A DNA stretch of 64,000 bases from Marivirga arenosa (GTDB lineage Bacteria > Bacteroidota > Bacteroidia > Cytophagales > Cyclobacteriaceae). Numbering within the stretch: the stretch's first letter is position 1; each line of letters begins with the position of its first letter. A program made the position numbers and the translations under genes. The DNA is taken from assembly GCF_030503875.2 (NCBI RefSeq), contig NZ_CP129968.2, forward strand, positions 1,321,001 through 1,385,000, given 5' to 3'. The notes below the pieces were generated by a model. It saw only the letters and a program-made list of their open reading frames with translations, was not told where the DNA came from and did not search any database. Of the stretch, positions 1 through 64,000 are shown one piece after another.

Positions 1-567
1 AATGGTAATTTATGCATTAAGTTTCCATGGCCAAGTATGGCAAGAACGATTTGGGGAAATCATCAGCGATACAAAGACACTTATTTTTCAGCTTATGAAA
101 ATAAATACTTTACCGGAGATGGTGCCCTAAGAGATGAAGTAGGTTATTATAGAATAACAGGACGAGTAGATGATGTCATTATTGTATCGGGGCATAATTT
201 AGGTACTGCACCAATTGAAGATACAATAAATGAGCATCCAGCAGTGGCTGAAAGTGCAATTGTTGGCTTCCCTCATGAAATAAAAGGGAATGCACTATAT
301 GGTTACATCACGCTGAAAGATACAGGTGAAAGTAGAAATCAAGATAATTTAAGGAAGGAAATTAATCAGCTTATCACCGACCAGATAGGACCTATCGCTA
401 AATTGGATAAAATGCAGTTTACGCAAGGTTTACCTAAAACAAGATCTGGAAAGATTATGAGAAGAATATTGAGAAAAATTGCAGAAGGAGATACCAGTAA
501 TTTAGGAGATACTTCTACATTATTGAATCCGGAAGTGGTAGAATCCATAATTGAAGGAGCAAAGTGA
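1..567 (+). CDS. acs: acetyl-CoA synthetase, C-terminal part (cut by window edge)
   Basis: This is the C-terminal end of an AMP-forming acetate-CoA ligase, which makes acetyl-CoA from acetate, ATP and CoA in the cytoplasm. The reading frame is open from base 1, so the gene begins outside the window; the first in-window ATG at 37 is internal, because upstream residues (FPWPSMARTIW) already match the family. Visible family motifs are YRITGRVDDVI with the following VSGHNLGTAPIED, and near the end PKTRSGKIMRR, whose lysine is the catalytic residue that protein acetylation silences in known Acs enzymes. The gene ends at a strong hairpin, so it is probably last in its transcript. The two genes after it belong to families often found beside acs. 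Identification is secure; the full length cannot be judged. Confidence 0.95.
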   Translation, partial: NGNLCIKFPWPSMARTIWGNHQRYKDTYFSAYENKYFTGDGALRDEVGYYRITGRVDDVIIVSGHNLGTAPIEDTINEHPAVAESAIVGFPHEIKGNALYGYITLKDTGESRNQDNLRKEINQLITDQIGPIAKLDKMQFTQGLPKTRSGKIMRRILRKIAEGDTSNLGDTSTLLNPEVVESIIEGAK

Positions 568-578
568 TATGTGATAGT

Positions 579-613
579 CAAAAGGCTGTTTTGAGTAAAG
601 AAACAGCCTTTTG
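579..613 (+). terminator. terminator hairpin after acs
   Basis: A perfect 13-bp stem (579-591 with 601-613, AAAGGCTGTTT/AAACAGCCTTT core) has a 9-nt loop and lies 12 bases after the acs stop codon. The T-run forms part of the 3' arm. Weak pairing continues a few bases outward on both sides. Confidence 0.8.
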
Positions 614-642
614 ATTATCATAATAATAGTAGTACAAAACTG

Positions 643-2553
643 ATGGTTAATATAATATCCTCAAAAATAGCAGACTTAATTGTGCGTTTTCCTCCTTTTG
701 ATAAGCTTGAAAAAGAAGAGCTTAATAAATTGAGTGAAGAGGCTGAGGTACTATATTTTAAATCTGGAGAAACCGTATTTAAACAAAAAGAGAAAGCCCA
801 ACCTTTTATATTTTTTTTAAAGGAAGGTCAGGTTTTACTTCGTGAAACTGATGGGCAAGAAAAAAAACTTGTTGACATATGTGATGAGGGAGAACTCTTT
901 GGTGTTCGCGCCATGCTTACGGGTAATCCTTATGTTTTTGAAGCATACTGCGAGGAGGAGTCATTAGTTTATGCATTTCCCCTTTCTATTTTTAAGCCAT
1001 TAGTAGATGCTAATAATCAAGTAAGCTTATTTTTTGCAGCAGGTTTAGCCTCCGGTCAAAAAGGAGCCCCTCAACATATTATTTCTTCCCACAATTATCG
1101 AAATACTGGATCAGACTTGTTGAGCTGGCAAAAGCCTTTGAATGAATTCAAAGAGTCACTTATTTTGATCAATTGTAGTTCTAGTATTCAATCTGCCAGT
1201 CAGAAAATGACTACTCATTCTGCAAATTGTGCTGTAATAACAGATGAGAAACAAAGAGCTGTGGGTATTATTACAGACACTGATTTGAGAGTAAAGGTAG
1301 TAAGTACTGCTTTATCTGTTCAGGAATCAGTATCTAAAATCATGTCAACAGATTTAGTAACGAAAGAAAAGGGACTCCCGCTAGCTGAATATATTATCAG
1401 CATGATGAAGTATAATATTAAGCACCTAATTATCACTGAAAAGGAAAAGGTAATAGGGATTTTCAGTCAAGAGACGCTTTTTTCTCAATTACGTTCCAAT
1501 CCCTTTGCCATTATTTACAGTTTAGAATCATCTGAGAATGTTGAACAATTATGCTACCATAGAAATAAGGTAGATCAGTTTCTTCAATACTATTTAGAAC
1601 AGAATATTAAAACCTCAGTTGTATCACAGCTTATCACTACTATCAATGATTCCTTAATTAAGCGAGCTATTCAGCTTGCTATTTTGGATATGGAATCTGA
1701 AAAATATTACAAACCCAAAGTAGCTTTCGCTTTCATTTCATTAGGTAGTGAAGGTCGAGAAGAACAGCTTTTAAGGACGGATCAAGACAATGCTATTATT
1801 TTTGAGAATGTAGACGCTGCAGCAATTAATTATACACGTGAATATTTCACTCAATTAGGAAGAAAAGTCAATAAAATCCTTTTTGAGGCAGGTTTCGACT
1901 ATTGCCCTGCGGATATGATGGCAGGAAATCCTAATTGGTGCCTTACGCTTTCAGAATGGAAAAATCGCTTTAGTGGCTGGATCCACTCACCTGAAAAAGA
2001 AGCCTTATTGATGTCGACCATTTTCTTTGACTATCGGTATATATATGGTGAGCAGAAATTGACAAAGGAACTGGATCAATTTTTACAAAAAGAAATTAGG
2101 AGCAATAAGATTTTTTTAAATTTCTTAGCTAAAAATGCTACAAAAAATCCTGCTCCCTTAAGTTTCTTTAAAAATTTGATTGTAGAAAGATCAGGTAAAC
2201 ATGAGAAAGAATTTGATTTAAAGGCAAGAGCTATGATGCCCCTTACGGATATTGCTCGTGTTTTATGTCTTGAAGCAGGAAATGTGAACACTAAAAATAC
2301 GATAGAGAGATATCTTTTTTTGGCAGAGAATGATAATTCCAGGAAAGAACTATACATGCAAGCGGCTCAGGCTTATGAATTTCTTTCCCAGTTTAGAGCT
2401 ATTGAAGGGATGAGAAATCAAGATTCAGGAAGGTTTATTTCAATAAAAGAAATTACAAAGTTTGATCGACAGCTTTTAAGGAATTCCTTTGAACCTATTT
2501 ATGATTTACAACAAATGATTGAATTGAGATTCCAACTAAATTATTTTTCATAA
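643..2553 (+). CDS. cNMP-binding/CBS/DUF294 nucleotidyltransferase-like protein
   Basis: This 636-residue cytoplasmic protein has three parts. Residues about 10-140 form a cyclic-nucleotide-binding-like fold (GELFGVRAMLTGNPY). Residues about 170-290 hold a pair of CBS domains (AVGIITDTDLR, VIGIFSQETLF). Residues about 320-630 are the DUF294 nucleotidyltransferase and its C-terminal substrate-binding domain. The nucleotidyltransferase signature is visible as GSEGREEQ near 368-375, followed by the metal-binding D380-Q-D382. The family resembles GlnD-type uridylyltransferases, but its substrate is not known. The next gene, a DnaQ-like exonuclease, starts one base after this stop, so they are co-translated. 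In other bacteria this pair sits beside acs/actP acetate genes, which fits the position here. A link to acetate control is inferred from context only. Confidence 0.85.
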   Translation: MVNIISSKIADLIVRFPPFDKLEKEELNKLSEEAEVLYFKSGETVFKQKEKAQPFIFFLKEGQVLLRETDGQEKKLVDICDEGELFGVRAMLTGNPYVFEAYCEEESLVYAFPLSIFKPLVDANNQVSLFFAAGLASGQKGAPQHIISSHNYRNTGSDLLSWQKPLNEFKESLILINCSSSIQSASQKMTTHSANCAVITDEKQRAVGIITDTDLRVKVVSTALSVQESVSKIMSTDLVTKEKGLPLAEYIISMMKYNIKHLIITEKEKVIGIFSQETLFSQLRSNPFAIIYSLESSENVEQLCYHRNKVDQFLQYYLEQNIKTSVVSQLITTINDSLIKRAIQLAILDMESEKYYKPKVAFAFISLGSEGREEQLLRTDQDNAIIFENVDAAAINYTREYFTQLGRKVNKILFEAGFDYCPADMMAGNPNWCLTLSEWKNRFSGWIHSPEKEALLMSTIFFDYRYIYGEQKLTKELDQFLQKEIRSNKIFLNFLAKNATKNPAPLSFFKNLIVERSGKHEKEFDLKARAMMPLTDIARVLCLEAGNVNTKNTIERYLFLAENDNSRKELYMQAAQAYEFLSQFRAIEGMRNQDSGRFISIKEITKFDRQLLRNSFEPIYDLQQMIELRFQLNYFS

Positions 2554-2554
2554 A

Positions 2555-3175
2555 ATGAAAATTAGTTTTTGGAAAAATAAAGCGAAAACAGAATACCCAG
2601 AAGAAATCCTTAATTATTTCAACTTAAATAAATTGGACGATTCGCATGAAGCAGGCTATGTGATTTTCGATACGGAGTCTTCTTCACTATCTGTGTCCTC
2701 CGCACAATTGCTTTCTATCGGAGCAGTAAAAATGATAAACAATCGCATTTATGTTAATGAAACTTTCAATTGTTTTCTTGAAACCGGGAAATCAGGAGTG
2801 AAAGGAAATATACATATTCACGAGATTATGACTTCTGGAAAAGAGAACCGGGTTGAAATTAAAGCAGCACTTCTTAGCTTTTTAAAATTTATAGGGAATT
2901 CAATTTTAGTGGCACATCATGCGAAACACGATATAAGTTTAATCAATCGGTATTTGACAGAGAATTTCCCTGGGGTTAGATTAGTGAATAAAGTAATTGA
3001 CACAGTAGATTTAGCCATTAAAAAGGATCAAAGTAATAATCCTTCAATTCAATTTAATGCTGAAAATTATTCGCTTGATGCCTTGCTTAAAAGATACAAT
3101 ATTGATCCCTTAGATCGTCATACTGCTTTGGGAGATGCCTACTCAACTGCCTTACTTTTTCAAAAGCTTATATAA
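2555..3175 (+). CDS. DnaQ/PolC-like 3'-5' exonuclease
   Basis: This 206-residue protein is of the DEDDh exonuclease type. The first motif is VIFDTESSS near residue 37 (D-x-E), the second is AHHAKHDISLINRYL near 124, and the third is HTALGDAYSTALLF near 188, where H and D complete the metal site. The fold matches the epsilon proofreading subunit, but the protein is a stand-alone nuclease rather than the replicative subunit. It starts one base after the DUF294 gene and is surely in the same operon. Such DUF294/exonuclease pairs recur next to acetate-uptake and acetyl-CoA synthetase genes in other bacteria. What nucleic acid it degrades cannot be told from sequence. Confidence 0.85.
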   Translation: MKISFWKNKAKTEYPEEILNYFNLNKLDDSHEAGYVIFDTESSSLSVSSAQLLSIGAVKMINNRIYVNETFNCFLETGKSGVKGNIHIHEIMTSGKENRVEIKAALLSFLKFIGNSILVAHHAKHDISLINRYLTENFPGVRLVNKVIDTVDLAIKKDQSNNPSIQFNAENYSLDALLKRYNIDPLDRHTALGDAYSTALLFQKLI

Positions 3176-3253
3176 GTTCAATGAATATATTATTCATATA
3201 GTCGTATTTAAACCACTAATCCTTTCATATCACTTCTGATGGTATTTTGGCTG

Positions 3254-3282
3254 TTGATATTTAATCCTTTCATTTAGCTTTA
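3254..3282 (+). promoter_or_regulatory. possible Bacteroidota promoter before S10 peptidase
   Basis: TTG at 3254-3256 is followed after 18 bases by TAGCTTTA at 3275-3282. This matches seven of eight positions of the Bacteroidota -7 consensus TAnnTTTG. It lies about 32 bases before the ATG at 3314. One mismatch in AT-rich DNA makes this a modest call. Confidence 0.35.
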
Positions 3283-3313
3283 GGTTATAGTAAAAAACAC
3301 AATCAGATAAAAT

Positions 3314-4804
3314 ATGAATTATATCAAATCTATAGCATTAATGAGTCTGCTGCTGATGGGAATTACAGTAGCTGCTCAAAATCGAAAAATTGCAGTTGAT
3401 ACAATGGTAGTGACAAATCATACTACTACTATTGAAGGTCAAAAAGTTTCCTACAGCGCAACAACAGGAACTCAGCCCGTTTGGAATGAAAAGGGCGAGC
3501 CAGACGCTACACTATTTTATACTTATTATAAAAGAACAGATGTGCAAGATAAAAACCGACCGCTTTTGATTTCTTTTAATGGTGGTCCGGGTTCTGCTTC
3601 AGTATGGATGCATGTGGCCTATACTGGTCCTAAAATATTAAATATCGATGCAGAAGGTTATCCTGTTCAGCCTTATGGCTTTCATGAAAACCCACATTCT
3701 ATTTTAGATGTGGCGGATATTGTTTTTGTTAATCCTGCAAATACTGGCTATTCTCGTACCATTCCGGAAACGGGTAAAGAGGTAAACAGAGATAAATTTT
3801 TTGGAGTAAATGCTGATATTAAATACCTGGCAGAATGGCTAAACACTTTTGTAAGCCGTCATGAAAGATGGACTTCCCCTAAGTATTTAATAGGAGAGAG
3901 TTATGGCGGTACGCGTGTATCGGGTTTAGCTTTAGCTCTTCAAGAGCAACAATGGATGTATTTAAACGGGGTTATCTTGGTTTCTCCAGCAGATTATAAA
4001 GCCATCAATTCAGACAGTCCGGTTTCATCGGTAGTGAACTTCCCATATTTTACCGCTGCAGCTTGGCACCATGGGGTATTACCAGAAGCTCTTCAATCGA
4101 AAGACCTATTGGAAATTTTACCAGAATCAGAAGATTTTGCTATCAATAGCTTAATGCCAGCTCTAGCAAAAGGAGGATTTCTTTCTCAAAAAGAAAAGGA
4201 AACCATAGCGGAAAAGATGTCTTATTATTCAGGCCTATCAGAAGAATCGATATTGCAACACAATTTGGATGTACCTACTAGCTTTTTCTGGAAAGAGTTA
4301 TTGCGTGATGAAAAGGGCTATACAATTGGTCGCTTAGATTCACGTTATTTAGGAATAGATAAAACAGAAGCAGGTGTTTCTCCTGATTATAGTGCTGAGC
4401 TCACTTCTTGGCTACATTCCTTCACACCCGCAATCAATTCCTACATCAGAGAAGAATTAAAATTCAAGACGGATATTAAATACAATATGTTTGGGTCCGT
4501 TTATCCTTGGGATTTTGAAAATAATAATACTCGTGATAATCTAAGAAAAGCCATGGCTGAAAATCCATATTTAAATGTGATGTTCCAAACGGGTTATTAC
4601 GATGGCGCAACTACCTATTTCAACTCGAAATATACCATGTGGCAGATTGACCCAAGTGGCAAAATGAAAGATCGAATGAGCTTTAAAGGCTACAGAAGTG
4701 GACACATGATGTATTTGCGTAAAGCTGATTTAGAAACTGCGAATGATGATTTAAGAGAATTTATTAAAAATACCTTGCCAATGGGAAAATCGGCTAAGTA
4801 TTGA
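3314..4804 (+). CDS. S10-family serine carboxypeptidase-like protein, exported
   Basis: This 496-residue protein carries a signal peptide (residues about 1-21, ending AAQ) and is therefore periplasmic or secreted. Peptidase S10 marks are the oxyanion-hole motif FNGGPGSAS near residue 85, the nucleophile in GESYGG (S196), aspartate in GYYDGATTYF (D430) and histidine in YRSGHMMY (H464). These form a complete Ser-Asp-His triad in the family order, so it should be an active carboxypeptidase removing C-terminal residues from peptides. Length is normal for bacterial S10 members. It is a single gene flanked upstream by a 138-base gap and downstream by a bidirectional terminator shared with the convergent reductase gene. 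Confidence 0.9.
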   Translation: MNYIKSIALMSLLLMGITVAAQNRKIAVDTMVVTNHTTTIEGQKVSYSATTGTQPVWNEKGEPDATLFYTYYKRTDVQDKNRPLLISFNGGPGSASVWMHVAYTGPKILNIDAEGYPVQPYGFHENPHSILDVADIVFVNPANTGYSRTIPETGKEVNRDKFFGVNADIKYLAEWLNTFVSRHERWTSPKYLIGESYGGTRVSGLALALQEQQWMYLNGVILVSPADYKAINSDSPVSSVVNFPYFTAAAWHHGVLPEALQSKDLLEILPESEDFAINSLMPALAKGGFLSQKEKETIAEKMSYYSGLSEESILQHNLDVPTSFFWKELLRDEKGYTIGRLDSRYLGIDKTEAGVSPDYSAELTSWLHSFTPAINSYIREELKFKTDIKYNMFGSVYPWDFENNNTRDNLRKAMAENPYLNVMFQTGYYDGATTYFNSKYTMWQIDPSGKMKDRMSFKGYRSGHMMYLRKADLETANDDLREFIKNTLPMGKSAKY

Positions 4805-4812
4805 CTTAATAA

Positions 4813-4841
4813 AAAAGCCGATGAAATCTTCATCGGCTTTT
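4813..4841. terminator. bidirectional terminator between convergent genes
   Basis: A 13-bp perfect stem (4813-4825 with 4829-4841) has a 3-nt loop, an A-run on its left arm and a T-run on its right arm. It can terminate both the peptidase on the plus strand and the aldo/keto reductase on the minus strand. Confidence 0.85.
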
Positions 4842-4873
4842 AAATACCATATTATTATTTATATCTAATTAAA

Positions 4874-5824
4874 TTAACCCCACAAATATTCCATAGTATA
4901 TGGAGATCCTTCTTGAGTCCAGAAGCTACCATCTACGAATCGGTAGTTGGTATCTGTCAGGCTGATTTTGTTCACTTCATCTTCTGTTAAATTAATTTCA
5001 GCTGCTTCCAGGTTTTGCTTAATTCTACCCGCATTGGTTGATTTTGGAATAACTGATATTCCTCTATTTAGAGCAAATGCAATCAAGATCTGCGCAGGCG
5101 TTTTTTCATATTTTCCAGCAATTTCTTTAACTGCTTCTAATTCAAATAAGTTAGGCTCATCATCCTTTTTCATTTGACTAGCTCTATCTTTTGAACCTAA
5201 TGGGGAATAAGCAGTAACTAATATATCATGCTCTTGGCAATAACTCACTAAATCCTCCTGCACCAAATGAGGATGGAGTTCAACCTGATTCATTTCTACC
5301 TTTATAGAAGCATTTTTATTTATTCTTTCTAAATTTTTGATATTGAAGTTGGCTACTCCAATATGTTTGCTTAAACCTTTTTCTACAAGCTTTTCCATGG
5401 CAGTCCAAGTTTTTTCGATAGGGGCAACCTCAGCACTTAAGAAGTCATCACCACTTTTTGGAAATTGAGATTCAGGTTTTTGAGCAATAGGCCAGTGCAT
5501 TAAATATAAATCCAGATAGTCTAATTGAAGGTCTTTTAAAGTTTGCTGTAATCCAGCCTCTACATCTTCAGGTAAATGCGCATTATTCCATAATTTTGAA
5601 GTGATAAAAATTTCATCTCTTGTGCATAAGCCCTGATCAAATGCTTCTTTCAAAGCGTCTCCTATTTCTTTTTCATTTCCATATATATATGCACAATCAA
5701 TATGTCTATAGCCTGCTTTTATAGCTTCTAATACGGCATTGTAAACTTCACCTGGCTCAGACTTCCAAGTCCCAAGTCCTAAAGCAGGTAATATGTCTCC
5801 ATTTCTAAAAGTTAATATTTTCAT
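4874..5824 (-). CDS. aldo/keto reductase
   Basis: This 316-residue NADPH-type aldo/keto reductase reduces aldehydes or ketones in the cytoplasm. The catalytic tetrad is present in the family order: D43 and Y48 in HIDCAYIYGNE, K77 in ITSKLWN, and H110 in LYLMHWPI. The C-terminal cofactor motif VIPKSTNAGRIKQN that grips the NADPH phosphate is also visible. The N-terminal GDILPALGLGTW is typical of the AKR5/AKR1-like branch. The substrate cannot be predicted. The gene is monocistronic, convergent with the S10 peptidase and divergent from the respiratory operon. Confidence 0.92.
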   Translation of the reverse strand: MKILTFRNGDILPALGLGTWKSEPGEVYNAVLEAIKAGYRHIDCAYIYGNEKEIGDALKEAFDQGLCTRDEIFITSKLWNNAHLPEDVEAGLQQTLKDLQLDYLDLYLMHWPIAQKPESQFPKSGDDFLSAEVAPIEKTWTAMEKLVEKGLSKHIGVANFNIKNLERINKNASIKVEMNQVELHPHLVQEDLVSYCQEHDILVTAYSPLGSKDRASQMKKDDEPNLFELEAVKEIAGKYEKTPAQILIAFALNRGISVIPKSTNAGRIKQNLEAAEINLTEDEVNKISLTDTNYRFVDGSFWTQEGSPYTMEYLWG

Positions 5825-6364
5825 AAAAGTGATTCGTTTTGTTTACTACAATTTATATACTGATTCACAGCGTGAATGTTGAAAATAATCTCATTTAATA
5901 AGAGATTGATATTTTGTATTAAATCGTATTTATTACATGAATCTTAGTCTTGTTTAGGGAATTTTAAGAAAGCTTAAACGTATTTTCATTTGTTTTTAAT
6001 GTATATACATGTATAGGGTAAGAATTTAGTATTCAGTATTTTAAATGAATTAATTGATATTGATTGGATTTTCGCATCTTCTACAGCATTATTATTTTAC
6101 TCTAATTTTTTAGCTTTTAGTTACATGGAGCGTCTAATTTAATGAGCTTAATCGTGGGAAAAAGTTCAACAGTATCGTTATTTATAATTTTTCTAAATTA
6201 GCTGATAAAGCAACCTGCAAAAACTTTTAAAATACTGTTTATCAGTTATTTAACCCCTTATTTTTAATTCTGTATAATAAAAGGCTAAATTTGTGTAGTA
6301 AATGTATTTGAAATAATGGCTTTGGGCAGTAGATTTGTAGCCAATTAATAATTGGTGTTCCCAG
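5825..6364. other. 540-base intergenic region between reductase and respiratory operon
   Basis: This AT-rich region separates two divergently transcribed units. It holds the promoter of the respiratory operon near its right end. A short inverted repeat (AATCTC/GAGATT near 5887-5908) and an unpaired CGTCTAA at 6131 were noted. No coding potential was seen. Confidence 0.6.
6307..6337 (+). promoter_or_regulatory. Bacteroidota-type promoter of the ACIII/oxidase operon
   Basis: TTTG at 6307-6310 and TAGATTTG at 6330-6337 are separated by 19 bases. This is a full match to the primary sigma-factor consensus of Bacteroidota (TTTG, 17-23 bases, TAnnTTTG). It lies 27 bases before the first ATG of actA, so the 5' leader would be only about 20 bases to 6365 or about 40 to 6386. 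Confidence 0.7.
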
Positions 6365-7657
6365 ATGCTAAATGAACAAATAAATATGTCCTTGAAAACG
6401 TATATTACTCGCTTATCTTTTATAGCATTCCTACTAGTGAGTTTCTTATCATTGCCAAATCATGCTTTTTCGCAGGCAGATGAATTACCTACAAGTGAAG
6501 AAGCTATTGCAAATGGTGAAGAATTATTCAATGGTAATTGTGCTGTTTGTCACCAGGTCCAAAATAAAATGGTTGGTCCTGCGCTTAAAAATGTTTACGA
6601 AAGAAGAGATATTCCTTGGTTAATTGGTTTTATCAAGAATTCTCAGAAAGTAATTCAGAGCGGTGATGAATACGCTGTTAACCTTTACAATGAATACGGT
6701 AAAACAGTAATGCCTAGTTTTTCTTACTTCGCAGATGAAGAAATTAAGAACATCTTAGGTTATATCAAATATCAAACTGATAATCCACCACAAGCAGCAA
6801 CTGCTGATGCAGCTACTGCTGATGGTGAAGCTGCAACTGCAGGTGGGGGAGGCATTCCTTCAGAATACTTAACCATTATTATTGTTGGTTTTGTAATTGT
6901 TTTAGTACTGATTCTCATCGTCTTAGTACTTATTGTTACAGTACTAACTCGTTTCATCAATCAGAAGGAAGATATTGATGATAGAGATAAGGAGTATGTA
7001 AATCAAAAAGTTAATTTCAATCAATTAGTAAGAAGCAATGGTTTCTTGTTCTTTGTTATATTTATATTCACAGCAATTGTTGCCAAAACAGTAATTGATG
7101 GTTTATATACAGTTGGTGTACAACAAGGTTATCAACCAACACAACCAATTGCATTCTCTCACGAAATCCATGCTGGACAGTACGAAATCGAATGCCAATA
7201 TTGCCATACCGGTGTTATGATTAGTAAGAGTGCCAATATTCCTTCAGCGAATATCTGTATGAACTGTCACTCAGCTATTAAAACTGAATCAAAAGAAATT
7301 GCTAAAATTTATAAAGCAATTGATTATAATCCTGAAACTGGAGAGTATGGTGATAATGTGAAGCCTATAGAGTGGGTAAGAGTTCACAATCTTCCAGATT
7401 TAGCTTATTTTAATCACTCTCAACACGTTAATGTGGGTGAAATTGAGTGTCAAACTTGTCATGGCCCTATTGAGGAAATGGCTGTTGTAAAGCAATGGAA
7501 TACATTAACAATGGGATGGTGTATAAACTGTCACAGAGAAACTAAAGTAAATGCTAAGGGAAATGCATATTACGATGACTTAGTAAAAGCTCATGATGGT
7601 GGCGACTTAAAAGTTGTTGACATAGGTGGTTTAGAGTGTTCTAAGTGTCATTATTAA
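6365..7657 (+). CDS. actA: Alternative Complex III subunit ActA, multiheme cytochrome c
   Basis: ActA is the multiheme cytochrome c subunit of Alternative Complex III, the quinol-oxidising complex that replaces bc1 and passes electrons to the caa3 oxidase encoded downstream. This 430-residue protein has a signal peptide and then an N-terminal monoheme cytochrome domain (C59-AV-CH). A Thr/Ala/Gly-rich linker and two membrane segments (about 171-195 and 220-240) follow, then five CxxCH motifs beginning at C277, C298, C362, C386 and C425. The C-terminal five-heme part matches classical ActA; the N-terminal sixth heme domain is an addition. ATG at 6386 (MSLKTYITRL) is an equally good start, because the signal peptide fits it slightly better. 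First gene of the long respiratory operon. Confidence 0.92.
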   Translation: MLNEQINMSLKTYITRLSFIAFLLVSFLSLPNHAFSQADELPTSEEAIANGEELFNGNCAVCHQVQNKMVGPALKNVYERRDIPWLIGFIKNSQKVIQSGDEYAVNLYNEYGKTVMPSFSYFADEEIKNILGYIKYQTDNPPQAATADAATADGEAATAGGGGIPSEYLTIIIVGFVIVLVLILIVLVLIVTVLTRFINQKEDIDDRDKEYVNQKVNFNQLVRSNGFLFFVIFIFTAIVAKTVIDGLYTVGVQQGYQPTQPIAFSHEIHAGQYEIECQYCHTGVMISKSANIPSANICMNCHSAIKTESKEIAKIYKAIDYNPETGEYGDNVKPIEWVRVHNLPDLAYFNHSQHVNVGEIECQTCHGPIEEMAVVKQWNTLTMGWCINCHRETKVNAKGNAYYDDLVKAHDGGDLKVVDIGGLECSKCHY

Positions 7658-7692
7658 TTAAAAGAATTTAATCGACTTCATTAATCATAGAT

Positions 7693-10600
7693 ATGAGTGA
7701 TCAAAAAACATATTGGAAAGGAACTGAACAATTAACGAATGATCCGTCATTTGTTAAAAATGCGGAAAAGGAATTTCCTGAGTACTTACCAATCAATGAT
7801 AAAAAAGAATCTAATGGAGGAAATACTTCCAGGAGAGATTTCTTAAAAATGATGGGGTTTGGTGTGGCAGCAGCTTCTTTAGCGGCTTGTGAAGCACCTG
7901 TAAGAAAAGCAATCCCTTATTTAAATAAACCGGTTGATGTAGATCCGGGTATTCCTAATTACTATGCCTCTACGTATTCAGTAGGTGGTGATTATGCTAG
8001 TGTTGTAGTTAAGACTAGAGAAGGAAGACCTATCAAAATTGAAGGAAACAAAAAATCTTCTATCACTCAAGGCGGTGTTAATGCTCAGGTAGAAGCTTCA
8101 GTTCTTTCATTATACGATCAAGAGAGATTAAGAGGGCCATTAAAAGAAGGTAAAAATACTGACTGGGCTACTTTAGATAAAGAAGTTACTAGTCAGCTTC
8201 AAGCGATTAGTGATGCAGGAGGACAAATCAGAATTGTATCTAATACAGTAAATTCTCCTTCTACTTTAAAAGCGATTGAAGAATTAGCAGCTAAATATGG
8301 AAATACAGAGCACATCATGTATGATTCTGTATCTCAAAATGGAATGTTAGCAGCTAATGAGGCTATGTTCGGACTAAGAGCTGTGCCTTCATATGATTTC
8401 AGTAAAGCAAAAACTATCGTAAGTTTTGGTGCTGATTTCTTAGGTACTTGGGTTTCTCCAATCGAACACACTAAGCAATATAGTAAAACTAGAAAGGTTA
8501 ATGCTGAGAATAAAAACATGTCTCGTCATTACCAATTTGAAAGTAATCTTTCATTAACTGGTTCTAATGCAGATTATAGAACGCCAATCAAACCTTCTCA
8601 AGAAGGATTAGCAGTCGCTGCTTTATTCAATGAAGTAGCAAAGTTAACTGGTAATAGTGGTGTTTCTGCTACTAAAGTTGATGTAGCGAATATTGCAAAA
8701 GCAGCAAAAGATTTAGTAGCAGCAAAAGGAAATTCAATTGTAGTTTCTGGTTCAAATGATGCAGATGTTCAAATGTTAGTGAACGGTATCAATAACATGC
8801 TAAATAATTACGGTACTACCATTGACCTAGCGCATTACTCAAATGCAAGAAAAGGTAATGAGGCAGATTTCAATCAAATGATTAAGGATGCTAATTCTGG
8901 TAGTATAAAAGCAGTTATCTTCTATAACGCCAATCCTGTTTATGATTCAGGAATGGGAGAGGAGTTAACAAAAGCTTTATCTAAAGTTTCTTTAACAGTT
9001 TCTACTTCTGACAGAAAAGATGAAACCGCAGCTATAGTAAAATATGTAGCTCCAGATCATCACTTCTTAGAGTCATGGAATGATGCAGAACCAAAAATAG
9101 GAGAGTTAAGCTTAGCACAGCCTACTATTTCACCATTATTCAAAACTCGCCAAGCTCAGGACAGTTTCCTTACTTGGTCAGGTAACAAACAAGAATACTA
9201 TAACTTCTTAAGAAAGAATTGGGAAGATGCTCACTATACTGGTCAAGAGCCAACATTTGACATCTTCTGGGATAAAGTATTATATGATGGTGTATTCACT
9301 TATGATTTAGAAAGTAATGAGTTAAGCACCCAAGATGTTAACTTTTCTGCAGTTGCATCGAGAATAAATAAAAATTATAAGCCAAATAACACAGGTTTAG
9401 AAGTAGCACTTTACCAAAAAGTATCTATTGGAGATGGTCGTCAGGCAAATAACCCGTGGTTACAAGAATTACCTGATCCAATTTCAAAAGCAACTTGGGA
9501 TAACTATGCTACTATCTCTCAAAAAATGGCTAATGAGTTAGGTATTAAGATTTTTGAAGGTAAAACTTCGTTAATCAAACTTAACATTAATGGCCAATCA
9601 ATGGAAGTTCCTGCATTAGTTCAGCCAGGTCAAGCAAATGGCACTATCGGTCTAGCTTTAGGTTACGGTAGAAAAATGGCAGGAAAAGTAGCCAATGGTG
9701 TTGGATTTGATGTGTATCCTTTAGTAGGAAGCTTAAATGGAGCTAATTATTATGCTGTAACTTCAGGTGTTAATGTTGAAGGAACGGCAGGTGATTACCA
9801 ATTAGCTCAAACTCAGACTCACCAAACCTTCATGGGTCGTGAGACTGTAATTCAAGAGGCTTTATTAGAGGACTATAAGAAAAAGGATTGGACAAGAGAT
9901 TTCCAACCTCATATTGAAACCAGTAAAGGAAAAGTAAAACCATCTAAGTTAACACTTTGGAATGGTCACAAATATAATAACCACCATTGGGGATTAGCAA
10001 TTGACTTGAATTCATGTACAGGTTGCGCTGCATGTACAATTGCATGTCAATCAGAAAATAACATTCCGGTTGTTGGTAAAGAAGAGGTAGTAATGAGAAG
10101 AGATATGCAGTGGATGCGTGTTGACCGTTACTATAGCTCTGATGCGGCTCCGGATGATACTGCAGGATTAGAGAAAGCAGCTGAAAATCCAGAGGTTACT
10201 TTCCAACCAATGATGTGTCAGCATTGTAATAATGCACCTTGTGAAACGGTATGTCCAGTTGCGGCAACTACCCACAGTTCAGAAGGTCTTAATCAAATGA
10301 CTTATAACAGATGTGTGGGTACAAGATATTGTGCTAACAACTGTCCTTATAAAGTAAGAAGATTCAACTGGTTCAAATACCATGATAATACTAAGTTCGA
10401 TAAGAACATGGCCATGAATAATGACCTAGGTAAAATGGTATTAAACCCAGATGTAACGGTTCGTTCTCGTGGAGTTATGGAAAAATGCTCTATGTGTATT
10501 CAAAGAATCCAGGCTGGTAAGTTAAAAGCTAAGAAAGAGAAGAGACAAATCGAAGATAAAGATGTGAATACGGCTTGTGCTTCAGCTTGTCCTTCTGATG

Positions 10601-10797
10601 CTATCGTTTTCGGAGACTTGAATAATGAAAACTCTGCAATTTCTAAATACTTGAAATTGAAAGAGCGTAATGACGAACCAATTAAAGAGGTGAATGAAGA
10701 GCGTGCCTACCATGTGTTGGAAGAGTTACGTGTAGCACCTAACGTTTGGTACATGACCAAAATTAGAAATAAAGATAAAGTAAATACTAAGGCTTAA
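7693..10797 (+). CDS. actB: Alternative Complex III subunit ActB, molybdopterin-fold/iron-sulfur protein
   Basis: This 1034-residue protein is the large peripheral subunit of Alternative Complex III, fused from a molybdopterin-oxidoreductase-like half and a ferredoxin-like half. A twin-arginine motif (SRRDFLKMMGFG, near 46) is followed by a lipobox (LAAC, C66), suggesting Tat export and lipid anchoring. The C-terminal third holds four cysteine clusters for iron-sulfur centres: CTGCAACTIAC from C775, CQHCNNAPCETVCP from about C842, CVGTRYCANNCP near 873, and CSMC near 933 with CASACP. In known ActB these carry three [4Fe-4S] and one [3Fe-4S] cluster, while the molybdopterin half binds no cofactor. 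Lies 35 bases after actA and 17 before actC, in one operon. Confidence 0.93.
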   Translation: MSDQKTYWKGTEQLTNDPSFVKNAEKEFPEYLPINDKKESNGGNTSRRDFLKMMGFGVAAASLAACEAPVRKAIPYLNKPVDVDPGIPNYYASTYSVGGDYASVVVKTREGRPIKIEGNKKSSITQGGVNAQVEASVLSLYDQERLRGPLKEGKNTDWATLDKEVTSQLQAISDAGGQIRIVSNTVNSPSTLKAIEELAAKYGNTEHIMYDSVSQNGMLAANEAMFGLRAVPSYDFSKAKTIVSFGADFLGTWVSPIEHTKQYSKTRKVNAENKNMSRHYQFESNLSLTGSNADYRTPIKPSQEGLAVAALFNEVAKLTGNSGVSATKVDVANIAKAAKDLVAAKGNSIVVSGSNDADVQMLVNGINNMLNNYGTTIDLAHYSNARKGNEADFNQMIKDANSGSIKAVIFYNANPVYDSGMGEELTKALSKVSLTVSTSDRKDETAAIVKYVAPDHHFLESWNDAEPKIGELSLAQPTISPLFKTRQAQDSFLTWSGNKQEYYNFLRKNWEDAHYTGQEPTFDIFWDKVLYDGVFTYDLESNELSTQDVNFSAVASRINKNYKPNNTGLEVALYQKVSIGDGRQANNPWLQELPDPISKATWDNYATISQKMANELGIKIFEGKTSLIKLNINGQSMEVPALVQPGQANGTIGLALGYGRKMAGKVANGVGFDVYPLVGSLNGANYYAVTSGVNVEGTAGDYQLAQTQTHQTFMGRETVIQEALLEDYKKKDWTRDFQPHIETSKGKVKPSKLTLWNGHKYNNHHWGLAIDLNSCTGCAACTIACQSENNIPVVGKEEVVMRRDMQWMRVDRYYSSDAAPDDTAGLEKAAENPEVTFQPMMCQHCNNAPCETVCPVAATTHSSEGLNQMTYNRCVGTRYCANNCPYKVRRFNWFKYHDNTKFDKNMAMNNDLGKMVLNPDVTVRSRGVMEKCSMCIQRIQAGKLKAKKEKRQIEDKDVNTACASACPSDAIVFGDLNNENSAISKYLKLKERNDEPIKEVNEERAYHVLEELRVAPNVWYMTKIRNKDKVNTKA

Positions 10798-10814
10798 TTT
10801 AATAAAGTAGCAAT

Positions 10815-12188
10815 ATGGAAGTCACTTCACCAGTAAGAGAAGTATTAGTAACAGGAAATAAGACATATCATGATGTATCTCATGATATCTGTAGGCACGT
10901 AGAGGCTAAGCCAAATCCGAAATGGATGACGGCAATGGTAGTTTCTTTGGGTGCATTATTTACAGGAGGTTACGCATTAGCGATTACCCTTTGGGATGGA
11001 ATCGGAATGTGGGGTCTTAATAAAACTGTAGGATGGGCATGGGATATCACCAACTTCGTATGGTGGGTTGGTATCGGTCACGCAGGAACCTTGATTTCTG
11101 CCGTTCTACTTTTATTCCGTCAGAAATGGAGAACTTCAATTAACAGAGCAGCAGAGGCGATGACTATTTTCGCAGTAATCTGTGCCTTATTGTTCCCATT
11201 AATTCATACAGGAAGACCATGGTTAAGTTTTTATTGGTTCGTTCCAATTCCAAATACTTGGGGGTCATTATGGGTTAACTTCCATTCTCCATTACTATGG
11301 GATTTCTTCGCCATTTCAACTTATTTCTCAGTTTCTTTAGTATTCTGGTATATTGGTTTGATTCCTGACTTTGCTACTATAAGAGACAGAGCAACTAACA
11401 AAATTTCTAAAGCGATATACGGAGCATTAAGTTTTGGATGGGATGGAGCTGCTAAAACATGGCAGAGATATGAAACGGTTTCATTAGTATTAGCAGGTCT
11501 TGCTACACCTTTAGTACTTTCAGTTCACACCATTGTATCCTTTGACTTTGCTACTTCAGTAATTCCAGGGTGGCATACCACTATCTTCCCTCCATATTTC
11601 GTTGCAGGGGCGATTTTCTCAGGTTTTGCCATGGTACTAACCTTAATGTTGGTAACAAGAAAAGTTTATAATCTAGAAGACTACATTACGATCAATCATA
11701 TTGAGTTAATGAACATCATTATCATGATTACAGGTTCTATTGTAGGGGTAGCCTACATTACAGAGCTTTTCATGGCTTGGTATTCAGGTGTTCAGTATGA
11801 GCAATATGCTTTCTTAAACAGAGCTACTGGTCCTTACTGGTGGGCATATTGGTCAATGATGACTTGTAATGTGATTTCACCTCAGTTATTCTGGTTTAAG
11901 AAAATTAGAACAAGCTTAGTAGCTACATTCATACTATCTATTGTAGTAAATATTGGTATGTGGTTCGAGCGTTTTGTAATTATTGTAACCTCTCTGCATA
12001 GAGATTACCTTCCATCATCATGGGCAATGTTTAGCCCAACTATTTATGATATGGGGATCTACCTATTCAGTTTTGGGTTATTCTTTACACTGTTCTTCTC
12101 TTTTGCTAAATTCTTCCCAGTGATTAATATGGCAGAGGTAAAATCAGTATTGAAATCTAGTTCAGGTGAAATTGAAAACAAGAAATAA
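10815..12188 (+). CDS. actC: Alternative Complex III subunit ActC, NrfD/PsrC-like membrane protein
   Basis: ActC is the quinol-binding integral membrane subunit of Alternative Complex III and belongs to the NrfD/PsrC family. This 457-residue protein has about ten hydrophobic helices; recognisable stretches are [19 protein letters not shown] near residue 90 and [17 protein letters not shown] near 135, typical of Bacteroidota ActC. It is followed two bases later by actD. ActF, encoded three genes downstream, is its paralogue in the same complex. Identity is supported both by sequence and by the complete actABCDEF order. Confidence 0.93.
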
Positions 12189-12190
12189 TT

Positions 12191-12715
12191 ATGGAAAGCG
12201 GTAAAAACTTTATCGTAGGAATCTTTGATGATGAATCAGTATTATTAAATGCTGTTAAAAAGGTTCGTGGAAGCGATGTAAATATTCATGAGTGTTATAC
12301 GCCATATCCTGTTCATGGTTTAGATGATGAATTAGGATATAAGCGTTCCAGAATTTCCATAGCTGCCTTCTTGTTTGGTATCACAGGTACCTGCTTGGCT
12401 TTCTTAATGATGATCTATATGATGGGAATTGACTGGCCAATGATTATCGGAGGTAAAGATTATATAGCAATACCTTCTTTCGTACCTGTAGGTTTTGAGG
12501 TAACAGTATTATTAGCTGCTTTTGGTATGGTAGGTACTTTCTTTGTAATCAGTAACCTTAAACCTTACGGAAAGCCAAGAATATATGATATTCGAAGCAC
12601 TGATGATAAGCATGTTATGGCAATCGATTTAGCTAAGAATTCAAAATCAGCAGATGAATTAAATGCTATTTTGAAAGAATCAGGCGCTATAGAAATAAAC
12701 GAAAAGAAATTTTAA
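12191..12715 (+). CDS. actD: Alternative Complex III subunit ActD (DUF3341)
   Basis: This 174-residue DUF3341 protein has a cytoplasmic N-terminal domain (GIFDDESVLLNAVKKVR, then YTPYPVHGLDDELGYKRS) and two membrane helices (about 55-80 and 98-122). The C-terminal tail is soluble. ActD stabilises the complex and carries no cofactor. The N-terminal VHGLD sequence is a hallmark of the family. It begins two bases after actC and ends 13 bases before the ATG chosen for actE. Confidence 0.92.
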   Translation: MESGKNFIVGIFDDESVLLNAVKKVRGSDVNIHECYTPYPVHGLDDELGYKRSRISIAAFLFGITGTCLAFLMMIYMMGIDWPMIIGGKDYIAIPSFVPVGFEVTVLLAAFGMVGTFFVISNLKPYGKPRIYDIRSTDDKHVMAIDLAKNSKSADELNAILKESGAIEINEKKF

Positions 12716-12728
12716 GTTGAATTATCAA

Positions 12729-13373
12729 ATGATGAATACAAATAAAATATTTCAAATCATTTTCTTAGGCTTCGTAACTGTGGTTCTAGTTAGCTGTAAA
12801 GCTGGTAAAGATGAACCTGGCTTAGAGTACGCACCAAATATGTACCATGCAGTTTCTTATGAGCCATTAACTCAAATAACGGATAAAGAACAAGGAGCAT
12901 GGGTTTCATCAGATGATGATGAATATGGAGAGTATTTCAACTCAAATCCTAATAACCCATTTGGTATGACTATGAGAGAGCCTGTAAGTAATACAGTTCC
13001 AAGAAGTGAAAATGGAATGTTACCTTACAGATTACATAAGGATAGCCTTGATCTGGCTGCTAGAATCCTAGAAAATCCACTTCCGAATAATGAAGCAGTT
13101 GTTGCAGAGGGTAAAGTACTTTATACTAAGTATTGTACACACTGTCATGGTGAAAATGGAGGTGGTTCAATGGATGAAACTGCCAAAGTAGGACAAGTTT
13201 ACCAAGGTGTGCCAGCATACAATACAGGTAGAGTAGCTACAGTTTCAGGCGGTCACATTTTCCATGTAATTACACATGGAAAAGGAAGAATGGGGGCTCA
13301 CGGATCACAAGTGCTGCAAGAAGATAGATGGAAGATTGTACGCTATGTACAAACATTACAAAAACAAGATTAA
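12729..13373 (+). CDS. actE: Alternative Complex III subunit ActE, monoheme cytochrome c lipoprotein
   Basis: ActE is the monoheme cytochrome c of Alternative Complex III and is the likely electron outlet toward the oxidase. The frame is open from a TTG at 12717, but the ATG at 12729 (or 12732) gives a proper lipoprotein signal, NKIFQIIFLGFVTVVLVSC, with the cysteine as lipid attachment site. One heme motif is present, CTHCHG, in the C-terminal half, with downstream methionines (GKGRMGAHG) available as the axial ligand. Length and layout match Bacteroidota ActE. The gene sits tightly after actD and 25 bases before actF. Confidence 0.9.
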   Translation: MMNTNKIFQIIFLGFVTVVLVSCKAGKDEPGLEYAPNMYHAVSYEPLTQITDKEQGAWVSSDDDEYGEYFNSNPNNPFGMTMREPVSNTVPRSENGMLPYRLHKDSLDLAARILENPLPNNEAVVAEGKVLYTKYCTHCHGENGGGSMDETAKVGQVYQGVPAYNTGRVATVSGGHIFHVITHGKGRMGAHGSQVLQEDRWKIVRYVQTLQKQD

Positions 13374-13398
13374 TAACACAGTTTTAAGATAATTTATC

Positions 13399-14730
13399 AT
13401 GGCTGAAGAACAATTTCAATTTACTGCAAAGGCAAAAAAGACACTCTCTATTTTAGCTGTTGTAGGTGTGGTTTTACTGATATTAGGTATTTTTTCTGCA
13501 AGCTCAAATAGTCATGCTGACGAAGCAGGGCATTCTGAAGGTACTGAGCAGGTAGCTGAATCACATGGTGACGAAGCACATGCTTCCGAAGGTGCTCATG
13601 CTGAAGAAGGACATGCAGAAGAAGGTCACGGATATCACTGGTCTAAAAGAATTTTCGCTAATCTATGGATTAACAATATGTATTTCGTAGGCCTTGCTTT
13701 GTTAGGAGTATTTTTTGTCGCAATTCAATATGTTGCACAAGCAGGATGGTCTGCAGCACTAATTAGAATTCCAATGTCTTTTGGAAACTGGTTGCCGATC
13801 GGTTTTATCTTAACTTTAGGTATATTCCTAATCGGAGGTCATGATATTTTCCACTGGACACATGAATATCTTTATGATGTGAATGATCCTAGATACGATT
13901 CGATCATTGCTGGAAAAGAGGGATATTTAAATACTCCTTTCTTTTTAATAAGAATGGCAGTTTATTTTGTGGTTTGGTTCTTAATGTTCAGATGGATCAG
14001 AAAAAAATCTTTGGAAGAAGATTTAAATGGTGGTGAAAGCTACTATTATAAATTAAGAGGTATTTCAGCTGGATTTATTGTTTTCTTTGCTGTTACTTCA
14101 TCTACTTCAGCATGGGATTGGATTTTATCAATTGATACACACTGGTTCTCCACAATGTTCGGCTGGTATGTATTTGCTTCTTGGTGGGTTACTGCTTTAG
14201 CGGCCATTACATTAATAACAGTAATATTGAAAGAACAAGGATACTTAAAAGTTGTAACTACTGGAGTATTACATGACTTAGGTAAGTTTGTATTTGCCTT
14301 CTCAATTTTTTGGACATACATCTGGTTCTCTCAGTTTATGTTAATCTATTATTCTAACATTCCGGAAGAAACAGTTTACTTCATCGAAAGACTTTCAAGT
14401 GATCATTACAGTATTGTATTTTTTGTGAATCTTATTTTGAACTTCTTCTTTCCATTTTTGGTTTTCATGCCAAGAGATTCAAAAAGACATACAGTTTTCT
14501 TGAAGATCGTTACAATAATTGTTTTAATCGGTCATTGGTTTGATTTTTACTTAATGGTAACACCAGCGGTATTAAAAGAAAATGGAGGTTTTGGATTACT
14601 TGAAATTGGAATGGCAATCATTTTTGGTGTAGCCTTCTTATTTGTAGCCTTAACTAGTTTATCTAAATATCCGCTTCTTGCTAAGAATCATCCAATGTTG
14701 AAAGAAGCAGAACATCATCACGTATTTTAA
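13399..14730 (+). CDS. actF: Alternative Complex III subunit ActF, membrane protein
   Basis: This 443-residue protein is the second large membrane subunit of Alternative Complex III, a distant paralogue of ActC with about ten helices. The first helix (about 13-30) is followed by a His/Glu/Ala/Gly-rich stretch (residues about 36-78, repeated HAEEGH units) before the remaining helices. That acidic, histidine-rich loop is unusual in length and could bind metal, though low complexity is the simpler reading. It ends with a histidine-containing tail (EAEHHHVF). Operon position between actE and coxB confirms the call. Confidence 0.9.
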   Translation: MAEEQFQFTAKAKKTLSILAVVGVVLLILGIFSASSNSHADEAGHSEGTEQVAESHGDEAHASEGAHAEEGHAEEGHGYHWSKRIFANLWINNMYFVGLALLGVFFVAIQYVAQAGWSAALIRIPMSFGNWLPIGFILTLGIFLIGGHDIFHWTHEYLYDVNDPRYDSIIAGKEGYLNTPFFLIRMAVYFVVWFLMFRWIRKKSLEEDLNGGESYYYKLRGISAGFIVFFAVTSSTSAWDWILSIDTHWFSTMFGWYVFASWWVTALAAITLITVILKEQGYLKVVTTGVLHDLGKFVFAFSIFWTYIWFSQFMLIYYSNIPEETVYFIERLSSDHYSIVFFVNLILNFFFPFLVFMPRDSKRHTVFLKIVTIIVLIGHWFDFYLMVTPAVLKENGGFGLLEIGMAIIFGVAFLFVALTSLSKYPLLAKNHPMLKEAEHHHVF

Positions 14731-14754
14731 TTTAATTAAGTAACAGTAAATTAT

Positions 14755-15801
14755 ATGTTCAATTTAGCTATAGGTTTAGGAGTAGTACTTTTATTAGCAA
14801 TCTTGTTCTTAATTTTCAGGATTTCTTCTTTGATAAAAGTAGCAAAGGGAGACACCGGTAAAATTGCAACTGGATCTAATAAAATTAATGGAGCTTTATT
14901 TATGCTCTTCTTAATTGGTGGGGGATTTCTATTCTTCTGGTATTCATTTAAAGAATTCGATAACTACAATCTACCAGTTGCTTCAGAGCACGGTTCAGAA
15001 TATGAATTCATGTTCTGGATTACCATGGCAGTAACAGGTGTTGTTTTCGTATTAACACAAATTTTACTTTTTTACTTCTCTTGGAAATACCAATATAAGG
15101 AAGATTCTAAGGCACTTTTTTATCCTGAAAACAATAAATTAGAAGTTATATGGACTTTTGTTCCTGCTGTAGTTTTAGCAATACTTGTTTTCACTGGATG
15201 GAGAGTATGGACTGATGTTACAGCTCCTGCGCCAGAAAATACAAACAATATTGAAATTATGGGTTACCAATTTGCTTGGGGTGTTCGTTATCCGGGTGCT
15301 GACGGTGAATTAGGTAATACAGATTATAGAGTAATCGAGGCCGTAAATAGCTTTGGTATTGATTTCAACGATAAAGCATCTTATGATGATTTTATACCTA
15401 GAGAAATGCATATACCAAAAGGAGAGCCTGTTACTTTTAATATTAGAGCAAGAGATGTGTTACATAGTGTTTTTGCACCTCATTTTAGGTTAAAGATGGA
15501 TGCAGTTCCAGGGATGCCTACTTCATTTACTTTTACAGCTAGTAAAACTACTGAAGAAATGAGAGAGGAATTAAATGATCCTGAATTTAACTATGAAATA
15601 GCTTGTACTGAGATTTGTGGTAGAGGTCATTATTCAATGAGGTTAACTCTAATTGTTGATGAACCTGAAGATTACAAAAAATGGTATGCAGAACAGGAAT
15701 CATTTTTAAAGCAGAATCCTGAGTATTTAACAAAAGTTCCTTCTGAGCTAAAAGAATTAGCACTTTTGAAAACAGGAATTGATAACAAAGAGTTAGACTA
15801 G
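14755..15801 (+). CDS. coxB: cytochrome c oxidase subunit II (CuA)
   Basis: This 348-residue subunit II of the aa3-family oxidase has three N-terminal hydrophobic stretches (about 1-20, 44-65, 80-105; family core two) and one near 130-150, then a periplasmic cupredoxin domain. The CuA site is complete: CTEICGRGHYSM gives C284, C288, H292 and M295, and the upstream histidine lies in VLHSVFAPHFR. No CxxCH is present, so unlike true caa3 subunit II there is no fused cytochrome c; electrons must come directly from the ACIII cytochromes. Lies 24 bases after actF, so complex III and oxidase are co-transcribed. Confidence 0.94.
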   Translation: MFNLAIGLGVVLLLAILFLIFRISSLIKVAKGDTGKIATGSNKINGALFMLFLIGGGFLFFWYSFKEFDNYNLPVASEHGSEYEFMFWITMAVTGVVFVLTQILLFYFSWKYQYKEDSKALFYPENNKLEVIWTFVPAVVLAILVFTGWRVWTDVTAPAPENTNNIEIMGYQFAWGVRYPGADGELGNTDYRVIEAVNSFGIDFNDKASYDDFIPREMHIPKGEPVTFNIRARDVLHSVFAPHFRLKMDAVPGMPTSFTFTASKTTEEMREELNDPEFNYEIACTEICGRGHYSMRLTLIVDEPEDYKKWYAEQESFLKQNPEYLTKVPSELKELALLKTGIDNKELD

Positions 15802-15820
15802 AAATTTAAATTATAAAGTT

Positions 15821-17689
15821 ATGTCAACAGCGGCAGAAGTAAATATTAGCCAAGATGTTCACCATGATGAGCATCATGAGCACGAACAAAGCTTTATCTC
15901 AAAATATATTTTCACTACCGATCATAAAATGATTGGTAAGCAATTCCTTATAACTGGTATCTTATGGGGGTTAATAGGGGTTGGAATGTCAGTAATATTT
16001 CGACTTCAATTAGGATTTCCAGAAATGGATTTAGGCTTTTTGAAACCAATATTAGGAGGGTGGATTTCTGAACAAGGAAAATTAGATCCTGAATTCTATT
16101 TAGCATTGGTTACTATGCATGGTACCATTATGGTATTCTTTGTATTAACTGCGGGATTGAGTGGTACCTTTAGTAATTATTTAATTCCACTTCAAATTGG
16201 TGCACGTGATATGGCATCAGGATTTATGAATATGTTATCATACTGGTTCTTTTTCTTGTCTAGTGTCGTAATGATGTCCTCAATTTTTATTGAAACTGGT
16301 CCTGCTGGTGGTGGATGGGTAGTTTACCCGCCATTAAGTGCTTTGCCACAAGCTATTCAAGGTTCAGGATTAGGGATGACAATGTGGTTAGTAGCCATGG
16401 TATTCTTTATTGTTTCAATGTTATTAGGTGGTATTAACTACATCACTACTGTTATTAACTTGAGAACAGAAGGAATGTCATTCTCAAGATTGCCTTTAAC
16501 AATATGGGCGTTCTTCTTAACTGCTGTAATTGGTTTATTATCATTCCCAGTTTTATTTGCTGCTGCTTTATTATTGGTATTTGATAGAAGTTTCGGTACT
16601 TCTTTCTATTTATCTGATATTTATATAGGTGGTGAAGCATTACCAAATATGGGAGGTAGTCCTATTTTGTATCAGCATTTATTCTGGTTCTTAGGGCACC
16701 CTGAGGTATATATTGTATTATTACCAGCTTTAGGTATTACATCTGAAATTATAGCGACTAATTCTAGAAAACCAATTTTCGGTTACAGAGCGATGATTGG
16801 TTCTATGTTAGGTATTACAGTACTTTCATTCGTAGTATGGGCACACCATATGTTCGTTTCAGGATTGAATCCTTTCTTAGGGTCAGTTTTCATGTTCTTA
16901 ACATTAATTATTGCCATTCCATCTGCTGTTAAAGTTTTTAATTACTTAACCACTCTTTGGAAAGGTAACATCATATTTACACCTGCTACGTTGTTCTCTA
17001 TTGGTCTAGTATCATTCTTTATATCAGGAGGTTTAACAGGTATTTTCTTAGGAAACTCTGTAATTGATATTCAATTACACGATACTTATTTTGTAGTGGC
17101 TCACTTCCACCTTGTAATGGGTAGTTTATCAATCTTTGGGCTATTAGCTGGTGTTTACCATTGGTTCCCTAAAATGTTTGGTAGAATGATGGATGAGAGA
17201 TTAGGTTATATACACTTCTGGTTGACTTTTGTTGGGGTATATATGATCTTCTTCCCGATGCACTACATTGGTATTGCTGGTTTCCCAAGAAGATATTATT
17301 CTTGGACAAACTTTGATGCTTTCAGTAGCTACACTGACTTAAATATGTTCGTTACAATTGCAGCGATTGTTACTGTAGCAGCTCAATTCATTTTCTTATT
17401 CAACTTCTTCTACTCAATGTATAGAGGTAGAAAGGCAGTTCAGAATCCTTGGAGATCAAATACCTTAGAGTGGACTACACCAGTTAATCCTGGTCATGGT
17501 AACTGGCCTGGTGAGATTCCAAAAGTTTACAGATGGCCATACGATTACAGTAAGCCAGGTGCTAAAGAGGATTTTATTCCTCAAACTGTACCTTTATCTG
17601 AAACTCCAGAGTCTAATTTAGATCATGAGGTTGAATTAGCAAAGAAGGAAGTTGTTGATAAAACAGCTGATGCAAAGGCAAACGCATAA
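15821..17689 (+). CDS. coxA: cytochrome c oxidase subunit I
   Basis: This 622-residue catalytic subunit I of the heme-copper oxidase reduces oxygen to water and pumps protons. Twelve membrane helices are expected. The CuB/cross-linked tyrosine motif GHPEVYI is visible (H293, E295), the glutamate marking an A1-type D-channel. Further ligands are in WAHHMFVSG, and the heme histidines in LHDTYFVVAHFHLVMG. The N-terminus carries a His/Glu-rich segment. Its 3' end overlaps the heme A synthase start by 20 bases. Confidence 0.96.
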   Translation: MSTAAEVNISQDVHHDEHHEHEQSFISKYIFTTDHKMIGKQFLITGILWGLIGVGMSVIFRLQLGFPEMDLGFLKPILGGWISEQGKLDPEFYLALVTMHGTIMVFFVLTAGLSGTFSNYLIPLQIGARDMASGFMNMLSYWFFFLSSVVMMSSIFIETGPAGGGWVVYPPLSALPQAIQGSGLGMTMWLVAMVFFIVSMLLGGINYITTVINLRTEGMSFSRLPLTIWAFFLTAVIGLLSFPVLFAAALLLVFDRSFGTSFYLSDIYIGGEALPNMGGSPILYQHLFWFLGHPEVYIVLLPALGITSEIIATNSRKPIFGYRAMIGSMLGITVLSFVVWAHHMFVSGLNPFLGSVFMFLTLIIAIPSAVKVFNYLTTLWKGNIIFTPATLFSIGLVSFFISGGLTGIFLGNSVIDIQLHDTYFVVAHFHLVMGSLSIFGLLAGVYHWFPKMFGRMMDERLGYIHFWLTFVGVYMIFFPMHYIGIAGFPRRYYSWTNFDAFSSYTDLNMFVTIAAIVTVAAQFIFLFNFFYSMYRGRKAVQNPWRSNTLEWTTPVNPGHGNWPGEIPKVYRWPYDYSKPGAKEDFIPQTVPLSETPESNLDHEVELAKKEVVDKTADAKANA

Positions 17690-18773
17690 AACTAATCATT
17701 TCATAAACAGCTATTACCGTAAGCTAGTAACAGTTACGGTAATAGCTGTTTATCTTTTAATCCTAGCCGGAGGTATTGTACGAAGTACAGGTTCGGGTAT
17801 GGGATGTCCTGATTGGCCAAAATGTTTTGGCCAATGGGTTCCACCTACTTCGGAGGGACAATTACCTGAAGGTTACAGAGATTTTTATGCTGATTACAGG
17901 CATGAAAAGAATGTAAAATTTGCAAATTATCTAGAGGTATTTGGATATGCTGAAATCGGTAAGGCTATTTTGGCTGATGAGTCTATTAAGAATGAAGCTG
18001 AGTTTAATGCTTCTAAAACATGGACAGAATATGTAAATAGATTATTAGGAGCTGTAGTAGGTTTTCTTATACTATTGTGTGTTGTAGGTTCATTCAAATA
18101 TTGGAAAAAGAAGAGATCAATTGTAGTTTTATCAGTTGCTTCATTAATCTTAGTTTTATTTCAAGGCTGGATCGGATCGGTTGTGGTATCTACTAATTTA
18201 TTATCATGGCTCATCACTACCCATATGGTTATAGCTTTAGTAATATTGGCAGTACTAACGGCTCTTTATTTTGTTGTAAATGGTTATAAATCATCTGCTT
18301 CAAATAATAGAATTGAGCAAAAGAATAGAGTTACTTCTGTATTAGTCATTGCTATGATCATGATTCTAGTACAAGTAATATTGGGAACTCAGGTTAGGGA
18401 ATCATTAGATATTGTTTCAAACCAATTAGGTGAGGCTTTAAGAGGAAGTTGGATAGAAGGTTTAGGTTTGGAGTTTTACGTACATAGATCTTTTTCTATT
18501 GCGATTGCAATTATTCATGGTTATTTATTGTATTTACTGTTTAAGCAAAGAAAATCTTTTACTTCTTTACTTAGAAATACTAAAATACTAATGACACTAA
18601 TCATTTTGGAAATATTATCGGGAACTATTATGGCTTATTTTGCGATTCCATTTTGGGCGCAACCCATTCATTTAGTTCTTGGAAGTATGATTTTCGGAAT
18701 GCAATTTTTTATATTTTTGCAGCTAGTTTTTAGTGAGCAAAAACAGAATAAATCAGAGTATGCAATATCATAG
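17670..18773 (+). CDS. ctaA: heme A synthase (COX15/CtaA family)
   Basis: This enzyme oxidises heme O to heme A for the oxidase. The frame opens with a TTG at 17652, but ATG at 17670 (MQRQTHKTN) is the better start and gives 367 residues. Family marks are the motif RSTGSGMGCPDWPKCFG in the first extracellular loop, EYVNRLLGA (the ExxxR pattern), and histidines at the ends of membrane helices (THMVIAL, HRSFSIAIAIIHG, PIHLVLGS). About eight helices are visible. It overlaps coxA at its 5' end and ctaB at its 3' end, so translation is likely coupled. Confidence 0.92.
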   Translation: MQRQTHKTNHFINSYYRKLVTVTVIAVYLLILAGGIVRSTGSGMGCPDWPKCFGQWVPPTSEGQLPEGYRDFYADYRHEKNVKFANYLEVFGYAEIGKAILADESIKNEAEFNASKTWTEYVNRLLGAVVGFLILLCVVGSFKYWKKKRSIVVLSVASLILVLFQGWIGSVVVSTNLLSWLITTHMVIALVILAVLTALYFVVNGYKSSASNNRIEQKNRVTSVLVIAMIMILVQVILGTQVRESLDIVSNQLGEALRGSWIEGLGLEFYVHRSFSIAIAIIHGYLLYLLFKQRKSFTSLLRNTKILMTLIILEILSGTIMAYFAIPFWAQPIHLVLGSMIFGMQFFIFLQLVFSEQKQNKSEYAIS

Positions 18774-19662
18774 CTCACAAAATATATCTATAACTCATTT
18801 GATGCTTAGCTATCTAAAGAATCTATTTGTTTTATTAAAACCAAGGTTAAGCTTTTTAGTGGCTTTTTCATCTGCCTTTGGTTATGTGTTAGGCTTTAGT
18901 GGTAGTGGCATTAATTACGTTACTTTAAGCTTTTTATCATTAGGAGGATTTTTAGTTTCAGGATCTGCAGTAATTATAAATCAGATTATTGAAATCGAGT
19001 ATGATAAAAAGATGGATAGGACTAAAAACAGACCCTTACCAACTGGTAAAATATCAAAACAAGAGGCTATTGTTTTTGCAATTTTAGTTGGTATCATAGG
19101 ACTAGGTTTATTATTTATTTACACCAATGTTTTAACTACAATCTTATCCTTATCATCCTTAATATTATATAGTTTTGTATATACACCATTAAAAAGAGTT
19201 GGGCCTATTGCAGTATTTGTGGGAGCACTTCCAGGGGCTCTACCTCCTTTGTTAGGTTGGGTAGCAGCTACTAATGATTTTAGCATTGAAGGTTGGATTA
19301 TCTTCGGAATTCAATTCATTTGGCAATTTCCTCACTTTTGGGCGATTGCATGGGTTGCTGACGATGATTATAAAAAAGCTGGCTTTAAACTTTTGCCTTC
19401 AGGAGGAAAAAAAGATTTGAATACAGCGATTCAGATTATGATATATACTTTGTTTTTAATTCCGTTAGGATTACTTCCAACATTATTTGGAGTTACGGGT
19501 ATATATTCTGCACTAGTTGCAACTATATGTGGAGTACTGTTTTTAAGCCAAACATTTTATTTAATGAAAGAATGCAGTAAAGAAGCTGCTTTAAAAATAA
19601 TGTTTGGATCATTTTTGTACTTACCTATAGTTCAACTGGCTTATTTACTAGATAAAATTTAA
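18760..19662 (+). CDS. ctaB: protoheme IX farnesyltransferase (heme O synthase)
   Basis: This UbiA-family membrane prenyltransferase converts heme B to heme O, the step before heme A synthase. The aspartate-rich motif YDKKMDRTKNRPLPTG is diagnostic, and a second conserved motif, DDDYKKAGFKLLP, is present. Eight or nine membrane helices are visible. The frame is open from a GTG at 18733; ATG at 18760 overlaps ctaA by 14 bases, and ATG at 18802 (MLSYLKNLFVLLKPR) is also possible because family homology begins there. It precedes the first subunit III gene by two bases. Confidence 0.92.
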   Translation: MQYHSSQNISITHLMLSYLKNLFVLLKPRLSFLVAFSSAFGYVLGFSGSGINYVTLSFLSLGGFLVSGSAVIINQIIEIEYDKKMDRTKNRPLPTGKISKQEAIVFAILVGIIGLGLLFIYTNVLTTILSLSSLILYSFVYTPLKRVGPIAVFVGALPGALPPLLGWVAATNDFSIEGWIIFGIQFIWQFPHFWAIAWVADDDYKKAGFKLLPSGGKKDLNTAIQIMIYTLFLIPLGLLPTLFGVTGIYSALVATICGVLFLSQTFYLMKECSKEAALKIMFGSFLYLPIVQLAYLLDKI

Positions 19663-19664
19663 TA

Positions 19665-20255
19665 ATGGATACTACTATTAATAAAGAACAAGATTTAAGG
19701 CCAAGTATAAAGATACTTTCAATGCACCCATTGAAGTTTGCATTGTGGTTATTTATTGTTACTATAGTAATGATATTTGCGGCACTAACGAGTGCCTATA
19801 TAGTGCGTCAGTCTGAAGGTAATTGGCTAATATTCGATTTACCAACTGAATTTTTGATTAACACTATTATATTAGTAGCTAGTAGCGTAACTATGCATTT
19901 AGCTTATATGGCTGCAAAAAAAGATAATTTTAAGCAATTAAAATTATTTATGATCGTCACAGCTGCTTTATCAATTGCCTTTTTTATTGGCCAATTTGAA
20001 GCCTGGGGCGCTTTAGTGGATAGAGACGTGTATTTTGTGGGCAATCCTTCCGGATCATTTTTATATGTAATTTCAGGATTGCACGCATTTCATTTAATTT
20101 CAGGGCTGATTTTTATATTAATTATGTTATTTTCGGCTTTTAAATTAAAGGTTCATTCTAAAAATATGGTGAAAATGGAAATGTGTACTACATATTGGCA
20201 CTTTTTAGATGGACTTTGGGTATATTTATATATATTTTTGTTGTTAAATCATTAA
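19665..20255 (+). CDS. heme-copper oxidase subunit III family, short form
   Basis: This 196-residue membrane protein of the subunit III family has five hydrophobic helices. The subunit III pattern is seen in SGLHAFHLISGLIF and, at the end, TYWHFLDGLWVYLYI. It is shorter than the next gene, which encodes a second subunit III. Bacteroidota operons commonly carry two such genes in tandem; which one enters the purified oxidase is not evident from sequence. Confidence 0.88.
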   Translation: MDTTINKEQDLRPSIKILSMHPLKFALWLFIVTIVMIFAALTSAYIVRQSEGNWLIFDLPTEFLINTIILVASSVTMHLAYMAAKKDNFKQLKLFMIVTAALSIAFFIGQFEAWGALVDRDVYFVGNPSGSFLYVISGLHAFHLISGLIFILIMLFSAFKLKVHSKNMVKMEMCTTYWHFLDGLWVYLYIFLLLNH

Positions 20256-20278
20256 TCCTATTTTGAACAGTTAAATTT

Positions 20279-21025
20279 ATGGCAACTTCTGCAACAATTG
20301 ATACTACTACGAAAAGCACTTGGGGAGGTGGAGTAGCCCCAATGAAGGCAAGTTATGGAAAGTTGATGATGTGGTTCTTCCTATTATCTGATGCTTTTTC
20401 ATTCTCAGCTTTATTAATTACTTATGGTTTAATTCGTTATGCTCACCCTGCATATCAAGGAACGGTATCTGATTTTACTTTCAGTACTGAATATTGGCCG
20501 ATACCAGAAATGGTATTTGAGGCTGTACCATTTTTACATGGTGTTCATGCTCCTTTAGTATTCGTAGGGATAATGACATTCATTTTGATCTTAAGTTCCG
20601 TTACTATGGTTTTAGCTGTGGAAGCTGGACATAGAATGGATAGAAAGAATGTTATTAAATGGATGCTTTGGACTATTATTGGTGGTTTAACATTCCTTGC
20701 TTGTCAGGCTTGGGAATGGAGTCACTTTATTCACGGTACTGCAGAAGGAACTGTAAATGCTATGGGTGAAACTATTTTCGGTGCTAATCTTACTGAGAAT
20801 CAGTATGGACCTCCATTATTTGCATCTCTATTCTTCTTTATTACAGGTTTCCACGGATTCCATGTATTTAGTGGAGTAGTTATCAACTTCATTATATTCT
20901 TCAACGCTGTTGTAGGTACTTATGATAAAAGAGGACACTACGAAATGGTTGAGAAAACTGGACTTTATTGGCACTTTGTTGATTTAGTTTGGGTATTCGT
21001 ATTTACACTTTTTTACTTGATTTAA
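20279..21025 (+). CDS. coxC: cytochrome c oxidase subunit III
   Basis: This 248-residue subunit III has seven helices. Marks are FFFITGFHGFHVFSGV and the C-terminal GLYWHFVDLVWVFVFTLFYLI. It follows the shorter paralogue by 23 bases and precedes subunit IV by 13. Subunit III has no redox centre and supports stability and proton uptake by subunit I. Confidence 0.92.
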   Translation: MATSATIDTTTKSTWGGGVAPMKASYGKLMMWFFLLSDAFSFSALLITYGLIRYAHPAYQGTVSDFTFSTEYWPIPEMVFEAVPFLHGVHAPLVFVGIMTFILILSSVTMVLAVEAGHRMDRKNVIKWMLWTIIGGLTFLACQAWEWSHFIHGTAEGTVNAMGETIFGANLTENQYGPPLFASLFFFITGFHGFHVFSGVVINFIIFFNAVVGTYDKRGHYEMVEKTGLYWHFVDLVWVFVFTLFYLI

Positions 21026-21038
21026 CGATTATAAAGAT

Positions 21039-21365
21039 ATGTCACACGAAGAAACTAATAATATTCAGGTAATTCCTGAAGACAAGGAAAAGACCAAGAA
21101 AATATGGAAAGTTGCTGGTATTTTAGCAGTAGTAACTTTAATTGAATTTGTGTTTGCATTTACATTACCAAGAGGTATTGTATTAGTATCTATATTCTTA
21201 GGACTAACAATTGTAAAAGCATTCTATATTGTTGCAGAATTTATGCACTTAAAGCATGAACAAAAAGCTTTAATCTGGTCAATTCTTATCCCTACTATAT
21301 TAATTCTATGGTTAGTAGTAGCTTTAATGGTAGAAGGAAGTGCAATATTTAATATCAGAAATTAA
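21039..21365 (+). CDS. cytochrome c oxidase subunit IV family protein
   Basis: This 108-residue protein has three hydrophobic helices and the prokaryotic subunit IV pattern: VVTLIEFVFAF, ITLTIVKAFYIVAEFMHL-like core (here IVKAFYIVAEFMHLKHE). It is the last gene of the oxidase block proper, since a strong hairpin terminator follows 24 bases after its stop. Confidence 0.88.
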   Translation: MSHEETNNIQVIPEDKEKTKKIWKVAGILAVVTLIEFVFAFTLPRGIVLVSIFLGLTIVKAFYIVAEFMHLKHEQKALIWSILIPTILILWLVVALMVEGSAIFNIRN

Positions 21366-21389
21366 TTATACACAAAACTAAAATGTTAG

Positions 21390-21421
21390 AATCAGGTTGA
21401 ATATCTCAACCTGATTTTTTT
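21390..21421 (+). terminator. terminator at the end of the ACIII/oxidase operon
   Basis: An 11-bp perfect stem (21390-21400 with 21406-21416) with a 5-nt loop runs straight into a T-tract (21415-21421). The next start codon, at 21426, is only five bases beyond it. Downstream assembly genes therefore either depend on read-through or on a promoter hidden in the subunit IV gene. Confidence 0.85.
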
Positions 21422-21425
21422 GTTT

Positions 21426-22055
21426 ATGAAGAAATCCAAAATATTTATTCTCTTATTTACGCTAAGTTTTCCAGTAATTCTTTATTTATTTTTAAGGTCT
21501 TATGGGCAAAATGAATTTGACCTTCCTGTATTTTTTGAAACAGAGGTAAAAGCATATTGTGATAACACCAATACCAATGAGGAAAGCGTAAAAATTTATA
21601 CTCAAGAAGGAGATTCAATTCAATTATTAGAATCTTATTCTGCTGATTTTAAGGTGGTTCATATTCCCAATTCAGATAACAAAGAAATTCAGACATTAAA
21701 GAATGAACTGAATAGAGTGTTAAACACCTTTGAGGATCTTTCAATAGATATAATCTCACTTCAACCAAAATCAGCTAATGATTCATTAATAGCAGAAGAA
21801 TCTTTTTTAAATAGAGATAAAGCACACAGCTTCTGGTTTGATAATAATAAGCAAAATCAAATTGTAAATTGTGTTTATGCCTTTCCTACTGAACAATGGA
21901 AAGGAAGCCACCCTTCTGAAGAGGAATATCTTATTTATAATACCTTAGTTCTTTTAGATAAAAAGAATAGAATAAGGGGCTATTATGATGGCTATGAAAC
22001 AAAGGAGGTTGACAGATTGATATTAGAAATTAGAGTATTATTAAGTAAAGACTAA
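21426..22055 (+). CDS. Sco/SenC-like protein lacking the copper-binding residues
   Basis: The protein (209 residues from the ATG at 21426; the TTG at 21420 is unlikely) has an N-terminal membrane anchor. Its ends match Sco proteins: an N-terminal FPVILYLFLRSYG segment and a C-terminal LLDKKNRIRGYYDGYETKEVDRL, the typical Sco finish. Sco proteins insert copper into the CuA site through a CxxxC pair and a distal histidine. Here no CxxxC exists: the only two cysteines are isolated (AYCDN and VNCVY). The position expected for the histidine just before LVLLD is asparagine (YNTLVLLD). It overlaps the DUF420 gene by one base. It is probably a degenerate or repurposed Sco; whether it retains a thioredoxin fold needs structural modelling. 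Confidence 0.7.
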   Translation: MKKSKIFILLFTLSFPVILYLFLRSYGQNEFDLPVFFETEVKAYCDNTNTNEESVKIYTQEGDSIQLLESYSADFKVVHIPNSDNKEIQTLKNELNRVLNTFEDLSIDIISLQPKSANDSLIAEESFLNRDKAHSFWFDNNKQNQIVNCVYAFPTEQWKGSHPSEEEYLIYNTLVLLDKKNRIRGYYDGYETKEVDRLILEIRVLLSKD

Positions 22056-22642
22056 TGAGCCAAATAGATAATAATAGAAAATCATTTGTAAAATTAATAT
22101 GGGTATTATCTATTGCAATACCTGTAGTAGTAGCCGTATTATTATTTGCTCCTGAAAAAATTGAGGGGGCTGGAGATTGGGTATATATTTTACCTCACTT
22201 AAATGCTACCTTTAATTCAATAACCGCTATAGTATTACTTTTAGGCCTTTATTTTATCAAGCGGAAGAATATTGTTGCACATAAAAGCATGATGTCTATT
22301 GCATTTACTTTAGGATCACTATTTTTAGTGAGTTACGTAATTTATCACTCTACAGCTGATTCAACTATTTATGGGGATATAAATGGTAATAGTATTTTAG
22401 ATGAAGCTGAAAAAACGGAAGATATCATGTTTATGAGAGGGCTGTATGTTAGTATATTATTGCCCCATATTGTACTAGCGGCAGTAGTAGTTCCTTTTGT
22501 ATTATTTGCCTTTTATTATGCTTTAACTGATAAGATTGAAAAGCATAAGAAAGTGGTGAAATGGACATTTCCAATCTGGTTATTTGTTTCAATAACTGGT
22601 GTCATCGTTTATTTTATGATAAGCCCATATTATTTAAATTAA
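22055..22642 (+). CDS. DUF420 membrane protein, probable oxidase assembly factor
   Basis: This 195-residue protein has about five membrane helices and the DUF420 pattern: LPHLNATFNSITAIVLLLG, HKSMMSIAFTLG, and LPHIVLAAVVVPFVL. DUF420 includes CtaM of Firmicutes, an assembly factor for heme-copper oxidase. An insertion with acidic residues (DINGNSILDEAEKTED) sits in one loop, resembling a calcium-binding-like loop seen in many Cytophagales members. The start overlaps the previous stop (TAATG), so translation is coupled. A role in oxidase assembly is inferred from family and position. Confidence 0.85.
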   Translation: MSQIDNNRKSFVKLIWVLSIAIPVVVAVLLFAPEKIEGAGDWVYILPHLNATFNSITAIVLLLGLYFIKRKNIVAHKSMMSIAFTLGSLFLVSYVIYHSTADSTIYGDINGNSILDEAEKTEDIMFMRGLYVSILLPHIVLAAVVVPFVLFAFYYALTDKIEKHKKVVKWTFPIWLFVSITGVIVYFMISPYYLN

Positions 22643-22686
22643 GTGAACTCATTTTAGTATTTTTAAGTTTTAAAATAAAAATTTAG

Positions 22687-22956
22687 ATGAAGAGGGTCAT
22701 TCTACTACTTATCGTATTTCTTTTCATAAATTCGGCTGATATACTAGCACAATGCGCTATGTGCCGTGCAACTGTAGAAAATAATGTTAATAATGGAGAA
22801 ATAGGTATTGCTAGCTCTCTTAACTTTGGTATTCTTTATTTATTTGCAGCACCTTATTTAGTAGTTATGGTAATTGGTTTTTTCTGGTACAGAAATTCTA
22901 AAAATCAAAAAAAGAAAATTGATATTAAAGAATTACTAAATAGAGCTAAGCCATAA
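22687..22956 (+). CDS. small membrane protein with CxxC motif
   Basis: This 89-residue protein has a cleavable signal peptide (residues 1-21, ending ILAQ), immediately followed by CAMC, then one membrane helix (about 50-70) and a lysine-rich cytoplasmic tail. The mature N-terminus would expose the cysteine pair in the periplasm. I do not recognise a named family, though similar small proteins follow oxidase genes in related bacteria. A thiol or copper-handling role beside the Sco-like gene that has lost its own cysteines is possible but unproven. Confidence 0.7.
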   Translation: MKRVILLLIVFLFINSADILAQCAMCRATVENNVNNGEIGIASSLNFGILYLFAAPYLVVMVIGFFWYRNSKNQKKKIDIKELLNRAKP

Positions 22957-23053
22957 TTTTTTACCTGTTTATCATCATTCATCTTTATTTCAATATTTTC
23001 ATTTAAACTCCAGTATGATTATTGCTATATTGATGCTTAAAATCATCAATTAA

Positions 23054-26000
23054 GTGAAGAAATATATACTTTTCCTTCTTAGTTTTTTAATTCTAATCGT
23101 TTTTGGCTTACGGCATTATTATCATACTTTAGAGCTTGATCGTAATCAATTCATATCTAAAACTCAGGTTAAACTCAATAAAGAGCTTCAGAAAGTAGAG
23201 AATGAAAAGAAAGATTGGATTACCTACTTTTCTAAGAATAAAGCCTTAGACTTTGAGTCACTTAATAAAATAGAAAATTCCTATTCCTTTTTCATATTTA
23301 ATAATACCTCATTGGTTTATTGGTCAGACGAACATTATGCTCCTGAATCCAAAAAATATAGAAATGATGGGTGGTATTTTATCAGTAATCAGTCGGGTCA
23401 ATATTTAGAATATTCAATAAAGTCAAAATCTGGTAGTATTGACTTGGTATCTGTGATTCCACTTTATGAACATTATGATGTAAATAATGAATATATCCAA
23501 TCTCGATTTAATACTGATATTCTTCCTGAAGATGATATTTCACTTTATCAAACTGAAGTTGACAATAGTTACCCATTAACTGATTTATCGGGTAATCCAT
23601 TGTTTTATATTAAATTAAGTGAAGACTTTGAAAGCTATAATGGTGTTTTACATGCTATTATAATACTGATTGAATTCATTATAGTTATATTATTGATTTG
23701 GCAATTATGGTTTTTTGTTAAAAAACAGAAGAGCTTAGCTATTCAAATTTCATTATTTACTTTTGGCATCGTCTTATTATGGGTTTTGTTGGAATTATTA
23801 GATTTCCCATTTCACTCAAAAGAATTAGAACTATTTGATCCAAAATATTTTGCATCATCTGATTTTAATCCCTCACTAGGATATTTAATAATCAACTGCA
23901 TTTTTTTATTTTTAATTGGATATTTCTCTTTATTGCAAATAAAAGATTATTTACAGCGATCTGTTATCAGAAGTTTAAAGATTCGATTTGCTGTAAATAT
24001 TTTATCCTATTTGGCCACAATAGGTGTTTTCTATTTTATAAATCTAATATATCTTCACTCCAATTGGGGGTTAGACAGTACTCAATCAATTGAATTTAAT
24101 ATATTTCAGATTCTATCCTTCCTAATTGTATTGTTATTTGGATATTTATTATTTGAGGCCTTTAAGGTTGCTCACCATTATAATTCTAAACTAGACATCA
24201 GCTTTGGAAGCTTTATATCTGCTCAACTTTTATCCTTAGCTATTTTCTCATTATTTAGCTTTTTTTTCGGTATTTCTATTATCTGGATAGGATTAGTAGT
24301 TTTCGTACTAAACTCTATAGTATATATCACTAATCTGGGATTAGCACTAAAAGACATTAATTTTTTGAGTTTCATTTATTTATTTCTATTGATTATTGCT
24401 GTATCTATAATAAATGCTATTTCAGTGCAAACGTTAGAAATCAGAAATGAGGCAAAACAAAGAAATATTCTAGCGGATAAAATTATAAATGGAAATGATG
24501 TTTTAGCTGAATATATGTTGGTCCAGCTTGATGAAAGTCTTAAAAAGGATGAGTATATCAAACGTCAGTTTTTACTGCCTTTAACACCCTATAAAACTAT
24601 AGTTGATAAAATTGAAAAGTATTATCTAAATGATTATTTCGATAAGTATGAAACATCAATAAAAATTTTTGATGCCAAAGGCAATGTGATTTATCCTAAT
24701 AATACTTTACCTATGAATTCATCTTATCCTATCCATCAGATGAATCAGAGAAATAAAAGAGGGGATATAAATTTATATTTAGTAGGAAATTCTGAGGGTA
24801 ATCAATTACAAAGAAAATATATTTATTTGCATGAGATTAAACATAATGATTATGCTTTTGCAAAAATTGTATTAGAGTTGCAGCCAAAGAAAATAAGACC
24901 AGAGAATGTATTTCCTGAGCTTCTAGTTAAAAACCGAAATCTTCCTGCCTTACTTGATATTCCTTATGATTATGCTCTCTACAAAAACGACACCTTATCT
25001 TATAGTGTAGGGGATTTAAATTTTCCGAATACGGTTAATAGCGTAATAACAGAGGATGCACAGCTAAAGAAGATTCAACAGGAAAATCATTATAATTTTA
25101 ATGTGGTTTCAGACCAGGATGAGAAAATAGTTTTTGGTAAAAGGAATAATTACTGGTATCGCTTCTTCTCTAATATCTCATTTTTCTTCATTCTATGCTT
25201 TGTACTGGTTTTTACCATATCAGCTTATCAATTTATCAAAGGGTATTTAAAAACGAAAACTCTTGGGTTAAGCGCAAAAATCCAGCTTTATTTTTCATTG
25301 GCTTTTCTGATTCCATTACTATCAGTAAGTATTTCAACTATTGGGTTTGTAAATGCTACATTTTTGGAAGATATCGTTTCCAAATATGAAGAGAATACCA
25401 ACCGTGTTGCTAGTCAATTAGTGCCAATGCTTATGCGATACGAAAATGATTTGGTGGATAAGGCTACTTTAAGTAATGAAATATCTACTATTACAAAGAT
25501 CATTAATGCGGATATAAACCTTTATGATCTTAATGGTCAACTTTTTTTAACGAGTCAGCCACAGGTATTTGAGAAAAATCTCTTGTCCTATAAAATTAAT
25601 CCTAAGGCATATGCCTCAATTTTCCAAAATGGACAAAAGCTTATCACCTTAGAAGAGCAAATTGGTGATTTAAATTATCAGTCAGCCTATGTAGGCATTA
25701 GATCTTATAATTCAGGTAATTTATTAGCTATTTTGGGGAGTCCATTTTTTAAATCGAATAAAGAATATGATGTATTGCTGACTGATTTATTGAATAATGT
25801 TTTTAATATTTTTGTTAGCTCTTTTATAGTTTTCATTTTCTTAGCATATACAGCAACTAAAATTTTAACTTCTCCTTTAAATTTACTTAAGCAAAAACTT
25901 TCCCAAGTAAATCTATCGGCCAAGAATCAACCCATAAGCTGGCAAGTGGATGATGAAATTGGATTGCTTATTAATGAATATAATCAGATGCTTTTAAAGC

Positions 26001-26698
26001 TTGAGAAAAGTAGGCAAGCTTTAAGTAAGACAGAAAAAGAATCCGCTTGGCGAGAAATGGCACAACAAGTGGCTCATGAAATAAAAAATCCACTTACGCC
26101 AATGAAGTTATCATTGCAGCATTTACAAATGAAAATACAAAGGTCGGATAACCCAATGCCTGAGGCTACGGCTAAGATAGAAAGTATATTATCTCAGATT
26201 GAGAATTTGAGTGATATTGCAACCTCTTTTTCTTCTTTTGCTAAAATGCCAATTCCTGAAAATGAAAAAGTATGTGTGAGTGATATTTTGAGGAATGTAG
26301 TAGGGTTATTTAAAGCCGATCATGTTCATATTAATCTGGAGTTGCCTTCTGATAAAATACATGCATTTGCTGATCCTAAAATTATGGAACGTACTTTTAA
26401 TAATATGATTCTTAATGCATTACAAAGTGGCGATGGTACTAATCCAGTAAGTGTTAATATTAAAATTGAGGTGGAGGGCGAAAGGATAAAAATATCAATA
26501 TCAGACAACGGAACTGGTATTCCTGAAGAAAATTATAATAAAGTTTTTTTACCGAACTTTACTACAAAATCTAGTGGTTCAGGTATAGGTTTAGCAGTTG
26601 CTAAAAGAGGTATTGAACATGCGGGGGGTGATATTTGGTTCGAATCTGAATTAAATAAAGGGACTACCTTTTTTATTGAATTAAAAAGAATGGGTTAA
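23054..26698 (+). CDS. NtrY-like sensor histidine kinase, very large
   Basis: This 1214-residue membrane sensor kinase begins at a GTG (the following KKYILFLLSFLIL is a good membrane anchor). It has an extracytoplasmic region, a block of several helices (about 195-465), a second extracytoplasmic region, and further helices near 705 and 915 before a HAMP linker. The transmitter is complete: H-box QQVAHEIKNPLTPMKLS with H1008, N-box NMILNALQSG, G1 SDNGTGIPEE and G2 GSGIGLAVAKRG. The H-box and HAMP order resemble NtrY kinases. No response regulator is adjacent. The next gene starts two bases later and is probably co-transcribed. Confidence 0.88.
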   Translation: MKKYILFLLSFLILIVFGLRHYYHTLELDRNQFISKTQVKLNKELQKVENEKKDWITYFSKNKALDFESLNKIENSYSFFIFNNTSLVYWSDEHYAPESKKYRNDGWYFISNQSGQYLEYSIKSKSGSIDLVSVIPLYEHYDVNNEYIQSRFNTDILPEDDISLYQTEVDNSYPLTDLSGNPLFYIKLSEDFESYNGVLHAIIILIEFIIVILLIWQLWFFVKKQKSLAIQISLFTFGIVLLWVLLELLDFPFHSKELELFDPKYFASSDFNPSLGYLIINCIFLFLIGYFSLLQIKDYLQRSVIRSLKIRFAVNILSYLATIGVFYFINLIYLHSNWGLDSTQSIEFNIFQILSFLIVLLFGYLLFEAFKVAHHYNSKLDISFGSFISAQLLSLAIFSLFSFFFGISIIWIGLVVFVLNSIVYITNLGLALKDINFLSFIYLFLLIIAVSIINAISVQTLEIRNEAKQRNILADKIINGNDVLAEYMLVQLDESLKKDEYIKRQFLLPLTPYKTIVDKIEKYYLNDYFDKYETSIKIFDAKGNVIYPNNTLPMNSSYPIHQMNQRNKRGDINLYLVGNSEGNQLQRKYIYLHEIKHNDYAFAKIVLELQPKKIRPENVFPELLVKNRNLPALLDIPYDYALYKNDTLSYSVGDLNFPNTVNSVITEDAQLKKIQQENHYNFNVVSDQDEKIVFGKRNNYWYRFFSNISFFFILCFVLVFTISAYQFIKGYLKTKTLGLSAKIQLYFSLAFLIPLLSVSISTIGFVNATFLEDIVSKYEENTNRVASQLVPMLMRYENDLVDKATLSNEISTITKIINADINLYDLNGQLFLTSQPQVFEKNLLSYKINPKAYASIFQNGQKLITLEEQIGDLNYQSAYVGIRSYNSGNLLAILGSPFFKSNKEYDVLLTDLLNNVFNIFVSSFIVFIFLAYTATKILTSPLNLLKQKLSQVNLSAKNQPISWQVDDEIGLLINEYNQMLLKLEKSRQALSKTEKESAWREMAQQVAHEIKNPLTPMKLSLQHLQMKIQRSDNPMPEATAKIESILSQIENLSDIATSFSSFAKMPIPENEKVCVSDILRNVVGLFKADHVHINLELPSDKIHAFADPKIMERTFNNMILNALQSGDGTNPVSVNIKIEVEGERIKISISDNGTGIPEENYNKVFLPNFTTKSSGSGIGLAVAKRGIEHAGGDIWFESELNKGTTFFIELKRMG

Positions 26699-26700
26699 TT

Positions 26701-29700
26701 TTGAATTGGAGATTTGCTAAAATATTACTTTTCCTGATAGGGAGCTTTTTTTCTCCAATGCTTTCGAATGCTCAAAATCATTGTTTTAAAACTCAATACT
26801 CCTCATTTAGTATTCCTGATTCGATTATAATTGTTCCTGCAACGATTAAGGTAAAAAATTCAAAAAATGAGGATTTCCCCTACGAACTTCATCATGATTA
26901 TTTAAAAATACAAAGAGGAAATTATACTGGTGAGCTGGAAGTATGTTATAACTATGTATCAGTTAAGAAATCTATTGTTGAAACTGCAGTTCCAGAAAAA
27001 TTATTTGATAGTAGTGCCATTTTCACGGATTATAAAGTTCCTATATCAATAGGAAATAAATCAAATCAAGAGCTTTTAGGACTAGGAGCTCTCAATATTT
27101 CAGGTGCTTTTATGAGATCTGTTTCAGCTGGAAGACAACAATCAACTATGATGCACTCTGTTATGGACTTAACTATTTCTGGAGCTATTTCAGATGAACT
27201 TGATGTAAAAGCGAGATTAACAGACCAGCAATTACCCTTTGAGCCTGAAGGAAATACGCAAAGATTACAAGATTTTGATCGTGTTAACATTCAATTAATT
27301 CATAATGATTGGGCTGTGGAAGCAGGAGATTTAAATTTAAGACCTACTAAAACTTTTAATTTTTTAAAGTATAATAGACAAGTACAAGGAATTGGGCTTT
27401 CAACTTCCAAATTATCTATTGATTCAACTAATTCAAATACCGAATTGGTAGTCTCTTTTGCAAGAAGTAAGGCGGGTGTGCAAAATATTGAACCCATAGA
27501 AGGTGTTTTAGGTCCTTATAGAATTGAAGGCCCTCAAAATGAACCTTTCATTTTTATTTTGGCGGGTTCTGAAACCGTTTATTTAGATGGTGAAAAATTA
27601 GAAAGAGGATTAGAAAACGATTATATTATAGATTATAATGCAGCAGAAATCACATTTAATTCTCATTTGTATTTATCAAAATATAGTGTGATTCAAATTG
27701 AGTTTGAATATTCTGATCGGCAATATGACAGAACGGTAACAAATTTCCAGCACAATCAAAAAATAGGCAACTTAGATATAAATGTAGGTTACTTTCAACA
27801 AAAGGATAAACCAGGCAATCAAATTAATACTTTTAGTGAGTATGATTTTCAACAGCTCTCCAATATAAGTGGTATCAATTCTTATGGTGAAATTCAAGCT
27901 ATTGATAGCATTGGCTTTCAAGAAGGACAAATAAATTATGCTAAGATTGATACAACTTTAAGTGGTAAAAAGTATTCGATTTATAGATATTCAAAAGACC
28001 CTCGATCTGCTCATTACAATTTAATATTTACACAGGTAGGTCAAAATAATGGTAACTATATAATATCGAATACTTCAATTAATGGAGTAGTTTATGAATG
28101 GGTAGCACCAATAGATGATATCCCTCAGGGTAATTATGAGCCCGTAAAACGAGTAGCTCTTCCTCAAAATCAAAGAATAATAGATGTTGGTTTAACATAT
28201 AATCTAAATAATGGTTCAACAGTAGGACTTGAATATGCAGGATCGGAATTCGTATCAAATCAATTTAATTCCGAGGCTAGCCAACAGAAAGGAAACGCTC
28301 TAAAGTTAAGCTACACTTCAGACAATAAAGAGTTAAACTTTTTAAAAGAGGTATACATTAATAATTATATAAGTTATGAATATTTAGATTCTACTTTTTC
28401 TCCAATTCAACCATTTCGAGAAATGGATTTTAATCGAAATTGGGGGCTGCAGGAATCTGCGGTGTATTTGGCAGGAGAGGAGCACTTGATCAATTTAGGT
28501 ACTGAAATTTCTACTGAAAGGCAGCTTGCTAATTATAGCATTACATTTAGAGATAAAGAAAATGCAGGTCAAGGTATTCAACAAAAAATTAGATATCATA
28601 GGAAAGGTGATCTTCAGATTACTGCTAATGTTTTTGTAATGGATAATCATGTTGAAGCAAAAAACATTAGCTGGAGAAAGGCTCTTTTTGATATTAATTT
28701 CACACAATATGAATTAATTCCAGGCTATACTTTTAATACTCAGCAACATCAGATTTGGCAAAATGAAATCATAGAGCAGAGTTTTCAATATTTTAATAGT
28801 CACCAATTCTATCTAAAAAAAATAGATTCATCAGCTTGGTCGTTTTTACTATCTCATGAATTAAGACAAGATGATATCCCTTTTGAAGAGAAAATGATTA
28901 GAAATGAAGATGCTCAGAATACTAAACTCGAAACCTCCTTTCAATTCAATGAGGGGAATAGGCTTTCATTGAATGCTATTAACAGAAATATTGTACAGAA
29001 AAATGATTCCAATAACCAACAACACTACCTGCAAGGAGGAATAAACTGGCTCTCTTCTTTATTAGATGGACATATCAATCAAAATATAAATTTTCAAACA
29101 GGGACTGGCAGAGTATTAGAAAGAAACTATTTCTTTATGGAAGTTGCAAGAAATTTGGGAACACATTCTTGGTCTGATTTAAATAATAATGGTGAAAAAG
29201 AGCTAAATGAGTTCTTTGAAGATGAAACCGAATATGGAAATAGGAATTATGTAAAAGTTCTAACTATGGGAAGTGACTATAAAACGGCTTACATTAATCG
29301 CTTGCTATATCAATTGCAATGGAAAATGCCTGAAAGTTGGAGGGATTCAGATGGTCTGCTTTACTATTTTGGAAAACTATCGGGTAACTTTAACGCTAAT
29401 TTTGATTCGAAAAATACTTTTGAAAATTGGCTGGATAGAATTTCTCCATTGAGTAATACAGAAAATGAAAAGGTTTTATCCTCTAGAAATATTTGGAAAA
29501 GTTCCTTTTATTATAATAGAGGTGGCGATTTGAATTTTGAATCTACTTGGTCTTCATCTAATAGAAAGCAATTATTATTAGATGGTTTTGAAGGGATGTC
29601 AAGAAAAAACTATTTGTTTAGTACTAGCTTAAATACTTTTCAAGATTGGAATGTTAACCTTAGCTATCTTAATTCAATTAGTACTTCATTTTCTGATAGA

Positions 29701-30129
29701 GTAGACGAACGAGATTACGCTTTCACAAGTCAATCTATTATCCCTAAGATTATGTGGCAAAACGGTAAAAAATTAAGATTAGTGTTAGCCTATAAAAATA
29801 ATAATAAATGGAGTGAACACGAGGCTTTTGGTGGTAGTGTAAATGTTAATTCAATAGAATTAAGTAATAAGTTTATACAATCACAAAATGACATTTTTGA
29901 ATCAAAAGTTAGTTATGTAAGTGTAGATTCAAAATTAAAAGATAATCAGAGCCCTTTAGCTTTTGAAATGTTTGAAGGATTACAAGCAGGAGATAATTAT
30001 GTATGGAATATTTCTATGAAAAGAAAATTGATAGGTGATCTAAACTTAATCCTTCAATATATTGGAAGAAAAAGCAAAGATTACCCGGTTATCCATAATG
30101 GGAGTGTGCAATTAACAGCTCTTTTTTAA
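26701..30129 (+). CDS. large exported protein, probably outer-membrane/surface, function unknown
   Basis: This 1142-residue protein starts at a TTG; the choice rests on the signal peptide that follows immediately (NWRFAKILLFLIGSFFSPML..SNAQ) and on the 2-base spacing to the kinase gene. The mature part is rich in Asn, Ser, Tyr and alternating beta-strand patterns, consistent with an outer-membrane barrel or surface beta protein. A recognisable sub-domain near residues 275-345 (GSETVYLDGEKLERG, then NDYIIDYNAAEITF) recurs in large surface proteins of Bacteroidota. No catalytic motif was seen. Its 3' end overlaps the convergent mlaF gene by four bases. Confidence 0.65.
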   Translation: MNWRFAKILLFLIGSFFSPMLSNAQNHCFKTQYSSFSIPDSIIIVPATIKVKNSKNEDFPYELHHDYLKIQRGNYTGELEVCYNYVSVKKSIVETAVPEKLFDSSAIFTDYKVPISIGNKSNQELLGLGALNISGAFMRSVSAGRQQSTMMHSVMDLTISGAISDELDVKARLTDQQLPFEPEGNTQRLQDFDRVNIQLIHNDWAVEAGDLNLRPTKTFNFLKYNRQVQGIGLSTSKLSIDSTNSNTELVVSFARSKAGVQNIEPIEGVLGPYRIEGPQNEPFIFILAGSETVYLDGEKLERGLENDYIIDYNAAEITFNSHLYLSKYSVIQIEFEYSDRQYDRTVTNFQHNQKIGNLDINVGYFQQKDKPGNQINTFSEYDFQQLSNISGINSYGEIQAIDSIGFQEGQINYAKIDTTLSGKKYSIYRYSKDPRSAHYNLIFTQVGQNNGNYIISNTSINGVVYEWVAPIDDIPQGNYEPVKRVALPQNQRIIDVGLTYNLNNGSTVGLEYAGSEFVSNQFNSEASQQKGNALKLSYTSDNKELNFLKEVYINNYISYEYLDSTFSPIQPFREMDFNRNWGLQESAVYLAGEEHLINLGTEISTERQLANYSITFRDKENAGQGIQQKIRYHRKGDLQITANVFVMDNHVEAKNISWRKALFDINFTQYELIPGYTFNTQQHQIWQNEIIEQSFQYFNSHQFYLKKIDSSAWSFLLSHELRQDDIPFEEKMIRNEDAQNTKLETSFQFNEGNRLSLNAINRNIVQKNDSNNQQHYLQGGINWLSSLLDGHINQNINFQTGTGRVLERNYFFMEVARNLGTHSWSDLNNNGEKELNEFFEDETEYGNRNYVKVLTMGSDYKTAYINRLLYQLQWKMPESWRDSDGLLYYFGKLSGNFNANFDSKNTFENWLDRISPLSNTENEKVLSSRNIWKSSFYYNRGGDLNFESTWSSSNRKQLLLDGFEGMSRKNYLFSTSLNTFQDWNVNLSYLNSISTSFSDRVDERDYAFTSQSIIPKIMWQNGKKLRLVLAYKNNNKWSEHEAFGGSVNVNSIELSNKFIQSQNDIFESKVSYVSVDSKLKDNQSPLAFEMFEGLQAGDNYVWNISMKRKLIGDLNLILQYIGRKSKDYPVIHNGSVQLTALF

Positions 30130-30878
30130 AGCGTTTTTCTAAGCTTTTTCATAAACTTACTAGCGAAAATAAATTCTTCTAAGTCTTCTTGATTAGAAGT
30201 TAAAACTGTATCTGAATTACCTTCCCATAGCTTTTTACCTTTTTCTAAATAAATAATATGCTCACCAATTCCCATAACGGAATTCATATCATGTGTAACC
30301 ACTATAGTGGTTACATTTAATTCATGCGTAATTTCTTGTATTAGTTCATCTATTAATAGGGAAGTTCTTGGATCTAAGCCTGAATTTGGTTCATCACAGA
30401 ATAAGTAATTAATATCATTCACAATAGCTCTTGCAATTCCAACTCTCTTCTTCTGGCCACCACTAATTTCGGATGGCATTTTTTTATTAATGTTTTCCAA
30501 TCCAACTCTACTTAATACATTATTGACACGATCAAGCTTTTCATCTTTTTTCATATCAGTAAGTAGATCTAAAGGAAACATAACATTTTCCTCAATATTT
30601 TTCGAATCGAATAAAGCACCTCCTTGAAAAAGCATTCCAATTTCTCTTCTCATTTGTGCTTTTTCTTCCTTATCTGCTTTTAAAAATGATCTGCCGTCAT
30701 ACAGTACTTCTCCAGTCTCTGGTATTATTAAACCGACAATACATTTTAATAATACACTTTTTCCAGTTCCGCTGGCTCCAATTATCAGGTTCGTAATACC
30801 TCTGTCAAATGTGCCTGATATATTTTCAAGAACAGAAGTGCCATTAAATGATTTAGATATGTTTGTTATTTCAATCAT
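30126..30878 (-). CDS. mlaF: MlaF-like ABC transporter ATP-binding protein
   Basis: This 250-residue ATPase belongs to the Mla-type lipid transporter that moves phospholipids between the membranes. Walker A is GASGTGKS (34-41), the signature is ISGGQKKRVGIARA, and Walker B is LFCDEPNSGLD; the switch histidine follows in VVTHDMNS. The GLDP sequence after Walker B and the long D-loop match the MlaF/Ttg2A group. It lies three bases after the permease gene on the minus strand, so they form an operon. No MlaD gene is next to them in this window. Confidence 0.9.
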   Translation of the reverse strand: MIEITNISKSFNGTSVLENISGTFDRGITNLIIGASGTGKSVLLKCIVGLIIPETGEVLYDGRSFLKADKEEKAQMRREIGMLFQGGALFDSKNIEENVMFPLDLLTDMKKDEKLDRVNNVLSRVGLENINKKMPSEISGGQKKRVGIARAIVNDINYLFCDEPNSGLDPRTSLLIDELIQEITHELNVTTIVVTHDMNSVMGIGEHIIYLEKGKKLWEGNSDTVLTSNQEDLEEFIFASKFMKKLRKTL

Positions 30879-30881
30879 TGC

Positions 30882-31613
30882 TTAATTCAATAATAATTCT
30901 GCTAAAATGTAATCTGCTAATAATATTGCAATACAGCTTTTGGTTACCGCACTTGTACTTGATCGACCAACTTCAAGTGCACCACCTGTTGTGTAGAATC
31001 CTTGAAAAGCAGAAATTGAGGCAATTAAAAACGCGAAAACTACAGACTTTATTAAGGCAAATTGCACGGTATACGAATTAAAATCGATTCTAATACCATA
31101 TACATATTCTGTTTCAGTTAAAATGCCTGTCATTGTACCCGCTATATAACCACCATATAATGACAAAAAGCCTGCAATAATTACTAATAAAGGGTACATA
31201 ATCATAGCAGCCACTATTTTAGGCAATACTAAATAGGATGCTGAGTTGATTCCCATAACCTCTAAGGCATCAATTTGCTCAGTAATTCTCATAGTACCCA
31301 ATCCACTGGCTATACTTGACCCAACTTTTCCGGCAATTACAATAGCCGTAATGGTGGGTGCTAATTCCAAAACAACCATTTCCCGAGTAACCTGAGCTAC
31401 AACATAATTTTGAATTAAAGGACTCACTAAATTATAGGCCGTCTGCACTGTAGTTACAGCACCCATAAAGGTTGAGGTAATTGCAACAATTAAGATAGAA
31501 TTCCAACCAATAGAAATACATTCATTAATGGTTAGTTTTAGATAAGAAGAAAAGGTTTCTCTTCTTACGAACATACTCCCTAAAAAAATAAAATAAGCAC
31601 CGATTGCTTTCAT
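30882..31613 (-). CDS. mlaE: MlaE-like ABC transporter permease
   Basis: This 243-residue permease has the MlaE/YrbE pattern: EMVVLELAPTITAIVIAGKVGSS split over two conserved blocks, with five or six hydrophobic helices, and EQIDALEVMGINSASYLVLP, the cytoplasmic coupling helix typical of the family. It is the first gene of a two-gene minus-strand operon with mlaF. Its upstream region is shared with the divergent SDR gene. Confidence 0.9.
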   Translation of the reverse strand: MKAIGAYFIFLGSMFVRRETFSSYLKLTINECISIGWNSILIVAITSTFMGAVTTVQTAYNLVSPLIQNYVVAQVTREMVVLELAPTITAIVIAGKVGSSIASGLGTMRITEQIDALEVMGINSASYLVLPKIVAAMIMYPLLVIIAGFLSLYGGYIAGTMTGILTETEYVYGIRIDFNSYTVQFALIKSVVFAFLIASISAFQGFYTTGGALEVGRSSTSAVTKSCIAILLADYILAELLLN

Positions 31614-31814
31614 AAGGTTGTTGTTTCTTGAATCTTCAAATTTAAAGTTAGCATGAAAATTTTCTTTGCAATAAAATAAAACGCTAAAGTGAAAGAAAAT
31701 TTTAGCTTGTGCATTAAATAATCTTTAAACATTACGCTGGTTGTGAAATGTTGTTTGTAGAACTATGATAAATATCGTTAGTTTCGTATTCTTAAAACTA
31801 GTTGCATTATAATT

Positions 31815-32519
31815 ATGGATAAATATATAGTAATCACAGGAGGTACAAAAGGCATTGGTAGAGCCATTATTATGAAATTTGCTCAAAATGGATTCAATAT
31901 TATAACGTGTTCCAGAAAGAGTGATGAATTAAATGAGCTTAAGGAAGAAATAGAAAGGTCGAATGACATTAGGGTTTTTGTGAAAGCTGCTGATTTATCC
32001 AAGAAAGAAGAAGTAATTCAATTTGCCGAATTTGTAAAGGGCACTACCTCTAAAATTGATGTTCTTATTAATAATACGGGTGTGTTTTTACCCGGAAGTA
32101 TAAAAGATGAGCCCGAAGGGAATTTAGAGATGATGATGAATACAAATTTGTTTTCTGCATATCATTTAACTAGAGCTTTATTACCTTCTATGTTACCCCA
32201 TAAAAAGGGACACATCTTTTCAATGAGTAGTATTGCGGGTATTACAGCTTATTCAAGTGGAGGCTCATACAGTATCACAAAATATGCTATGCAAGGCTTT
32301 ACAAAATGCTTGAGAGAAGAATTGAAGGGTGAAGGAGTAAAAGTAACTTCTATTATTCCTGGTGCAACCTATACAGCAAGTTGGGAAGGTGTTGATTTAC
32401 CATTAGAAAGATTCATGAAAGCAGAAGATGTTGCTGAATCAGTTTGGTCAGCTTATGCTTTATCAGACAGAACTGTAGTGGAAGAAATTGTTCTTAGACC
32501 TCAATTAGGAGATATATAA
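31815..32519 (+). CDS. short-chain dehydrogenase/reductase
   Basis: This 234-residue SDR enzyme uses NAD(P)H. The nucleotide-binding motif TGGTKGIG (8-15), NNTG (87-90), active-site serine in MSSIAG (near 139) and Y152-x3-K156 are all in place, so it should be active. The NNTG replaces the more usual NNAG. The substrate is not evident. It ends two bases before the aminotransferase gene and may serve sugar or cofactor metabolism with it. Confidence 0.9.
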   Translation: MDKYIVITGGTKGIGRAIIMKFAQNGFNIITCSRKSDELNELKEEIERSNDIRVFVKAADLSKKEEVIQFAEFVKGTTSKIDVLINNTGVFLPGSIKDEPEGNLEMMMNTNLFSAYHLTRALLPSMLPHKKGHIFSMSSIAGITAYSSGGSYSITKYAMQGFTKCLREELKGEGVKVTSIIPGATYTASWEGVDLPLERFMKAEDVAESVWSAYALSDRTVVEEIVLRPQLGDI

Positions 32520-32521
32520 TC

Positions 32522-33643
32522 ATGAATGAGAGAATATTTTTATCAGCTCCCCATATGGGAGGACAGGAAATTAAGTTTATAAATCAAGCATTTGATGAAA
32601 ACTGGATTGCCCCTTTAGGCCCCAATGTAAATGGATTTGAAAAAGACCTTCAGGATTATAATAAGGTATCGAATGCATCAGTTTTAAGTTCTGGTACAGC
32701 CGCTATCCATTTAGCTCTAATTTTATTGGGTATAAGGCGAGATGATGTTGTACTAGCTTCTAGCTTTACTTTTTCAGCAACAGTCAACCCCATTGTCTAT
32801 CAGCAGGCAAATCCAGTTCTTATTGACAGTGAAGATGAAACATGGAATATGGATCCTAATTTGCTTGAAAAAGCTATTAAAGAATATATTCAGAAAGGCA
32901 AAAAGCCGAAAGCCATCATATTTGTTCATTTGTATGGTATGCCGGGCAAAATTGAGGAGGTAAGAGCTCTGGCTGATCAATATGAAATTCCAATAATTGA
33001 AGACGCTGCAGAAGCTTTAGGGGCAAGCTTGAACGGAAAAGCATTAGGCACCTTTGGTGATTTTGGTGTTTTTTCTTTTAACGGAAATAAAATTATAACT
33101 ACTTCAGGAGGAGGAGCTCTCGTTTCAGAAAATAAAGAATGGATTGATAAATCACGCTTTTTAGCTACACAAGCACGTGATGCGGCTCCTCATTATCAAC
33201 ATTCAGAAATTGGCTATAATTACCGAATGAGTAACATAGCCGCAGGTATTGGTAGAGGGCAAATGTTAGTGCTAGATCAATGGGTTGAAAAAAGAAGGGC
33301 CAATCATGAATTCTATAGAAATGAATTAGGGAATTTAGGCTTAAGCTTTTTAAATGAGCCTGAAAATTCTTTCAGTAATAGATGGTTAACCTGCGTTCTT
33401 TTTGATGAATCAATTAAAAGGACAACTGAAGAATTAAGGCAATATTTAGAGGGATTCAATATTGAAACAAGGCCATTATGGAAACCAATGCACTTACAAC
33501 CAGTATTCAAAAAATATGACGCCTATACCTCTGGTGTTTCAGAAAAATTATTTAAAACTGGCTTATGTCTTCCATCTAGTTCATCATTATCTATGGACCA
33601 AAAGCAACTAATAGTCGAAAAGATTAAGCAATTTCTTAAATAA
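32522..33643 (+). CDS. DegT/DnrJ/EryC1-family aminotransferase
   Basis: This 373-residue PLP-dependent sugar aminotransferase transfers an amino group to a keto-sugar nucleotide. Marks are SSGTAAIHLAL near 60, IIEDAAEALGAS near 158 and the PLP lysine K190 in SFNGNKIITTSGGGAL. The next gene encodes a 4,6-dehydratase that makes the keto-sugar, so together they resemble a PglF/PglE pair leading to amino-deoxy sugars such as bacillosamine or related surface-glycan sugars. The exact sugar cannot be assigned. Confidence 0.88.
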   Translation: MNERIFLSAPHMGGQEIKFINQAFDENWIAPLGPNVNGFEKDLQDYNKVSNASVLSSGTAAIHLALILLGIRRDDVVLASSFTFSATVNPIVYQQANPVLIDSEDETWNMDPNLLEKAIKEYIQKGKKPKAIIFVHLYGMPGKIEEVRALADQYEIPIIEDAAEALGASLNGKALGTFGDFGVFSFNGNKIITTSGGGALVSENKEWIDKSRFLATQARDAAPHYQHSEIGYNYRMSNIAAGIGRGQMLVLDQWVEKRRANHEFYRNELGNLGLSFLNEPENSFSNRWLTCVLFDESIKRTTEELRQYLEGFNIETRPLWKPMHLQPVFKKYDAYTSGVSEKLFKTGLCLPSSSSLSMDQKQLIVEKIKQFLK

Positions 33644-33693
33644 AAGCTTAAATAATTATAATAAAATATTATTTAGATTATATTTACCTATTA

Positions 33694-35640
33694 ATGATTA
33701 AGAAAATCAACGATATCAGCTTTTTACCTAGGTGGATTATTTTATTAATCGACCTTTTGTTGTTGATGTCAGCAATCGTAATTGCTTATTTACTTCGTTT
33801 CAACTTTAATTTGGCAGATGTTTTGGCTTTTAAGTTTACTGAAGGCCTTGTTTTATTTCTGATTTGTCATTTAATCTCTATTTTCTTAACGCAAAGTTAT
33901 GCCGGAATCATTAGGTATACCTCCATTGAAGATGGTTTAAGAATCTCATATACTACTTTTATTGGGACAATTCTTATTGCTATCATCAGTTATTTAAATT
34001 ACTGGTACAGAGGAAGTGTAATTATTCCAGCCTCAGTTTTAATTATAAGCTTTATTTTATCTGTAAGTATATTATTTTCTTACAGGGTATTAGTTAAAAA
34101 CCTTTTTAGTTACTATCGAGATGCTGTTAGAAATAGAAAAAATATTATAATATTTGGAGCCGGCCAATATGGAATAATCACCAAGCAAGTAATTGATGCT
34201 GATCCAAATGCAAGATCAAGAGTGGTTGGATTTATTGATGATGACATCAAAAAATCAGGTAAAATTTTAAATGGTACTCCTATTTTTGATGCCAATTATA
34301 ATCTTGATGAAATTCTTAAGAAATATGCTGTTCGAGAAATCATCATTGCGATTGCCAATCTTTCTGTGGAAAGGAAAAATGAGTTGGTAGATTATTGCTT
34401 AAAAGCCCATGTGAAAGTAAGGTCGGTTCCGCCACCAGAAAAATGGGTAAATGGTGAACTAAGCATAAATCAAATTAAAGAAGTACGCATTGAAGATTTA
34501 TTAGGCAGAGAATCAATTCAATTACAAAATCCGAAAGTTTCAGAAAGCATAGCTGGCAAAATTGTACTAATAACTGGAGCAGCAGGTTCAATTGGTTCTG
34601 AAATAGCGAAGCAAGTTCTAAAAGTAAAGCCTAAAAAATTATTAATTCTTGATCAGGCAGAATCATTTTTATATGCAGTTGATTTAGACTTAGTTAATCA
34701 GAATAAGGATAAAAAAGTAGAAATTACTCCTTTGATTGTTGATGTTACCAATAAAAGAAGATTAGAAGGGATTTTCGAAAAATATAATCCGGATATTGTT
34801 TACCATGCTGCTGCATATAAACACGTTCCATTAATGGAAAAACATCCAGTTGAAGCCATAGCTACTAATGTATTTGGTACAAAAAATCTGGCCGACCTAG
34901 CAGTTCAATACAATGTTGAAAAGTTTGTAATGGTATCAACAGATAAGGCTGTGAATCCTACAAATGTGATGGGAGCCACAAAAAGATTAGCTGAACTTTA
35001 TGTCCAATCTTTAAATGATGTAAAAGCTGATGGTAAAAAGAATACCACTAAATTCGTTACTACCAGATTTGGTAATGTGCTAGGTTCAAATGGATCAGTA
35101 ATTCCATTATTTAAAAATCAAATTGAAAAAGGAGGGCCAGTTACCGTTACTCATCCTGATGTAACTCGATATTTCATGACGATCCCAGAAGCTTGTCAGT
35201 TAGTAATAGAAGCTGGTGTTATGGGGTTTGGCGGTGAGATTTTTGTATTTGATATGGGTAAATCAGTTAAAATAATTGATTTAGCTAAAAAAATGATTCA
35301 GCTTTCTGGTTTTGAAGTAGGGGTAGATATCAATATAGAATATACAGGATTAAGAGAAGGGGAGAAATTATATGAAGAGTTGTTAAGCAATAAAGAAACA
35401 ACACTTCCTACTTACCATGAAAAGATTCTAATTGCAAAAACAGATAGAATGCGTCATAACGAAATCTCATCTGAGCTTTCTAAACTTTATGATTTACTGT
35501 TGGATGAGAATGAGATGGGGATGATCATGCAAATCAAAAAGATTATTCCTGAATTTATCAGTCATGCTTCTCGTTTTGAAGTTTTAGATGATAAGGATTC
35601 GGATAATGGTAAATGGAAAATATCGAGGAAGATCAGTTAA
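33694..35640 (+). CDS. membrane nucleotide-sugar 4,6-dehydratase (PglF/WbpM/CapD family)
   Basis: This 648-residue protein has four N-terminal membrane helices (about 13-140), a first Rossmann domain (FGAGQYG near 153) and a second, catalytic Rossmann domain (TGAAGSIGSEIA near 294). It is a UDP-GlcNAc-type 4,6-dehydratase. The usual YxxxK tyrosine is methionine (NVMGATKR), which is normal for this membrane subgroup, and TDKAVNP precedes it. It works with the upstream aminotransferase in making amino-deoxy sugars for surface polysaccharide or glycoproteins. The lanthipeptide island begins in the gap that follows. Confidence 0.9.
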   Translation: MIKKINDISFLPRWIILLIDLLLLMSAIVIAYLLRFNFNLADVLAFKFTEGLVLFLICHLISIFLTQSYAGIIRYTSIEDGLRISYTTFIGTILIAIISYLNYWYRGSVIIPASVLIISFILSVSILFSYRVLVKNLFSYYRDAVRNRKNIIIFGAGQYGIITKQVIDADPNARSRVVGFIDDDIKKSGKILNGTPIFDANYNLDEILKKYAVREIIIAIANLSVERKNELVDYCLKAHVKVRSVPPPEKWVNGELSINQIKEVRIEDLLGRESIQLQNPKVSESIAGKIVLITGAAGSIGSEIAKQVLKVKPKKLLILDQAESFLYAVDLDLVNQNKDKKVEITPLIVDVTNKRRLEGIFEKYNPDIVYHAAAYKHVPLMEKHPVEAIATNVFGTKNLADLAVQYNVEKFVMVSTDKAVNPTNVMGATKRLAELYVQSLNDVKADGKKNTTKFVTTRFGNVLGSNGSVIPLFKNQIEKGGPVTVTHPDVTRYFMTIPEACQLVIEAGVMGFGGEIFVFDMGKSVKIIDLAKKMIQLSGFEVGVDINIEYTGLREGEKLYEELLSNKETTLPTYHEKILIAKTDRMRHNEISSELSKLYDLLLDENEMGMIMQIKKIIPEFISHASRFEVLDDKDSDNGKWKISRKIS

Positions 35641-35786
35641 ATCTGTGACACATCTATTTTGTGGAAAGTATATTTTAATAACATCTCTTGCCTCCAAACA
35701 TATTAATTTTGGAAGTTTTTACTTTAATTTTCTTTAAGTAAAAATTTATACTTCAGAAATATTTACAGCCTGACTCTGATAAAGTT

Positions 35787-35814
35787 TGTCTAAACCTTAT
35801 GTGTGTTTGTCTAA
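35787..35814 (+). promoter_or_regulatory. LytTR-type direct repeat 1 (before the outer-membrane gene)
   Basis: TGTCTAA occurs at 35787-35793 and again at 35808-35814, exactly 21 bp apart; the match extends upstream to GTTTGTCTAAA in both copies. Two direct repeats two helical turns apart is the classic binding pattern of LytTR-domain regulators such as AgrA and AlgR. A possible -33 TTG (35823-35825) and -7 TTGATTTG (35843-35850) follow, so the site lies where an activator would touch RNA polymerase. Confidence 0.75.
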
Positions 35815-35918
35815 ATATATTGTTGATCAGTTTAATTTAGTCTTGATTTGAGTAATAGTTAAGAGGAAAATGTAGGATCCTCTTACTTATCTTCAGTAAA
35901 ACTCAAATATTGACAAAT

Positions 35919-38357
35919 ATGAAATTTTCAATTCAGTTTCAGCAATTCATTTACAGATCCTTTCTTTTTTTAATTCTGCTCTTAATGGGGTTCACGGGTA
36001 AGGCACAAAATATAATTACTGGAAAAGTTTTAGAAGCTGCAGAAATAGGAATACCCTTTGCCAGTGTAGCTTTATTAAATGCAAATGATAGTTCTATAGT
36101 AAAAGGGGCCATAACGGGAGAAGATGGTATTTACAAGATAAGATCAATACCTACAGGTAATTATTTTCTTTCTGTCACTTTTATTGGATATGAAAAATTT
36201 ATAGGTTCAGTTTTTCTATTTTCAGGAGGGACATTTGAATTAGAGCCAATTACATTGGTGCAATCAGTACAAGCCTTAAATGAGGTTACAGTCTCTGGAA
36301 AACGTCAGGTTCTTGAAAGAAAAACGGATAGATATGTAATGGACGTAACAGCCAGTACATTCCAGTCAGATAATATCATGGATATTTTTTACGCACTTCC
36401 TTTTGTGCAAGTTAAGAGCGATGGTATTTCTGTTAATGGTAAAGGTGGTATACTAATCTTACTGGATAAGGTACAGATGCCTCAAGCATCACTAAATTCT
36501 ATTTTAACTTCTATGACTGGAGATGAGATTGAGAATATTGAATTCATCACAAATCCTTCATCTAGGTATCCGTCTGATATTAGCACAGTTATTAAAATAA
36601 CTACAAAGCGATCAAAATATTATGGACTAACGGGTTCTGCTAGAACTGCATTATCACAAGGGATTTACGGGAAAGCTTCTTTAGGAACGTCTTTAACTTA
36701 CAGAAAGAAAAAATGGGTCACAAACATTAATTTAAATCAAAGGTCTGGGTCTTCCTTTACAGAAACCAATAATGAAAGGATTTTAAATATTGACGGTAAT
36801 CAAATATTACTTGATGGAGATTACAAGACTAAGAATGTGTACAATAAGCCATCATTGAGAGCTGCTATTGATTATACTATAAATAAATCAAATTCTATAG
36901 GTTTGCAGTCAAATGTAAATTACACGAAGACATCCAGAGACTCTTTTTTTAAAAATAGCACTGATTTTATTTCAGAGTCTGGAACGGTCGATTCTGTTCT
37001 CAGAATGGAAAGTTTTGATTTTGGAAGTGAGATGATTCAGAATTATAGCATGTATTACAATCATAAACTGGATACTCTTGGTAAATCCGTTGATTTTATT
37101 TTCACATATACACCGGTCAATATCAATGACGGAACTGAGATGCTGTACCAGAGGCTTCTAACCCCAACTGAGGAAGTACTTTCAGAACTTCCGATTGCAA
37201 GAAATACAAATAGAAATCAAGCAAATATTTTCGTGGGCCAGATGGATTGGGAGCTACCGTTTCAGAATGGGTTAAGGCTAATAACAGGTGGTAAGGTAAC
37301 TAAATCTGTGAATGACACAAAACCTGCTCAGGACATAAAGGTTGGCAATCAGTTCATTGGGGTAGAGGATTTTACCTTTCAAAACAAGTTTCAAGAAAGT
37401 ATTCTAGCCTACTATACAGACATAAATAAGGCTTTTGGAGAAAGAATAAATATTAGTGCGGGTTTACGAATGGAATATTCCAGAATGATCGTAGATAATC
37501 TAACTGCTAATCAAAGGGAATTGGACAGAGAGTTTACTGACTTTTTCCCAAATGTGAGAGTTGATTATTTTGCATCGCAGATGCTGCAGCTGTCAGCAAA
37601 TTATCGTAGGACTATCCAACGCCCGGGTTTTTCTACTCTAACTCCCTTCAGAAATTATGTGGATGATTATACAATTATAGAAGGAAACCCAGGTCTTTTA
37701 CCTGCTTATGAAAATACGCTTTCAGTAAATATGATTTTAGGGGGTATGCTTTATGTTGAAGCAGCATATAGTGATCAGAAAGATTCATATACACAGCTTC
37801 CACGTGCAGATGGTGATGTAACTATCTGGAGAGATACAAATTTTGATCTTACCTCCTATAGTCTTCTCGGAAATATGGGATTTCAGATTACAAACTGGTG
37901 GACAGGTAGTGTTTTTGCATATGGTGCCTTAATGGAATCCGCCATAGGTCAAGAGGGTTTTAATATTATTGATATTCCTCTGGGTATTTATCATACTTTC
38001 GGTCTTGAAAATAGCTTTAATTTACCTGCTGGTCTCAAACTGGAAACAACAATAAATTATACGGGGCCTGTACAATTAGGCTTGGTAGAAGCTATTTCTA
38101 ATAATTATACGCGGCTTGCACTTAAGGGTAGTCTTTTCAATGATAAACTAAATTACACCCTTTCAGCTATGGATTTTTTTAGAGGTGATATGTCAGGTGC
38201 AAATATCAATTCTTATAATATGGAAACGCGTGTAAAAACCTATTCTGATGCAAGACGAATTCAGCTAGGTTTAGTTTACAGATTCGGTAAAAATACAGTG
38301 AGAGAAGCTAGAAATAAAGAGCTGGGTAATGAGGATGTTGTGAATCGAGTAGATTAA
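35919..38357 (+). CDS. outer-membrane beta-barrel protein with CarboxypepD_reg-like domain
   Basis: This protein has 812 residues from the ATG at 35919; the TTG at 35910 is unlikely. A signal peptide ends at about residue 30 (GKAQ), followed by a carboxypeptidase-regulatory-like Ig domain (ITGKVLEAAEIGIPFASV, about 32-115), a plug-like region (about 120-225) and a long outer-membrane barrel of the OMP_b-brl_3/TonB-dependent-receptor type. It differs from SusC by length and lacks the SusD partner. A LytTR repeat pair lies just upstream and the lanthipeptide genes follow, so it is likely part of that regulon. It might serve peptide passage through the outer membrane, uptake, or self-protection; sequence alone does not decide. 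Confidence 0.85.
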   Translation: MKFSIQFQQFIYRSFLFLILLLMGFTGKAQNIITGKVLEAAEIGIPFASVALLNANDSSIVKGAITGEDGIYKIRSIPTGNYFLSVTFIGYEKFIGSVFLFSGGTFELEPITLVQSVQALNEVTVSGKRQVLERKTDRYVMDVTASTFQSDNIMDIFYALPFVQVKSDGISVNGKGGILILLDKVQMPQASLNSILTSMTGDEIENIEFITNPSSRYPSDISTVIKITTKRSKYYGLTGSARTALSQGIYGKASLGTSLTYRKKKWVTNINLNQRSGSSFTETNNERILNIDGNQILLDGDYKTKNVYNKPSLRAAIDYTINKSNSIGLQSNVNYTKTSRDSFFKNSTDFISESGTVDSVLRMESFDFGSEMIQNYSMYYNHKLDTLGKSVDFIFTYTPVNINDGTEMLYQRLLTPTEEVLSELPIARNTNRNQANIFVGQMDWELPFQNGLRLITGGKVTKSVNDTKPAQDIKVGNQFIGVEDFTFQNKFQESILAYYTDINKAFGERINISAGLRMEYSRMIVDNLTANQRELDREFTDFFPNVRVDYFASQMLQLSANYRRTIQRPGFSTLTPFRNYVDDYTIIEGNPGLLPAYENTLSVNMILGGMLYVEAAYSDQKDSYTQLPRADGDVTIWRDTNFDLTSYSLLGNMGFQITNWWTGSVFAYGALMESAIGQEGFNIIDIPLGIYHTFGLENSFNLPAGLKLETTINYTGPVQLGLVEAISNNYTRLALKGSLFNDKLNYTLSAMDFFRGDMSGANINSYNMETRVKTYSDARRIQLGLVYRFGKNTVREARNKELGNEDVVNRVD

Positions 38358-38381
38358 GTAAAGTTGATTTAAAGAAAACCC

Positions 38382-39341
38382 ATGAATGAAATTTATAGAC
38401 TAAATCGCTCGATTTCTTCAAGCGATAGAAAATATGATTACAACAAGGTAAAGGATTTTTTACTAAAACAGCAATTGGATCAATTAGAATTAGGAGATGA
38501 ACCATCAGGTATATATTCTAAGTTTAGTACTGAGATTCTATGCATCAATAAATCAATGTTTAATAAAGATGCAAACTACACAATTCTAATTTCAAATCTC
38601 AATGCTATTCAATCAGAGGTTAAACATAATTTGATAATAGATAAGGGTTTAAAAATATATATTACCGTTGAATTGCTACCAAAACTTTCTTATTGTCTTT
38701 ATAAGTTAGGTAAATATGAGCAGGCAGAACAAGTGATAAGGGAGCACTTAGTATTAAGTGAATACCTAATAAATCGTAAAGCTACATTTGTGTTTTTCAA
38801 CTTATTAGAGCAAATCTTAAACCTGAATAAGGTTTTAATTGCGCAAAATAAAGTTAGAGAAGCTCTATCAAACTGGCAAGAGCTTTTCAAATTTATGATT
38901 ATGGGACAGGAAAGTAAAATTGTATATTTAAATACAGGCTCTGGAATTGTCAACACAGGTTTACCGAAAATTTTAAAGGAGTACTCTATTCTGAACTTTC
39001 TTAAAGTTTATATAGCAGGTCAACTTGAATTTGGAGTCTATCCTACTGTTAACGTCATTTTTCGGGATTGGTTTAATAATATGGATGTAAGTACCAGTGA
39101 GCGTTTAGCAATCTATAGATATATATCAATACTTGAAGCAAACGAAAACGGAACTTTAAATCATGTAATGAAAGACATTATAGAATTCTCTCATGTGTTT
39201 GAAGGAAGAAATTATCTCATCTTGAGACATTCATTAAATAATGTACTTATTGAAAAGATAGAAAAAGAGTATTCAAATCATCACAAAAAGGCAGAGATGA
39301 TTGATTTTATAAAAGATAGCTTAAAAGTAGTAGGTACATGA
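38382..39341 (+). CDS. protein of unknown function in the lanthipeptide cluster
   Basis: This 319-residue protein is soluble, without a signal peptide or membrane helix. Its sequence looks all-helical with TPR-like character in the middle (LLPKLSYCLYKLGKYEQAEQ near 105 and KVLIAQNKVREALSNWQEL near 155), but no family was recognised. The gene starts 24 bases after the outer-membrane gene and 115 bases before the first LanC-like gene, so it probably shares the first LytTR-controlled transcript. A scaffold, regulator or modification partner would all fit. Confidence 0.6.
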   Translation: MNEIYRLNRSISSSDRKYDYNKVKDFLLKQQLDQLELGDEPSGIYSKFSTEILCINKSMFNKDANYTILISNLNAIQSEVKHNLIIDKGLKIYITVELLPKLSYCLYKLGKYEQAEQVIREHLVLSEYLINRKATFVFFNLLEQILNLNKVLIAQNKVREALSNWQELFKFMIMGQESKIVYLNTGSGIVNTGLPKILKEYSILNFLKVYIAGQLEFGVYPTVNVIFRDWFNNMDVSTSERLAIYRYISILEANENGTLNHVMKDIIEFSHVFEGRNYLILRHSLNNVLIEKIEKEYSNHHKKAEMIDFIKDSLKVVGT

Positions 39342-39456
39342 GATCGATCTTCATTTTGGTTTGATGATCTATTTGTAAAAGCAACATATATGTAAGACTA
39401 AAAGAAGACTTCATCAAGAAACTGATTAGTTTCCAATCATATAAAGATATAAGTAA

Positions 39457-40677
39457 ATGAGAATTACAAATTGCCATTCATTGGAGTTAAACGATTGTCA
39501 AAATTTTGATGAATTAAGTTCTTTAATTGATCGTATTGAAAAAGCAGTGGATGCTAATATTTTTCATTTGAATAATGGTACAATAAGTCATGGATGGCTG
39601 GGAGCATCAATGTTTTATTTTTATTATGCTCAGTTTAAACGTGAAGCTCATTTTTCTGAAAAGGCAGAAATTTACTTAAGTAAAGCACTCAAGCATTCAT
39701 CATATAAATATTATGAAAATAAATATCCCACTGACTCTTATGATGCAAATCTTGCCTGTTTAGGGATTTTCTTAAATAAGGCATCTGAAAATAATTTATT
39801 GAATTTCGATCCTCAAGAATATTTAGAAAGTATAGAAGCAATGCTTCATCAACTATGTAGAAATAAAATCAAATTTTCTGATTTTAGCATTTTTTCTGGC
39901 GCATTAGCAACTGGTAATTTTTTACTTAATACGTCACCTTCAGAAAATAACAATATTCTTTTAACACAGATTGTAAATGCGATCGAAGCAAATGCTATTT
40001 CAGATGATTCTGATGGAATCTATTGGAGTAGCCCTCGCTTATATGATAGGATTTATTTAGGCCTATCTCATGGCTCTTGCATGATCATTTCTTTTCTTTC
40101 GGATGTGTATGCACGTGGTTTAGCTCAGGAAAAATGTAAGAAATTAATAAATGGAGCAATTAATTTTGTACTGAAGCATAAATCAAATAATCTAGGTGAG
40201 ATTTTTCCTCATTTTATACATGAAAAGAAACTACAAGCTCAGTTTACCCTTTGCTACGGGGACTTGGGAGTTGGTTACAGTTTATTGAAGGCAGCAAAAA
40301 TTTTAGCTGATAGATCTGTTTTGAAAGAAGCTAATGAAATACTAAGAGCTTGTAATAGTATTAAGTTTGAAAGTATGCTGACATTTGATGCTAGCATTAC
40401 CTACGGAGCTTCTGGAATTGCTCTATTGTATGAGAGATTAGCTCGCTTGGAGCCTAAAAACCTAGAGTATTGGAGAGCCTACCAATACTGGATGGAGGTA
40501 ATTCCACGCTATTCCTTGTCTGAAAATAGTTATTGCGGATTCCAATCTCATTTTGCTACTGAATCAGATATCTTTAATCTATCCTATGATTGGGGAATCA
40601 TGGGAATCGGTATTACTTTAATGAGGTATTTAGATGGTAGTTTACCAGACATGGAGGGGATTTCGCGTGGGATTTAA
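39457..40677 (+). CDS. LanC-like cyclase 1, zinc site incomplete
   Basis: This 406-residue protein has the alpha/alpha-toroid pattern of LanC lanthionine cyclases, with repeated glycine-rich turns (SHGWLGAS, LSHGSCM, CYGDLGVG, TYGASGIA, DWGIMGIG). LanC normally holds zinc with one cysteine in a WCYG motif and a Cys-His pair in a CHG motif. Here the first cysteine remains (LCYGD, C266) and the conserved histidine in LSHG is present (H205), but the CHG position reads T315-Y316-G. Two of three zinc ligands are therefore gone, so it may be a pseudoenzyme that binds substrate or partner, or a cyclase with another mechanism. It overlaps or abuts the second LanC gene. Confidence 0.82.
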   Translation: MRITNCHSLELNDCQNFDELSSLIDRIEKAVDANIFHLNNGTISHGWLGASMFYFYYAQFKREAHFSEKAEIYLSKALKHSSYKYYENKYPTDSYDANLACLGIFLNKASENNLLNFDPQEYLESIEAMLHQLCRNKIKFSDFSIFSGALATGNFLLNTSPSENNNILLTQIVNAIEANAISDDSDGIYWSSPRLYDRIYLGLSHGSCMIISFLSDVYARGLAQEKCKKLINGAINFVLKHKSNNLGEIFPHFIHEKKLQAQFTLCYGDLGVGYSLLKAAKILADRSVLKEANEILRACNSIKFESMLTFDASITYGASGIALLYERLARLEPKNLEYWRAYQYWMEVIPRYSLSENSYCGFQSHFATESDIFNLSYDWGIMGIGITLMRYLDGSLPDMEGISRGI

Positions 40678-41848
40678 TATTAATTACTCAAGCATGGAAA
40701 TTGATGACTTTGCAGCCAGCATGTATAAGTTATGCGATTATAAAATTGATGAACCTGATTATCTATTAACTGGTAATCTAGGTAAAGTATTATCTCTATT
40801 AAATTTAGCAGAGTACCATAAAGATGAATATTATTATGATACTGCGATTAGTCATTTGAACCAGGTAATAAAAAGAATAGGAGATGACCAAGGAGTTAAA
40901 TTTACGAATGCAATTAGCAACGGTCTGGGCGGACTAGGATTCTGTTTATTGTTTTTACAGAGGAGTAGTTTTTCAGACCCTTCTAACAAGGGTTCTGAGT
41001 TGCTTTCATGGATAGCAGATCAGGTTTACAAGCAGTCAAAATCTCAGATCGCAGAGTCAGATTTTGATACTAATTATTCAGCAATAGGAGGGATTAACTT
41101 CTTAACTAAATATCATAGTAATATATATCAAGATTATGACCGATTAGATAATTTAGCAGATCTTTTATATTCACAAATAAATGATTTTAATTTTGGTCGA
41201 GTATTAGCTAACAAGCGGTATCAAGAGGGTGGTAAATATCATATTCAACTAGGAATAGCGCACGGTGTTAGTGGAATAGTCTTAAGCTTACTAGCGCTTC
41301 AAAAAGTTGTAAATAACAAAAAGATTGATGAAATGATCCGTCTATCACTGGAGTTTTTAGCGTCTTTCTATAAACCATACCATCAGAATGAACAATGTTT
41401 TTTATTTCCTAGGTCAGTAACCTTGGAAGGAAAACCTCACCTTCAAGAAAAAACAACTGCTAATATTGGTTGGTGCAGTAGTGATTTATCTGTTGCATAT
41501 ACTTTTTTACTAGCTGGTAAACAGCTTGGTCAGGAACGAATATTCCAATTTGGAAATGAGGTCTTATCAGATTTTTTAAAATTTGATCCTGATCTTTTAC
41601 CAATTGTTGATATAAACTTATGTCATGGATTTGCCGGTTTCTCTTTAATATTCAAAAGCTGTGCAGATTTAACAAATAGAGATGATGCACGCATGGCTGC
41701 TTATTCTTACAGAATAAAAACTATAGAAAATTTGGGAAGGAGGTCCCATGATAACTTCTGGTTTGGAAAGTTAGGTGCCTACAATGTTATTATAAATGAA
41801 ATAGTAGGAGATAAGTTAGGGTGGAATGAATTATTATTTCAAAATTAA
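40667..41848 (+). CDS. LanC-like lanthionine cyclase 2
   Basis: This LanC-family protein has about 393 residues. The frame is open from an ATG at 40634, but the GTG at 40667 follows a GGAGGGG stretch and leaves an 11-base overlap with the previous gene; ATG at 40694 is a third option. Zinc ligands are complete: C270 in GWCSSD and C319-H320 in LCHGFAG; the acid/base histidine is H199 in IAHGVSG. It should therefore join cysteine thiols to dehydrated Ser/Thr to make lanthionine rings. It is more divergent than the third cyclase (WCSS rather than WCYG). A flavin enzyme gene follows after 11 bases. Confidence 0.82.
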   Translation: MGFNINYSSMEIDDFAASMYKLCDYKIDEPDYLLTGNLGKVLSLLNLAEYHKDEYYYDTAISHLNQVIKRIGDDQGVKFTNAISNGLGGLGFCLLFLQRSSFSDPSNKGSELLSWIADQVYKQSKSQIAESDFDTNYSAIGGINFLTKYHSNIYQDYDRLDNLADLLYSQINDFNFGRVLANKRYQEGGKYHIQLGIAHGVSGIVLSLLALQKVVNNKKIDEMIRLSLEFLASFYKPYHQNEQCFLFPRSVTLEGKPHLQEKTTANIGWCSSDLSVAYTFLLAGKQLGQERIFQFGNEVLSDFLKFDPDLLPIVDINLCHGFAGFSLIFKSCADLTNRDDARMAAYSYRIKTIENLGRRSHDNFWFGKLGAYNVIINEIVGDKLGWNELLFQN

Positions 41849-41859
41849 TTACTACTAAG

Positions 41860-42768
41860 ATGAAAATAAGCTTATTAGAGTTTGGTGAAGGTCTGACCGA
41901 AGAAAATGGTTTAGTCCGGTTGAAAAATGTATTTGATTATGCAATCAAAGCAGACGAATTAGAGTTCAGTCGGTTTTGGTTAGCTGAGCATAATCTATTT
42001 AATCGAAAATCCGCTTGGGGCTGTCCTATTTCTTTAGTACCTGTACTTGCTAGTATAACAAATCGGATCAGGATTGGTACTGGTGGGATTTTATTAAAAC
42101 TTCATAATAGTTTTGATACTGTTGCTCAGTTTAAATTATGGAATGCCATTTATTCTAACAGATTAGATCTAGGATTAGCCAATGGAGGAGTAACAAAACA
42201 GCAATTGGAAATTGCAAATCAAAATAATGAATCCTTTGATCAGAAATTTGAAGAGGTTTATTCTTTTTTACACGAAGAGGATGAATGGTTTAAGAAAGAA
42301 ATTATTGTACCACCTTATAAAGGGGTGCCACCAGAGCTTTGGGCTTTAAGCGGATCTGCCTTTGGTTTTCATCGTGCACTTAAATATGGGACAAACTATG
42401 TTCGTTCTATTTTCCACGAGAACTCAGACTTAAAATATGAGAAAGAAGCTTTCGATAATTTTAAAGACGAATTCTTTAACCGACACGGAAGAAAAGTTAA
42501 AACAATGTTAGCTATTTCAGGATCTTGTTTAAAAGATGAAAAAAGGCTTAGAGAACTGCGAAAGCTAAGTGATAATGATGAAAAAAATCATCTGATAGGT
42601 AATCTTGAGTACTTTCGAGAAAAAATACCAGCGTTATTGGAAGAATATGGAGCAGATGAAATATTGTGGAGAGATATGAATCGAGATATCAAAGAAAAAA
42701 TGGAGGCGCTAGAACTGCTTTCTGAATTTATACCTGAAGGGACTACGCATTTAAATACTATTAGTTAA
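41860..42768 (+). CDS. luciferase-like (LLM) flavin-dependent oxidoreductase
   Basis: This 302-residue protein belongs to the bacterial luciferase-like superfamily. Typical features are the N-terminal FARFWLAEHNL-like segment (here SRFWLAEHN), ITNRIRIGTGGILLKLHNS, and RLDLGLANG. Family members are FMN-dependent monooxygenases or F420-dependent oxidoreductases. Standing inside a lanthipeptide operon, it may act on the peptide. LLM-fold reductases called LanJC are known to reduce dehydroalanine to D-alanine in actinobacterial lanthipeptides, but they use F420, which Bacteroidota are not generally thought to make. FMN use is therefore more likely here. Substrate assignment is inference. Confidence 0.78.
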   Translation: MKISLLEFGEGLTEENGLVRLKNVFDYAIKADELEFSRFWLAEHNLFNRKSAWGCPISLVPVLASITNRIRIGTGGILLKLHNSFDTVAQFKLWNAIYSNRLDLGLANGGVTKQQLEIANQNNESFDQKFEEVYSFLHEEDEWFKKEIIVPPYKGVPPELWALSGSAFGFHRALKYGTNYVRSIFHENSDLKYEKEAFDNFKDEFFNRHGRKVKTMLAISGSCLKDEKRLRELRKLSDNDEKNHLIGNLEYFREKIPALLEEYGADEILWRDMNRDIKEKMEALELLSEFIPEGTTHLNTIS

Positions 42769-43024
42769 AATATATTTCTTCGATAAAGAGTAACTTAAGA
42801 CTTTTGATTTCTATAGCGGGAAATAATCATCTTAATTTATAAGGTTCATTGATTTTGATGAAGAAGGATAACTCTTGAATAGCATTCAAAATATCGGGGT
42901 ATTTTTGACGCATAGAATACTCTTCATTATTTAACGACCTCATTTTTACTTAGGAAGTGTTTGTGATACTTATTTTACAATTAGATTATTAAGATTTTAA
43001 GACGGAATCTATAAATTATTTACA

Positions 43025-44194
43025 ATGAATAATTTCATCATAAATAGAGAGCTGGAATTTATCAGCGACTATCTGCAAGAAAATATTCAGCAAGTGAAAT
43101 GTGTTGAAGGACTGTTCACTGGTTACCTCGGTACCTTGATTTTCTTTGTAGAATACAATAAACGCAAAAATTTATTTGATGAGCTGATAAATGATTTAAC
43201 GGCAAACCTTATAAATGACATCAGATCATCCAAAGTTGATAATTTAGATCTGGCAAGCGGTTTATCAGGATATCTTTTTACTTTATTCTTTTTGGAAAAG
43301 AATGATTATTTGGAAAGTGGAGCTACAAGAAAACTATTTGAAAGTCTAAAGCCTACATTTGTAAAAGTAATAAAAGCAAAAATTGCAAATGGAGATTTTG
43401 ATTTCCTGTATGGATATATCGGAATTTTACATGTATGTAATAAAATTGATAAGCAGTTTGTTGAAGAATATGAGTTTATAGAATTAATCCTGGAGGATCC
43501 GAAAGCTAAATTGCCTTGGAGATACAATAAAGAAGATAACAATCAGAAACTGCAAAATAAGAGAATTGACTATGGCTTCGCTCACGGAGTTCCTAGCATC
43601 ATAAGTTTTTTGCTCAAATGCTATGAATCAAACGGTGGTCAGCAATTGAAAGAGGAGTTATGCTTAGCTGCAGAGTACCTAGGTTCAATTATCAGTTTGG
43701 ATGGGCTCAGTTATTTTACTTATTCGAGTTTTAGTAATGATTCTACACGATTAGCTTGGTGTTATGGGGATTTACCTAATGCTATATTATTAGCTCGATT
43801 ATGCCACTCTTTAGAGCTTAAGTCTTCAGGTAAAATGTCAGAAAAGATTTTAAATACTATAATTACTGAAAGGTGTTCAGTTGAAAAAAATGGTGTTTTA
43901 GATAATTGCTTATGTCATGGCTCCCTAGGCATATCTTTTCAATTTAACTATTATCAAAAGCTTTTTAATATTAATACCTTTCAAAATGGAGCTAAACATT
44001 GGTTGGATATTGCAATCAATTATCAATTTAATACAGGGAATAAGTATTTTCCTCATTCCGATGTAACATCAGGCCCCCTATATGATACGGAGAAACATAG
44101 TATGCTGGAAGGAATTACTGGCTGTGGTTTGGCTTATTTGAGTTTATGTAATAATAAAAGACTTTTATGGGAAGATCTATTGATGATAAACTAA
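43025..44194 (+). CDS. LanC-like lanthionine cyclase 3, canonical
   Basis: This 389-residue cyclase carries the textbook LanC motifs: H187 in GFAHGVPS, C246 in AWCYGDLP and C297-H298 in LCHGSLG. All three zinc ligands and the catalytic histidine are present, so it should be the main ring-forming enzyme. It lies 256 bases after the flavin enzyme and 801 bases before the precursor gene, a looser spacing than the other two cyclases. No direct repeat of the LytTR type was found just upstream of it, so it may be transcribed by read-through from the first unit. Confidence 0.88.
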   Translation: MNNFIINRELEFISDYLQENIQQVKCVEGLFTGYLGTLIFFVEYNKRKNLFDELINDLTANLINDIRSSKVDNLDLASGLSGYLFTLFFLEKNDYLESGATRKLFESLKPTFVKVIKAKIANGDFDFLYGYIGILHVCNKIDKQFVEEYEFIELILEDPKAKLPWRYNKEDNNQKLQNKRIDYGFAHGVPSIISFLLKCYESNGGQQLKEELCLAAEYLGSIISLDGLSYFTYSSFSNDSTRLAWCYGDLPNAILLARLCHSLELKSSGKMSEKILNTIITERCSVEKNGVLDNCLCHGSLGISFQFNYYQKLFNINTFQNGAKHWLDIAINYQFNTGNKYFPHSDVTSGPLYDTEKHSMLEGITGCGLAYLSLCNNKRLLWEDLLMIN

Positions 44195-44995
44195 GCCACT
44201 CAGTTTGAATACCAGCTCTATATTTTTGTAAATAAAGATTATTTTCTAGTTTACAGTGTATCTGTTTCAAATATACTTGCAAAACTTTCACTTACCGCTG
44301 ATCTCGAAATTTCGCAGATATCTCAAAAAATTCTTATCTACTTGTTAATTAAGTAGTGCCTACCATTAAGTCTATCATTCCTTTGGTAACCTGTTAATAA
44401 CAACTTTTCAATTTTAAAAAATAGTCATTCAATAATATAAATTTATCAGGGAGTAGATTGGAGCAAGAAATGTGTTTTATGGTTTGCCATAGAAAAAAGG
44501 AATAAAAGAAGACGGGACTTAATAGTAATTTCACACAAGTTTTAGTTTGCTAGCGCAAAATTGAATTCCATTGATGAATGCATTCACTCCTTCTCATTTC
44601 TTACTGTAGTAAAATGAAAGTCCTATTTGATTATCCTAGGTGGAGATTTCTGTGTTACTACAAAATCTTGTTTGTAATATGGGCTCTTCTGAAAGCCTTT
44701 TTTATTTTCTAGTATTTTCTTCCTCAGACAGATTTTTTTGTCGATTAAATCTTCCGAATATTGTTAAGAATTCACAAAATAGTGGTGCAAATTATTTCTA
44801 TTTCTGAATAGAAAACTCAGCTCAACAAAACTGCTTATTACTTCGACCAATTTTAAATAAGTGATTTTCACTAATACGTCTAACGCTATTACCACTATGT
44901 CTAAATATTTATGTGTAGGTCAAAAGAAGTGAGATATTTCGAATGTTATTTGATCAATAGCACAAAAAAAATTTAAACCATTAAATTATTTAAAA
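44195..44995. other. 801-base intergenic region before the lanthipeptide precursor
   Basis: This is the longest gap in the window. Its last 120 bases contain the second LytTR-type repeat pair and the leader of the precursor gene. The rest is AT-rich, with a few very short reading frames (the longest hydrophobic one, 32 codons, at 44614-44712) that I cannot support as genes. No hairpin typical of a riboswitch or tRNA was recognised. Confidence 0.5.
44877..44904 (+). promoter_or_regulatory. LytTR-type direct repeat 2 (before the lanthipeptide precursor)
   Basis: CGTCTAA at 44877-44883 and TGTCTAA at 44898-44904 are exactly 21 bp apart, as at the other three sites. The second copy is 98 bases before the precursor ATG. 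An ATTT lies 38 bases after the start of the second copy, the same offset as in sites 1 and 3, and may be part of the -7 element. Confidence 0.78.
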
Positions 44996-45220
44996 ATGAA
45001 AAAGAAGAAAAATTTAAACCCGCTTGAATTAGACAAAGAAACAATTGCAAAATTAGACGAAAAGCAATTAGAATCACTAGCTGGTGGTAAAAATGACCCT
45101 GATGAGCAAGATGAGGCTACATGTTTCCTAACTAATATCAGAATTAGTTTACGTAAATGTGGTGACGAATCACTTGATAGAGAAGGAGGATGTTGTAATA
45201 CAACTGTTATAGCAGAATAA
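44996..45220 (+). CDS. class I lanthipeptide precursor (GG-leader type)
   Basis: This 74-residue peptide starts with a lysine-rich segment (MKKKKNLNPLELDKETIAKL) typical of Bacteroidota class I lanthipeptide leaders, ending in the double-glycine cleavage site LAGG (residues 30-31). After it comes an acidic stretch, KNDPDEQDE (32-40), then a region with cysteines at 43, 55, 66 and 67 and Ser/Thr at 42, 46, 51, 59, 69 and 70. LanB would dehydrate some of the Ser/Thr and LanC would link them to the cysteines, giving up to four rings. The exporter's C39 domain would cut after GG. LytTR repeats lie upstream and a weak terminator follows, typical of high precursor expression. Confidence 0.88.
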   Translation: MKKKKNLNPLELDKETIAKLDEKQLESLAGGKNDPDEQDEATCFLTNIRISLRKCGDESLDREGGCCNTTVIAE

Positions 45221-45243
45221 GCATTTTCTTTTAGTCACAAAAT

Positions 45244-45280
45244 AAGGCTGCCAAATTTGGTAGTCTTGTTTTCTATTTTT
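45244..45280 (+). terminator. partial terminator between precursor and LanB genes
   Basis: A 9-bp stem with two G-U pairs (45244-45252 with 45259-45267) and a 6-nt loop is followed by a T-rich tract (GTTTTCTATTTTT). Its modest stability suggests attenuation, so that more precursor than modification enzyme is made, as in other lantibiotic operons. Confidence 0.6.
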
Positions 45281-45292
45281 AAACCTATTGGG

Positions 45293-48200
45293 ATGCAAAT
45301 ATCAAAGAATTTAAGATATTACTTATTGAGAACACCGGTGCTTCCAATAGAAGAGGCATTTGAGTTTATAGAAGCAGATTTTAATCAGAATAAGGATCTT
45401 ATTGCAGATAAAATTTCTAAACCATTTATTGAAGATTCATTCTTTTTAGCTTCACCGGATTTTATGACTGCACTTAAAAAGTATATGAGTGAAGTAAAAT
45501 ACTTTTCTGTAGATGATAAAGTAGTAAAATCATTTTATAAATATTTTGTCCGAATGTCCAGCCGCTGCACTCCTTTCGGCTTGTTTGCAGGCTGTGCTGT
45601 GGGGACTTTTTCTGATCAAAGTAAGATAAAATTTGATTCCAATAAGTATAAGTCCGTTTCTAGGCTAGATATGTATTATGTTTCAGCAATTACTGATTAC
45701 TTTAATAAGATTCCTCTCCTGCGAAATCAGCTTCGGTTTTTCCCTAATGAAACCATTTATCCCAATGGAAATAATTACAGATATATTGAATACATAAATA
45801 CTAGATCAAGCAGAAGTTATAAAATATCTGGTTTTTCAGGCAACTCTTTAATATGTGAACTGCTTCAAGTAGCTCAAAAGGGTATGTATTTCTCTGAATT
45901 GAAGCGGTTCTTGATAAATAAAAAATTTAAAGAAGAAGAAGTAGATAACTACCTTCAACAATTAATTGAATCACAAATTCTAGTAAGTGATTTACTTCCC
46001 TCTATTACTGGAGAAGAATATTTCACGGTTTTAATTGAAAGACTTAAAAAACTGAATTCTACTGAAGATATAGTTCGGGACTTGGAGGATGTTAATTCAG
46101 TGGTAAAGAAGGGTCGATGGTCGGAAGAAAAGAAAGTTACCATCGAGAAGATATTAAGTAAGTATATTCCGATCGATACCAAAAATATAGTTCAAACTGA
46201 TTTGTTTTTTAATACGGTAACAAATACGGTGAATAAAAGTGTTATTTCAGAAATAAGCAAGCTAGTTACTGAATACACCAGCTCAGAAGAATTTCAGAGT
46301 CCTTACAGCATGGGCGATTTTGCTATCAAGTTCCAAAAGAAATATGGAGATCGTGAAATTCCTTTATTAAGAGCATTGGATAATGAGACCGGTATTGGTT
46401 ACAAGGTTTCAGATTCTAGTAGTACAGCATATATGCCGTTACTGGAGAATATGAAATTTTCAAAATCTGGGTACCACAGTCGAAATAGTTGGGATAGTAG
46501 CAAAGGGAAAAAAGTTAAAATCTTATTAGACGCTTTAAAGAAAGGGTTACAGAGCGTAGATTTGAAGAGTTATTCACCGAAACCAAACCAGACTGCAAGG
46601 GACAAAATGAAGGTACCCAAAAGTATGTTTATGTTTGGAAGTCTTCTTTCTAAATCAACTGAAACATTAGATTCTGGAGAATTCAACTTTTTATTATCAG
46701 CAATCGGAGGTCCATCGGGAGCTAACCTCCTAGGTAGATTCTGTAGTGGTGATCAACAACTTCAACAGTTTGTCCAAGAGTCATTACAAGAGGAGGAAGC
46801 TACAAATGAGGAAATTATTTTTGCTGAAATAGTTCATCTTCCGGATGGAAGAACCGGTAATGTAGTAATGAGACCCACTCTTCGAGATTACGAAATTCCT
46901 ATACTTACGAATAGCTCTGTTGATGAAGAACATACCATTAAACTGTCTGATCTGCTGGTTTCTGTAATCGGTGATAAAGTTGTTGTAAGATCAAAAAAAT
47001 TGAATAAAAGGGTTATACCACGGCTAACTAATGCTCATAATTATCACAATGGTTTGCCTGTATATAAGTTTTTGAGTGATCTCCAGTTTCAGGGTTTTTG
47101 TCGACCTCATTTATGGGAGTGGTCTATTTTAGCTGACCAACCATTTCTTCCAAGAATTCAATATGGGAAATTAATATTAGAAAGAGCAACCTGGAATTTG
47201 AGCAAAGCATCATTTCTGAAAAGACCTTCAGATGAAAGTCCTTCTGAATATTTCAAACAGTTGAAAGAGAAGCTTAATATGCCTGATAAAGTCGTTTTAG
47301 TTGAAGGAGATAATGAATTATTGCTGAGCTTAACTTCCCTGATCAGTGTAAATATTTTGACAGATAAATTAAAGAAGAGGGATATAAAACTGAAAGAGTA
47401 TTTATTCAGTTCTGAAAACACTTTTATTAAAGATGAAAAGGGAAGTTATGCCAATGAATTAATAGTTCCTTTTTCGACAGTTCATGAGGAACCAATCTAT
47501 TCCAATAGTGGCCGATTGCAAAGGCAAATAGCAACACCAGAAAAGAGAGCTATCCTTAAGAGAAATTTTAAGGTAGGAGATAGTTGGATATACTTTAAGG
47601 TATTTACTGGTAGCAAAACTGCAGATAAAATTCTAATAGACATCATAAAGCCATTATCAGAAGAATTATTAGTAGAAGGGGTTATAGAAAAGTGGTTTTT
47701 TATTAGGTATGTAGAACATGGTAATCATATTCGTGTCCGATTTTACAATTCTCAAAAAGCTGACTTTTGGGTCGAAGTGATTAAGAGAATGAAAGATGCT
47801 TTCAGTTCACTTCAAGAAAATGGATTAGTGAGTCAAATGCAAATTGATAGCTACGACAGAGAAATTGAGAGATACGGGAATGCTACAATGGAATTAAGTG
47901 AGCAGATGTTTTTTTATGACAGTATTGCTATCACAGAATTTCTAGATTTGATTGATGGTGATACTGGTGAAGAATACCGCTGGTTACTAGCACTTCTTAA
48001 TATCGATTCCTTACTCAACGACTTTCAACTTACACTTCACGAAAAATTCCAGCTATTAAGCCAATTGAAGGAATATTTTTATGAAGAAACCAATAACGGT
48101 AGTAAGAATAAAAGTTTATGGGTTAGTCTAAATAACAAGTACCGACAATATTCAAAAGTGATTTTTGATTTATTAGATCAGAATACATTTGAAAAGGAAG

Positions 48201-48493
48201 ATATATCCGAGGCTATACAGTGCTTTAAAAGAAGATCTGAAAGAAATAAAATTTTAGTAGGAGAGGTATTGTCTAAATTTAATTCTGATAAAAAAGTAAG
48301 TGACGTTTCTCTTTTTAGTTTCTTAAGTAGCCATATCCACATGACGCTCAATAGAACTTTTATTGCAAAGCAGAGAATACATGAAACGGTTATCTATCAT
48401 TTATTAGCTAAATATTATGATTCTAAACTTTCACGAATAGAAAGTTTGAGAAAGAAAAACATTAGTTCTCAACTTCAATTAGAAAACTCATGA
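45293..48493 (+). CDS. lantibiotic dehydratase LanB 1, full length
   Basis: This 1066-residue class I dehydratase starts at ATG 45293 (MQISKNLRYYLLRTP); the frame is open upstream only through a TTG at 45257 that lies inside the attenuator. Class I LanB enzymes use glutamyl-tRNA to glutamylate Ser/Thr and then eliminate glutamate. The N-terminal glutamylation domain (FVRMSSRCTPFGLFAG near 85, LNKRVIPRLTNAHN near 570) and the C-terminal elimination domain (SWIYFKVFTGS, FFIRYVEHGNHIRVRF, and HMTLNR with H1016) are both present in one chain, unlike split LanBs. In NisB the histidine of this HMxxNR motif is needed for elimination. Its stop overlaps the start of the protease gene by four bases. 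Confidence 0.9.
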   Translation: MQISKNLRYYLLRTPVLPIEEAFEFIEADFNQNKDLIADKISKPFIEDSFFLASPDFMTALKKYMSEVKYFSVDDKVVKSFYKYFVRMSSRCTPFGLFAGCAVGTFSDQSKIKFDSNKYKSVSRLDMYYVSAITDYFNKIPLLRNQLRFFPNETIYPNGNNYRYIEYINTRSSRSYKISGFSGNSLICELLQVAQKGMYFSELKRFLINKKFKEEEVDNYLQQLIESQILVSDLLPSITGEEYFTVLIERLKKLNSTEDIVRDLEDVNSVVKKGRWSEEKKVTIEKILSKYIPIDTKNIVQTDLFFNTVTNTVNKSVISEISKLVTEYTSSEEFQSPYSMGDFAIKFQKKYGDREIPLLRALDNETGIGYKVSDSSSTAYMPLLENMKFSKSGYHSRNSWDSSKGKKVKILLDALKKGLQSVDLKSYSPKPNQTARDKMKVPKSMFMFGSLLSKSTETLDSGEFNFLLSAIGGPSGANLLGRFCSGDQQLQQFVQESLQEEEATNEEIIFAEIVHLPDGRTGNVVMRPTLRDYEIPILTNSSVDEEHTIKLSDLLVSVIGDKVVVRSKKLNKRVIPRLTNAHNYHNGLPVYKFLSDLQFQGFCRPHLWEWSILADQPFLPRIQYGKLILERATWNLSKASFLKRPSDESPSEYFKQLKEKLNMPDKVVLVEGDNELLLSLTSLISVNILTDKLKKRDIKLKEYLFSSENTFIKDEKGSYANELIVPFSTVHEEPIYSNSGRLQRQIATPEKRAILKRNFKVGDSWIYFKVFTGSKTADKILIDIIKPLSEELLVEGVIEKWFFIRYVEHGNHIRVRFYNSQKADFWVEVIKRMKDAFSSLQENGLVSQMQIDSYDREIERYGNATMELSEQMFFYDSIAITEFLDLIDGDTGEEYRWLLALLNIDSLLNDFQLTLHEKFQLLSQLKEYFYEETNNGSKNKSLWVSLNNKYRQYSKVIFDLLDQNTFEKEDISEAIQCFKRRSERNKILVGEVLSKFNSDKKVSDVSLFSFLSSHIHMTLNRTFIAKQRIHETVIYHLLAKYYDSKLSRIESLRKKNISSQLQLENS

Positions 48494-50937
48494 TGAATTC
48501 AAAGTCTACTTTACTAATAATAATATTTCTTTTAGTCATTTGCATCGGTATAATGGCTCAAAATTCTATAGATTACCAACAACCGGTAGAAGGTATTCAA
48601 CGAATTTTAGAAAGCGAACCAAATCCGGAAATAAACTTAAGTCCTGATGGTAAGTACGTTGCAATTTGTACATATGACAGGTTTAACAAGGGACCTAAAA
48701 GAGGTACTATTCTTAATTTGGCTGGAGTTTCCTTTAATACTCTAACGAATATGCCAGGCTCAGGCTCTTATTATAGAGATATTAAAATTAAAGAGGCAAC
48801 TTCAGACTCTACCGAATTAAGCTTTTCAGGCTTACCCAACAATATTGAAATTGTCAATTACAAATGGTCGCCAGATAGTAAATATATAGCTGCTGCAATA
48901 AAAGAAAATGACAGAATATCCCTTTGGCTTTTAACAGTTGATTCAAGAACAGCTAAGATGCTGTATAATGGTGCATTGAATTTTTCACTGATACGAGAGA
49001 ATATTTTTGAATGGCTACCGACAGAAAATGCTATTGTGTTCACAGCTGTATCGGAGAGAAATCCTGATTTATTGTCTTTACCTGATGCTAAGCCGAAGGT
49101 TTTTGAGAATAAGAACTCATCGGAACCTAGCAGAACTTACCAAGGCCTATTGGAAAGTGAGCATGATGAAAAACTATTTGAATATTATGGAATCAGTCAA
49201 TTGAAAAAAGTAAATGTGGTTTCCGGAAGAATAACAAAACTTAACAGTCCTGGTGGGATTTTGAATTTTCAACCATCTCCAGATGGACGCTACATTATGG
49301 TGCATTTGGTCAAAAAGCCTTTTTCATATGAGTATACGGTGCACCGTTTTCCTTCAGAGTTGATCCTCTTAAATAATTCTGGAAAACTAATAGAACGTAT
49401 AGAAGTACCGCGAGTGGTAAGGCCATTAGGGAGAGATGCAGCATATAACGTAAAGAGAAATTTTTCTTGGCGAAATGATAAAAATGCAACATTAACTTGG
49501 GTGCAATCTTTAGATAATGGGGACCCCAATGAAAAAGTGGAAAAAAGAGATGCTCTATATAGTTGGCATGCTCCCTTCAATGAAACTCCTTCTATAGTTT
49601 TTTCAACAGCTTTGCGATTTAATGAGGCAATCTGGGTTAATGATACACTAGCTATAATTAAAGAAAAATGGTGGAAAACTAGAACTGTTAACTGGTTACT
49701 GATTAATCCTCAAACTTCACAATTAATTGACACCGTAGGCCATTATAATAGCCAAAGTATTCTAGAAAGCTTGGGTGATCCAATAGAAATCCAGCAAAAT
49801 GGAATCAATACTTTATTATTTAGGGATAGCAGTTTGTTGCTTAGTAGAGTGTACTTAAATGAAGAAAAGGAGGTAGTACCATTTTTGGAGACGAGAAATT
49901 TGTTCACGGGCAAAACTGAAATACTTTGGGAATCCAAAGCACCTAATTATGAATTTCCTGTTACCATGATTAATGATGAAAATTTAAATATTCTTTTTAT
50001 TGCAAGACAATCAGCTAATGTTCCAATAAACTTGGTTCGATATGAAATAGAAACAAAAAACAATGAACAAATAACTTTTAATGAGAATAATTTAGAGATT
50101 TTCAACTCAGAGTTAGCCCAAAAGAATTTATTTTATTATCGAAAGGATAGTGTCAAACTTGAAGCCGAGATGCTCTATAATAAAGACAGTTTGAAAAATG
50201 GTGGGATCAAGGGGGCTATTGTATTTGCTTATCCTATTGATTATATCAATTCCAGCAGTGCAAATGAACATGACTATTACCCATACAAATTCCGAGCAAA
50301 TTTATCACTTCAAAAATTGTTAGCTCTTTCAGGATATCTAGTATTTGATAATACTTCTTTTCCAATAATTGCAACAGAAGGGAAACCAGCTAATGATTCG
50401 TATTTGCAACAAATTGATATGAATTCAAAAGCAGTTATTGATGCTTTGAAGGAAACAAAGATCGTAGATACAAACCAAGTAGCAATTATGGGTCATTCTT
50501 ACGGTGCATTTATGGTTGCTAATGTACTTACTCATAGTAATTATTTTAGAACTGGTATTGCAATAAGTGGAGCTTACAATAGAACACTGACCCCATTTGG
50601 ATTTCAAAGAGAATACAGGACCTATTGGGAAGATCCAAAAATGTATAATAAGATTTCACCGTTTCAAAATGCCGACCAGTTGAAGAATTCAATTTTGCTT
50701 TTTCATGGTGAAAATGACCAAAATCCAGGGACACATTATCAGCAGTCAGAGAGATATTTTGAAGCCTTGAAAGGCTTAGGCAAGGAGGTAAGGTTTGTGT
50801 CATTACCTAATGAAGAGCATCAGTTTATACTATCATCAACTTATTCTCATATCATTTGGGAAATAGACCGATGGCTGATAAATCAATTTAATTCCGTTTC
50901 TGTTGACGGATATGCGCCTAAAGTTATGTCGGAGTAA
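48490..50937 (+). CDS. exported S9-family peptidase, glutamyl-endopeptidase-like
   Basis: This 815-residue serine peptidase starts with a signal peptide (residues about 1-24, ending IMAQ), so it acts outside the inner membrane. It has a beta-propeller-like N-terminal part and a C-terminal alpha/beta-hydrolase with S670 in MGHSYGAF, D743 in GENDQNPG and H777 in EEHQF. The segment NLAGVSFNTLTNMPG and the overall layout resemble the S9D group that contains glutamyl endopeptidases. Being translationally coupled to LanB, it is probably dedicated to this peptide, perhaps trimming the acidic stretch left after the GG cut (which ends in Glu) or protecting the producer. The specificity is inferred. 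Confidence 0.85.
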   Translation: MMNSKSTLLIIIFLLVICIGIMAQNSIDYQQPVEGIQRILESEPNPEINLSPDGKYVAICTYDRFNKGPKRGTILNLAGVSFNTLTNMPGSGSYYRDIKIKEATSDSTELSFSGLPNNIEIVNYKWSPDSKYIAAAIKENDRISLWLLTVDSRTAKMLYNGALNFSLIRENIFEWLPTENAIVFTAVSERNPDLLSLPDAKPKVFENKNSSEPSRTYQGLLESEHDEKLFEYYGISQLKKVNVVSGRITKLNSPGGILNFQPSPDGRYIMVHLVKKPFSYEYTVHRFPSELILLNNSGKLIERIEVPRVVRPLGRDAAYNVKRNFSWRNDKNATLTWVQSLDNGDPNEKVEKRDALYSWHAPFNETPSIVFSTALRFNEAIWVNDTLAIIKEKWWKTRTVNWLLINPQTSQLIDTVGHYNSQSILESLGDPIEIQQNGINTLLFRDSSLLLSRVYLNEEKEVVPFLETRNLFTGKTEILWESKAPNYEFPVTMINDENLNILFIARQSANVPINLVRYEIETKNNEQITFNENNLEIFNSELAQKNLFYYRKDSVKLEAEMLYNKDSLKNGGIKGAIVFAYPIDYINSSSANEHDYYPYKFRANLSLQKLLALSGYLVFDNTSFPIIATEGKPANDSYLQQIDMNSKAVIDALKETKIVDTNQVAIMGHSYGAFMVANVLTHSNYFRTGIAISGAYNRTLTPFGFQREYRTYWEDPKMYNKISPFQNADQLKNSILLFHGENDQNPGTHYQQSERYFEALKGLGKEVRFVSLPNEEHQFILSSTYSHIIWEIDRWLINQFNSVSVDGYAPKVMSE

Positions 50938-50948
50938 ATAAGTAAGAA

Positions 50949-50976
50949 CGTCTAAGCTTTTAAGGCATTTGTCTAA
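50949..50976 (+). promoter_or_regulatory. LytTR-type direct repeat 3 (before the Cys-free GG peptides)
   Basis: CGTCTAA at 50949-50955 and TGTCTAA at 50970-50976 are exactly 21 bp apart. The pair lies 12 bases after the protease stop and 52 bases before the next peptide gene, indicating a separate promoter for the peptide/exporter part of the cluster. Confidence 0.78.
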
Positions 50977-51027
50977 TTAAATATGATTAAAAACAATTGT
51001 TTCAGAAATTTAAATAAAGCTTAAAAA

Positions 51028-51222
51028 ATGAAAATATTTAAGAAAACAAACAGGAAGAAGAATATTTCGGAGTTTAATGGAGTTTTGCTTGATTCTGATC
51101 AAGCTGCGAAAATGAGCGGAGGTTTTAAGGAGTACAAACCTGAGATTTATCAAAGTTATAAATTTAAAAGGCGTAAGGCAATGTTGTCTGATTTGTTCGG
51201 AGCTGGAGATGAAAACATTTAA
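51028..51222 (+). CDS. GG-leader peptide without cysteine (precursor 2)
   Basis: This 64-residue peptide has a basic N-terminus (MKIFKKTNRKKNISEF), then a short leader ending in KMSGG (residues 28-32), the double-glycine site expected by the C39 exporter two genes downstream. The remainder, FKEYKPEIYQSYKFKRRK and a short tail, has 32 residues, several aromatic and basic residues, two serines and no cysteine. It cannot form lanthionine. It could be an unmodified bacteriocin, an inducing peptide for the adjacent two-component system, or a dehydrated peptide. A LytTR repeat pair directly upstream supports expression. Not assignable to a known family by eye. Confidence 0.7.
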   Translation: MKIFKKTNRKKNISEFNGVLLDSDQAAKMSGGFKEYKPEIYQSYKFKRRKAMLSDLFGAGDENI

Positions 51223-51233
51223 AAGAGAAAAAA

Positions 51234-51407
51234 ATGAAAAAAAGTAAGACGAGTAGAAAGAATATTAAAGAATTGAAAAAACTAGGTCTTTTTGGAGATT
51301 CTGAAAAAGATTTAAATGAAAAGGACATGGACAGCTTAGGAGGTGGAAAAGGTGACACTACAGTGGATACACAATGGCCAACGGTTAGTGGTCAAAAAAA
51401 TGACTAA
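51234..51407 (+). CDS. 57-residue GG-leader peptide without cysteine (precursor 3)
   Basis: This 57-codon frame, below the usual length cut-off, starts with ATG at 51234 after an AGAGAAAAAA stretch and ends nine bases before the exporter ATG. The translation begins MKKSKTSRKNIKEL, runs through an acidic helix (DSEKDLNEKDMDS) and reaches LGGG at residues 35-38. The predicted product, KGDTTVDTQWPTVSGQKND or with one more Gly, holds four Thr and one Ser but no Cys. The leader form and tight spacing between precursor 2 and the exporter strongly suggest a real exported peptide. It might be dehydrated by a LanB without ring formation. No family recognised. Confidence 0.75.
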   Translation: MKKSKTSRKNIKELKKLGLFGDSEKDLNEKDMDSLGGGKGDTTVDTQWPTVSGQKND

Positions 51408-51415
51408 TATTTATC

Positions 51416-53701
51416 ATGCACTCAAAATTCAAATTTTATAAGCAACTTGATTATATGGATTGTGGTCCCACTTGTTTGAGGATGGTGAGTGCTTTCTATG
51501 GAAATGAATATACTTTAGATTATTTGAGGTCAATTTCTCATATAACTAAAAATGGAGTTAGTTTTCTTGGTTTGAGTGAAGCTGCTGAGAAAATAGGTTT
51601 TAGAACATTAGTAGGGAAAATATCCTATGAGCAATTGAAGGAAGAGGTCCCTTTACCATGTATTCTTCACTGGAATCAGGATCATTTTGTGGTTCTTTAT
51701 GATGTTAAAGAAAAAAATGCTTTTAGAAAAAAGGATAAACTTGTTATCGGTGATCCAGGTCATGACCTAGTAGAGGTGGATGCAGAAACCTTTAAGAAAT
51801 GCTGGATTAGTACTGAAGATGGAAAAGGAGTTGCATTATTAATGGAAACAACCCCTGAATTTTATTCCTATAATCAGGACAACAGTGGAGCTTCTAAAAG
51901 TAAGGATGTAAGTAGTATTGGATTTTTGTTGCAGTACCTTAGGCCTTATAAATCCTATTTTTTTCAAATATTTCTTGGCATGATTCTGTCGAGTTTTATA
52001 AGCATGTGCTTTCCATTTTTAACACAAAGTTTGGTGGATTTTGGAATAAATAAACAAAATGTAGATTTCGTTTACCTTGTTCTTATTTCTCAACTAAGTC
52101 TCTTTTTGGGAGGTGTATTTGTTAATTTGATTCGAAACTGGATCCTTCTTCATGTCAGTACCCGAATTAGTATCACTATAATCTCAAATTTTCTTATCAA
52201 ATTGATGAAATTACCTATCAATTTCTTCGAATCGAAAAATATTGGAGACATCACACAACGAATAAGTGATCATCACCGGATAGAAAGCTTTCTCACAGGG
52301 TCCACATTAAGTACACTGTTCTCAATTATCAATTTGATTATATTTTCGATAGTACTAGGTATTTATGATCTCAGATTCCTTTTAATATTCTTTATTGGAA
52401 GTGCAATTTCAGTAGGCTGGATTTTCTTATTCCTCAAGAAAAGAAGAGATATAGATTATAATAGATTTCAGAGAGGTAGAGAAAATCAAAATAGCATTTA
52501 CGAGATCATTACGGGAATGCAAGAAATTAAACTATACAATAGCCAAAAATCAAGGAGATGGGAATGGGAAAGAATTCAATCAAAGCTTTTTAAAATAAAT
52601 ATCAAGAGCCTGGCATTAGAACAATACCAGGAAATAGGGTCAACATTTTTCACTCAGCTAAAAAATATTTCTATTTCTTTCATGGCAGCAATACTGGTAA
52701 TAAATGGTCAAATCACCTTAGGAGTAATGCTTAGTATATCCTATATCATTGGGCAGATGAATGGACCTTTGAACCAACTTATTCAATTTGTTAGAACAAT
52801 TCAAGATGCAAAAATTAGTCTTGAGAGATTGGGAGAGATTCACAACAAACAAAATGAAGAGAAAAGTGATGATACTCAGTCAGCAGATTTGAATGAAGAA
52901 AGCTTTGGTCACTCTTTAAATCAGGTGTTTTTTGCCAAAGGCCTTAATAGTCAGTTTAAATCTGGGATCAGCTTGGATAACGTTAGCTTCCGATATGGGT
53001 CTGAGAAATCATCTATGGTTTTGAAAAACTTGAATTTGCATATTCCTAAAGGTAAAGTAACAGCAATTGTAGGGGAAAGCGGTAGCGGAAAAACAACCCT
53101 TTTGAAACTGCTACTGAAATTCTATACTCCAACGGAAGGAAATATATCTGTAGATGGTAGTAATTTGAACGATATTTCAGCAAAACTGTGGAGGAATCAA
53201 TGTGGAACTGTAATGCAAGATGGGTATATATTTTCAGATTCTATAGCGCGCAATATCGCTCTAGATGGTAAAAACATAGATGAGGTGAAATTAATGAATG
53301 CCGTACACGTAGCAAATGCGCATGAGTACATATCTCAGCTGCCATTAGGCTTCACTACCCGCATAGGTAACACAGGTTCAGGTTTAAGCGGTGGCCAAAA
53401 ACAGCGGATTTTTATAGCCAGAGCAGTTTATAAAGAGCCTAATTATATGTTTTTTGACGAAGCTACTAGTGCATTAGACTCCAATAATGAAAGTATTATA
53501 ATGGAAAATTTGGATGAGTTTTATAAAGGAAGAACAGTCTTGGTCATTGCCCACAGGCTAAGTACCGTTAAAAAAGCTGATCAAATTATTGTAATGAAGC
53601 AGGGAGAAATAGTGGAGCAAGGCACACATATCAGCTTGGTTAATCAAGGTGGTTATTATTATGAGCTTGTAAAAAATCAATTAGAACTCGGAGCAGCTTA
53701 A
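51416..53701 (+). CDS. peptidase-containing ABC exporter (C39 domain)
   Basis: This 761-residue protein processes and exports GG-leader peptides. The N-terminal C39 peptidase (residues about 5-150) has C16 in MDCGPTCL, H90 in NQDHFVV and D113 in GDPGHDL, a complete papain-like site that cuts after double glycine. The membrane domain (about 165-460) is followed by the ATPase with GESGSGKT, LSGGQKQRIFIARA and MFFDEATSALD. In Bacteroidota such exporters handle class I lanthipeptides in place of LanT. It lies nine bases after precursor 3 and upstream of a short HlyD-like partner. The likely substrates are the lanthipeptide and the two Cys-free peptides. Confidence 0.94.
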   Translation: MHSKFKFYKQLDYMDCGPTCLRMVSAFYGNEYTLDYLRSISHITKNGVSFLGLSEAAEKIGFRTLVGKISYEQLKEEVPLPCILHWNQDHFVVLYDVKEKNAFRKKDKLVIGDPGHDLVEVDAETFKKCWISTEDGKGVALLMETTPEFYSYNQDNSGASKSKDVSSIGFLLQYLRPYKSYFFQIFLGMILSSFISMCFPFLTQSLVDFGINKQNVDFVYLVLISQLSLFLGGVFVNLIRNWILLHVSTRISITIISNFLIKLMKLPINFFESKNIGDITQRISDHHRIESFLTGSTLSTLFSIINLIIFSIVLGIYDLRFLLIFFIGSAISVGWIFLFLKKRRDIDYNRFQRGRENQNSIYEIITGMQEIKLYNSQKSRRWEWERIQSKLFKINIKSLALEQYQEIGSTFFTQLKNISISFMAAILVINGQITLGVMLSISYIIGQMNGPLNQLIQFVRTIQDAKISLERLGEIHNKQNEEKSDDTQSADLNEESFGHSLNQVFFAKGLNSQFKSGISLDNVSFRYGSEKSSMVLKNLNLHIPKGKVTAIVGESGSGKTTLLKLLLKFYTPTEGNISVDGSNLNDISAKLWRNQCGTVMQDGYIFSDSIARNIALDGKNIDEVKLMNAVHVANAHEYISQLPLGFTTRIGNTGSGLSGGQKQRIFIARAVYKEPNYMFFDEATSALDSNNESIIMENLDEFYKGRTVLVIAHRLSTVKKADQIIVMKQGEIVEQGTHISLVNQGGYYYELVKNQLELGAA

Positions 53702-53710
53702 TCAAAGAAT

Positions 53711-54442
53711 ATGCCAATTGATAACTCACTAAATTCAGAGCAACAAAGCCATGAAATGGAAGAGATTGTAGGTAAAGTCCCAAACTGGATTACCAGGTGG
53801 GGAATTACAGTCTTATTTTTTGTAGCTTTAATTGGTGCTTTTATAAGTGCCTTCATACAGTTTCCTGATACTATATCTGCAGATGTCATTATACAGGCTT
53901 TGGAGCAACCAGGAAAGGTCTCTTTAACGAGAGATGATGCAAGTCAAGAATTTATATTCATGGTTAAAGATGAAGATTTTGTTAAACCTGGTGACACTCT
54001 ATTTATTCATAAGAATGATAAGCTCAAAATCAATAAACCGATCATTACTCCAATGTCTGGACAAGTTTTTATCACAAAAGGAATTGATGCCGATAATACT
54101 CAAGATTATCTTGTTTGGGTGGTTCCTAAAACCACAGATTTCGAAGTCAAATTAAAGTATCCCTTAAAAGGATCTGGAAAAATTGAAAATGGTCAAGAAG
54201 TTGTTATTAATATTCAGAATTATCCACCCTCAGATTTTGGATATTTGACAGGTAAAATAAGCAAAATATTACCAGTGCCCCTAGAGGGACAAATGCAGGC
54301 ATATGTAAAATTAGATAGTATGAAATTGAAAACAAACACTGGTAAAATATTGCCACTAGATTATTTAATGGAGGGAAAAGCTGAAATAATTTTAGAGAAT
54401 AGGACTATTGCAAAAAGAATATTTGGTAATATTTTACCTTAA
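53711..54442 (+). CDS. short HlyD-like membrane-fusion protein
   Basis: This 243-residue protein has one N-terminal membrane helix (about 30-52) followed by a periplasmic part whose layout (SADVIIQALEQPGKV, PMSGQVF near 118, VINIQNYPPSDFGYLTGKI near 168) matches the lipoyl/beta-barrel parts of HlyD adaptors. Normal HlyD proteins have around 400 residues with a long alpha-helical hairpin between lipoyl halves that docks a TolC-type channel. Here that hairpin is absent, since the lipoyl region runs directly on. It starts ten bases after the exporter gene. It may connect to a different outer-membrane route or act as a membrane-proximal helper. Confidence 0.78.
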   Translation: MPIDNSLNSEQQSHEMEEIVGKVPNWITRWGITVLFFVALIGAFISAFIQFPDTISADVIIQALEQPGKVSLTRDDASQEFIFMVKDEDFVKPGDTLFIHKNDKLKINKPIITPMSGQVFITKGIDADNTQDYLVWVVPKTTDFEVKLKYPLKGSGKIENGQEVVINIQNYPPSDFGYLTGKISKILPVPLEGQMQAYVKLDSMKLKTNTGKILPLDYLMEGKAEIILENRTIAKRIFGNILP

Positions 54443-54512
54443 TATTTAATCAGTTTAGGTTTTATAGCATTTAATTCTTTAATTGGGATTAATTTCTTTA
54501 GAACCAAAACCT

Positions 54513-57500
54513 ATGCAATGCTTACGATATTTCAGCCAAACTTTAGAAAGAAGGCCTCTTTTTCCATATAATTTACACTTAAATAAACCGTACAAAGTAA
54601 CCGTTTTTCATAATAAGTGGTTTGAGGAGCTCATTTACTGGTCATCTCCTCATTTATTCAAAGAATTACTAAAACTTAAAGCTGGTAGTCTAAAATCCGA
54701 AAAAGAAGGTAAAGTACTTAGGAGTCTGTATAGCTATTTAGTTAGATCTTATTCAAGACCAACTCCTTTTGGTATTTCAGCAGGCTTTTCTTTAGCAAAT
54801 CTAAAGTATTATAATAAGAAAATCCTAAATTCTGGTAAAATAGGAAGTGCTAACCCATCTTACTATAAGAGATTAGTTTCTCCTGATATTAGATTTTTCT
54901 CCGCCTTACTGAATTACATATTAGACAAAACTGAGATTTTCGAAAAAATACGATATTTTCCAAATCCTTCAATTTATAAATTGGGAAATACTTTTAGGTT
55001 TCATGAACAATTATCCAATGGGGAGTATAGAATTTCCACAATAGAGGTTGATTCAGTTATCGAGAAATTACTTCACGAAATAGACATGAAGGGTGCTACA
55101 TTTCATAATATTCTAGATTTACTTGGTAGCGACTTTGATTTCAAGGAGAGAAAAATTTTTGTAAAAGAACTTATTGCTGAAAATGTATTAATCAATGAAT
55201 TTCAATATTATAAATTAGATCAAAACGCGTTAAATAACCTGATTGACTTGCTTAAATCAGAAACCACAGAAGTTTCTTTATATCTACTTAATTTATTGAT
55301 TTTATATCAAGGACTAATTAACAAACTTGAGAATTCTGAATTAGGTGATTATTTCTATGAAGAAATCGAAAAACTGAAAGAAGACTTTATACCAATAGTC
55401 GGTTCGGCTAACGTAGAAAATATGTTTCATATTGATTTAATGTTGCCTACATCCAACAGCGCTGTTAATGAGAAGGATCTTAAATTGATATCCGATGCAG
55501 TTGAAAACTTAAGTAAAATTTTAAAGCCTCGGAACTTCATAAACGAAACTGTTGAGGAGTTTAAAAAAGCATTTTTTTCGAGGTATAACAATGAAATTAT
55601 CCCCTTACTAGCGACACTTGACAATGATACAGGCTTGGGATTTCCTGTTAATACCAATTTTGGAATGAATAATAATTCAGCGATCTTTGGGGATATTACG
55701 CTTTCAAATCAGAAAAAAACCAATGCATATCCAAAAATAGTTCCTTCTATTTTTAATAAAATCGAGAGTTTACAAGTACATGATAATGAAATCGATTTAA
55801 TTAACTTGGATTTAAGTGGGCATAAGAGCCAAATAAAACTATTACCTACTACTTTTTCTATTGTTGGTTCTAAACTACCAGACGGTCAAATTTTATTAAC
55901 AGCTATTTCAGGAACTTCTTCTCTTAATCTGCTTGGCAGGTTTTCGTATAAAAATGTTGATCTTGAGAACCTGTGTAAAGAAATACTAGACAAAGAAAGT
56001 AACAACAACAATTTAATATTTGCCGAAATAGTATTCATTCCTGAAGGTAAGGCTGGAAATATTGTAAAAAAGAAGATCGCATCAAAATATTATATTCCTA
56101 TTAATGCTGGTATTAAAATCCCAAACAAACAACCTATACCTCTGGATGATCTTTTTGTAACTATTGAAGATCACGAAATAGTCTTGTTATCAAAAAAGCT
56201 GAACAAGCGAGTGATTCCACGCTTGTCTTCTGCTCATAATTTTGAAAACTCTTCATCGGTTATTTATAAATTTCTCTGCAGTATACAATGCAAAAACTCT
56301 TCTAGTATCTTGACTGAGAGCTTATTTAAATTAGAAGGATTCAAAAGAGGCCCAAGGATAAAATTTAAAAACCTTATACTTCAACCAGCTTGGTGGAAAT
56401 TAAGTACCGCAGAACATAGACATTTATTTAAGGAGAAATTCGATCTTCAATCATTTAAGAACTTTATTTGTGATCTGAATCTTCCCGAAACCATTGCTGT
56501 AAAGAAAGGAGATAATGAGTTGCCATTAAGATTATCTGATGAAATAAGTTTAAGAATACTTTGGGATCACTTGAGAAAAGATAAGAATATTGAAGTAATT
56601 GAGTGGTTACATTTTGATAATACTAATACAAACGAACAGAAATTCACTAACCAGTTTATTCTTTCCTTGTATCAAGAAGATAAGAAAGAATCTATAGAAA
56701 GAAATTGGTTTTCAAATAATAGTTCAAGAAGATACTTTCTACCAGGCACTGAAGTTATTTCACTTAAAATATATTGCGGTTCTTTTATATCCGACCACTT
56801 GTTAGAACTTATTTTGAATAGATTAGGAGAGGAGGTTGCAGATAACCAAACAGTAAATAAATTCTATTTTGTAAGATATACAGATCCACACTATCATTTA
56901 CGCATAAGGTTTTTTCTAAAAGATTATTCTCATAAAACCTATTTGCAAGTATTTAGCAGTTTAATGGAACAAATTCATGTATATAAAGAAGAAGGTTTGA
57001 TTTGGAAGATTGAGTTAGATACCTATGAGAGAGAACTAAAAAGGTATTCTCCTCTAGACATTGAATTAGTAGAAAGTATTTTTTATCACGATTCGAAATG
57101 CTTTTTGTATTGTCTTGAAGAAATCTCAAACAACGATAGTGACTTAATTAGAATTGTTCTAGGAGTACATAACCTTCAAAGTTGGCTTGATTTAATAGAT
57201 TTTGATGTTGATGAAAAAATTGGTTTTCTCGATGAACGCATAGCAGTTTTCAGAAATGAGTTTGAAGATGAAATTGACATAAATCAAGTTAATGATCTGA
57301 ATAGTAAATATCTGGAAGAATATCAGGTTTTTGAAGAAAGTAAAATATTGGATTTATTAAGATCTCGAAACGCCCGTATAAAGGAAGTTTTATTACAATG
57401 CAATACCAATAAAGAGGAGCTAACTTTAGTTTTAAAAGATTTGATTCATATGAGCCAAAATCGTTTCTTTTCAACGGCACAAAACTTGAACGAATATATT

Positions 57501-57554
57501 GTATATGAATTAGCGAAAAAGGTTAATAATAAAATGAAATTTTTACAGAACTAA
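54513..57554 (+). CDS. lantibiotic dehydratase LanB 2, full length
   Basis: This second class I dehydratase has 1013 residues from ATG 54513 (MQCLRYFSQTLERRP), aligned with the start of LanB 1; the TTG at 54483 is unlikely. The glutamylation domain (LVRSYSRPTPFGISAGF near 75, LNKRVIPRLSSAHN near 565) and the elimination domain (FYFVRYTDPHYHLRIRF near 785, HMSQNR near 980) are both present. It is clearly diverged from LanB 1 though sharing the same architecture. Two complete LanBs in one cluster suggest separate substrates or ordered dehydrations; the nearby Cys-free peptides are candidates. It ends two bases before the kinase gene. Confidence 0.9.
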   Translation: MQCLRYFSQTLERRPLFPYNLHLNKPYKVTVFHNKWFEELIYWSSPHLFKELLKLKAGSLKSEKEGKVLRSLYSYLVRSYSRPTPFGISAGFSLANLKYYNKKILNSGKIGSANPSYYKRLVSPDIRFFSALLNYILDKTEIFEKIRYFPNPSIYKLGNTFRFHEQLSNGEYRISTIEVDSVIEKLLHEIDMKGATFHNILDLLGSDFDFKERKIFVKELIAENVLINEFQYYKLDQNALNNLIDLLKSETTEVSLYLLNLLILYQGLINKLENSELGDYFYEEIEKLKEDFIPIVGSANVENMFHIDLMLPTSNSAVNEKDLKLISDAVENLSKILKPRNFINETVEEFKKAFFSRYNNEIIPLLATLDNDTGLGFPVNTNFGMNNNSAIFGDITLSNQKKTNAYPKIVPSIFNKIESLQVHDNEIDLINLDLSGHKSQIKLLPTTFSIVGSKLPDGQILLTAISGTSSLNLLGRFSYKNVDLENLCKEILDKESNNNNLIFAEIVFIPEGKAGNIVKKKIASKYYIPINAGIKIPNKQPIPLDDLFVTIEDHEIVLLSKKLNKRVIPRLSSAHNFENSSSVIYKFLCSIQCKNSSSILTESLFKLEGFKRGPRIKFKNLILQPAWWKLSTAEHRHLFKEKFDLQSFKNFICDLNLPETIAVKKGDNELPLRLSDEISLRILWDHLRKDKNIEVIEWLHFDNTNTNEQKFTNQFILSLYQEDKKESIERNWFSNNSSRRYFLPGTEVISLKIYCGSFISDHLLELILNRLGEEVADNQTVNKFYFVRYTDPHYHLRIRFFLKDYSHKTYLQVFSSLMEQIHVYKEEGLIWKIELDTYERELKRYSPLDIELVESIFYHDSKCFLYCLEEISNNDSDLIRIVLGVHNLQSWLDLIDFDVDEKIGFLDERIAVFRNEFEDEIDINQVNDLNSKYLEEYQVFEESKILDLLRSRNARIKEVLLQCNTNKEELTLVLKDLIHMSQNRFFSTAQNLNEYIVYELAKKVNNKMKFLQN

Positions 57555-57556
57555 TT

Positions 57557-58630
57557 ATGGAATTAGTCGATAAATATTATGCTAGCATAAGGGTTGGATT
57601 TATAGTATTCATATATCTAGTTATATCGGTTTTTAATGCCTTACTCTTTCGTCTTGACTCCCTGCAGCTACAGTATTTTGTATACTGTCTGATTAATTTT
57701 GGACTGGTAATTTCTAGTTATTTGTTGATCTTTAGGGTTTTCAGGTTATCAATTTCTTTTACAATCAGGTTTGTTTTATTTATAATTCTACTTTATTGCC
57801 TCTACTATATAGTATTTGTACTCAGTATTTTTTCTTTAAATATCTTAGAATTGGGTTACCCAAAGAACGTTATGTTCCCTAAGCTGGATAAACTATATTC
57901 CTTTTCTTCTGTTGAAGAACTTTTTAATAGAGAGAAGTTCTCTTGGATGTCAGGGTATTTTTATTTTCATCTTCTAATTTTAATTACTGGAGGATTAGCT
58001 GATACGTATAGGTCATCACTAAAGAAAAATATGGAGTTACAAAAGCTTAACAGTAATCTGGAACTCGATATGCTTAAATCACAAATAGAACCTCATTTTC
58101 TCTTCAACACTTTAAATAATATATATAGACTTGTTATTGATAATGAGAAGGCTGCAAACACCGTACTAAAGTTGTCGGACTTATTAAGATTTACACTTTA
58201 TGAGAGTAATAATAAAGTGATTCCGATCAGTGATGAAATCCAATTTCTTGAAGATTATATTGAGCTAGAAAAAATTCGGCATCACGATAATGTTAGTATT
58301 TCATACGACTTCTCTGAAGTACAAAATGATAATTATAAAATCGCACCTCTACTGTTTGTGAATTTTATTGAAAATGCATTTAAACATGGTGTACATCATA
58401 CCATTGAAAATACATTTGTACTTATAATATTGAAACAGTGTAACGAAAACCTAGTTTTTACCATTAGTAATAAAATACCTTCCACCAAGAGAAAAACATC
58501 TAAAGCAGGAGGAATAGGCCTAGAAAATGTTTGCAGAAGATTAGAATTATTATATCCACATAAACATGAATTAATAGTAGAGAAAGAAAAAGATATTTTT
58601 ACTGTCAACCTTAAAATACAGATGATATGA
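57557..58630 (+). CDS. LytS-type sensor histidine kinase
   Basis: This 357-residue kinase has four membrane helices in its first 155 residues and then a His_kinase domain of the LytS/AgrC-like class: the phospho-acceptor H180 in IEPHFLFNTLNNIYRL and the ATP-binding N-box NFIENAFKHG, with GGIGLENVCRRL as G box. There is no large sensor domain, so the membrane part may sense a peptide or envelope state. It overlaps the response regulator by four bases and is two bases after LanB 2, so the two-component system is co-expressed with the biosynthetic genes. Confidence 0.9.
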   Translation: MELVDKYYASIRVGFIVFIYLVISVFNALLFRLDSLQLQYFVYCLINFGLVISSYLLIFRVFRLSISFTIRFVLFIILLYCLYYIVFVLSIFSLNILELGYPKNVMFPKLDKLYSFSSVEELFNREKFSWMSGYFYFHLLILITGGLADTYRSSLKKNMELQKLNSNLELDMLKSQIEPHFLFNTLNNIYRLVIDNEKAANTVLKLSDLLRFTLYESNNKVIPISDEIQFLEDYIELEKIRHHDNVSISYDFSEVQNDNYKIAPLLFVNFIENAFKHGVHHTIENTFVLIILKQCNENLVFTISNKIPSTKRKTSKAGGIGLENVCRRLELLYPHKHELIVEKEKDIFTVNLKIQMI

Positions 58631-59361
58631 ACTCGAATTTGAAATGCATTATTATAGACGATGAACCCTTTGCTCAAGATGTAATCGAAAAGCACTGTGA
58701 GAAAATACCCTTTGTCGAAGTTCTTAAAAAGTCAAATAATGCTATTGAGGGTTTGAAGGATATTGAAACTTTAAAACCAGATTTAGTTTTTATGGATATA
58801 CAGATGCCTACAATGAATGGTATTGAATTGATAAAAATACTAAACAATTTTAAGCCAAAAATTATCATTACAACAGCTTCAAAAGATCATGCTCTAGAGG
58901 GATATGAACTTGATGTTAGTGACTATTTGTTGAAACCTATATCATTTGAACGTTTTTTTAGAGCAGTTAATAAAGTATATAATTTATTAAAAGTTAATAT
59001 TAATTCTGTAGTTAAGGAAAGTAATGAGCAGGCTACATCAAACTCTTACTTCTGGGCCAAAGTGAATGGCAAACTATTACATATTAATTTTGAAGATGTT
59101 CTCTTAGTAAAAGGGATGAAAGATTATGTTCAAATCTTTTTGCGAGATAGAAAGATAATAACATATCTTACTATGAAACGAATATTAGAAATTTTACCTG
59201 AAAATGAATTCATGAGGGTAAGTAGGTCTTACATCGTTAAAATATCCTCAATTAGAGGAATAAATGGTAATATATTAGAGACTGTAACAGAGGAAGAGAT
59301 AATAATAGGGTCTACTTATAGAGACATTATAAAACATGAGGCAAATAAGTGGTTAAAATAA
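58627..59361 (+). CDS. LytTR-family response regulator
   Basis: This 244-residue regulator has a receiver domain (residues about 5-120, phospho-acceptor D57 in FMDIQMPTMNG, and KPI near 105) and a C-terminal LytTR DNA-binding domain (about 143-240; FEDVLLVKGMKDYVQIF and FMRVSRSYIVKI). LytTR proteins bind direct repeats spaced two helical turns apart. Four such repeat pairs in the cluster are obvious candidate targets. Its start overlaps the kinase stop, and a repeat pair begins three bases after its own stop. Confidence 0.92.
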   Translation: MNSNLKCIIIDDEPFAQDVIEKHCEKIPFVEVLKKSNNAIEGLKDIETLKPDLVFMDIQMPTMNGIELIKILNNFKPKIIITTASKDHALEGYELDVSDYLLKPISFERFFRAVNKVYNLLKVNINSVVKESNEQATSNSYFWAKVNGKLLHINFEDVLLVKGMKDYVQIFLRDRKIITYLTMKRILEILPENEFMRVSRSYIVKISSIRGINGNILETVTEEEIIIGSTYRDIIKHEANKWLK

Positions 59362-59363
59362 TA

Positions 59364-59391
59364 TGTCTACATTAAATTAACCTTCGTCTAT
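59364..59391 (+). promoter_or_regulatory. LytTR-type direct repeat 4 (before the 35-codon gene)
   Basis: TGTCTAC at 59364-59370 and CGTCTAT at 59385-59391 are exactly 21 bp apart. The pair differs from the others only in the last base of each copy. It lies between the regulator stop and the small gene at 59473, giving that gene its own regulated promoter. Confidence 0.7.
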
Positions 59392-59472
59392 AGTAGAAAT
59401 ACCTTGATCTAAATTCCTTGGATAATAATATTGATCTGGCTTATTTGAACTATCAATCAAAAAAAAAGAGCT

Positions 59473-59580
59473 ATGAAAAAGAAACTACCAAGCATCAAGA
59501 AAAGAATTGTAAATAGAACTAACATCAACTCAAAAAAGAATTCTATTATCACTATTATCCCAACTGGATTTGGTGTATAA
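59473..59580 (+). CDS. 35-residue peptide of unknown function at the end of the cluster
   Basis: A 35-codon frame starts with ATG at 59473 after an AAAGAGCT stretch. The product is a basic peptide (MKKKLPSIKKRIVNR) with a hydrophobic, glycine-containing end, SIITIIPTGFGV. It has no GG site and no cysteine. Two things support it as a real gene: a LytTR-type repeat pair 88 bases upstream and a strong terminator 22 bases downstream with nothing else between. Co-localisation with a membrane-sensor kinase makes a signalling peptide, immunity peptide or minimal precursor reasonable ideas. No known family was recognised. Confidence 0.55.
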   Translation: MKKKLPSIKKRIVNRTNINSKKNSIITIIPTGFGV

Positions 59581-59602
59581 AATTTTTGGGAAGATAAATT
59601 TT

Positions 59603-59632
59603 AAACTAGAGTAGAAATGCTCTAGTTTTTTT
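59603..59632 (+). terminator. terminator at the end of the lanthipeptide cluster
   Basis: A 9-bp perfect stem (59603-59611 with 59620-59628, AAACTAGAG/CTCTAGTTT) with an 8-nt loop is followed by a T-run. It closes the regulon and separates it from the NUDIX gene. Confidence 0.85.
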
Positions 59633-59670
59633 GTTTTAAAGAATTAAAGTAAGTGAAGAATCAGCTAATC

Positions 59671-60363
59671 TTATTTCTTTACCTCAATTAGCCCTTCCTG
59701 ATATTCATGAAATTTTTTCATTACATATCGAATTGAACGATATGTATTCAGTAAAACAGTTCTTAATTCAACTTTATTTACCCAGATTACTTTTTCAATA
59801 CCTTCTTCTTTTTGAGGCTTCATTTTATCATCTGCCTTTAAAGTCATATGATACCAACTAGTCTTTTTCAAATGGTTTTTACCATTTCTTGTATAGGTAT
59901 GCCATGTTTTACAAACCTTTGGGCCTAATTCTACTTTAACATTGCACTCTTCCTCTACTTCTCTTACAGCAGCTACATTTACTTTTTCTTTCTTTTCTAA
60001 TTTACCTTTTGGTAAATCCCACTTTTTTAATCTATAAATAAAAAGATATTTATTCTTTTTAGTAACAATTCCTCCAGCTGCCTCTACAATTTTAAATTCC
60101 TTTTTAAAATCTTTTACTACTTTCGTATAGTCAAAAACTTTAACGGTAAGCGAATCTAAATTTTTATTCTGATCCGAAGATAAGAATTGATAGAAGTCCA
60201 TAATATTCTTAAGGCTTCCCTTCCTTATTAATACATCATCAATCAGATTATCATATCTAATTTTTTCTTTTTCAGCATCAATAATTAAATCATAATGTTC
60301 TCTGTCAATTTCCCTATCCATAGGAACTAAATATAGAGGTACATCATTTATAAATACTTTCAT
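59671..60363 (-). CDS. NUDIX hydrolase-like protein
   Basis: This 230-residue protein has an N-terminal domain of unknown role (residues 1-90) and a C-terminal NUDIX domain. The Nudix box runs from G120 (GKLEKKEKVNVAAV then REVEEECNV): glycine, glutamates and arginine are in place, but the usual last glycine is asparagine. Members hydrolyse nucleoside diphosphates linked to another group. WDLPKGK just before the box is typical of the MutT/diadenosine-polyphosphate groups. It stands alone on the minus strand between the cluster terminator and the ABC-F gene. Confidence 0.85.
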   Translation of the reverse strand: MKVFINDVPLYLVPMDREIDREHYDLIIDAEKEKIRYDNLIDDVLIRKGSLKNIMDFYQFLSSDQNKNLDSLTVKVFDYTKVVKDFKKEFKIVEAAGGIVTKKNKYLFIYRLKKWDLPKGKLEKKEKVNVAAVREVEEECNVKVELGPKVCKTWHTYTRNGKNHLKKTSWYHMTLKADDKMKPQKEEGIEKVIWVNKVELRTVLLNTYRSIRYVMKKFHEYQEGLIEVKK

Positions 60364-60538
60364 AGGAATTGTTTTGTGCCATGCAATTAAAAGAATAATT
60401 CAGAATGTGCCAATTAATAAATATGGAATTTGAAATATATTAATTATACGCATAGCTACATTATAAATTTAAATAATAGGCCTACTTTTGTTATGAATAT
60501 CAAATAGTTGAATTACTACTGAATTAAAATATTATTCA

Positions 60539-62413
60539 ATGAATTATCTGTCAGTTGAAAATGTCACCAAAAGGTTTGGGGAAAGGGCTCTTTTTGAAAA
60601 TATATCGTTTGGACTTGCTCAAGGAGAAAAGATCGCATTAGTGGGGATAAATGGATCAGGGAAATCAACTCTTTTAAAGATTTTAATGGAAGAGGAAACC
60701 GCAGATTCAGGTGATTTTAGTTTTCGAAATGATATTAAAATAGGGTTTTTATCTCAGAATCCTCAATTCGAAAAAGGTTTAACAGCAACTGAAGCAATAT
60801 TTAATACTGATCATGAGTCTTTGAATATTATTAGAGATTACGAAAAATTGGCTAACAAGTCAGAAATGAATGAAAAGGAACAAGGGCAGTTTCAAAATTT
60901 AATGGAGAAGATGGAGGCACTCCAATTATGGGATTATGAAAGCCAAGTTCAGCAAATTTTAGGTCAATTAGGCATTCACGATATTCAACAAGTAGTTGAA
61001 AATATGTCAGGTGGCCAAAAGAAGAGAGTTGCTTTAGCTGCTCAATTAATTGTAAAGCCCGATTTTTTAATTCTTGATGAGCCCACTAACCATTTAGATA
61101 TAAATGTAATTGAATGGTTAGAAAACTATTTGCTTACGCAAAATATAACACTCTTAATGGTAACCCATGATCGCTATTTTTTAGACAGAATATGCAATGG
61201 TATCATAGAAATTGACCAACAACAGATTTATAAATACAAGGGTAACTACGAGGAATTCCTTGTAAAGAAAAAGGAAAGAGAGGAGGCTGAGCAGATTGAG
61301 GTTGATAAAGCCCGAAATCTCATGAAGAAAGAGCAAGAATGGATGAGAAGAATGCCCAAAGCTAGGGGGACAAAAGCAAAATATAGAGTTGATGCATTTC
61401 ATGATTTGAAAGAAAAGGCATCTAAAAATTTGAAGAAAGATACTGTAGAGTTAGAAGTATCTCAAAAAAGGCTAGGAGGGAAAATCTTAGAACTTAAAAA
61501 TATTTCAAAAAGCTTTGGAGACAAACAGCTTTTTGAAAACTTTAATTATGTATTCAAGAAAGGTGATAGAATTGGTATAGTTGGGAAAAATGGAGTCGGT
61601 AAAAGTACATTTTTAAATATCCTAACTCAAAAAATAGAGTCAGATACTGGAGAGATTGATCTAGGAGTTAACACTTCTTTTGGATATTATAAGCAACAAG
61701 AGATACAATTTGATGACAATAAGAAATTAATTGAGGTTGTATTAGAAATTGCAGAACATTTTAAATTGCCCGATGGTAGCGAGATATCCGCATCTCAATT
61801 TCTTAATAAATTTCTCTTTCCACCTAAACAACAACATGATTTTATCCATAAATTGAGTGGAGGCGAAAAAAGGAGATTACAACTATTAATGGTATTGATT
61901 AAAAATCCAAACTTTTTGATTTTGGATGAGCCTACTAATGATTTAGATCTTCAAACATTAGACATATTAGAAGATTTCCTTAATCGTTTTAATGGTTGCT
62001 TAATTATAGTTTCCCATGATCGTTATTTTATGGATAATTTAACCGATCAACTTTTCTTATTTGAAGGAGATAATCAGATAAAAATATTCAATGGTAATTA
62101 TTCTGAGTATAGAACTCAACAAGGACAGCTGGAAAAGCAAATAGAAGAAAAGAAAAAAGAGGTATCTGTAAAAGAAAAACAAAAAGATACTCAAAAACAG
62201 AAGTTATCATATAAAGATAAAAGAGAGTTGGAATCCATTGATCATGAAATTCCTAAACTTACTCAACTAAAGGAAGAGTTAGAAAATATGCTTGCGAAGG
62301 GAGAAGGTGATGCGGATGATTTTGCTAAATGGGGTAAGGAATTAAATGAGATAAATGAAAAATTAGAAGAGTTGGAAATGAGGTGGTTAGAATTAAGTGA
62401 ATTAGAAAGTTGA
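60539..62413 (+). CDS. ABC-F family ATPase (Uup-like)
   Basis: This 624-residue soluble protein has two ATPase domains and no membrane helices. Walker A motifs are GINGSGKS (36-43) and GKNGVGKS; signatures are MSGGQKKRVALAAQ and LSGGEKRRLQLLMV; Walker B motifs are LILDEPTNHLD and LILDEPTNDLD. A charged linker (about 238-300) and a C-terminal coiled coil (about 540-624, KKKEVSVKEKQKD onward) are as in Uup. ABC-F proteins act on the ribosome. Uup is the best fit because of the C-terminal coiled coil. It is a housekeeping-type gene; a role in protecting the producer is not indicated. Confidence 0.88.
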   Translation: MNYLSVENVTKRFGERALFENISFGLAQGEKIALVGINGSGKSTLLKILMEEETADSGDFSFRNDIKIGFLSQNPQFEKGLTATEAIFNTDHESLNIIRDYEKLANKSEMNEKEQGQFQNLMEKMEALQLWDYESQVQQILGQLGIHDIQQVVENMSGGQKKRVALAAQLIVKPDFLILDEPTNHLDINVIEWLENYLLTQNITLLMVTHDRYFLDRICNGIIEIDQQQIYKYKGNYEEFLVKKKEREEAEQIEVDKARNLMKKEQEWMRRMPKARGTKAKYRVDAFHDLKEKASKNLKKDTVELEVSQKRLGGKILELKNISKSFGDKQLFENFNYVFKKGDRIGIVGKNGVGKSTFLNILTQKIESDTGEIDLGVNTSFGYYKQQEIQFDDNKKLIEVVLEIAEHFKLPDGSEISASQFLNKFLFPPKQQHDFIHKLSGGEKRRLQLLMVLIKNPNFLILDEPTNDLDLQTLDILEDFLNRFNGCLIIVSHDRYFMDNLTDQLFLFEGDNQIKIFNGNYSEYRTQQGQLEKQIEEKKKEVSVKEKQKDTQKQKLSYKDKRELESIDHEIPKLTQLKEELENMLAKGEGDADDFAKWGKELNEINEKLEELEMRWLELSELES

Positions 62414-62544
62414 AACCATATTTATCTGGTTTAGAATAATTAAAAATCTAGATTTTAAAATCTCATAATGTTTTTTGAATAAAATATTGAAAGCATCTTT
62501 TCAATTTAAAATCATTAACTATATTTGCATCCCGTTTCAAGAAT

Positions 62545-62628
62545 GCCTTGGTGGCGGAATTGGTAGACGCGTTGGTCTCAAACACCAATGGGGTAACACC
62601 CGTGCCGGTTCGACTCCGGCCCAAGGTA
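62545..62628 (+). tRNA. tRNA-Leu (anticodon CAA)
   Basis: The 84-base sequence folds as a class II tRNA: acceptor arms GCCTTGG/CCAAGGT (first pair G-U), D-loop AATTGGTAGA, anticodon stem TTGGT/ACCAA with loop CTCAAAC giving anticodon CAA, a long variable arm, and T-arm GCCGG/CCGGC with loop TTCGACT. The CCA end is not encoded. A terminator follows 12 bases later. Confidence 0.95.
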
Positions 62629-62640
62629 CTATTAAACAAT

Positions 62641-62676
62641 AAAAACCCTCTTAAATTAATTTTTAAGAGGGTTTTT
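62641..62676 (+). terminator. terminator after tRNA-Leu
   Basis: A 15-bp perfect stem (62641-62655 with 62662-62676) has a 6-nt loop, core ACCCTCTT/AAGAGGGT, and ends in a T-run. It terminates the tRNA transcript and could act in both directions. Confidence 0.9.
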
Positions 62677-63086
62677 GCGTTTACAGATTATTATAATCTC
62701 TAGAAATATTATTTATCTTGATCCATTCGACAAAAAGTCACATTATATATTCCATATTTTTTAGTCTGTTTTTTTAGAGAGTATAGTTGAAAGTGTACAA
62801 TTTAAAAATTCTACAGCTATATGCCAATCACATAATTCAAACAATCCTAATTATATAGATTAGCATTTGATATCAATAAAATAAGCACAGCTATTCGGAA
62901 TAAAACACATGTTTTAGGTTATCAAAACTTAATAAAAATTAGGAGTACACTGCTAAGTTTTTCGAAAACGGGAAAGTTCGTGGAGTTTAAAGCCTTAATT
63001 TTCAGTTGTTTGACGTGGAAATTATAAAAATAATCATTATATTATTTCATATAATCGATGTTTCGCCTCGCTAAAACATAGAAATT
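62677..63086. other. 410-base intergenic region
   Basis: AT-rich DNA between the tRNA terminator and the binding-protein gene. A TTTGACG at 63009 could be part of a promoter, but no convincing -7 element was found. No coding frame or RNA structure was supported. Confidence 0.4.
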
Positions 63087-64000
63087 ATGAAAAAGTTAGT
63101 TATAATCGTTTTAAGTACTTGTCTTTCAATTTCTGTAGGCTTTTCACAAAGAATTGGTGTTTTAATGGATAGTTATGTAGTGGAAAGATGGATGAATGAT
63201 AGATATCATATATGTGATCAGATCAAAACACTAGGAGGAGAATCAATTGTAGAGGTAGCCAATGGAAATGCGGATGTTCAGGTAAGTCAGGCGAAAGCGC
63301 TTATTGATGATGGTGTGAAAGTTTTAATAGTAGTGCCAGTTGATATTCAAAAAGGATTAGAGATTGTTGATTATGCGCAGGAAAAAGGAGTTAGTGTAAT
63401 TGCCTATGACCGGATTATACCATCAGAAAATACAGACTTATATTTATCATTTGATAATGAAATGGTTGGAGAACTTCAAGCTAAGGAAGCTTTAAAGCAC
63501 GCAAGAAAAGGAAATTACATTTTGATCAACGGACCCAAATCAGATTATAATGCGATCTTGTTTAGAAAAGGACAACTTAAAGTATTGAACCCCTTAGCTA
63601 GAAAAGGTGAAGTAAATATTTATAAAGATATAGTGCTCTCTAATTGGGGTGAGTTAGATGCATTTTTAGAAATGCAGGAGGTATTCATGAAACTAGATAA
63701 AGAGATTGTAGCTATTATTGCAGCAAATGATGCTTTAGCAAACGGAGTGATTTCAGCACTTAGTAGTAATGAAATATCAGAGAAAATCTACATAACAGGT
63801 CAAGATGCTGAAATTGAAGCAGTAAGGAACTTAAAGAAAGGCTTGCAAGATATGACTATTTATAAACCAATTAAACAATTGGCATATTTAGCCGCTGAAA
63901 GTGCTATGAAAATAGCAAATGGTCAGATTATTGATGAGGCAAAAGATTCTAAGATTGCTGGAGTAATGGTAAAATCAATTTTACTGAATCCAATGGTAGT
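63087..64000 (+). CDS. XylF-like periplasmic sugar-binding protein, cut by window edge
   Basis: This frame opens at ATG 63087 and runs past the right edge, so only about 304 residues are visible. After a signal peptide (residues 1-20, ending GFSQ) it reads as a type I periplasmic binding protein of the D-xylose (XylF) group: RIGVLMDSYVVERW, VIAYDRIIPSEN, AANDALANGVISAL, ITGQDAEIEAV and DMTIYKPIKQLAYLAA. It would bind a sugar outside the inner membrane. Since related proteins occur both as transporter subunits and fused in front of sensor kinases in Bacteroidota, the C-terminal part outside the window is needed to decide. Confidence 0.88.
   Translation, partial: MKKLVIIVLSTCLSISVGFSQRIGVLMDSYVVERWMNDRYHICDQIKTLGGESIVEVANGNADVQVSQAKALIDDGVKVLIVVPVDIQKGLEIVDYAQEKGVSVIAYDRIIPSENTDLYLSFDNEMVGELQAKEALKHARKGNYILINGPKSDYNAILFRKGQLKVLNPLARKGEVNIYKDIVLSNWGELDAFLEMQEVFMKLDKEIVAIIAANDALANGVISALSSNEISEKIYITGQDAEIEAVRNLKKGLQDMTIYKPIKQLAYLAAESAMKIANGQIIDEAKDSKIAGVMVKSILLNPMV

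What the first reader, a model, noticed from the sequence alone, without database searches (positions are those of the whole stretch)
35787..59391. Four 21-bp-phased GTCTA direct repeats mark a LytTR regulon across the lanthipeptide island
The heptamer pair YGTCTAA/TGTCTAA with start-to-start distance of exactly 21 bp occurs at 35787/35808, 44877/44898 and 50949/50970, and a slightly diverged pair (TGTCTAC/CGTCTAT) at 59364/59385. Each sits upstream of a cluster gene: the outer-membrane protein, the lanthipeptide precursor, the Cys-free peptides with the exporter, and a 35-codon gene. Two direct repeats two helical turns apart is the known geometry for LytTR-domain regulators, and a LytTR regulator is encoded in the cluster. 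I saw no other paired copy elsewhere in the window. This defines a self-contained peptide regulon from sequence alone.
Basis: partly seen in the sequence, partly recalled or inferred. Interest (0 to 1): 0.9.

Follow-up and report, generated by a model that had tools for sequence, protein, structure and literature searches.

The report
Peptide-cluster switch with 21-bp repeats
Four promoters across an antibiotic-like peptide gene cluster carry the same pair of short DNA repeats two helical turns apart, most likely the landing sites of the cluster's own response regulator, and the same arrangement recurs in other bacterial genera in front of the same kinds of peptide genes, one of which may encode a chemical signal.

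Summary
In detail: GTCTA-N16-GTCTA occurs exactly four times in the window (0.08 expected) and five times in the 4.05-Mb genome; the fifth precedes another HK-LytTR operon. In 10 of 12 non-window relatives of the cluster's LytTR regulator, repeats TTnGTC(T/G)AA with a 12-bp spacer sit before the same gene classes: outer-membrane protein, lanthipeptide precursor, Cys-free double-glycine peptides with exporter, and a tiny gene beside the HK or RR gene. A matrix built only from other genomes ranks the four window sites first to fourth. A Bacteroidota-like -7 box tends to lie at a fixed distance downstream, weakly in the window. Corrections: site 4 is a triple whose promoter-proximal pair is 59386/59407; the motif is not island-exclusive; the word drifts to GTCGA. 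The 35-codon gene belongs to a small family with lanthipeptide-type leaders, which I propose as the signal. Three genomes keep receiver genes without a LanB1 match at E 1e-20. Binding, activation and signalling are untested.

The parts
35787..35814 (+). Site 1: TGTCTAA / TGTCTAA direct repeat (third, weaker copy GTTTAA at 35830-35835), 131 bp before the ATG of the outer-membrane protein gene
   Evidence: matrix score 35.7, first in the window
35843..35850 (+). Putative -7 box TTGATTTG (5 of 6 to TAnnTTTG) at offset 55 from site 1
35910..38357 (+). OMP_b-brl_3 outer-membrane barrel protein with CarboxypepD_reg N-terminus (ATG at 35919)
   Evidence: Pfam
38382..39341 (+). 319-aa protein, no significant Pfam family (weak TPR, E 0.04)
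39457..44194 (+). Three LanC-like proteins (39457-40677, 40634-41848, 43025-44194) and a luciferase-like oxidoreductase (41860-42768)
44877..44904 (+). Site 2: CGTCTAA / TGTCTAA, 118 bp before lanA
   Evidence: matrix score 20.2
44996..45220 (+). lanA: 74-aa class I lanthipeptide precursor with GG leader
   Evidence: NCBIfam NF038153, E 3.2e-12
45257..50937 (+). LanB1 dehydratase (45257-48493) and S9 prolyl-oligopeptidase-family protein (48490-50937)
50949..50976 (+). Site 3: CGTCTAA / TGTCTAA, 78 bp before the Cys-free peptide pair; heads a close run of genes that ends with the HK and RR genes
   Evidence: matrix score 17.7
51028..51407 (+). Two Cys-free double-glycine peptides (64 and 57 aa); the first belongs to a family found in other Cytophagales
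51416..54442 (+). C39 peptidase ABC exporter (51416-53701) and HlyD-like protein (53711-54442)
54483..57554 (+). LanB2, second full-length dehydratase, 2 bp before the HK gene
57557..58630 (+). Sensor histidine kinase, His_kinase (LytS-like) family
58627..59361 (+). Response regulator with LytTR DNA-binding domain
59364..59412 (+). Site 4: three repeats in 21-bp phase (GTCTAC 59365, GTCTAT 59386, ATCTAA 59407); promoter-proximal pair 59386/59407
   Evidence: matrix score 15.5 at 59386
59473..59580 (+). Tiny gene, 35 codons, degenerate class I lanthipeptide-type leader and Cys-free core: candidate signal peptide
59603..59632 (+). Terminator-like hairpin and T-run after the tiny gene
   Evidence: fold of 59590-59645: -15.5 kcal/mol, z -3.92

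Best explanation
The repeats are operator half-sites (TTnGTCTAA-like, 12-bp spacer) for the LytTR response regulator at 58627, placed just upstream of Bacteroidota-type promoters at the heads of four transcription units that include the HK and RR genes. When the histidine kinase perceives its signal, the phosphorylated regulator binds the repeats side by side on one face of the DNA and activates the four units, including its own (site 3 heads a gene run ending in HK-RR), giving positive feedback on a lanthipeptide/peptide cluster. Shown: the sites, their spacing, their recurrence before the same gene classes in other genomes, and a preferred promoter geometry. Inferred: binding by this regulator, activation, feedback, the transcription units. 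Conjectured: the signal is the mature product of the tiny gene.
For: Exactly 4 sites, 0.08 expected; 4 of 5 genome-wide in the island. In 10 regions pooled (window and nine relatives), GTC(T/G)A pairs number 37 at 21 bp against a mean of 1.48 at other spacings, largest other 9 at 24 bp. Repeats precede OMP, lanA, GG-peptide/exporter and tiny genes in other genera. A matrix from 26 non-window sites ranks the window sites 1-4 at 35.7, 20.2, 17.7, 15.5; next 5.3. A -7-like box (5 of 6 or better) is at offset 55 in 17 of 53 pairs, no other offset above 5. The regulator has a LytTR domain. Repeats lie immediately 3' of the RR gene in the window, Anditalea, G421, G402 and G351. Published LytTR repeats mostly have a 12-bp spacer and lie upstream of the -35 (PMC6193735 passages).
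Against: No binding or expression data. The genome gave 60 first-look candidates for the RR query, 28 scored, 28 matches, so another LytTR protein could bind. Paralogue loci also show 21-bp pairs (9 in 27 loci, mean 0.49 at other spacings). In the window the -7 match is only 5, 4, 4 and 3 of 6. The fourth site's score (15.5) is below the highest of 30 simulated windows (18.1; mean 8.0), and three of the 26 training sites are Anditalea OMP promoters, which favours site 1. The fifth genomic site scores only 5.7. Of 12 non-window relatives, G201 showed no pair and G396 two weak pairs not followed; three weaker relatives (L043, L044, L046) showed none or one weak pair. The composite pattern is not enriched over its reversed control genome-wide (20 against 30). 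The exact-word scan does not list GTCTA or GTCGA for P. indicus, G402, G351, G323, G363, G201, G396.
Confidence: 0.8

Rival explanations
1. The repeats are true LytTR operators but are read by another LytTR regulator of the cell, for example the paralogue beside the fifth site, so the cluster is part of a wider network rather than a closed loop.
For: 28 matches to the RR query in the genome; the fifth exact site lies before another HK-RR operon; 21-bp GTC(T/G)A pairs also occur near paralogues, 9 in 27 loci against a mean of 0.49 at other spacings (two of the loci, L014 and L019, are near-identical).
Against: Sites recur with the RR orthologue in other genera, sit immediately 3' of the RR gene in the window, Anditalea, G421, G402 and G351, and are dense in the RR-linked clusters (7 exact pairs in the 31.7-kb Anditalea contig).
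Confidence: 0.12
2. The regulator represses rather than activates: the repeats are operators that keep the cluster silent until the kinase signal arrives.
For: LytTR proteins can act negatively; AgrA at bsaA is an example (PMC4227749 passage).
Against: The pair ends about 5 bp upstream of the presumed -33 position and does not overlap the -33 to -7 region, the kind of place published for LytTR activation.
Confidence: 0.07
3. Coincidence: GTCTA pairs are ordinary promoter sequence or chance, with no dedicated regulator.
For: Genome-wide the reversed control patterns are at least as frequent.
Against: Clustering, recurrence of words and spacing across genera, and recovery by a matrix trained without the window.
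Confidence: 0.01
4. About the tiny gene only (compatible with the main explanation): it is a short or decaying lanthipeptide precursor, or non-coding, and not a signal.
Against: By eye, a tiny gene with a lanthipeptide-like leader lies downstream of repeats in 9 of the 11 genomes tabulated and in one more found by DNA pattern alone (L189); some are annotated as genes in public records; in the window it has its own repeat array and a following hairpin.
Confidence: 0.5

Closest known systems
AgrA-type LytTR response regulator and its direct repeats (Staphylococcus agr)
   Same: Receiver plus LytTR domain (agr side recalled); two direct repeats upstream of the promoter, centre near -60 in agr (PMC4227749 passage); HK partner and candidate peptide gene nearby.
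   Different: Repeat word GTC(T/G)AA instead of the agr word (recalled: ACAGTTAAG); Bacteroidota-type promoter; no AgrB family among the proteins scanned; up to four phased repeats.
LytTR Regulatory Systems (LRS) such as HdrRM/BrsRM and the Bacteroides LRS-like operons
   Same: LytTR direct repeats, mostly 12-bp spacer, just upstream of the promoter; autoregulation; bacteriocin control (PMC6193735 passages).
   Different: LRS pair the regulator with a membrane inhibitor (inhibitor role recalled); here it is a receiver-domain RR with a histidine kinase. The published Bacteroides repeats are 11 bp with an 11-bp spacer and another word.
Nisin-type autoinduction (NisK/NisR), recalled
   Same: Two-component control of a class I lanthipeptide cluster.
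   Different: NisR is not a LytTR protein and nisin itself is the signal (both recalled); here a separate tiny gene is the candidate.
Class I lanthipeptide clusters of Bacteroidetes (pinensin and genome-mined relatives)
   Same: LanA with LxLxKx5L/GG leader, LanB, LanC, C39 protease (PMC7268733 passages).
   Different: Full-length LanBs (pinensin's is split); the passages I read describe no regulatory site and the text does not contain 'LytTR'.

Membership tests
LytTR response-regulator regulon | Receiver domain plus LytTR DNA-binding domain in the regulator | tested here: met
   PF00072 E 5.8e-20 and PF04397 E 2.9e-15
LytTR response-regulator regulon | Two direct repeats of about 9 bp with 12-bp spacer upstream of the promoter | tested here: met
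   TTnGTCKAA, 12-bp spacer, in the column counts of 34 curated sites; the G386 and P. indicus GG-peptide sites have one extra base
LytTR response-regulator regulon | Regulator binds the repeats | not testable with these tools
   needs gel shift or DAP-seq
LytTR response-regulator regulon | FhRhHRS DNA-contact motif (as given in PMC4227749) | tested here: inconclusive
   window FMRVSRS; relatives FxR(V/I)xRS, His kept only in G402 of the 11 aligned
LytTR Regulatory System (LRS) | Regulator paired with a membrane inhibitor instead of a receiver domain and kinase (definition partly recalled) | tested here: not met
   receiver domain and histidine kinase present
Class I lanthipeptide gene cluster | LanA leader, LanB, LanC | tested here: met
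   NF038153; PF04738/PF14028 in two proteins and PF05147 in three
agr-type peptide quorum sensing | AgrB membrane protease | tested here: not met
   no such Pfam family among the 20 proteins scanned at E 0.001; rest of the genome not searched
agr-type peptide quorum sensing | Secreted peptide activates the kinase | not testable with these tools
   needs conditioned-medium or peptide-addition assay
Bacteroidota housekeeping promoter | -7 box TAnnTTTG about 20 bp after a -33 TTG | tested here: inconclusive
   17 of 53 pairs have at least 5 of 6 at offset 55, 17 of 34 curated sites at 55 or 56, but the window's own sites match 5, 4, 4 and 3 of 6; -33 read by eye
Class I LanA leader (LxLxKx5L) in the tiny genes | L-x-L-x-K-x5-L motif | tested here: inconclusive
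   by eye exact in P. indicus, G386, G421 and G273, partial in the others, degenerate in the window; no NCBIfam hit for the window, Anditalea and P. indicus members at E up to 1

The most novel reading that the evidence does not exclude
The tiny genes encode a new kind of autoinducer in Bacteroidota: a short peptide with a lanthipeptide leader and few or no Cys, dehydrated by a LanB where the cluster has one but not ring-closed where Cys is absent, perceived through the outer-membrane barrel protein and the LytS-like kinase, and switching the whole peptide regulon through phased LytTR repeats. Genomes that keep barrel, kinase, regulator and repeats without a detectable LanB1 relative (Anditalea, two Pontibacter) would be listeners that respond to producers.
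Probability: 0.3. Interest if true: 0.9.

Novelty: new variant of a known kind. Interest (0 to 1): 0.74.

Why it matters
Peptide signalling and its control are little known in Bacteroidota (my own knowledge). Among the rows listed by 10 library searches I saw no paper on LytTR operators of a lanthipeptide cluster in this phylum (open-licence PMC only, several lists capped). A readable operator that recurs across genera gives a handle to find unannotated peptide genes (the DNA pattern alone led to two further peptide loci, L187 and L189), to try to switch on silent clusters, and to test whether these bacteria use a peptide signal.

Tried and rejected
Paralogue control: 27 loci of weaker LytTR matches (L009-L035), meant as negatives, also show 21-bp GTC(T/G)A pairs (9 against a mean of 0.49), so 'unique to the island' was rejected in favour of 'a shared LytTR code, dense in these clusters'. 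In the 74 more distant loci L046-L119 there is no 21-bp excess: 19 at 21 bp, mean 8.5, up to 33 at other codon-multiple spacings.

Strict GTCTA scan of L040-L119 found pairs only in L040, which first looked like a failure of conservation; allowing mismatches showed the drifted words GTCGA and ATCTA in L041, L042 and L045, and nothing or one weak pair in L043, L044 and L046.

Composite pattern across 390 genomes: 20 hits in 18 genomes, reversed control 30 (13+17, hand-counted), so no global enrichment. By place: 7 of 20 precede lanA, GG-peptide or tiny genes and 2 precede HK genes co-directionally; 11 of 20 loci hold HK, RR or Lan genes at E 1e-10. The window itself is not among the 20. Control with repeats 23 bp apart: 3 hits (reversed control 8), none near such genes; I had meant 22 bp and miscounted the Ns, and 23 is not a codon multiple, so it is a lenient control. 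DR-only control: 0 of 22 loci from three Pontibacter genomes lay near HK/RR, against 8 of 17 composite loci outside G386 (Fisher 0.0004); the genomes differ. Of the 8 Anditalea loci in that same set, 5 lay near HK/RR, one of them (L148) outside the cluster.

The 34 sites were picked by me because a gene lies downstream; G386 7256 and P. indicus 13351 were dropped as near copies, and in arrays the promoter-proximal pair was chosen; Anditalea 17985, -22993 and -5426 were left out for lack of a clear gene. (53 pairs after removing duplicates, no choice by gene) is the fairer test. One search used a badly formed pattern and gave nothing; no conclusion drawn. No structure was predicted.

Full report
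OBSERVATION. Exact GTCTA-N16-GTCTA occurs 4 times in the 64-kb window, at 35788, 44878, 50950 and 59365 (position of G), all on the + strand; 100 shuffles give a mean of 0.08 and never more than 1. In a scan of all 5-mers at 20, 21 and 22 bp, GTCTA at 21 bp is the strongest word of window 30-64 kb and of the 31.7-kb Anditalea contig (7 pairs), second in G386, and GTCGA at 21 bp is strongest in G087 (4) and second in G421 (3), forward and reverse forms counted as one; it is not listed for P. indicus, G402, G351, G323, G363, G201 or G396. In the whole genome (4,048,213 bases) there are 5 exact matches, 4 of them these; the reversed pattern occurs 16 times. The fifth lies 85 bp before the ATG of another LytS-like kinase followed by a response regulator.

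GENES. The stretch encodes, in order: an OMP_b-brl_3 barrel protein, a 319-aa protein, two LanC-like proteins, a luciferase-like oxidoreductase, a third LanC-like protein, a class I lanthipeptide precursor, LanB1, an S9 peptidase-family protein, two Cys-free double-glycine peptides, a C39 exporter, a HlyD-like protein, LanB2, a histidine kinase, a LytTR response regulator and a 35-codon gene. The genes from the first Cys-free peptide to the regulator are spaced -4 to 40 bp, so site 3 probably drives the regulator itself.

RELATIVES. I read regions around 12 non-window relatives: G053, G386, P. indicus, G421, G402, G351, G323, G363, P. amylolyticus, G087, G201 and G396. Ten of the 12 have repeats before recognisable cluster genes. 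G201 has none and G396 two weak pairs that I did not follow. Three weaker relatives (L043, L044, L046; 33-43%) showed none or one weak pair.

WHAT THE SITES PRECEDE (distance from the first G to the ATG). OMP: window +131, Anditalea +130, +126 and +124 (the last with one mismatch), G421 +116, G323 +88, G363 and P. amylolyticus +85. lanA: window +118, G386 three times +118, P. indicus twice +117, G421 +111. lanB1: P. indicus +114. Cys-free GG peptides: window +78, G386 +81, P. indicus +80, G421 +83 and +101, G402 +119, G351 +93. Tiny gene, recognised by eye: window +108, Anditalea +208 (after a 33-aa ORF), G386 and P. indicus +86, G421 +102, G402 +107, G351 +98, G323 +93, G087 +139: 9 of the 11 genomes tabulated, window included. 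In G402 and G351 a further site precedes GG peptides with an ELTPEEAEELAGG leader. Some pairs listed (Anditalea 17985, -22993, -5426; G087 3032, 3482) have no recognisable cluster gene.

SITE ANATOMY. Over 34 curated sites the conserved columns give TTnGTC(T/G)AA, a 12-bp spacer, TTnGTC(T/G)AA, an A/T-rich stretch and T-rich -7 columns; T at offset 60 is invariant. TAnnTTTG matched at 5 of 6 or better occurs at offset 55 in 13 and at offset 56 in 4 of 34 sites, against 0.31 per other offset; the four window sites score 5, 4, 4 and 3. In 53 pairs not chosen by gene, offset 55 has 17, offset 56 has 4 and no other more than 5. A TTG often lies near offsets 32-34, the place of a -33 box (read by eye). 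Extra in-phase repeats occur: copies at +42 in 5 and at -21 in 4 of 32 sites, other offsets 2 or fewer, with four phased repeats in G402. The GG-peptide sites of G386 and P. indicus have 22-bp spacing.

INDEPENDENT TESTS. A matrix built from 26 sites of other genomes ranks the window's sites 1-4 at 35.7, 20.2, 17.7 and 15.5, the next place scoring 5.3; 30 simulated windows have a mean maximum of 8.0 and a largest of 18.1. It places site 4 at 59386, so the promoter-proximal pair is 59386/59407. The fifth genomic site scores only 5.7, below another place (6.2) in its 19.9-kb stretch. The composite DNA pattern alone, run on 390 genomes, gave 20 hits, among them a Cys-free GG-peptide pair in G122 and a tiny gene between HK and LanB in G273, genomes not in the orthologue list. 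Overall counts are not above the reversed control (30).

TINY GENE. The window's 35-aa peptide matches the Anditalea one over its first 13 residues (9 of 13). The P. indicus, G386, G421 and G273 members fit the LxLxKx5L leader that PMC7268733 (passages read) reports for class I precursors of Bacteroidetes. Cores are short and mostly Ser/Thr-rich; Cys is absent in four of the nine, the window's included. In the window the gene has its own repeat array and a following hairpin with a T-run (z -3.92). That it is the signal is conjecture; how it would be exported, lacking a GG site, is open.

RECEIVERS WITHOUT PRODUCER. At E up to 1e-20 LanB1 has no match in Anditalea (G101), G363 or P. amylolyticus (G100), while P. 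indicus and G386 each have three; weaker dehydratases were not excluded. G363 and P. amylolyticus keep OMP-HK-RR in a row with the repeats before the OMP gene, which points to the barrel protein as a partner in sensing. Anditalea keeps a LanC-like gene and a tiny gene.

KNOWN WORK. LytTR repeats with mostly 12-bp spacers just upstream of the -35, and Bacteroides LRS-like operons with 11-bp repeats and 11-bp spacers before TATCTTTG, are reported in PMC6193735 (passages). AgrA repeats are centred near -60 and DNA contacts involve the FhRhHRS motif (PMC4227749 passages). PMC10352776 (passages) notes an HK/RR pair in a Bacteroidales RiPP cluster; the word LytTR does not occur in it. Among the rows listed by ten library searches I saw no paper on LytTR operators of lanthipeptide clusters in this phylum; several lists were capped and subscription journals are mostly not covered.

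VERDICT. What is added is a preferred promoter geometry, phased arrays, a drifting but readable word recurring across genera, and a family of tiny genes next to the kinase or regulator that makes a peptide-signal hypothesis testable.

Noticed in passing
G000:C1:2008685-2008710 (L005 1501): Fifth exact GTCTA pair of the genome, 85 bp before another LytS-like HK plus RR operon; a TATGTTTA box lies at offset 55, but the matrix score is only 5.7.
   Followed up: partly
window 51028-51222 and relatives: Family of Cys-free double-glycine peptides with GG(F/D)K(E/D)(Y/F)xP cores: 42 database proteins at E up to 0.01, query members included, no Pfam domain; named members in Spirosoma, Pontibacter, Arcicella and Pseudarcicella.
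   Followed up: partly
window 41860-42768: Luciferase-like oxidoreductase between LanC genes (best NCBIfam MsnO8 family, below cut-off); PMC7268733 passages discuss such an enzyme in connection with Ser to D-Ala conversion in a lanthipeptide.
   Followed up: no
window 45239-45272: Strong hairpin between lanA and lanB1 (-18.3 kcal/mol for 45215-45285, z -3.88), perhaps a partial terminator that sets precursor above enzyme.
   Followed up: no
L036/L037 (Anditalea): Three OMP copies, three HK genes (one interrupted) and a truncated RR that still has the repeat right after it (L037 4262): the locus looks duplicated and partly decayed.
   Followed up: partly
L162 (G402) 17215-17147, - strand: Four GTC(T/G)A repeats in exact 21-bp phase before a tiny gene and a LanB gene.
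   Followed up: yes
window 1-30000: GAAGA at 21-bp spacing is over-represented (5 pairs, 0.18 expected); unexplained, perhaps coding repeats.
   Followed up: no
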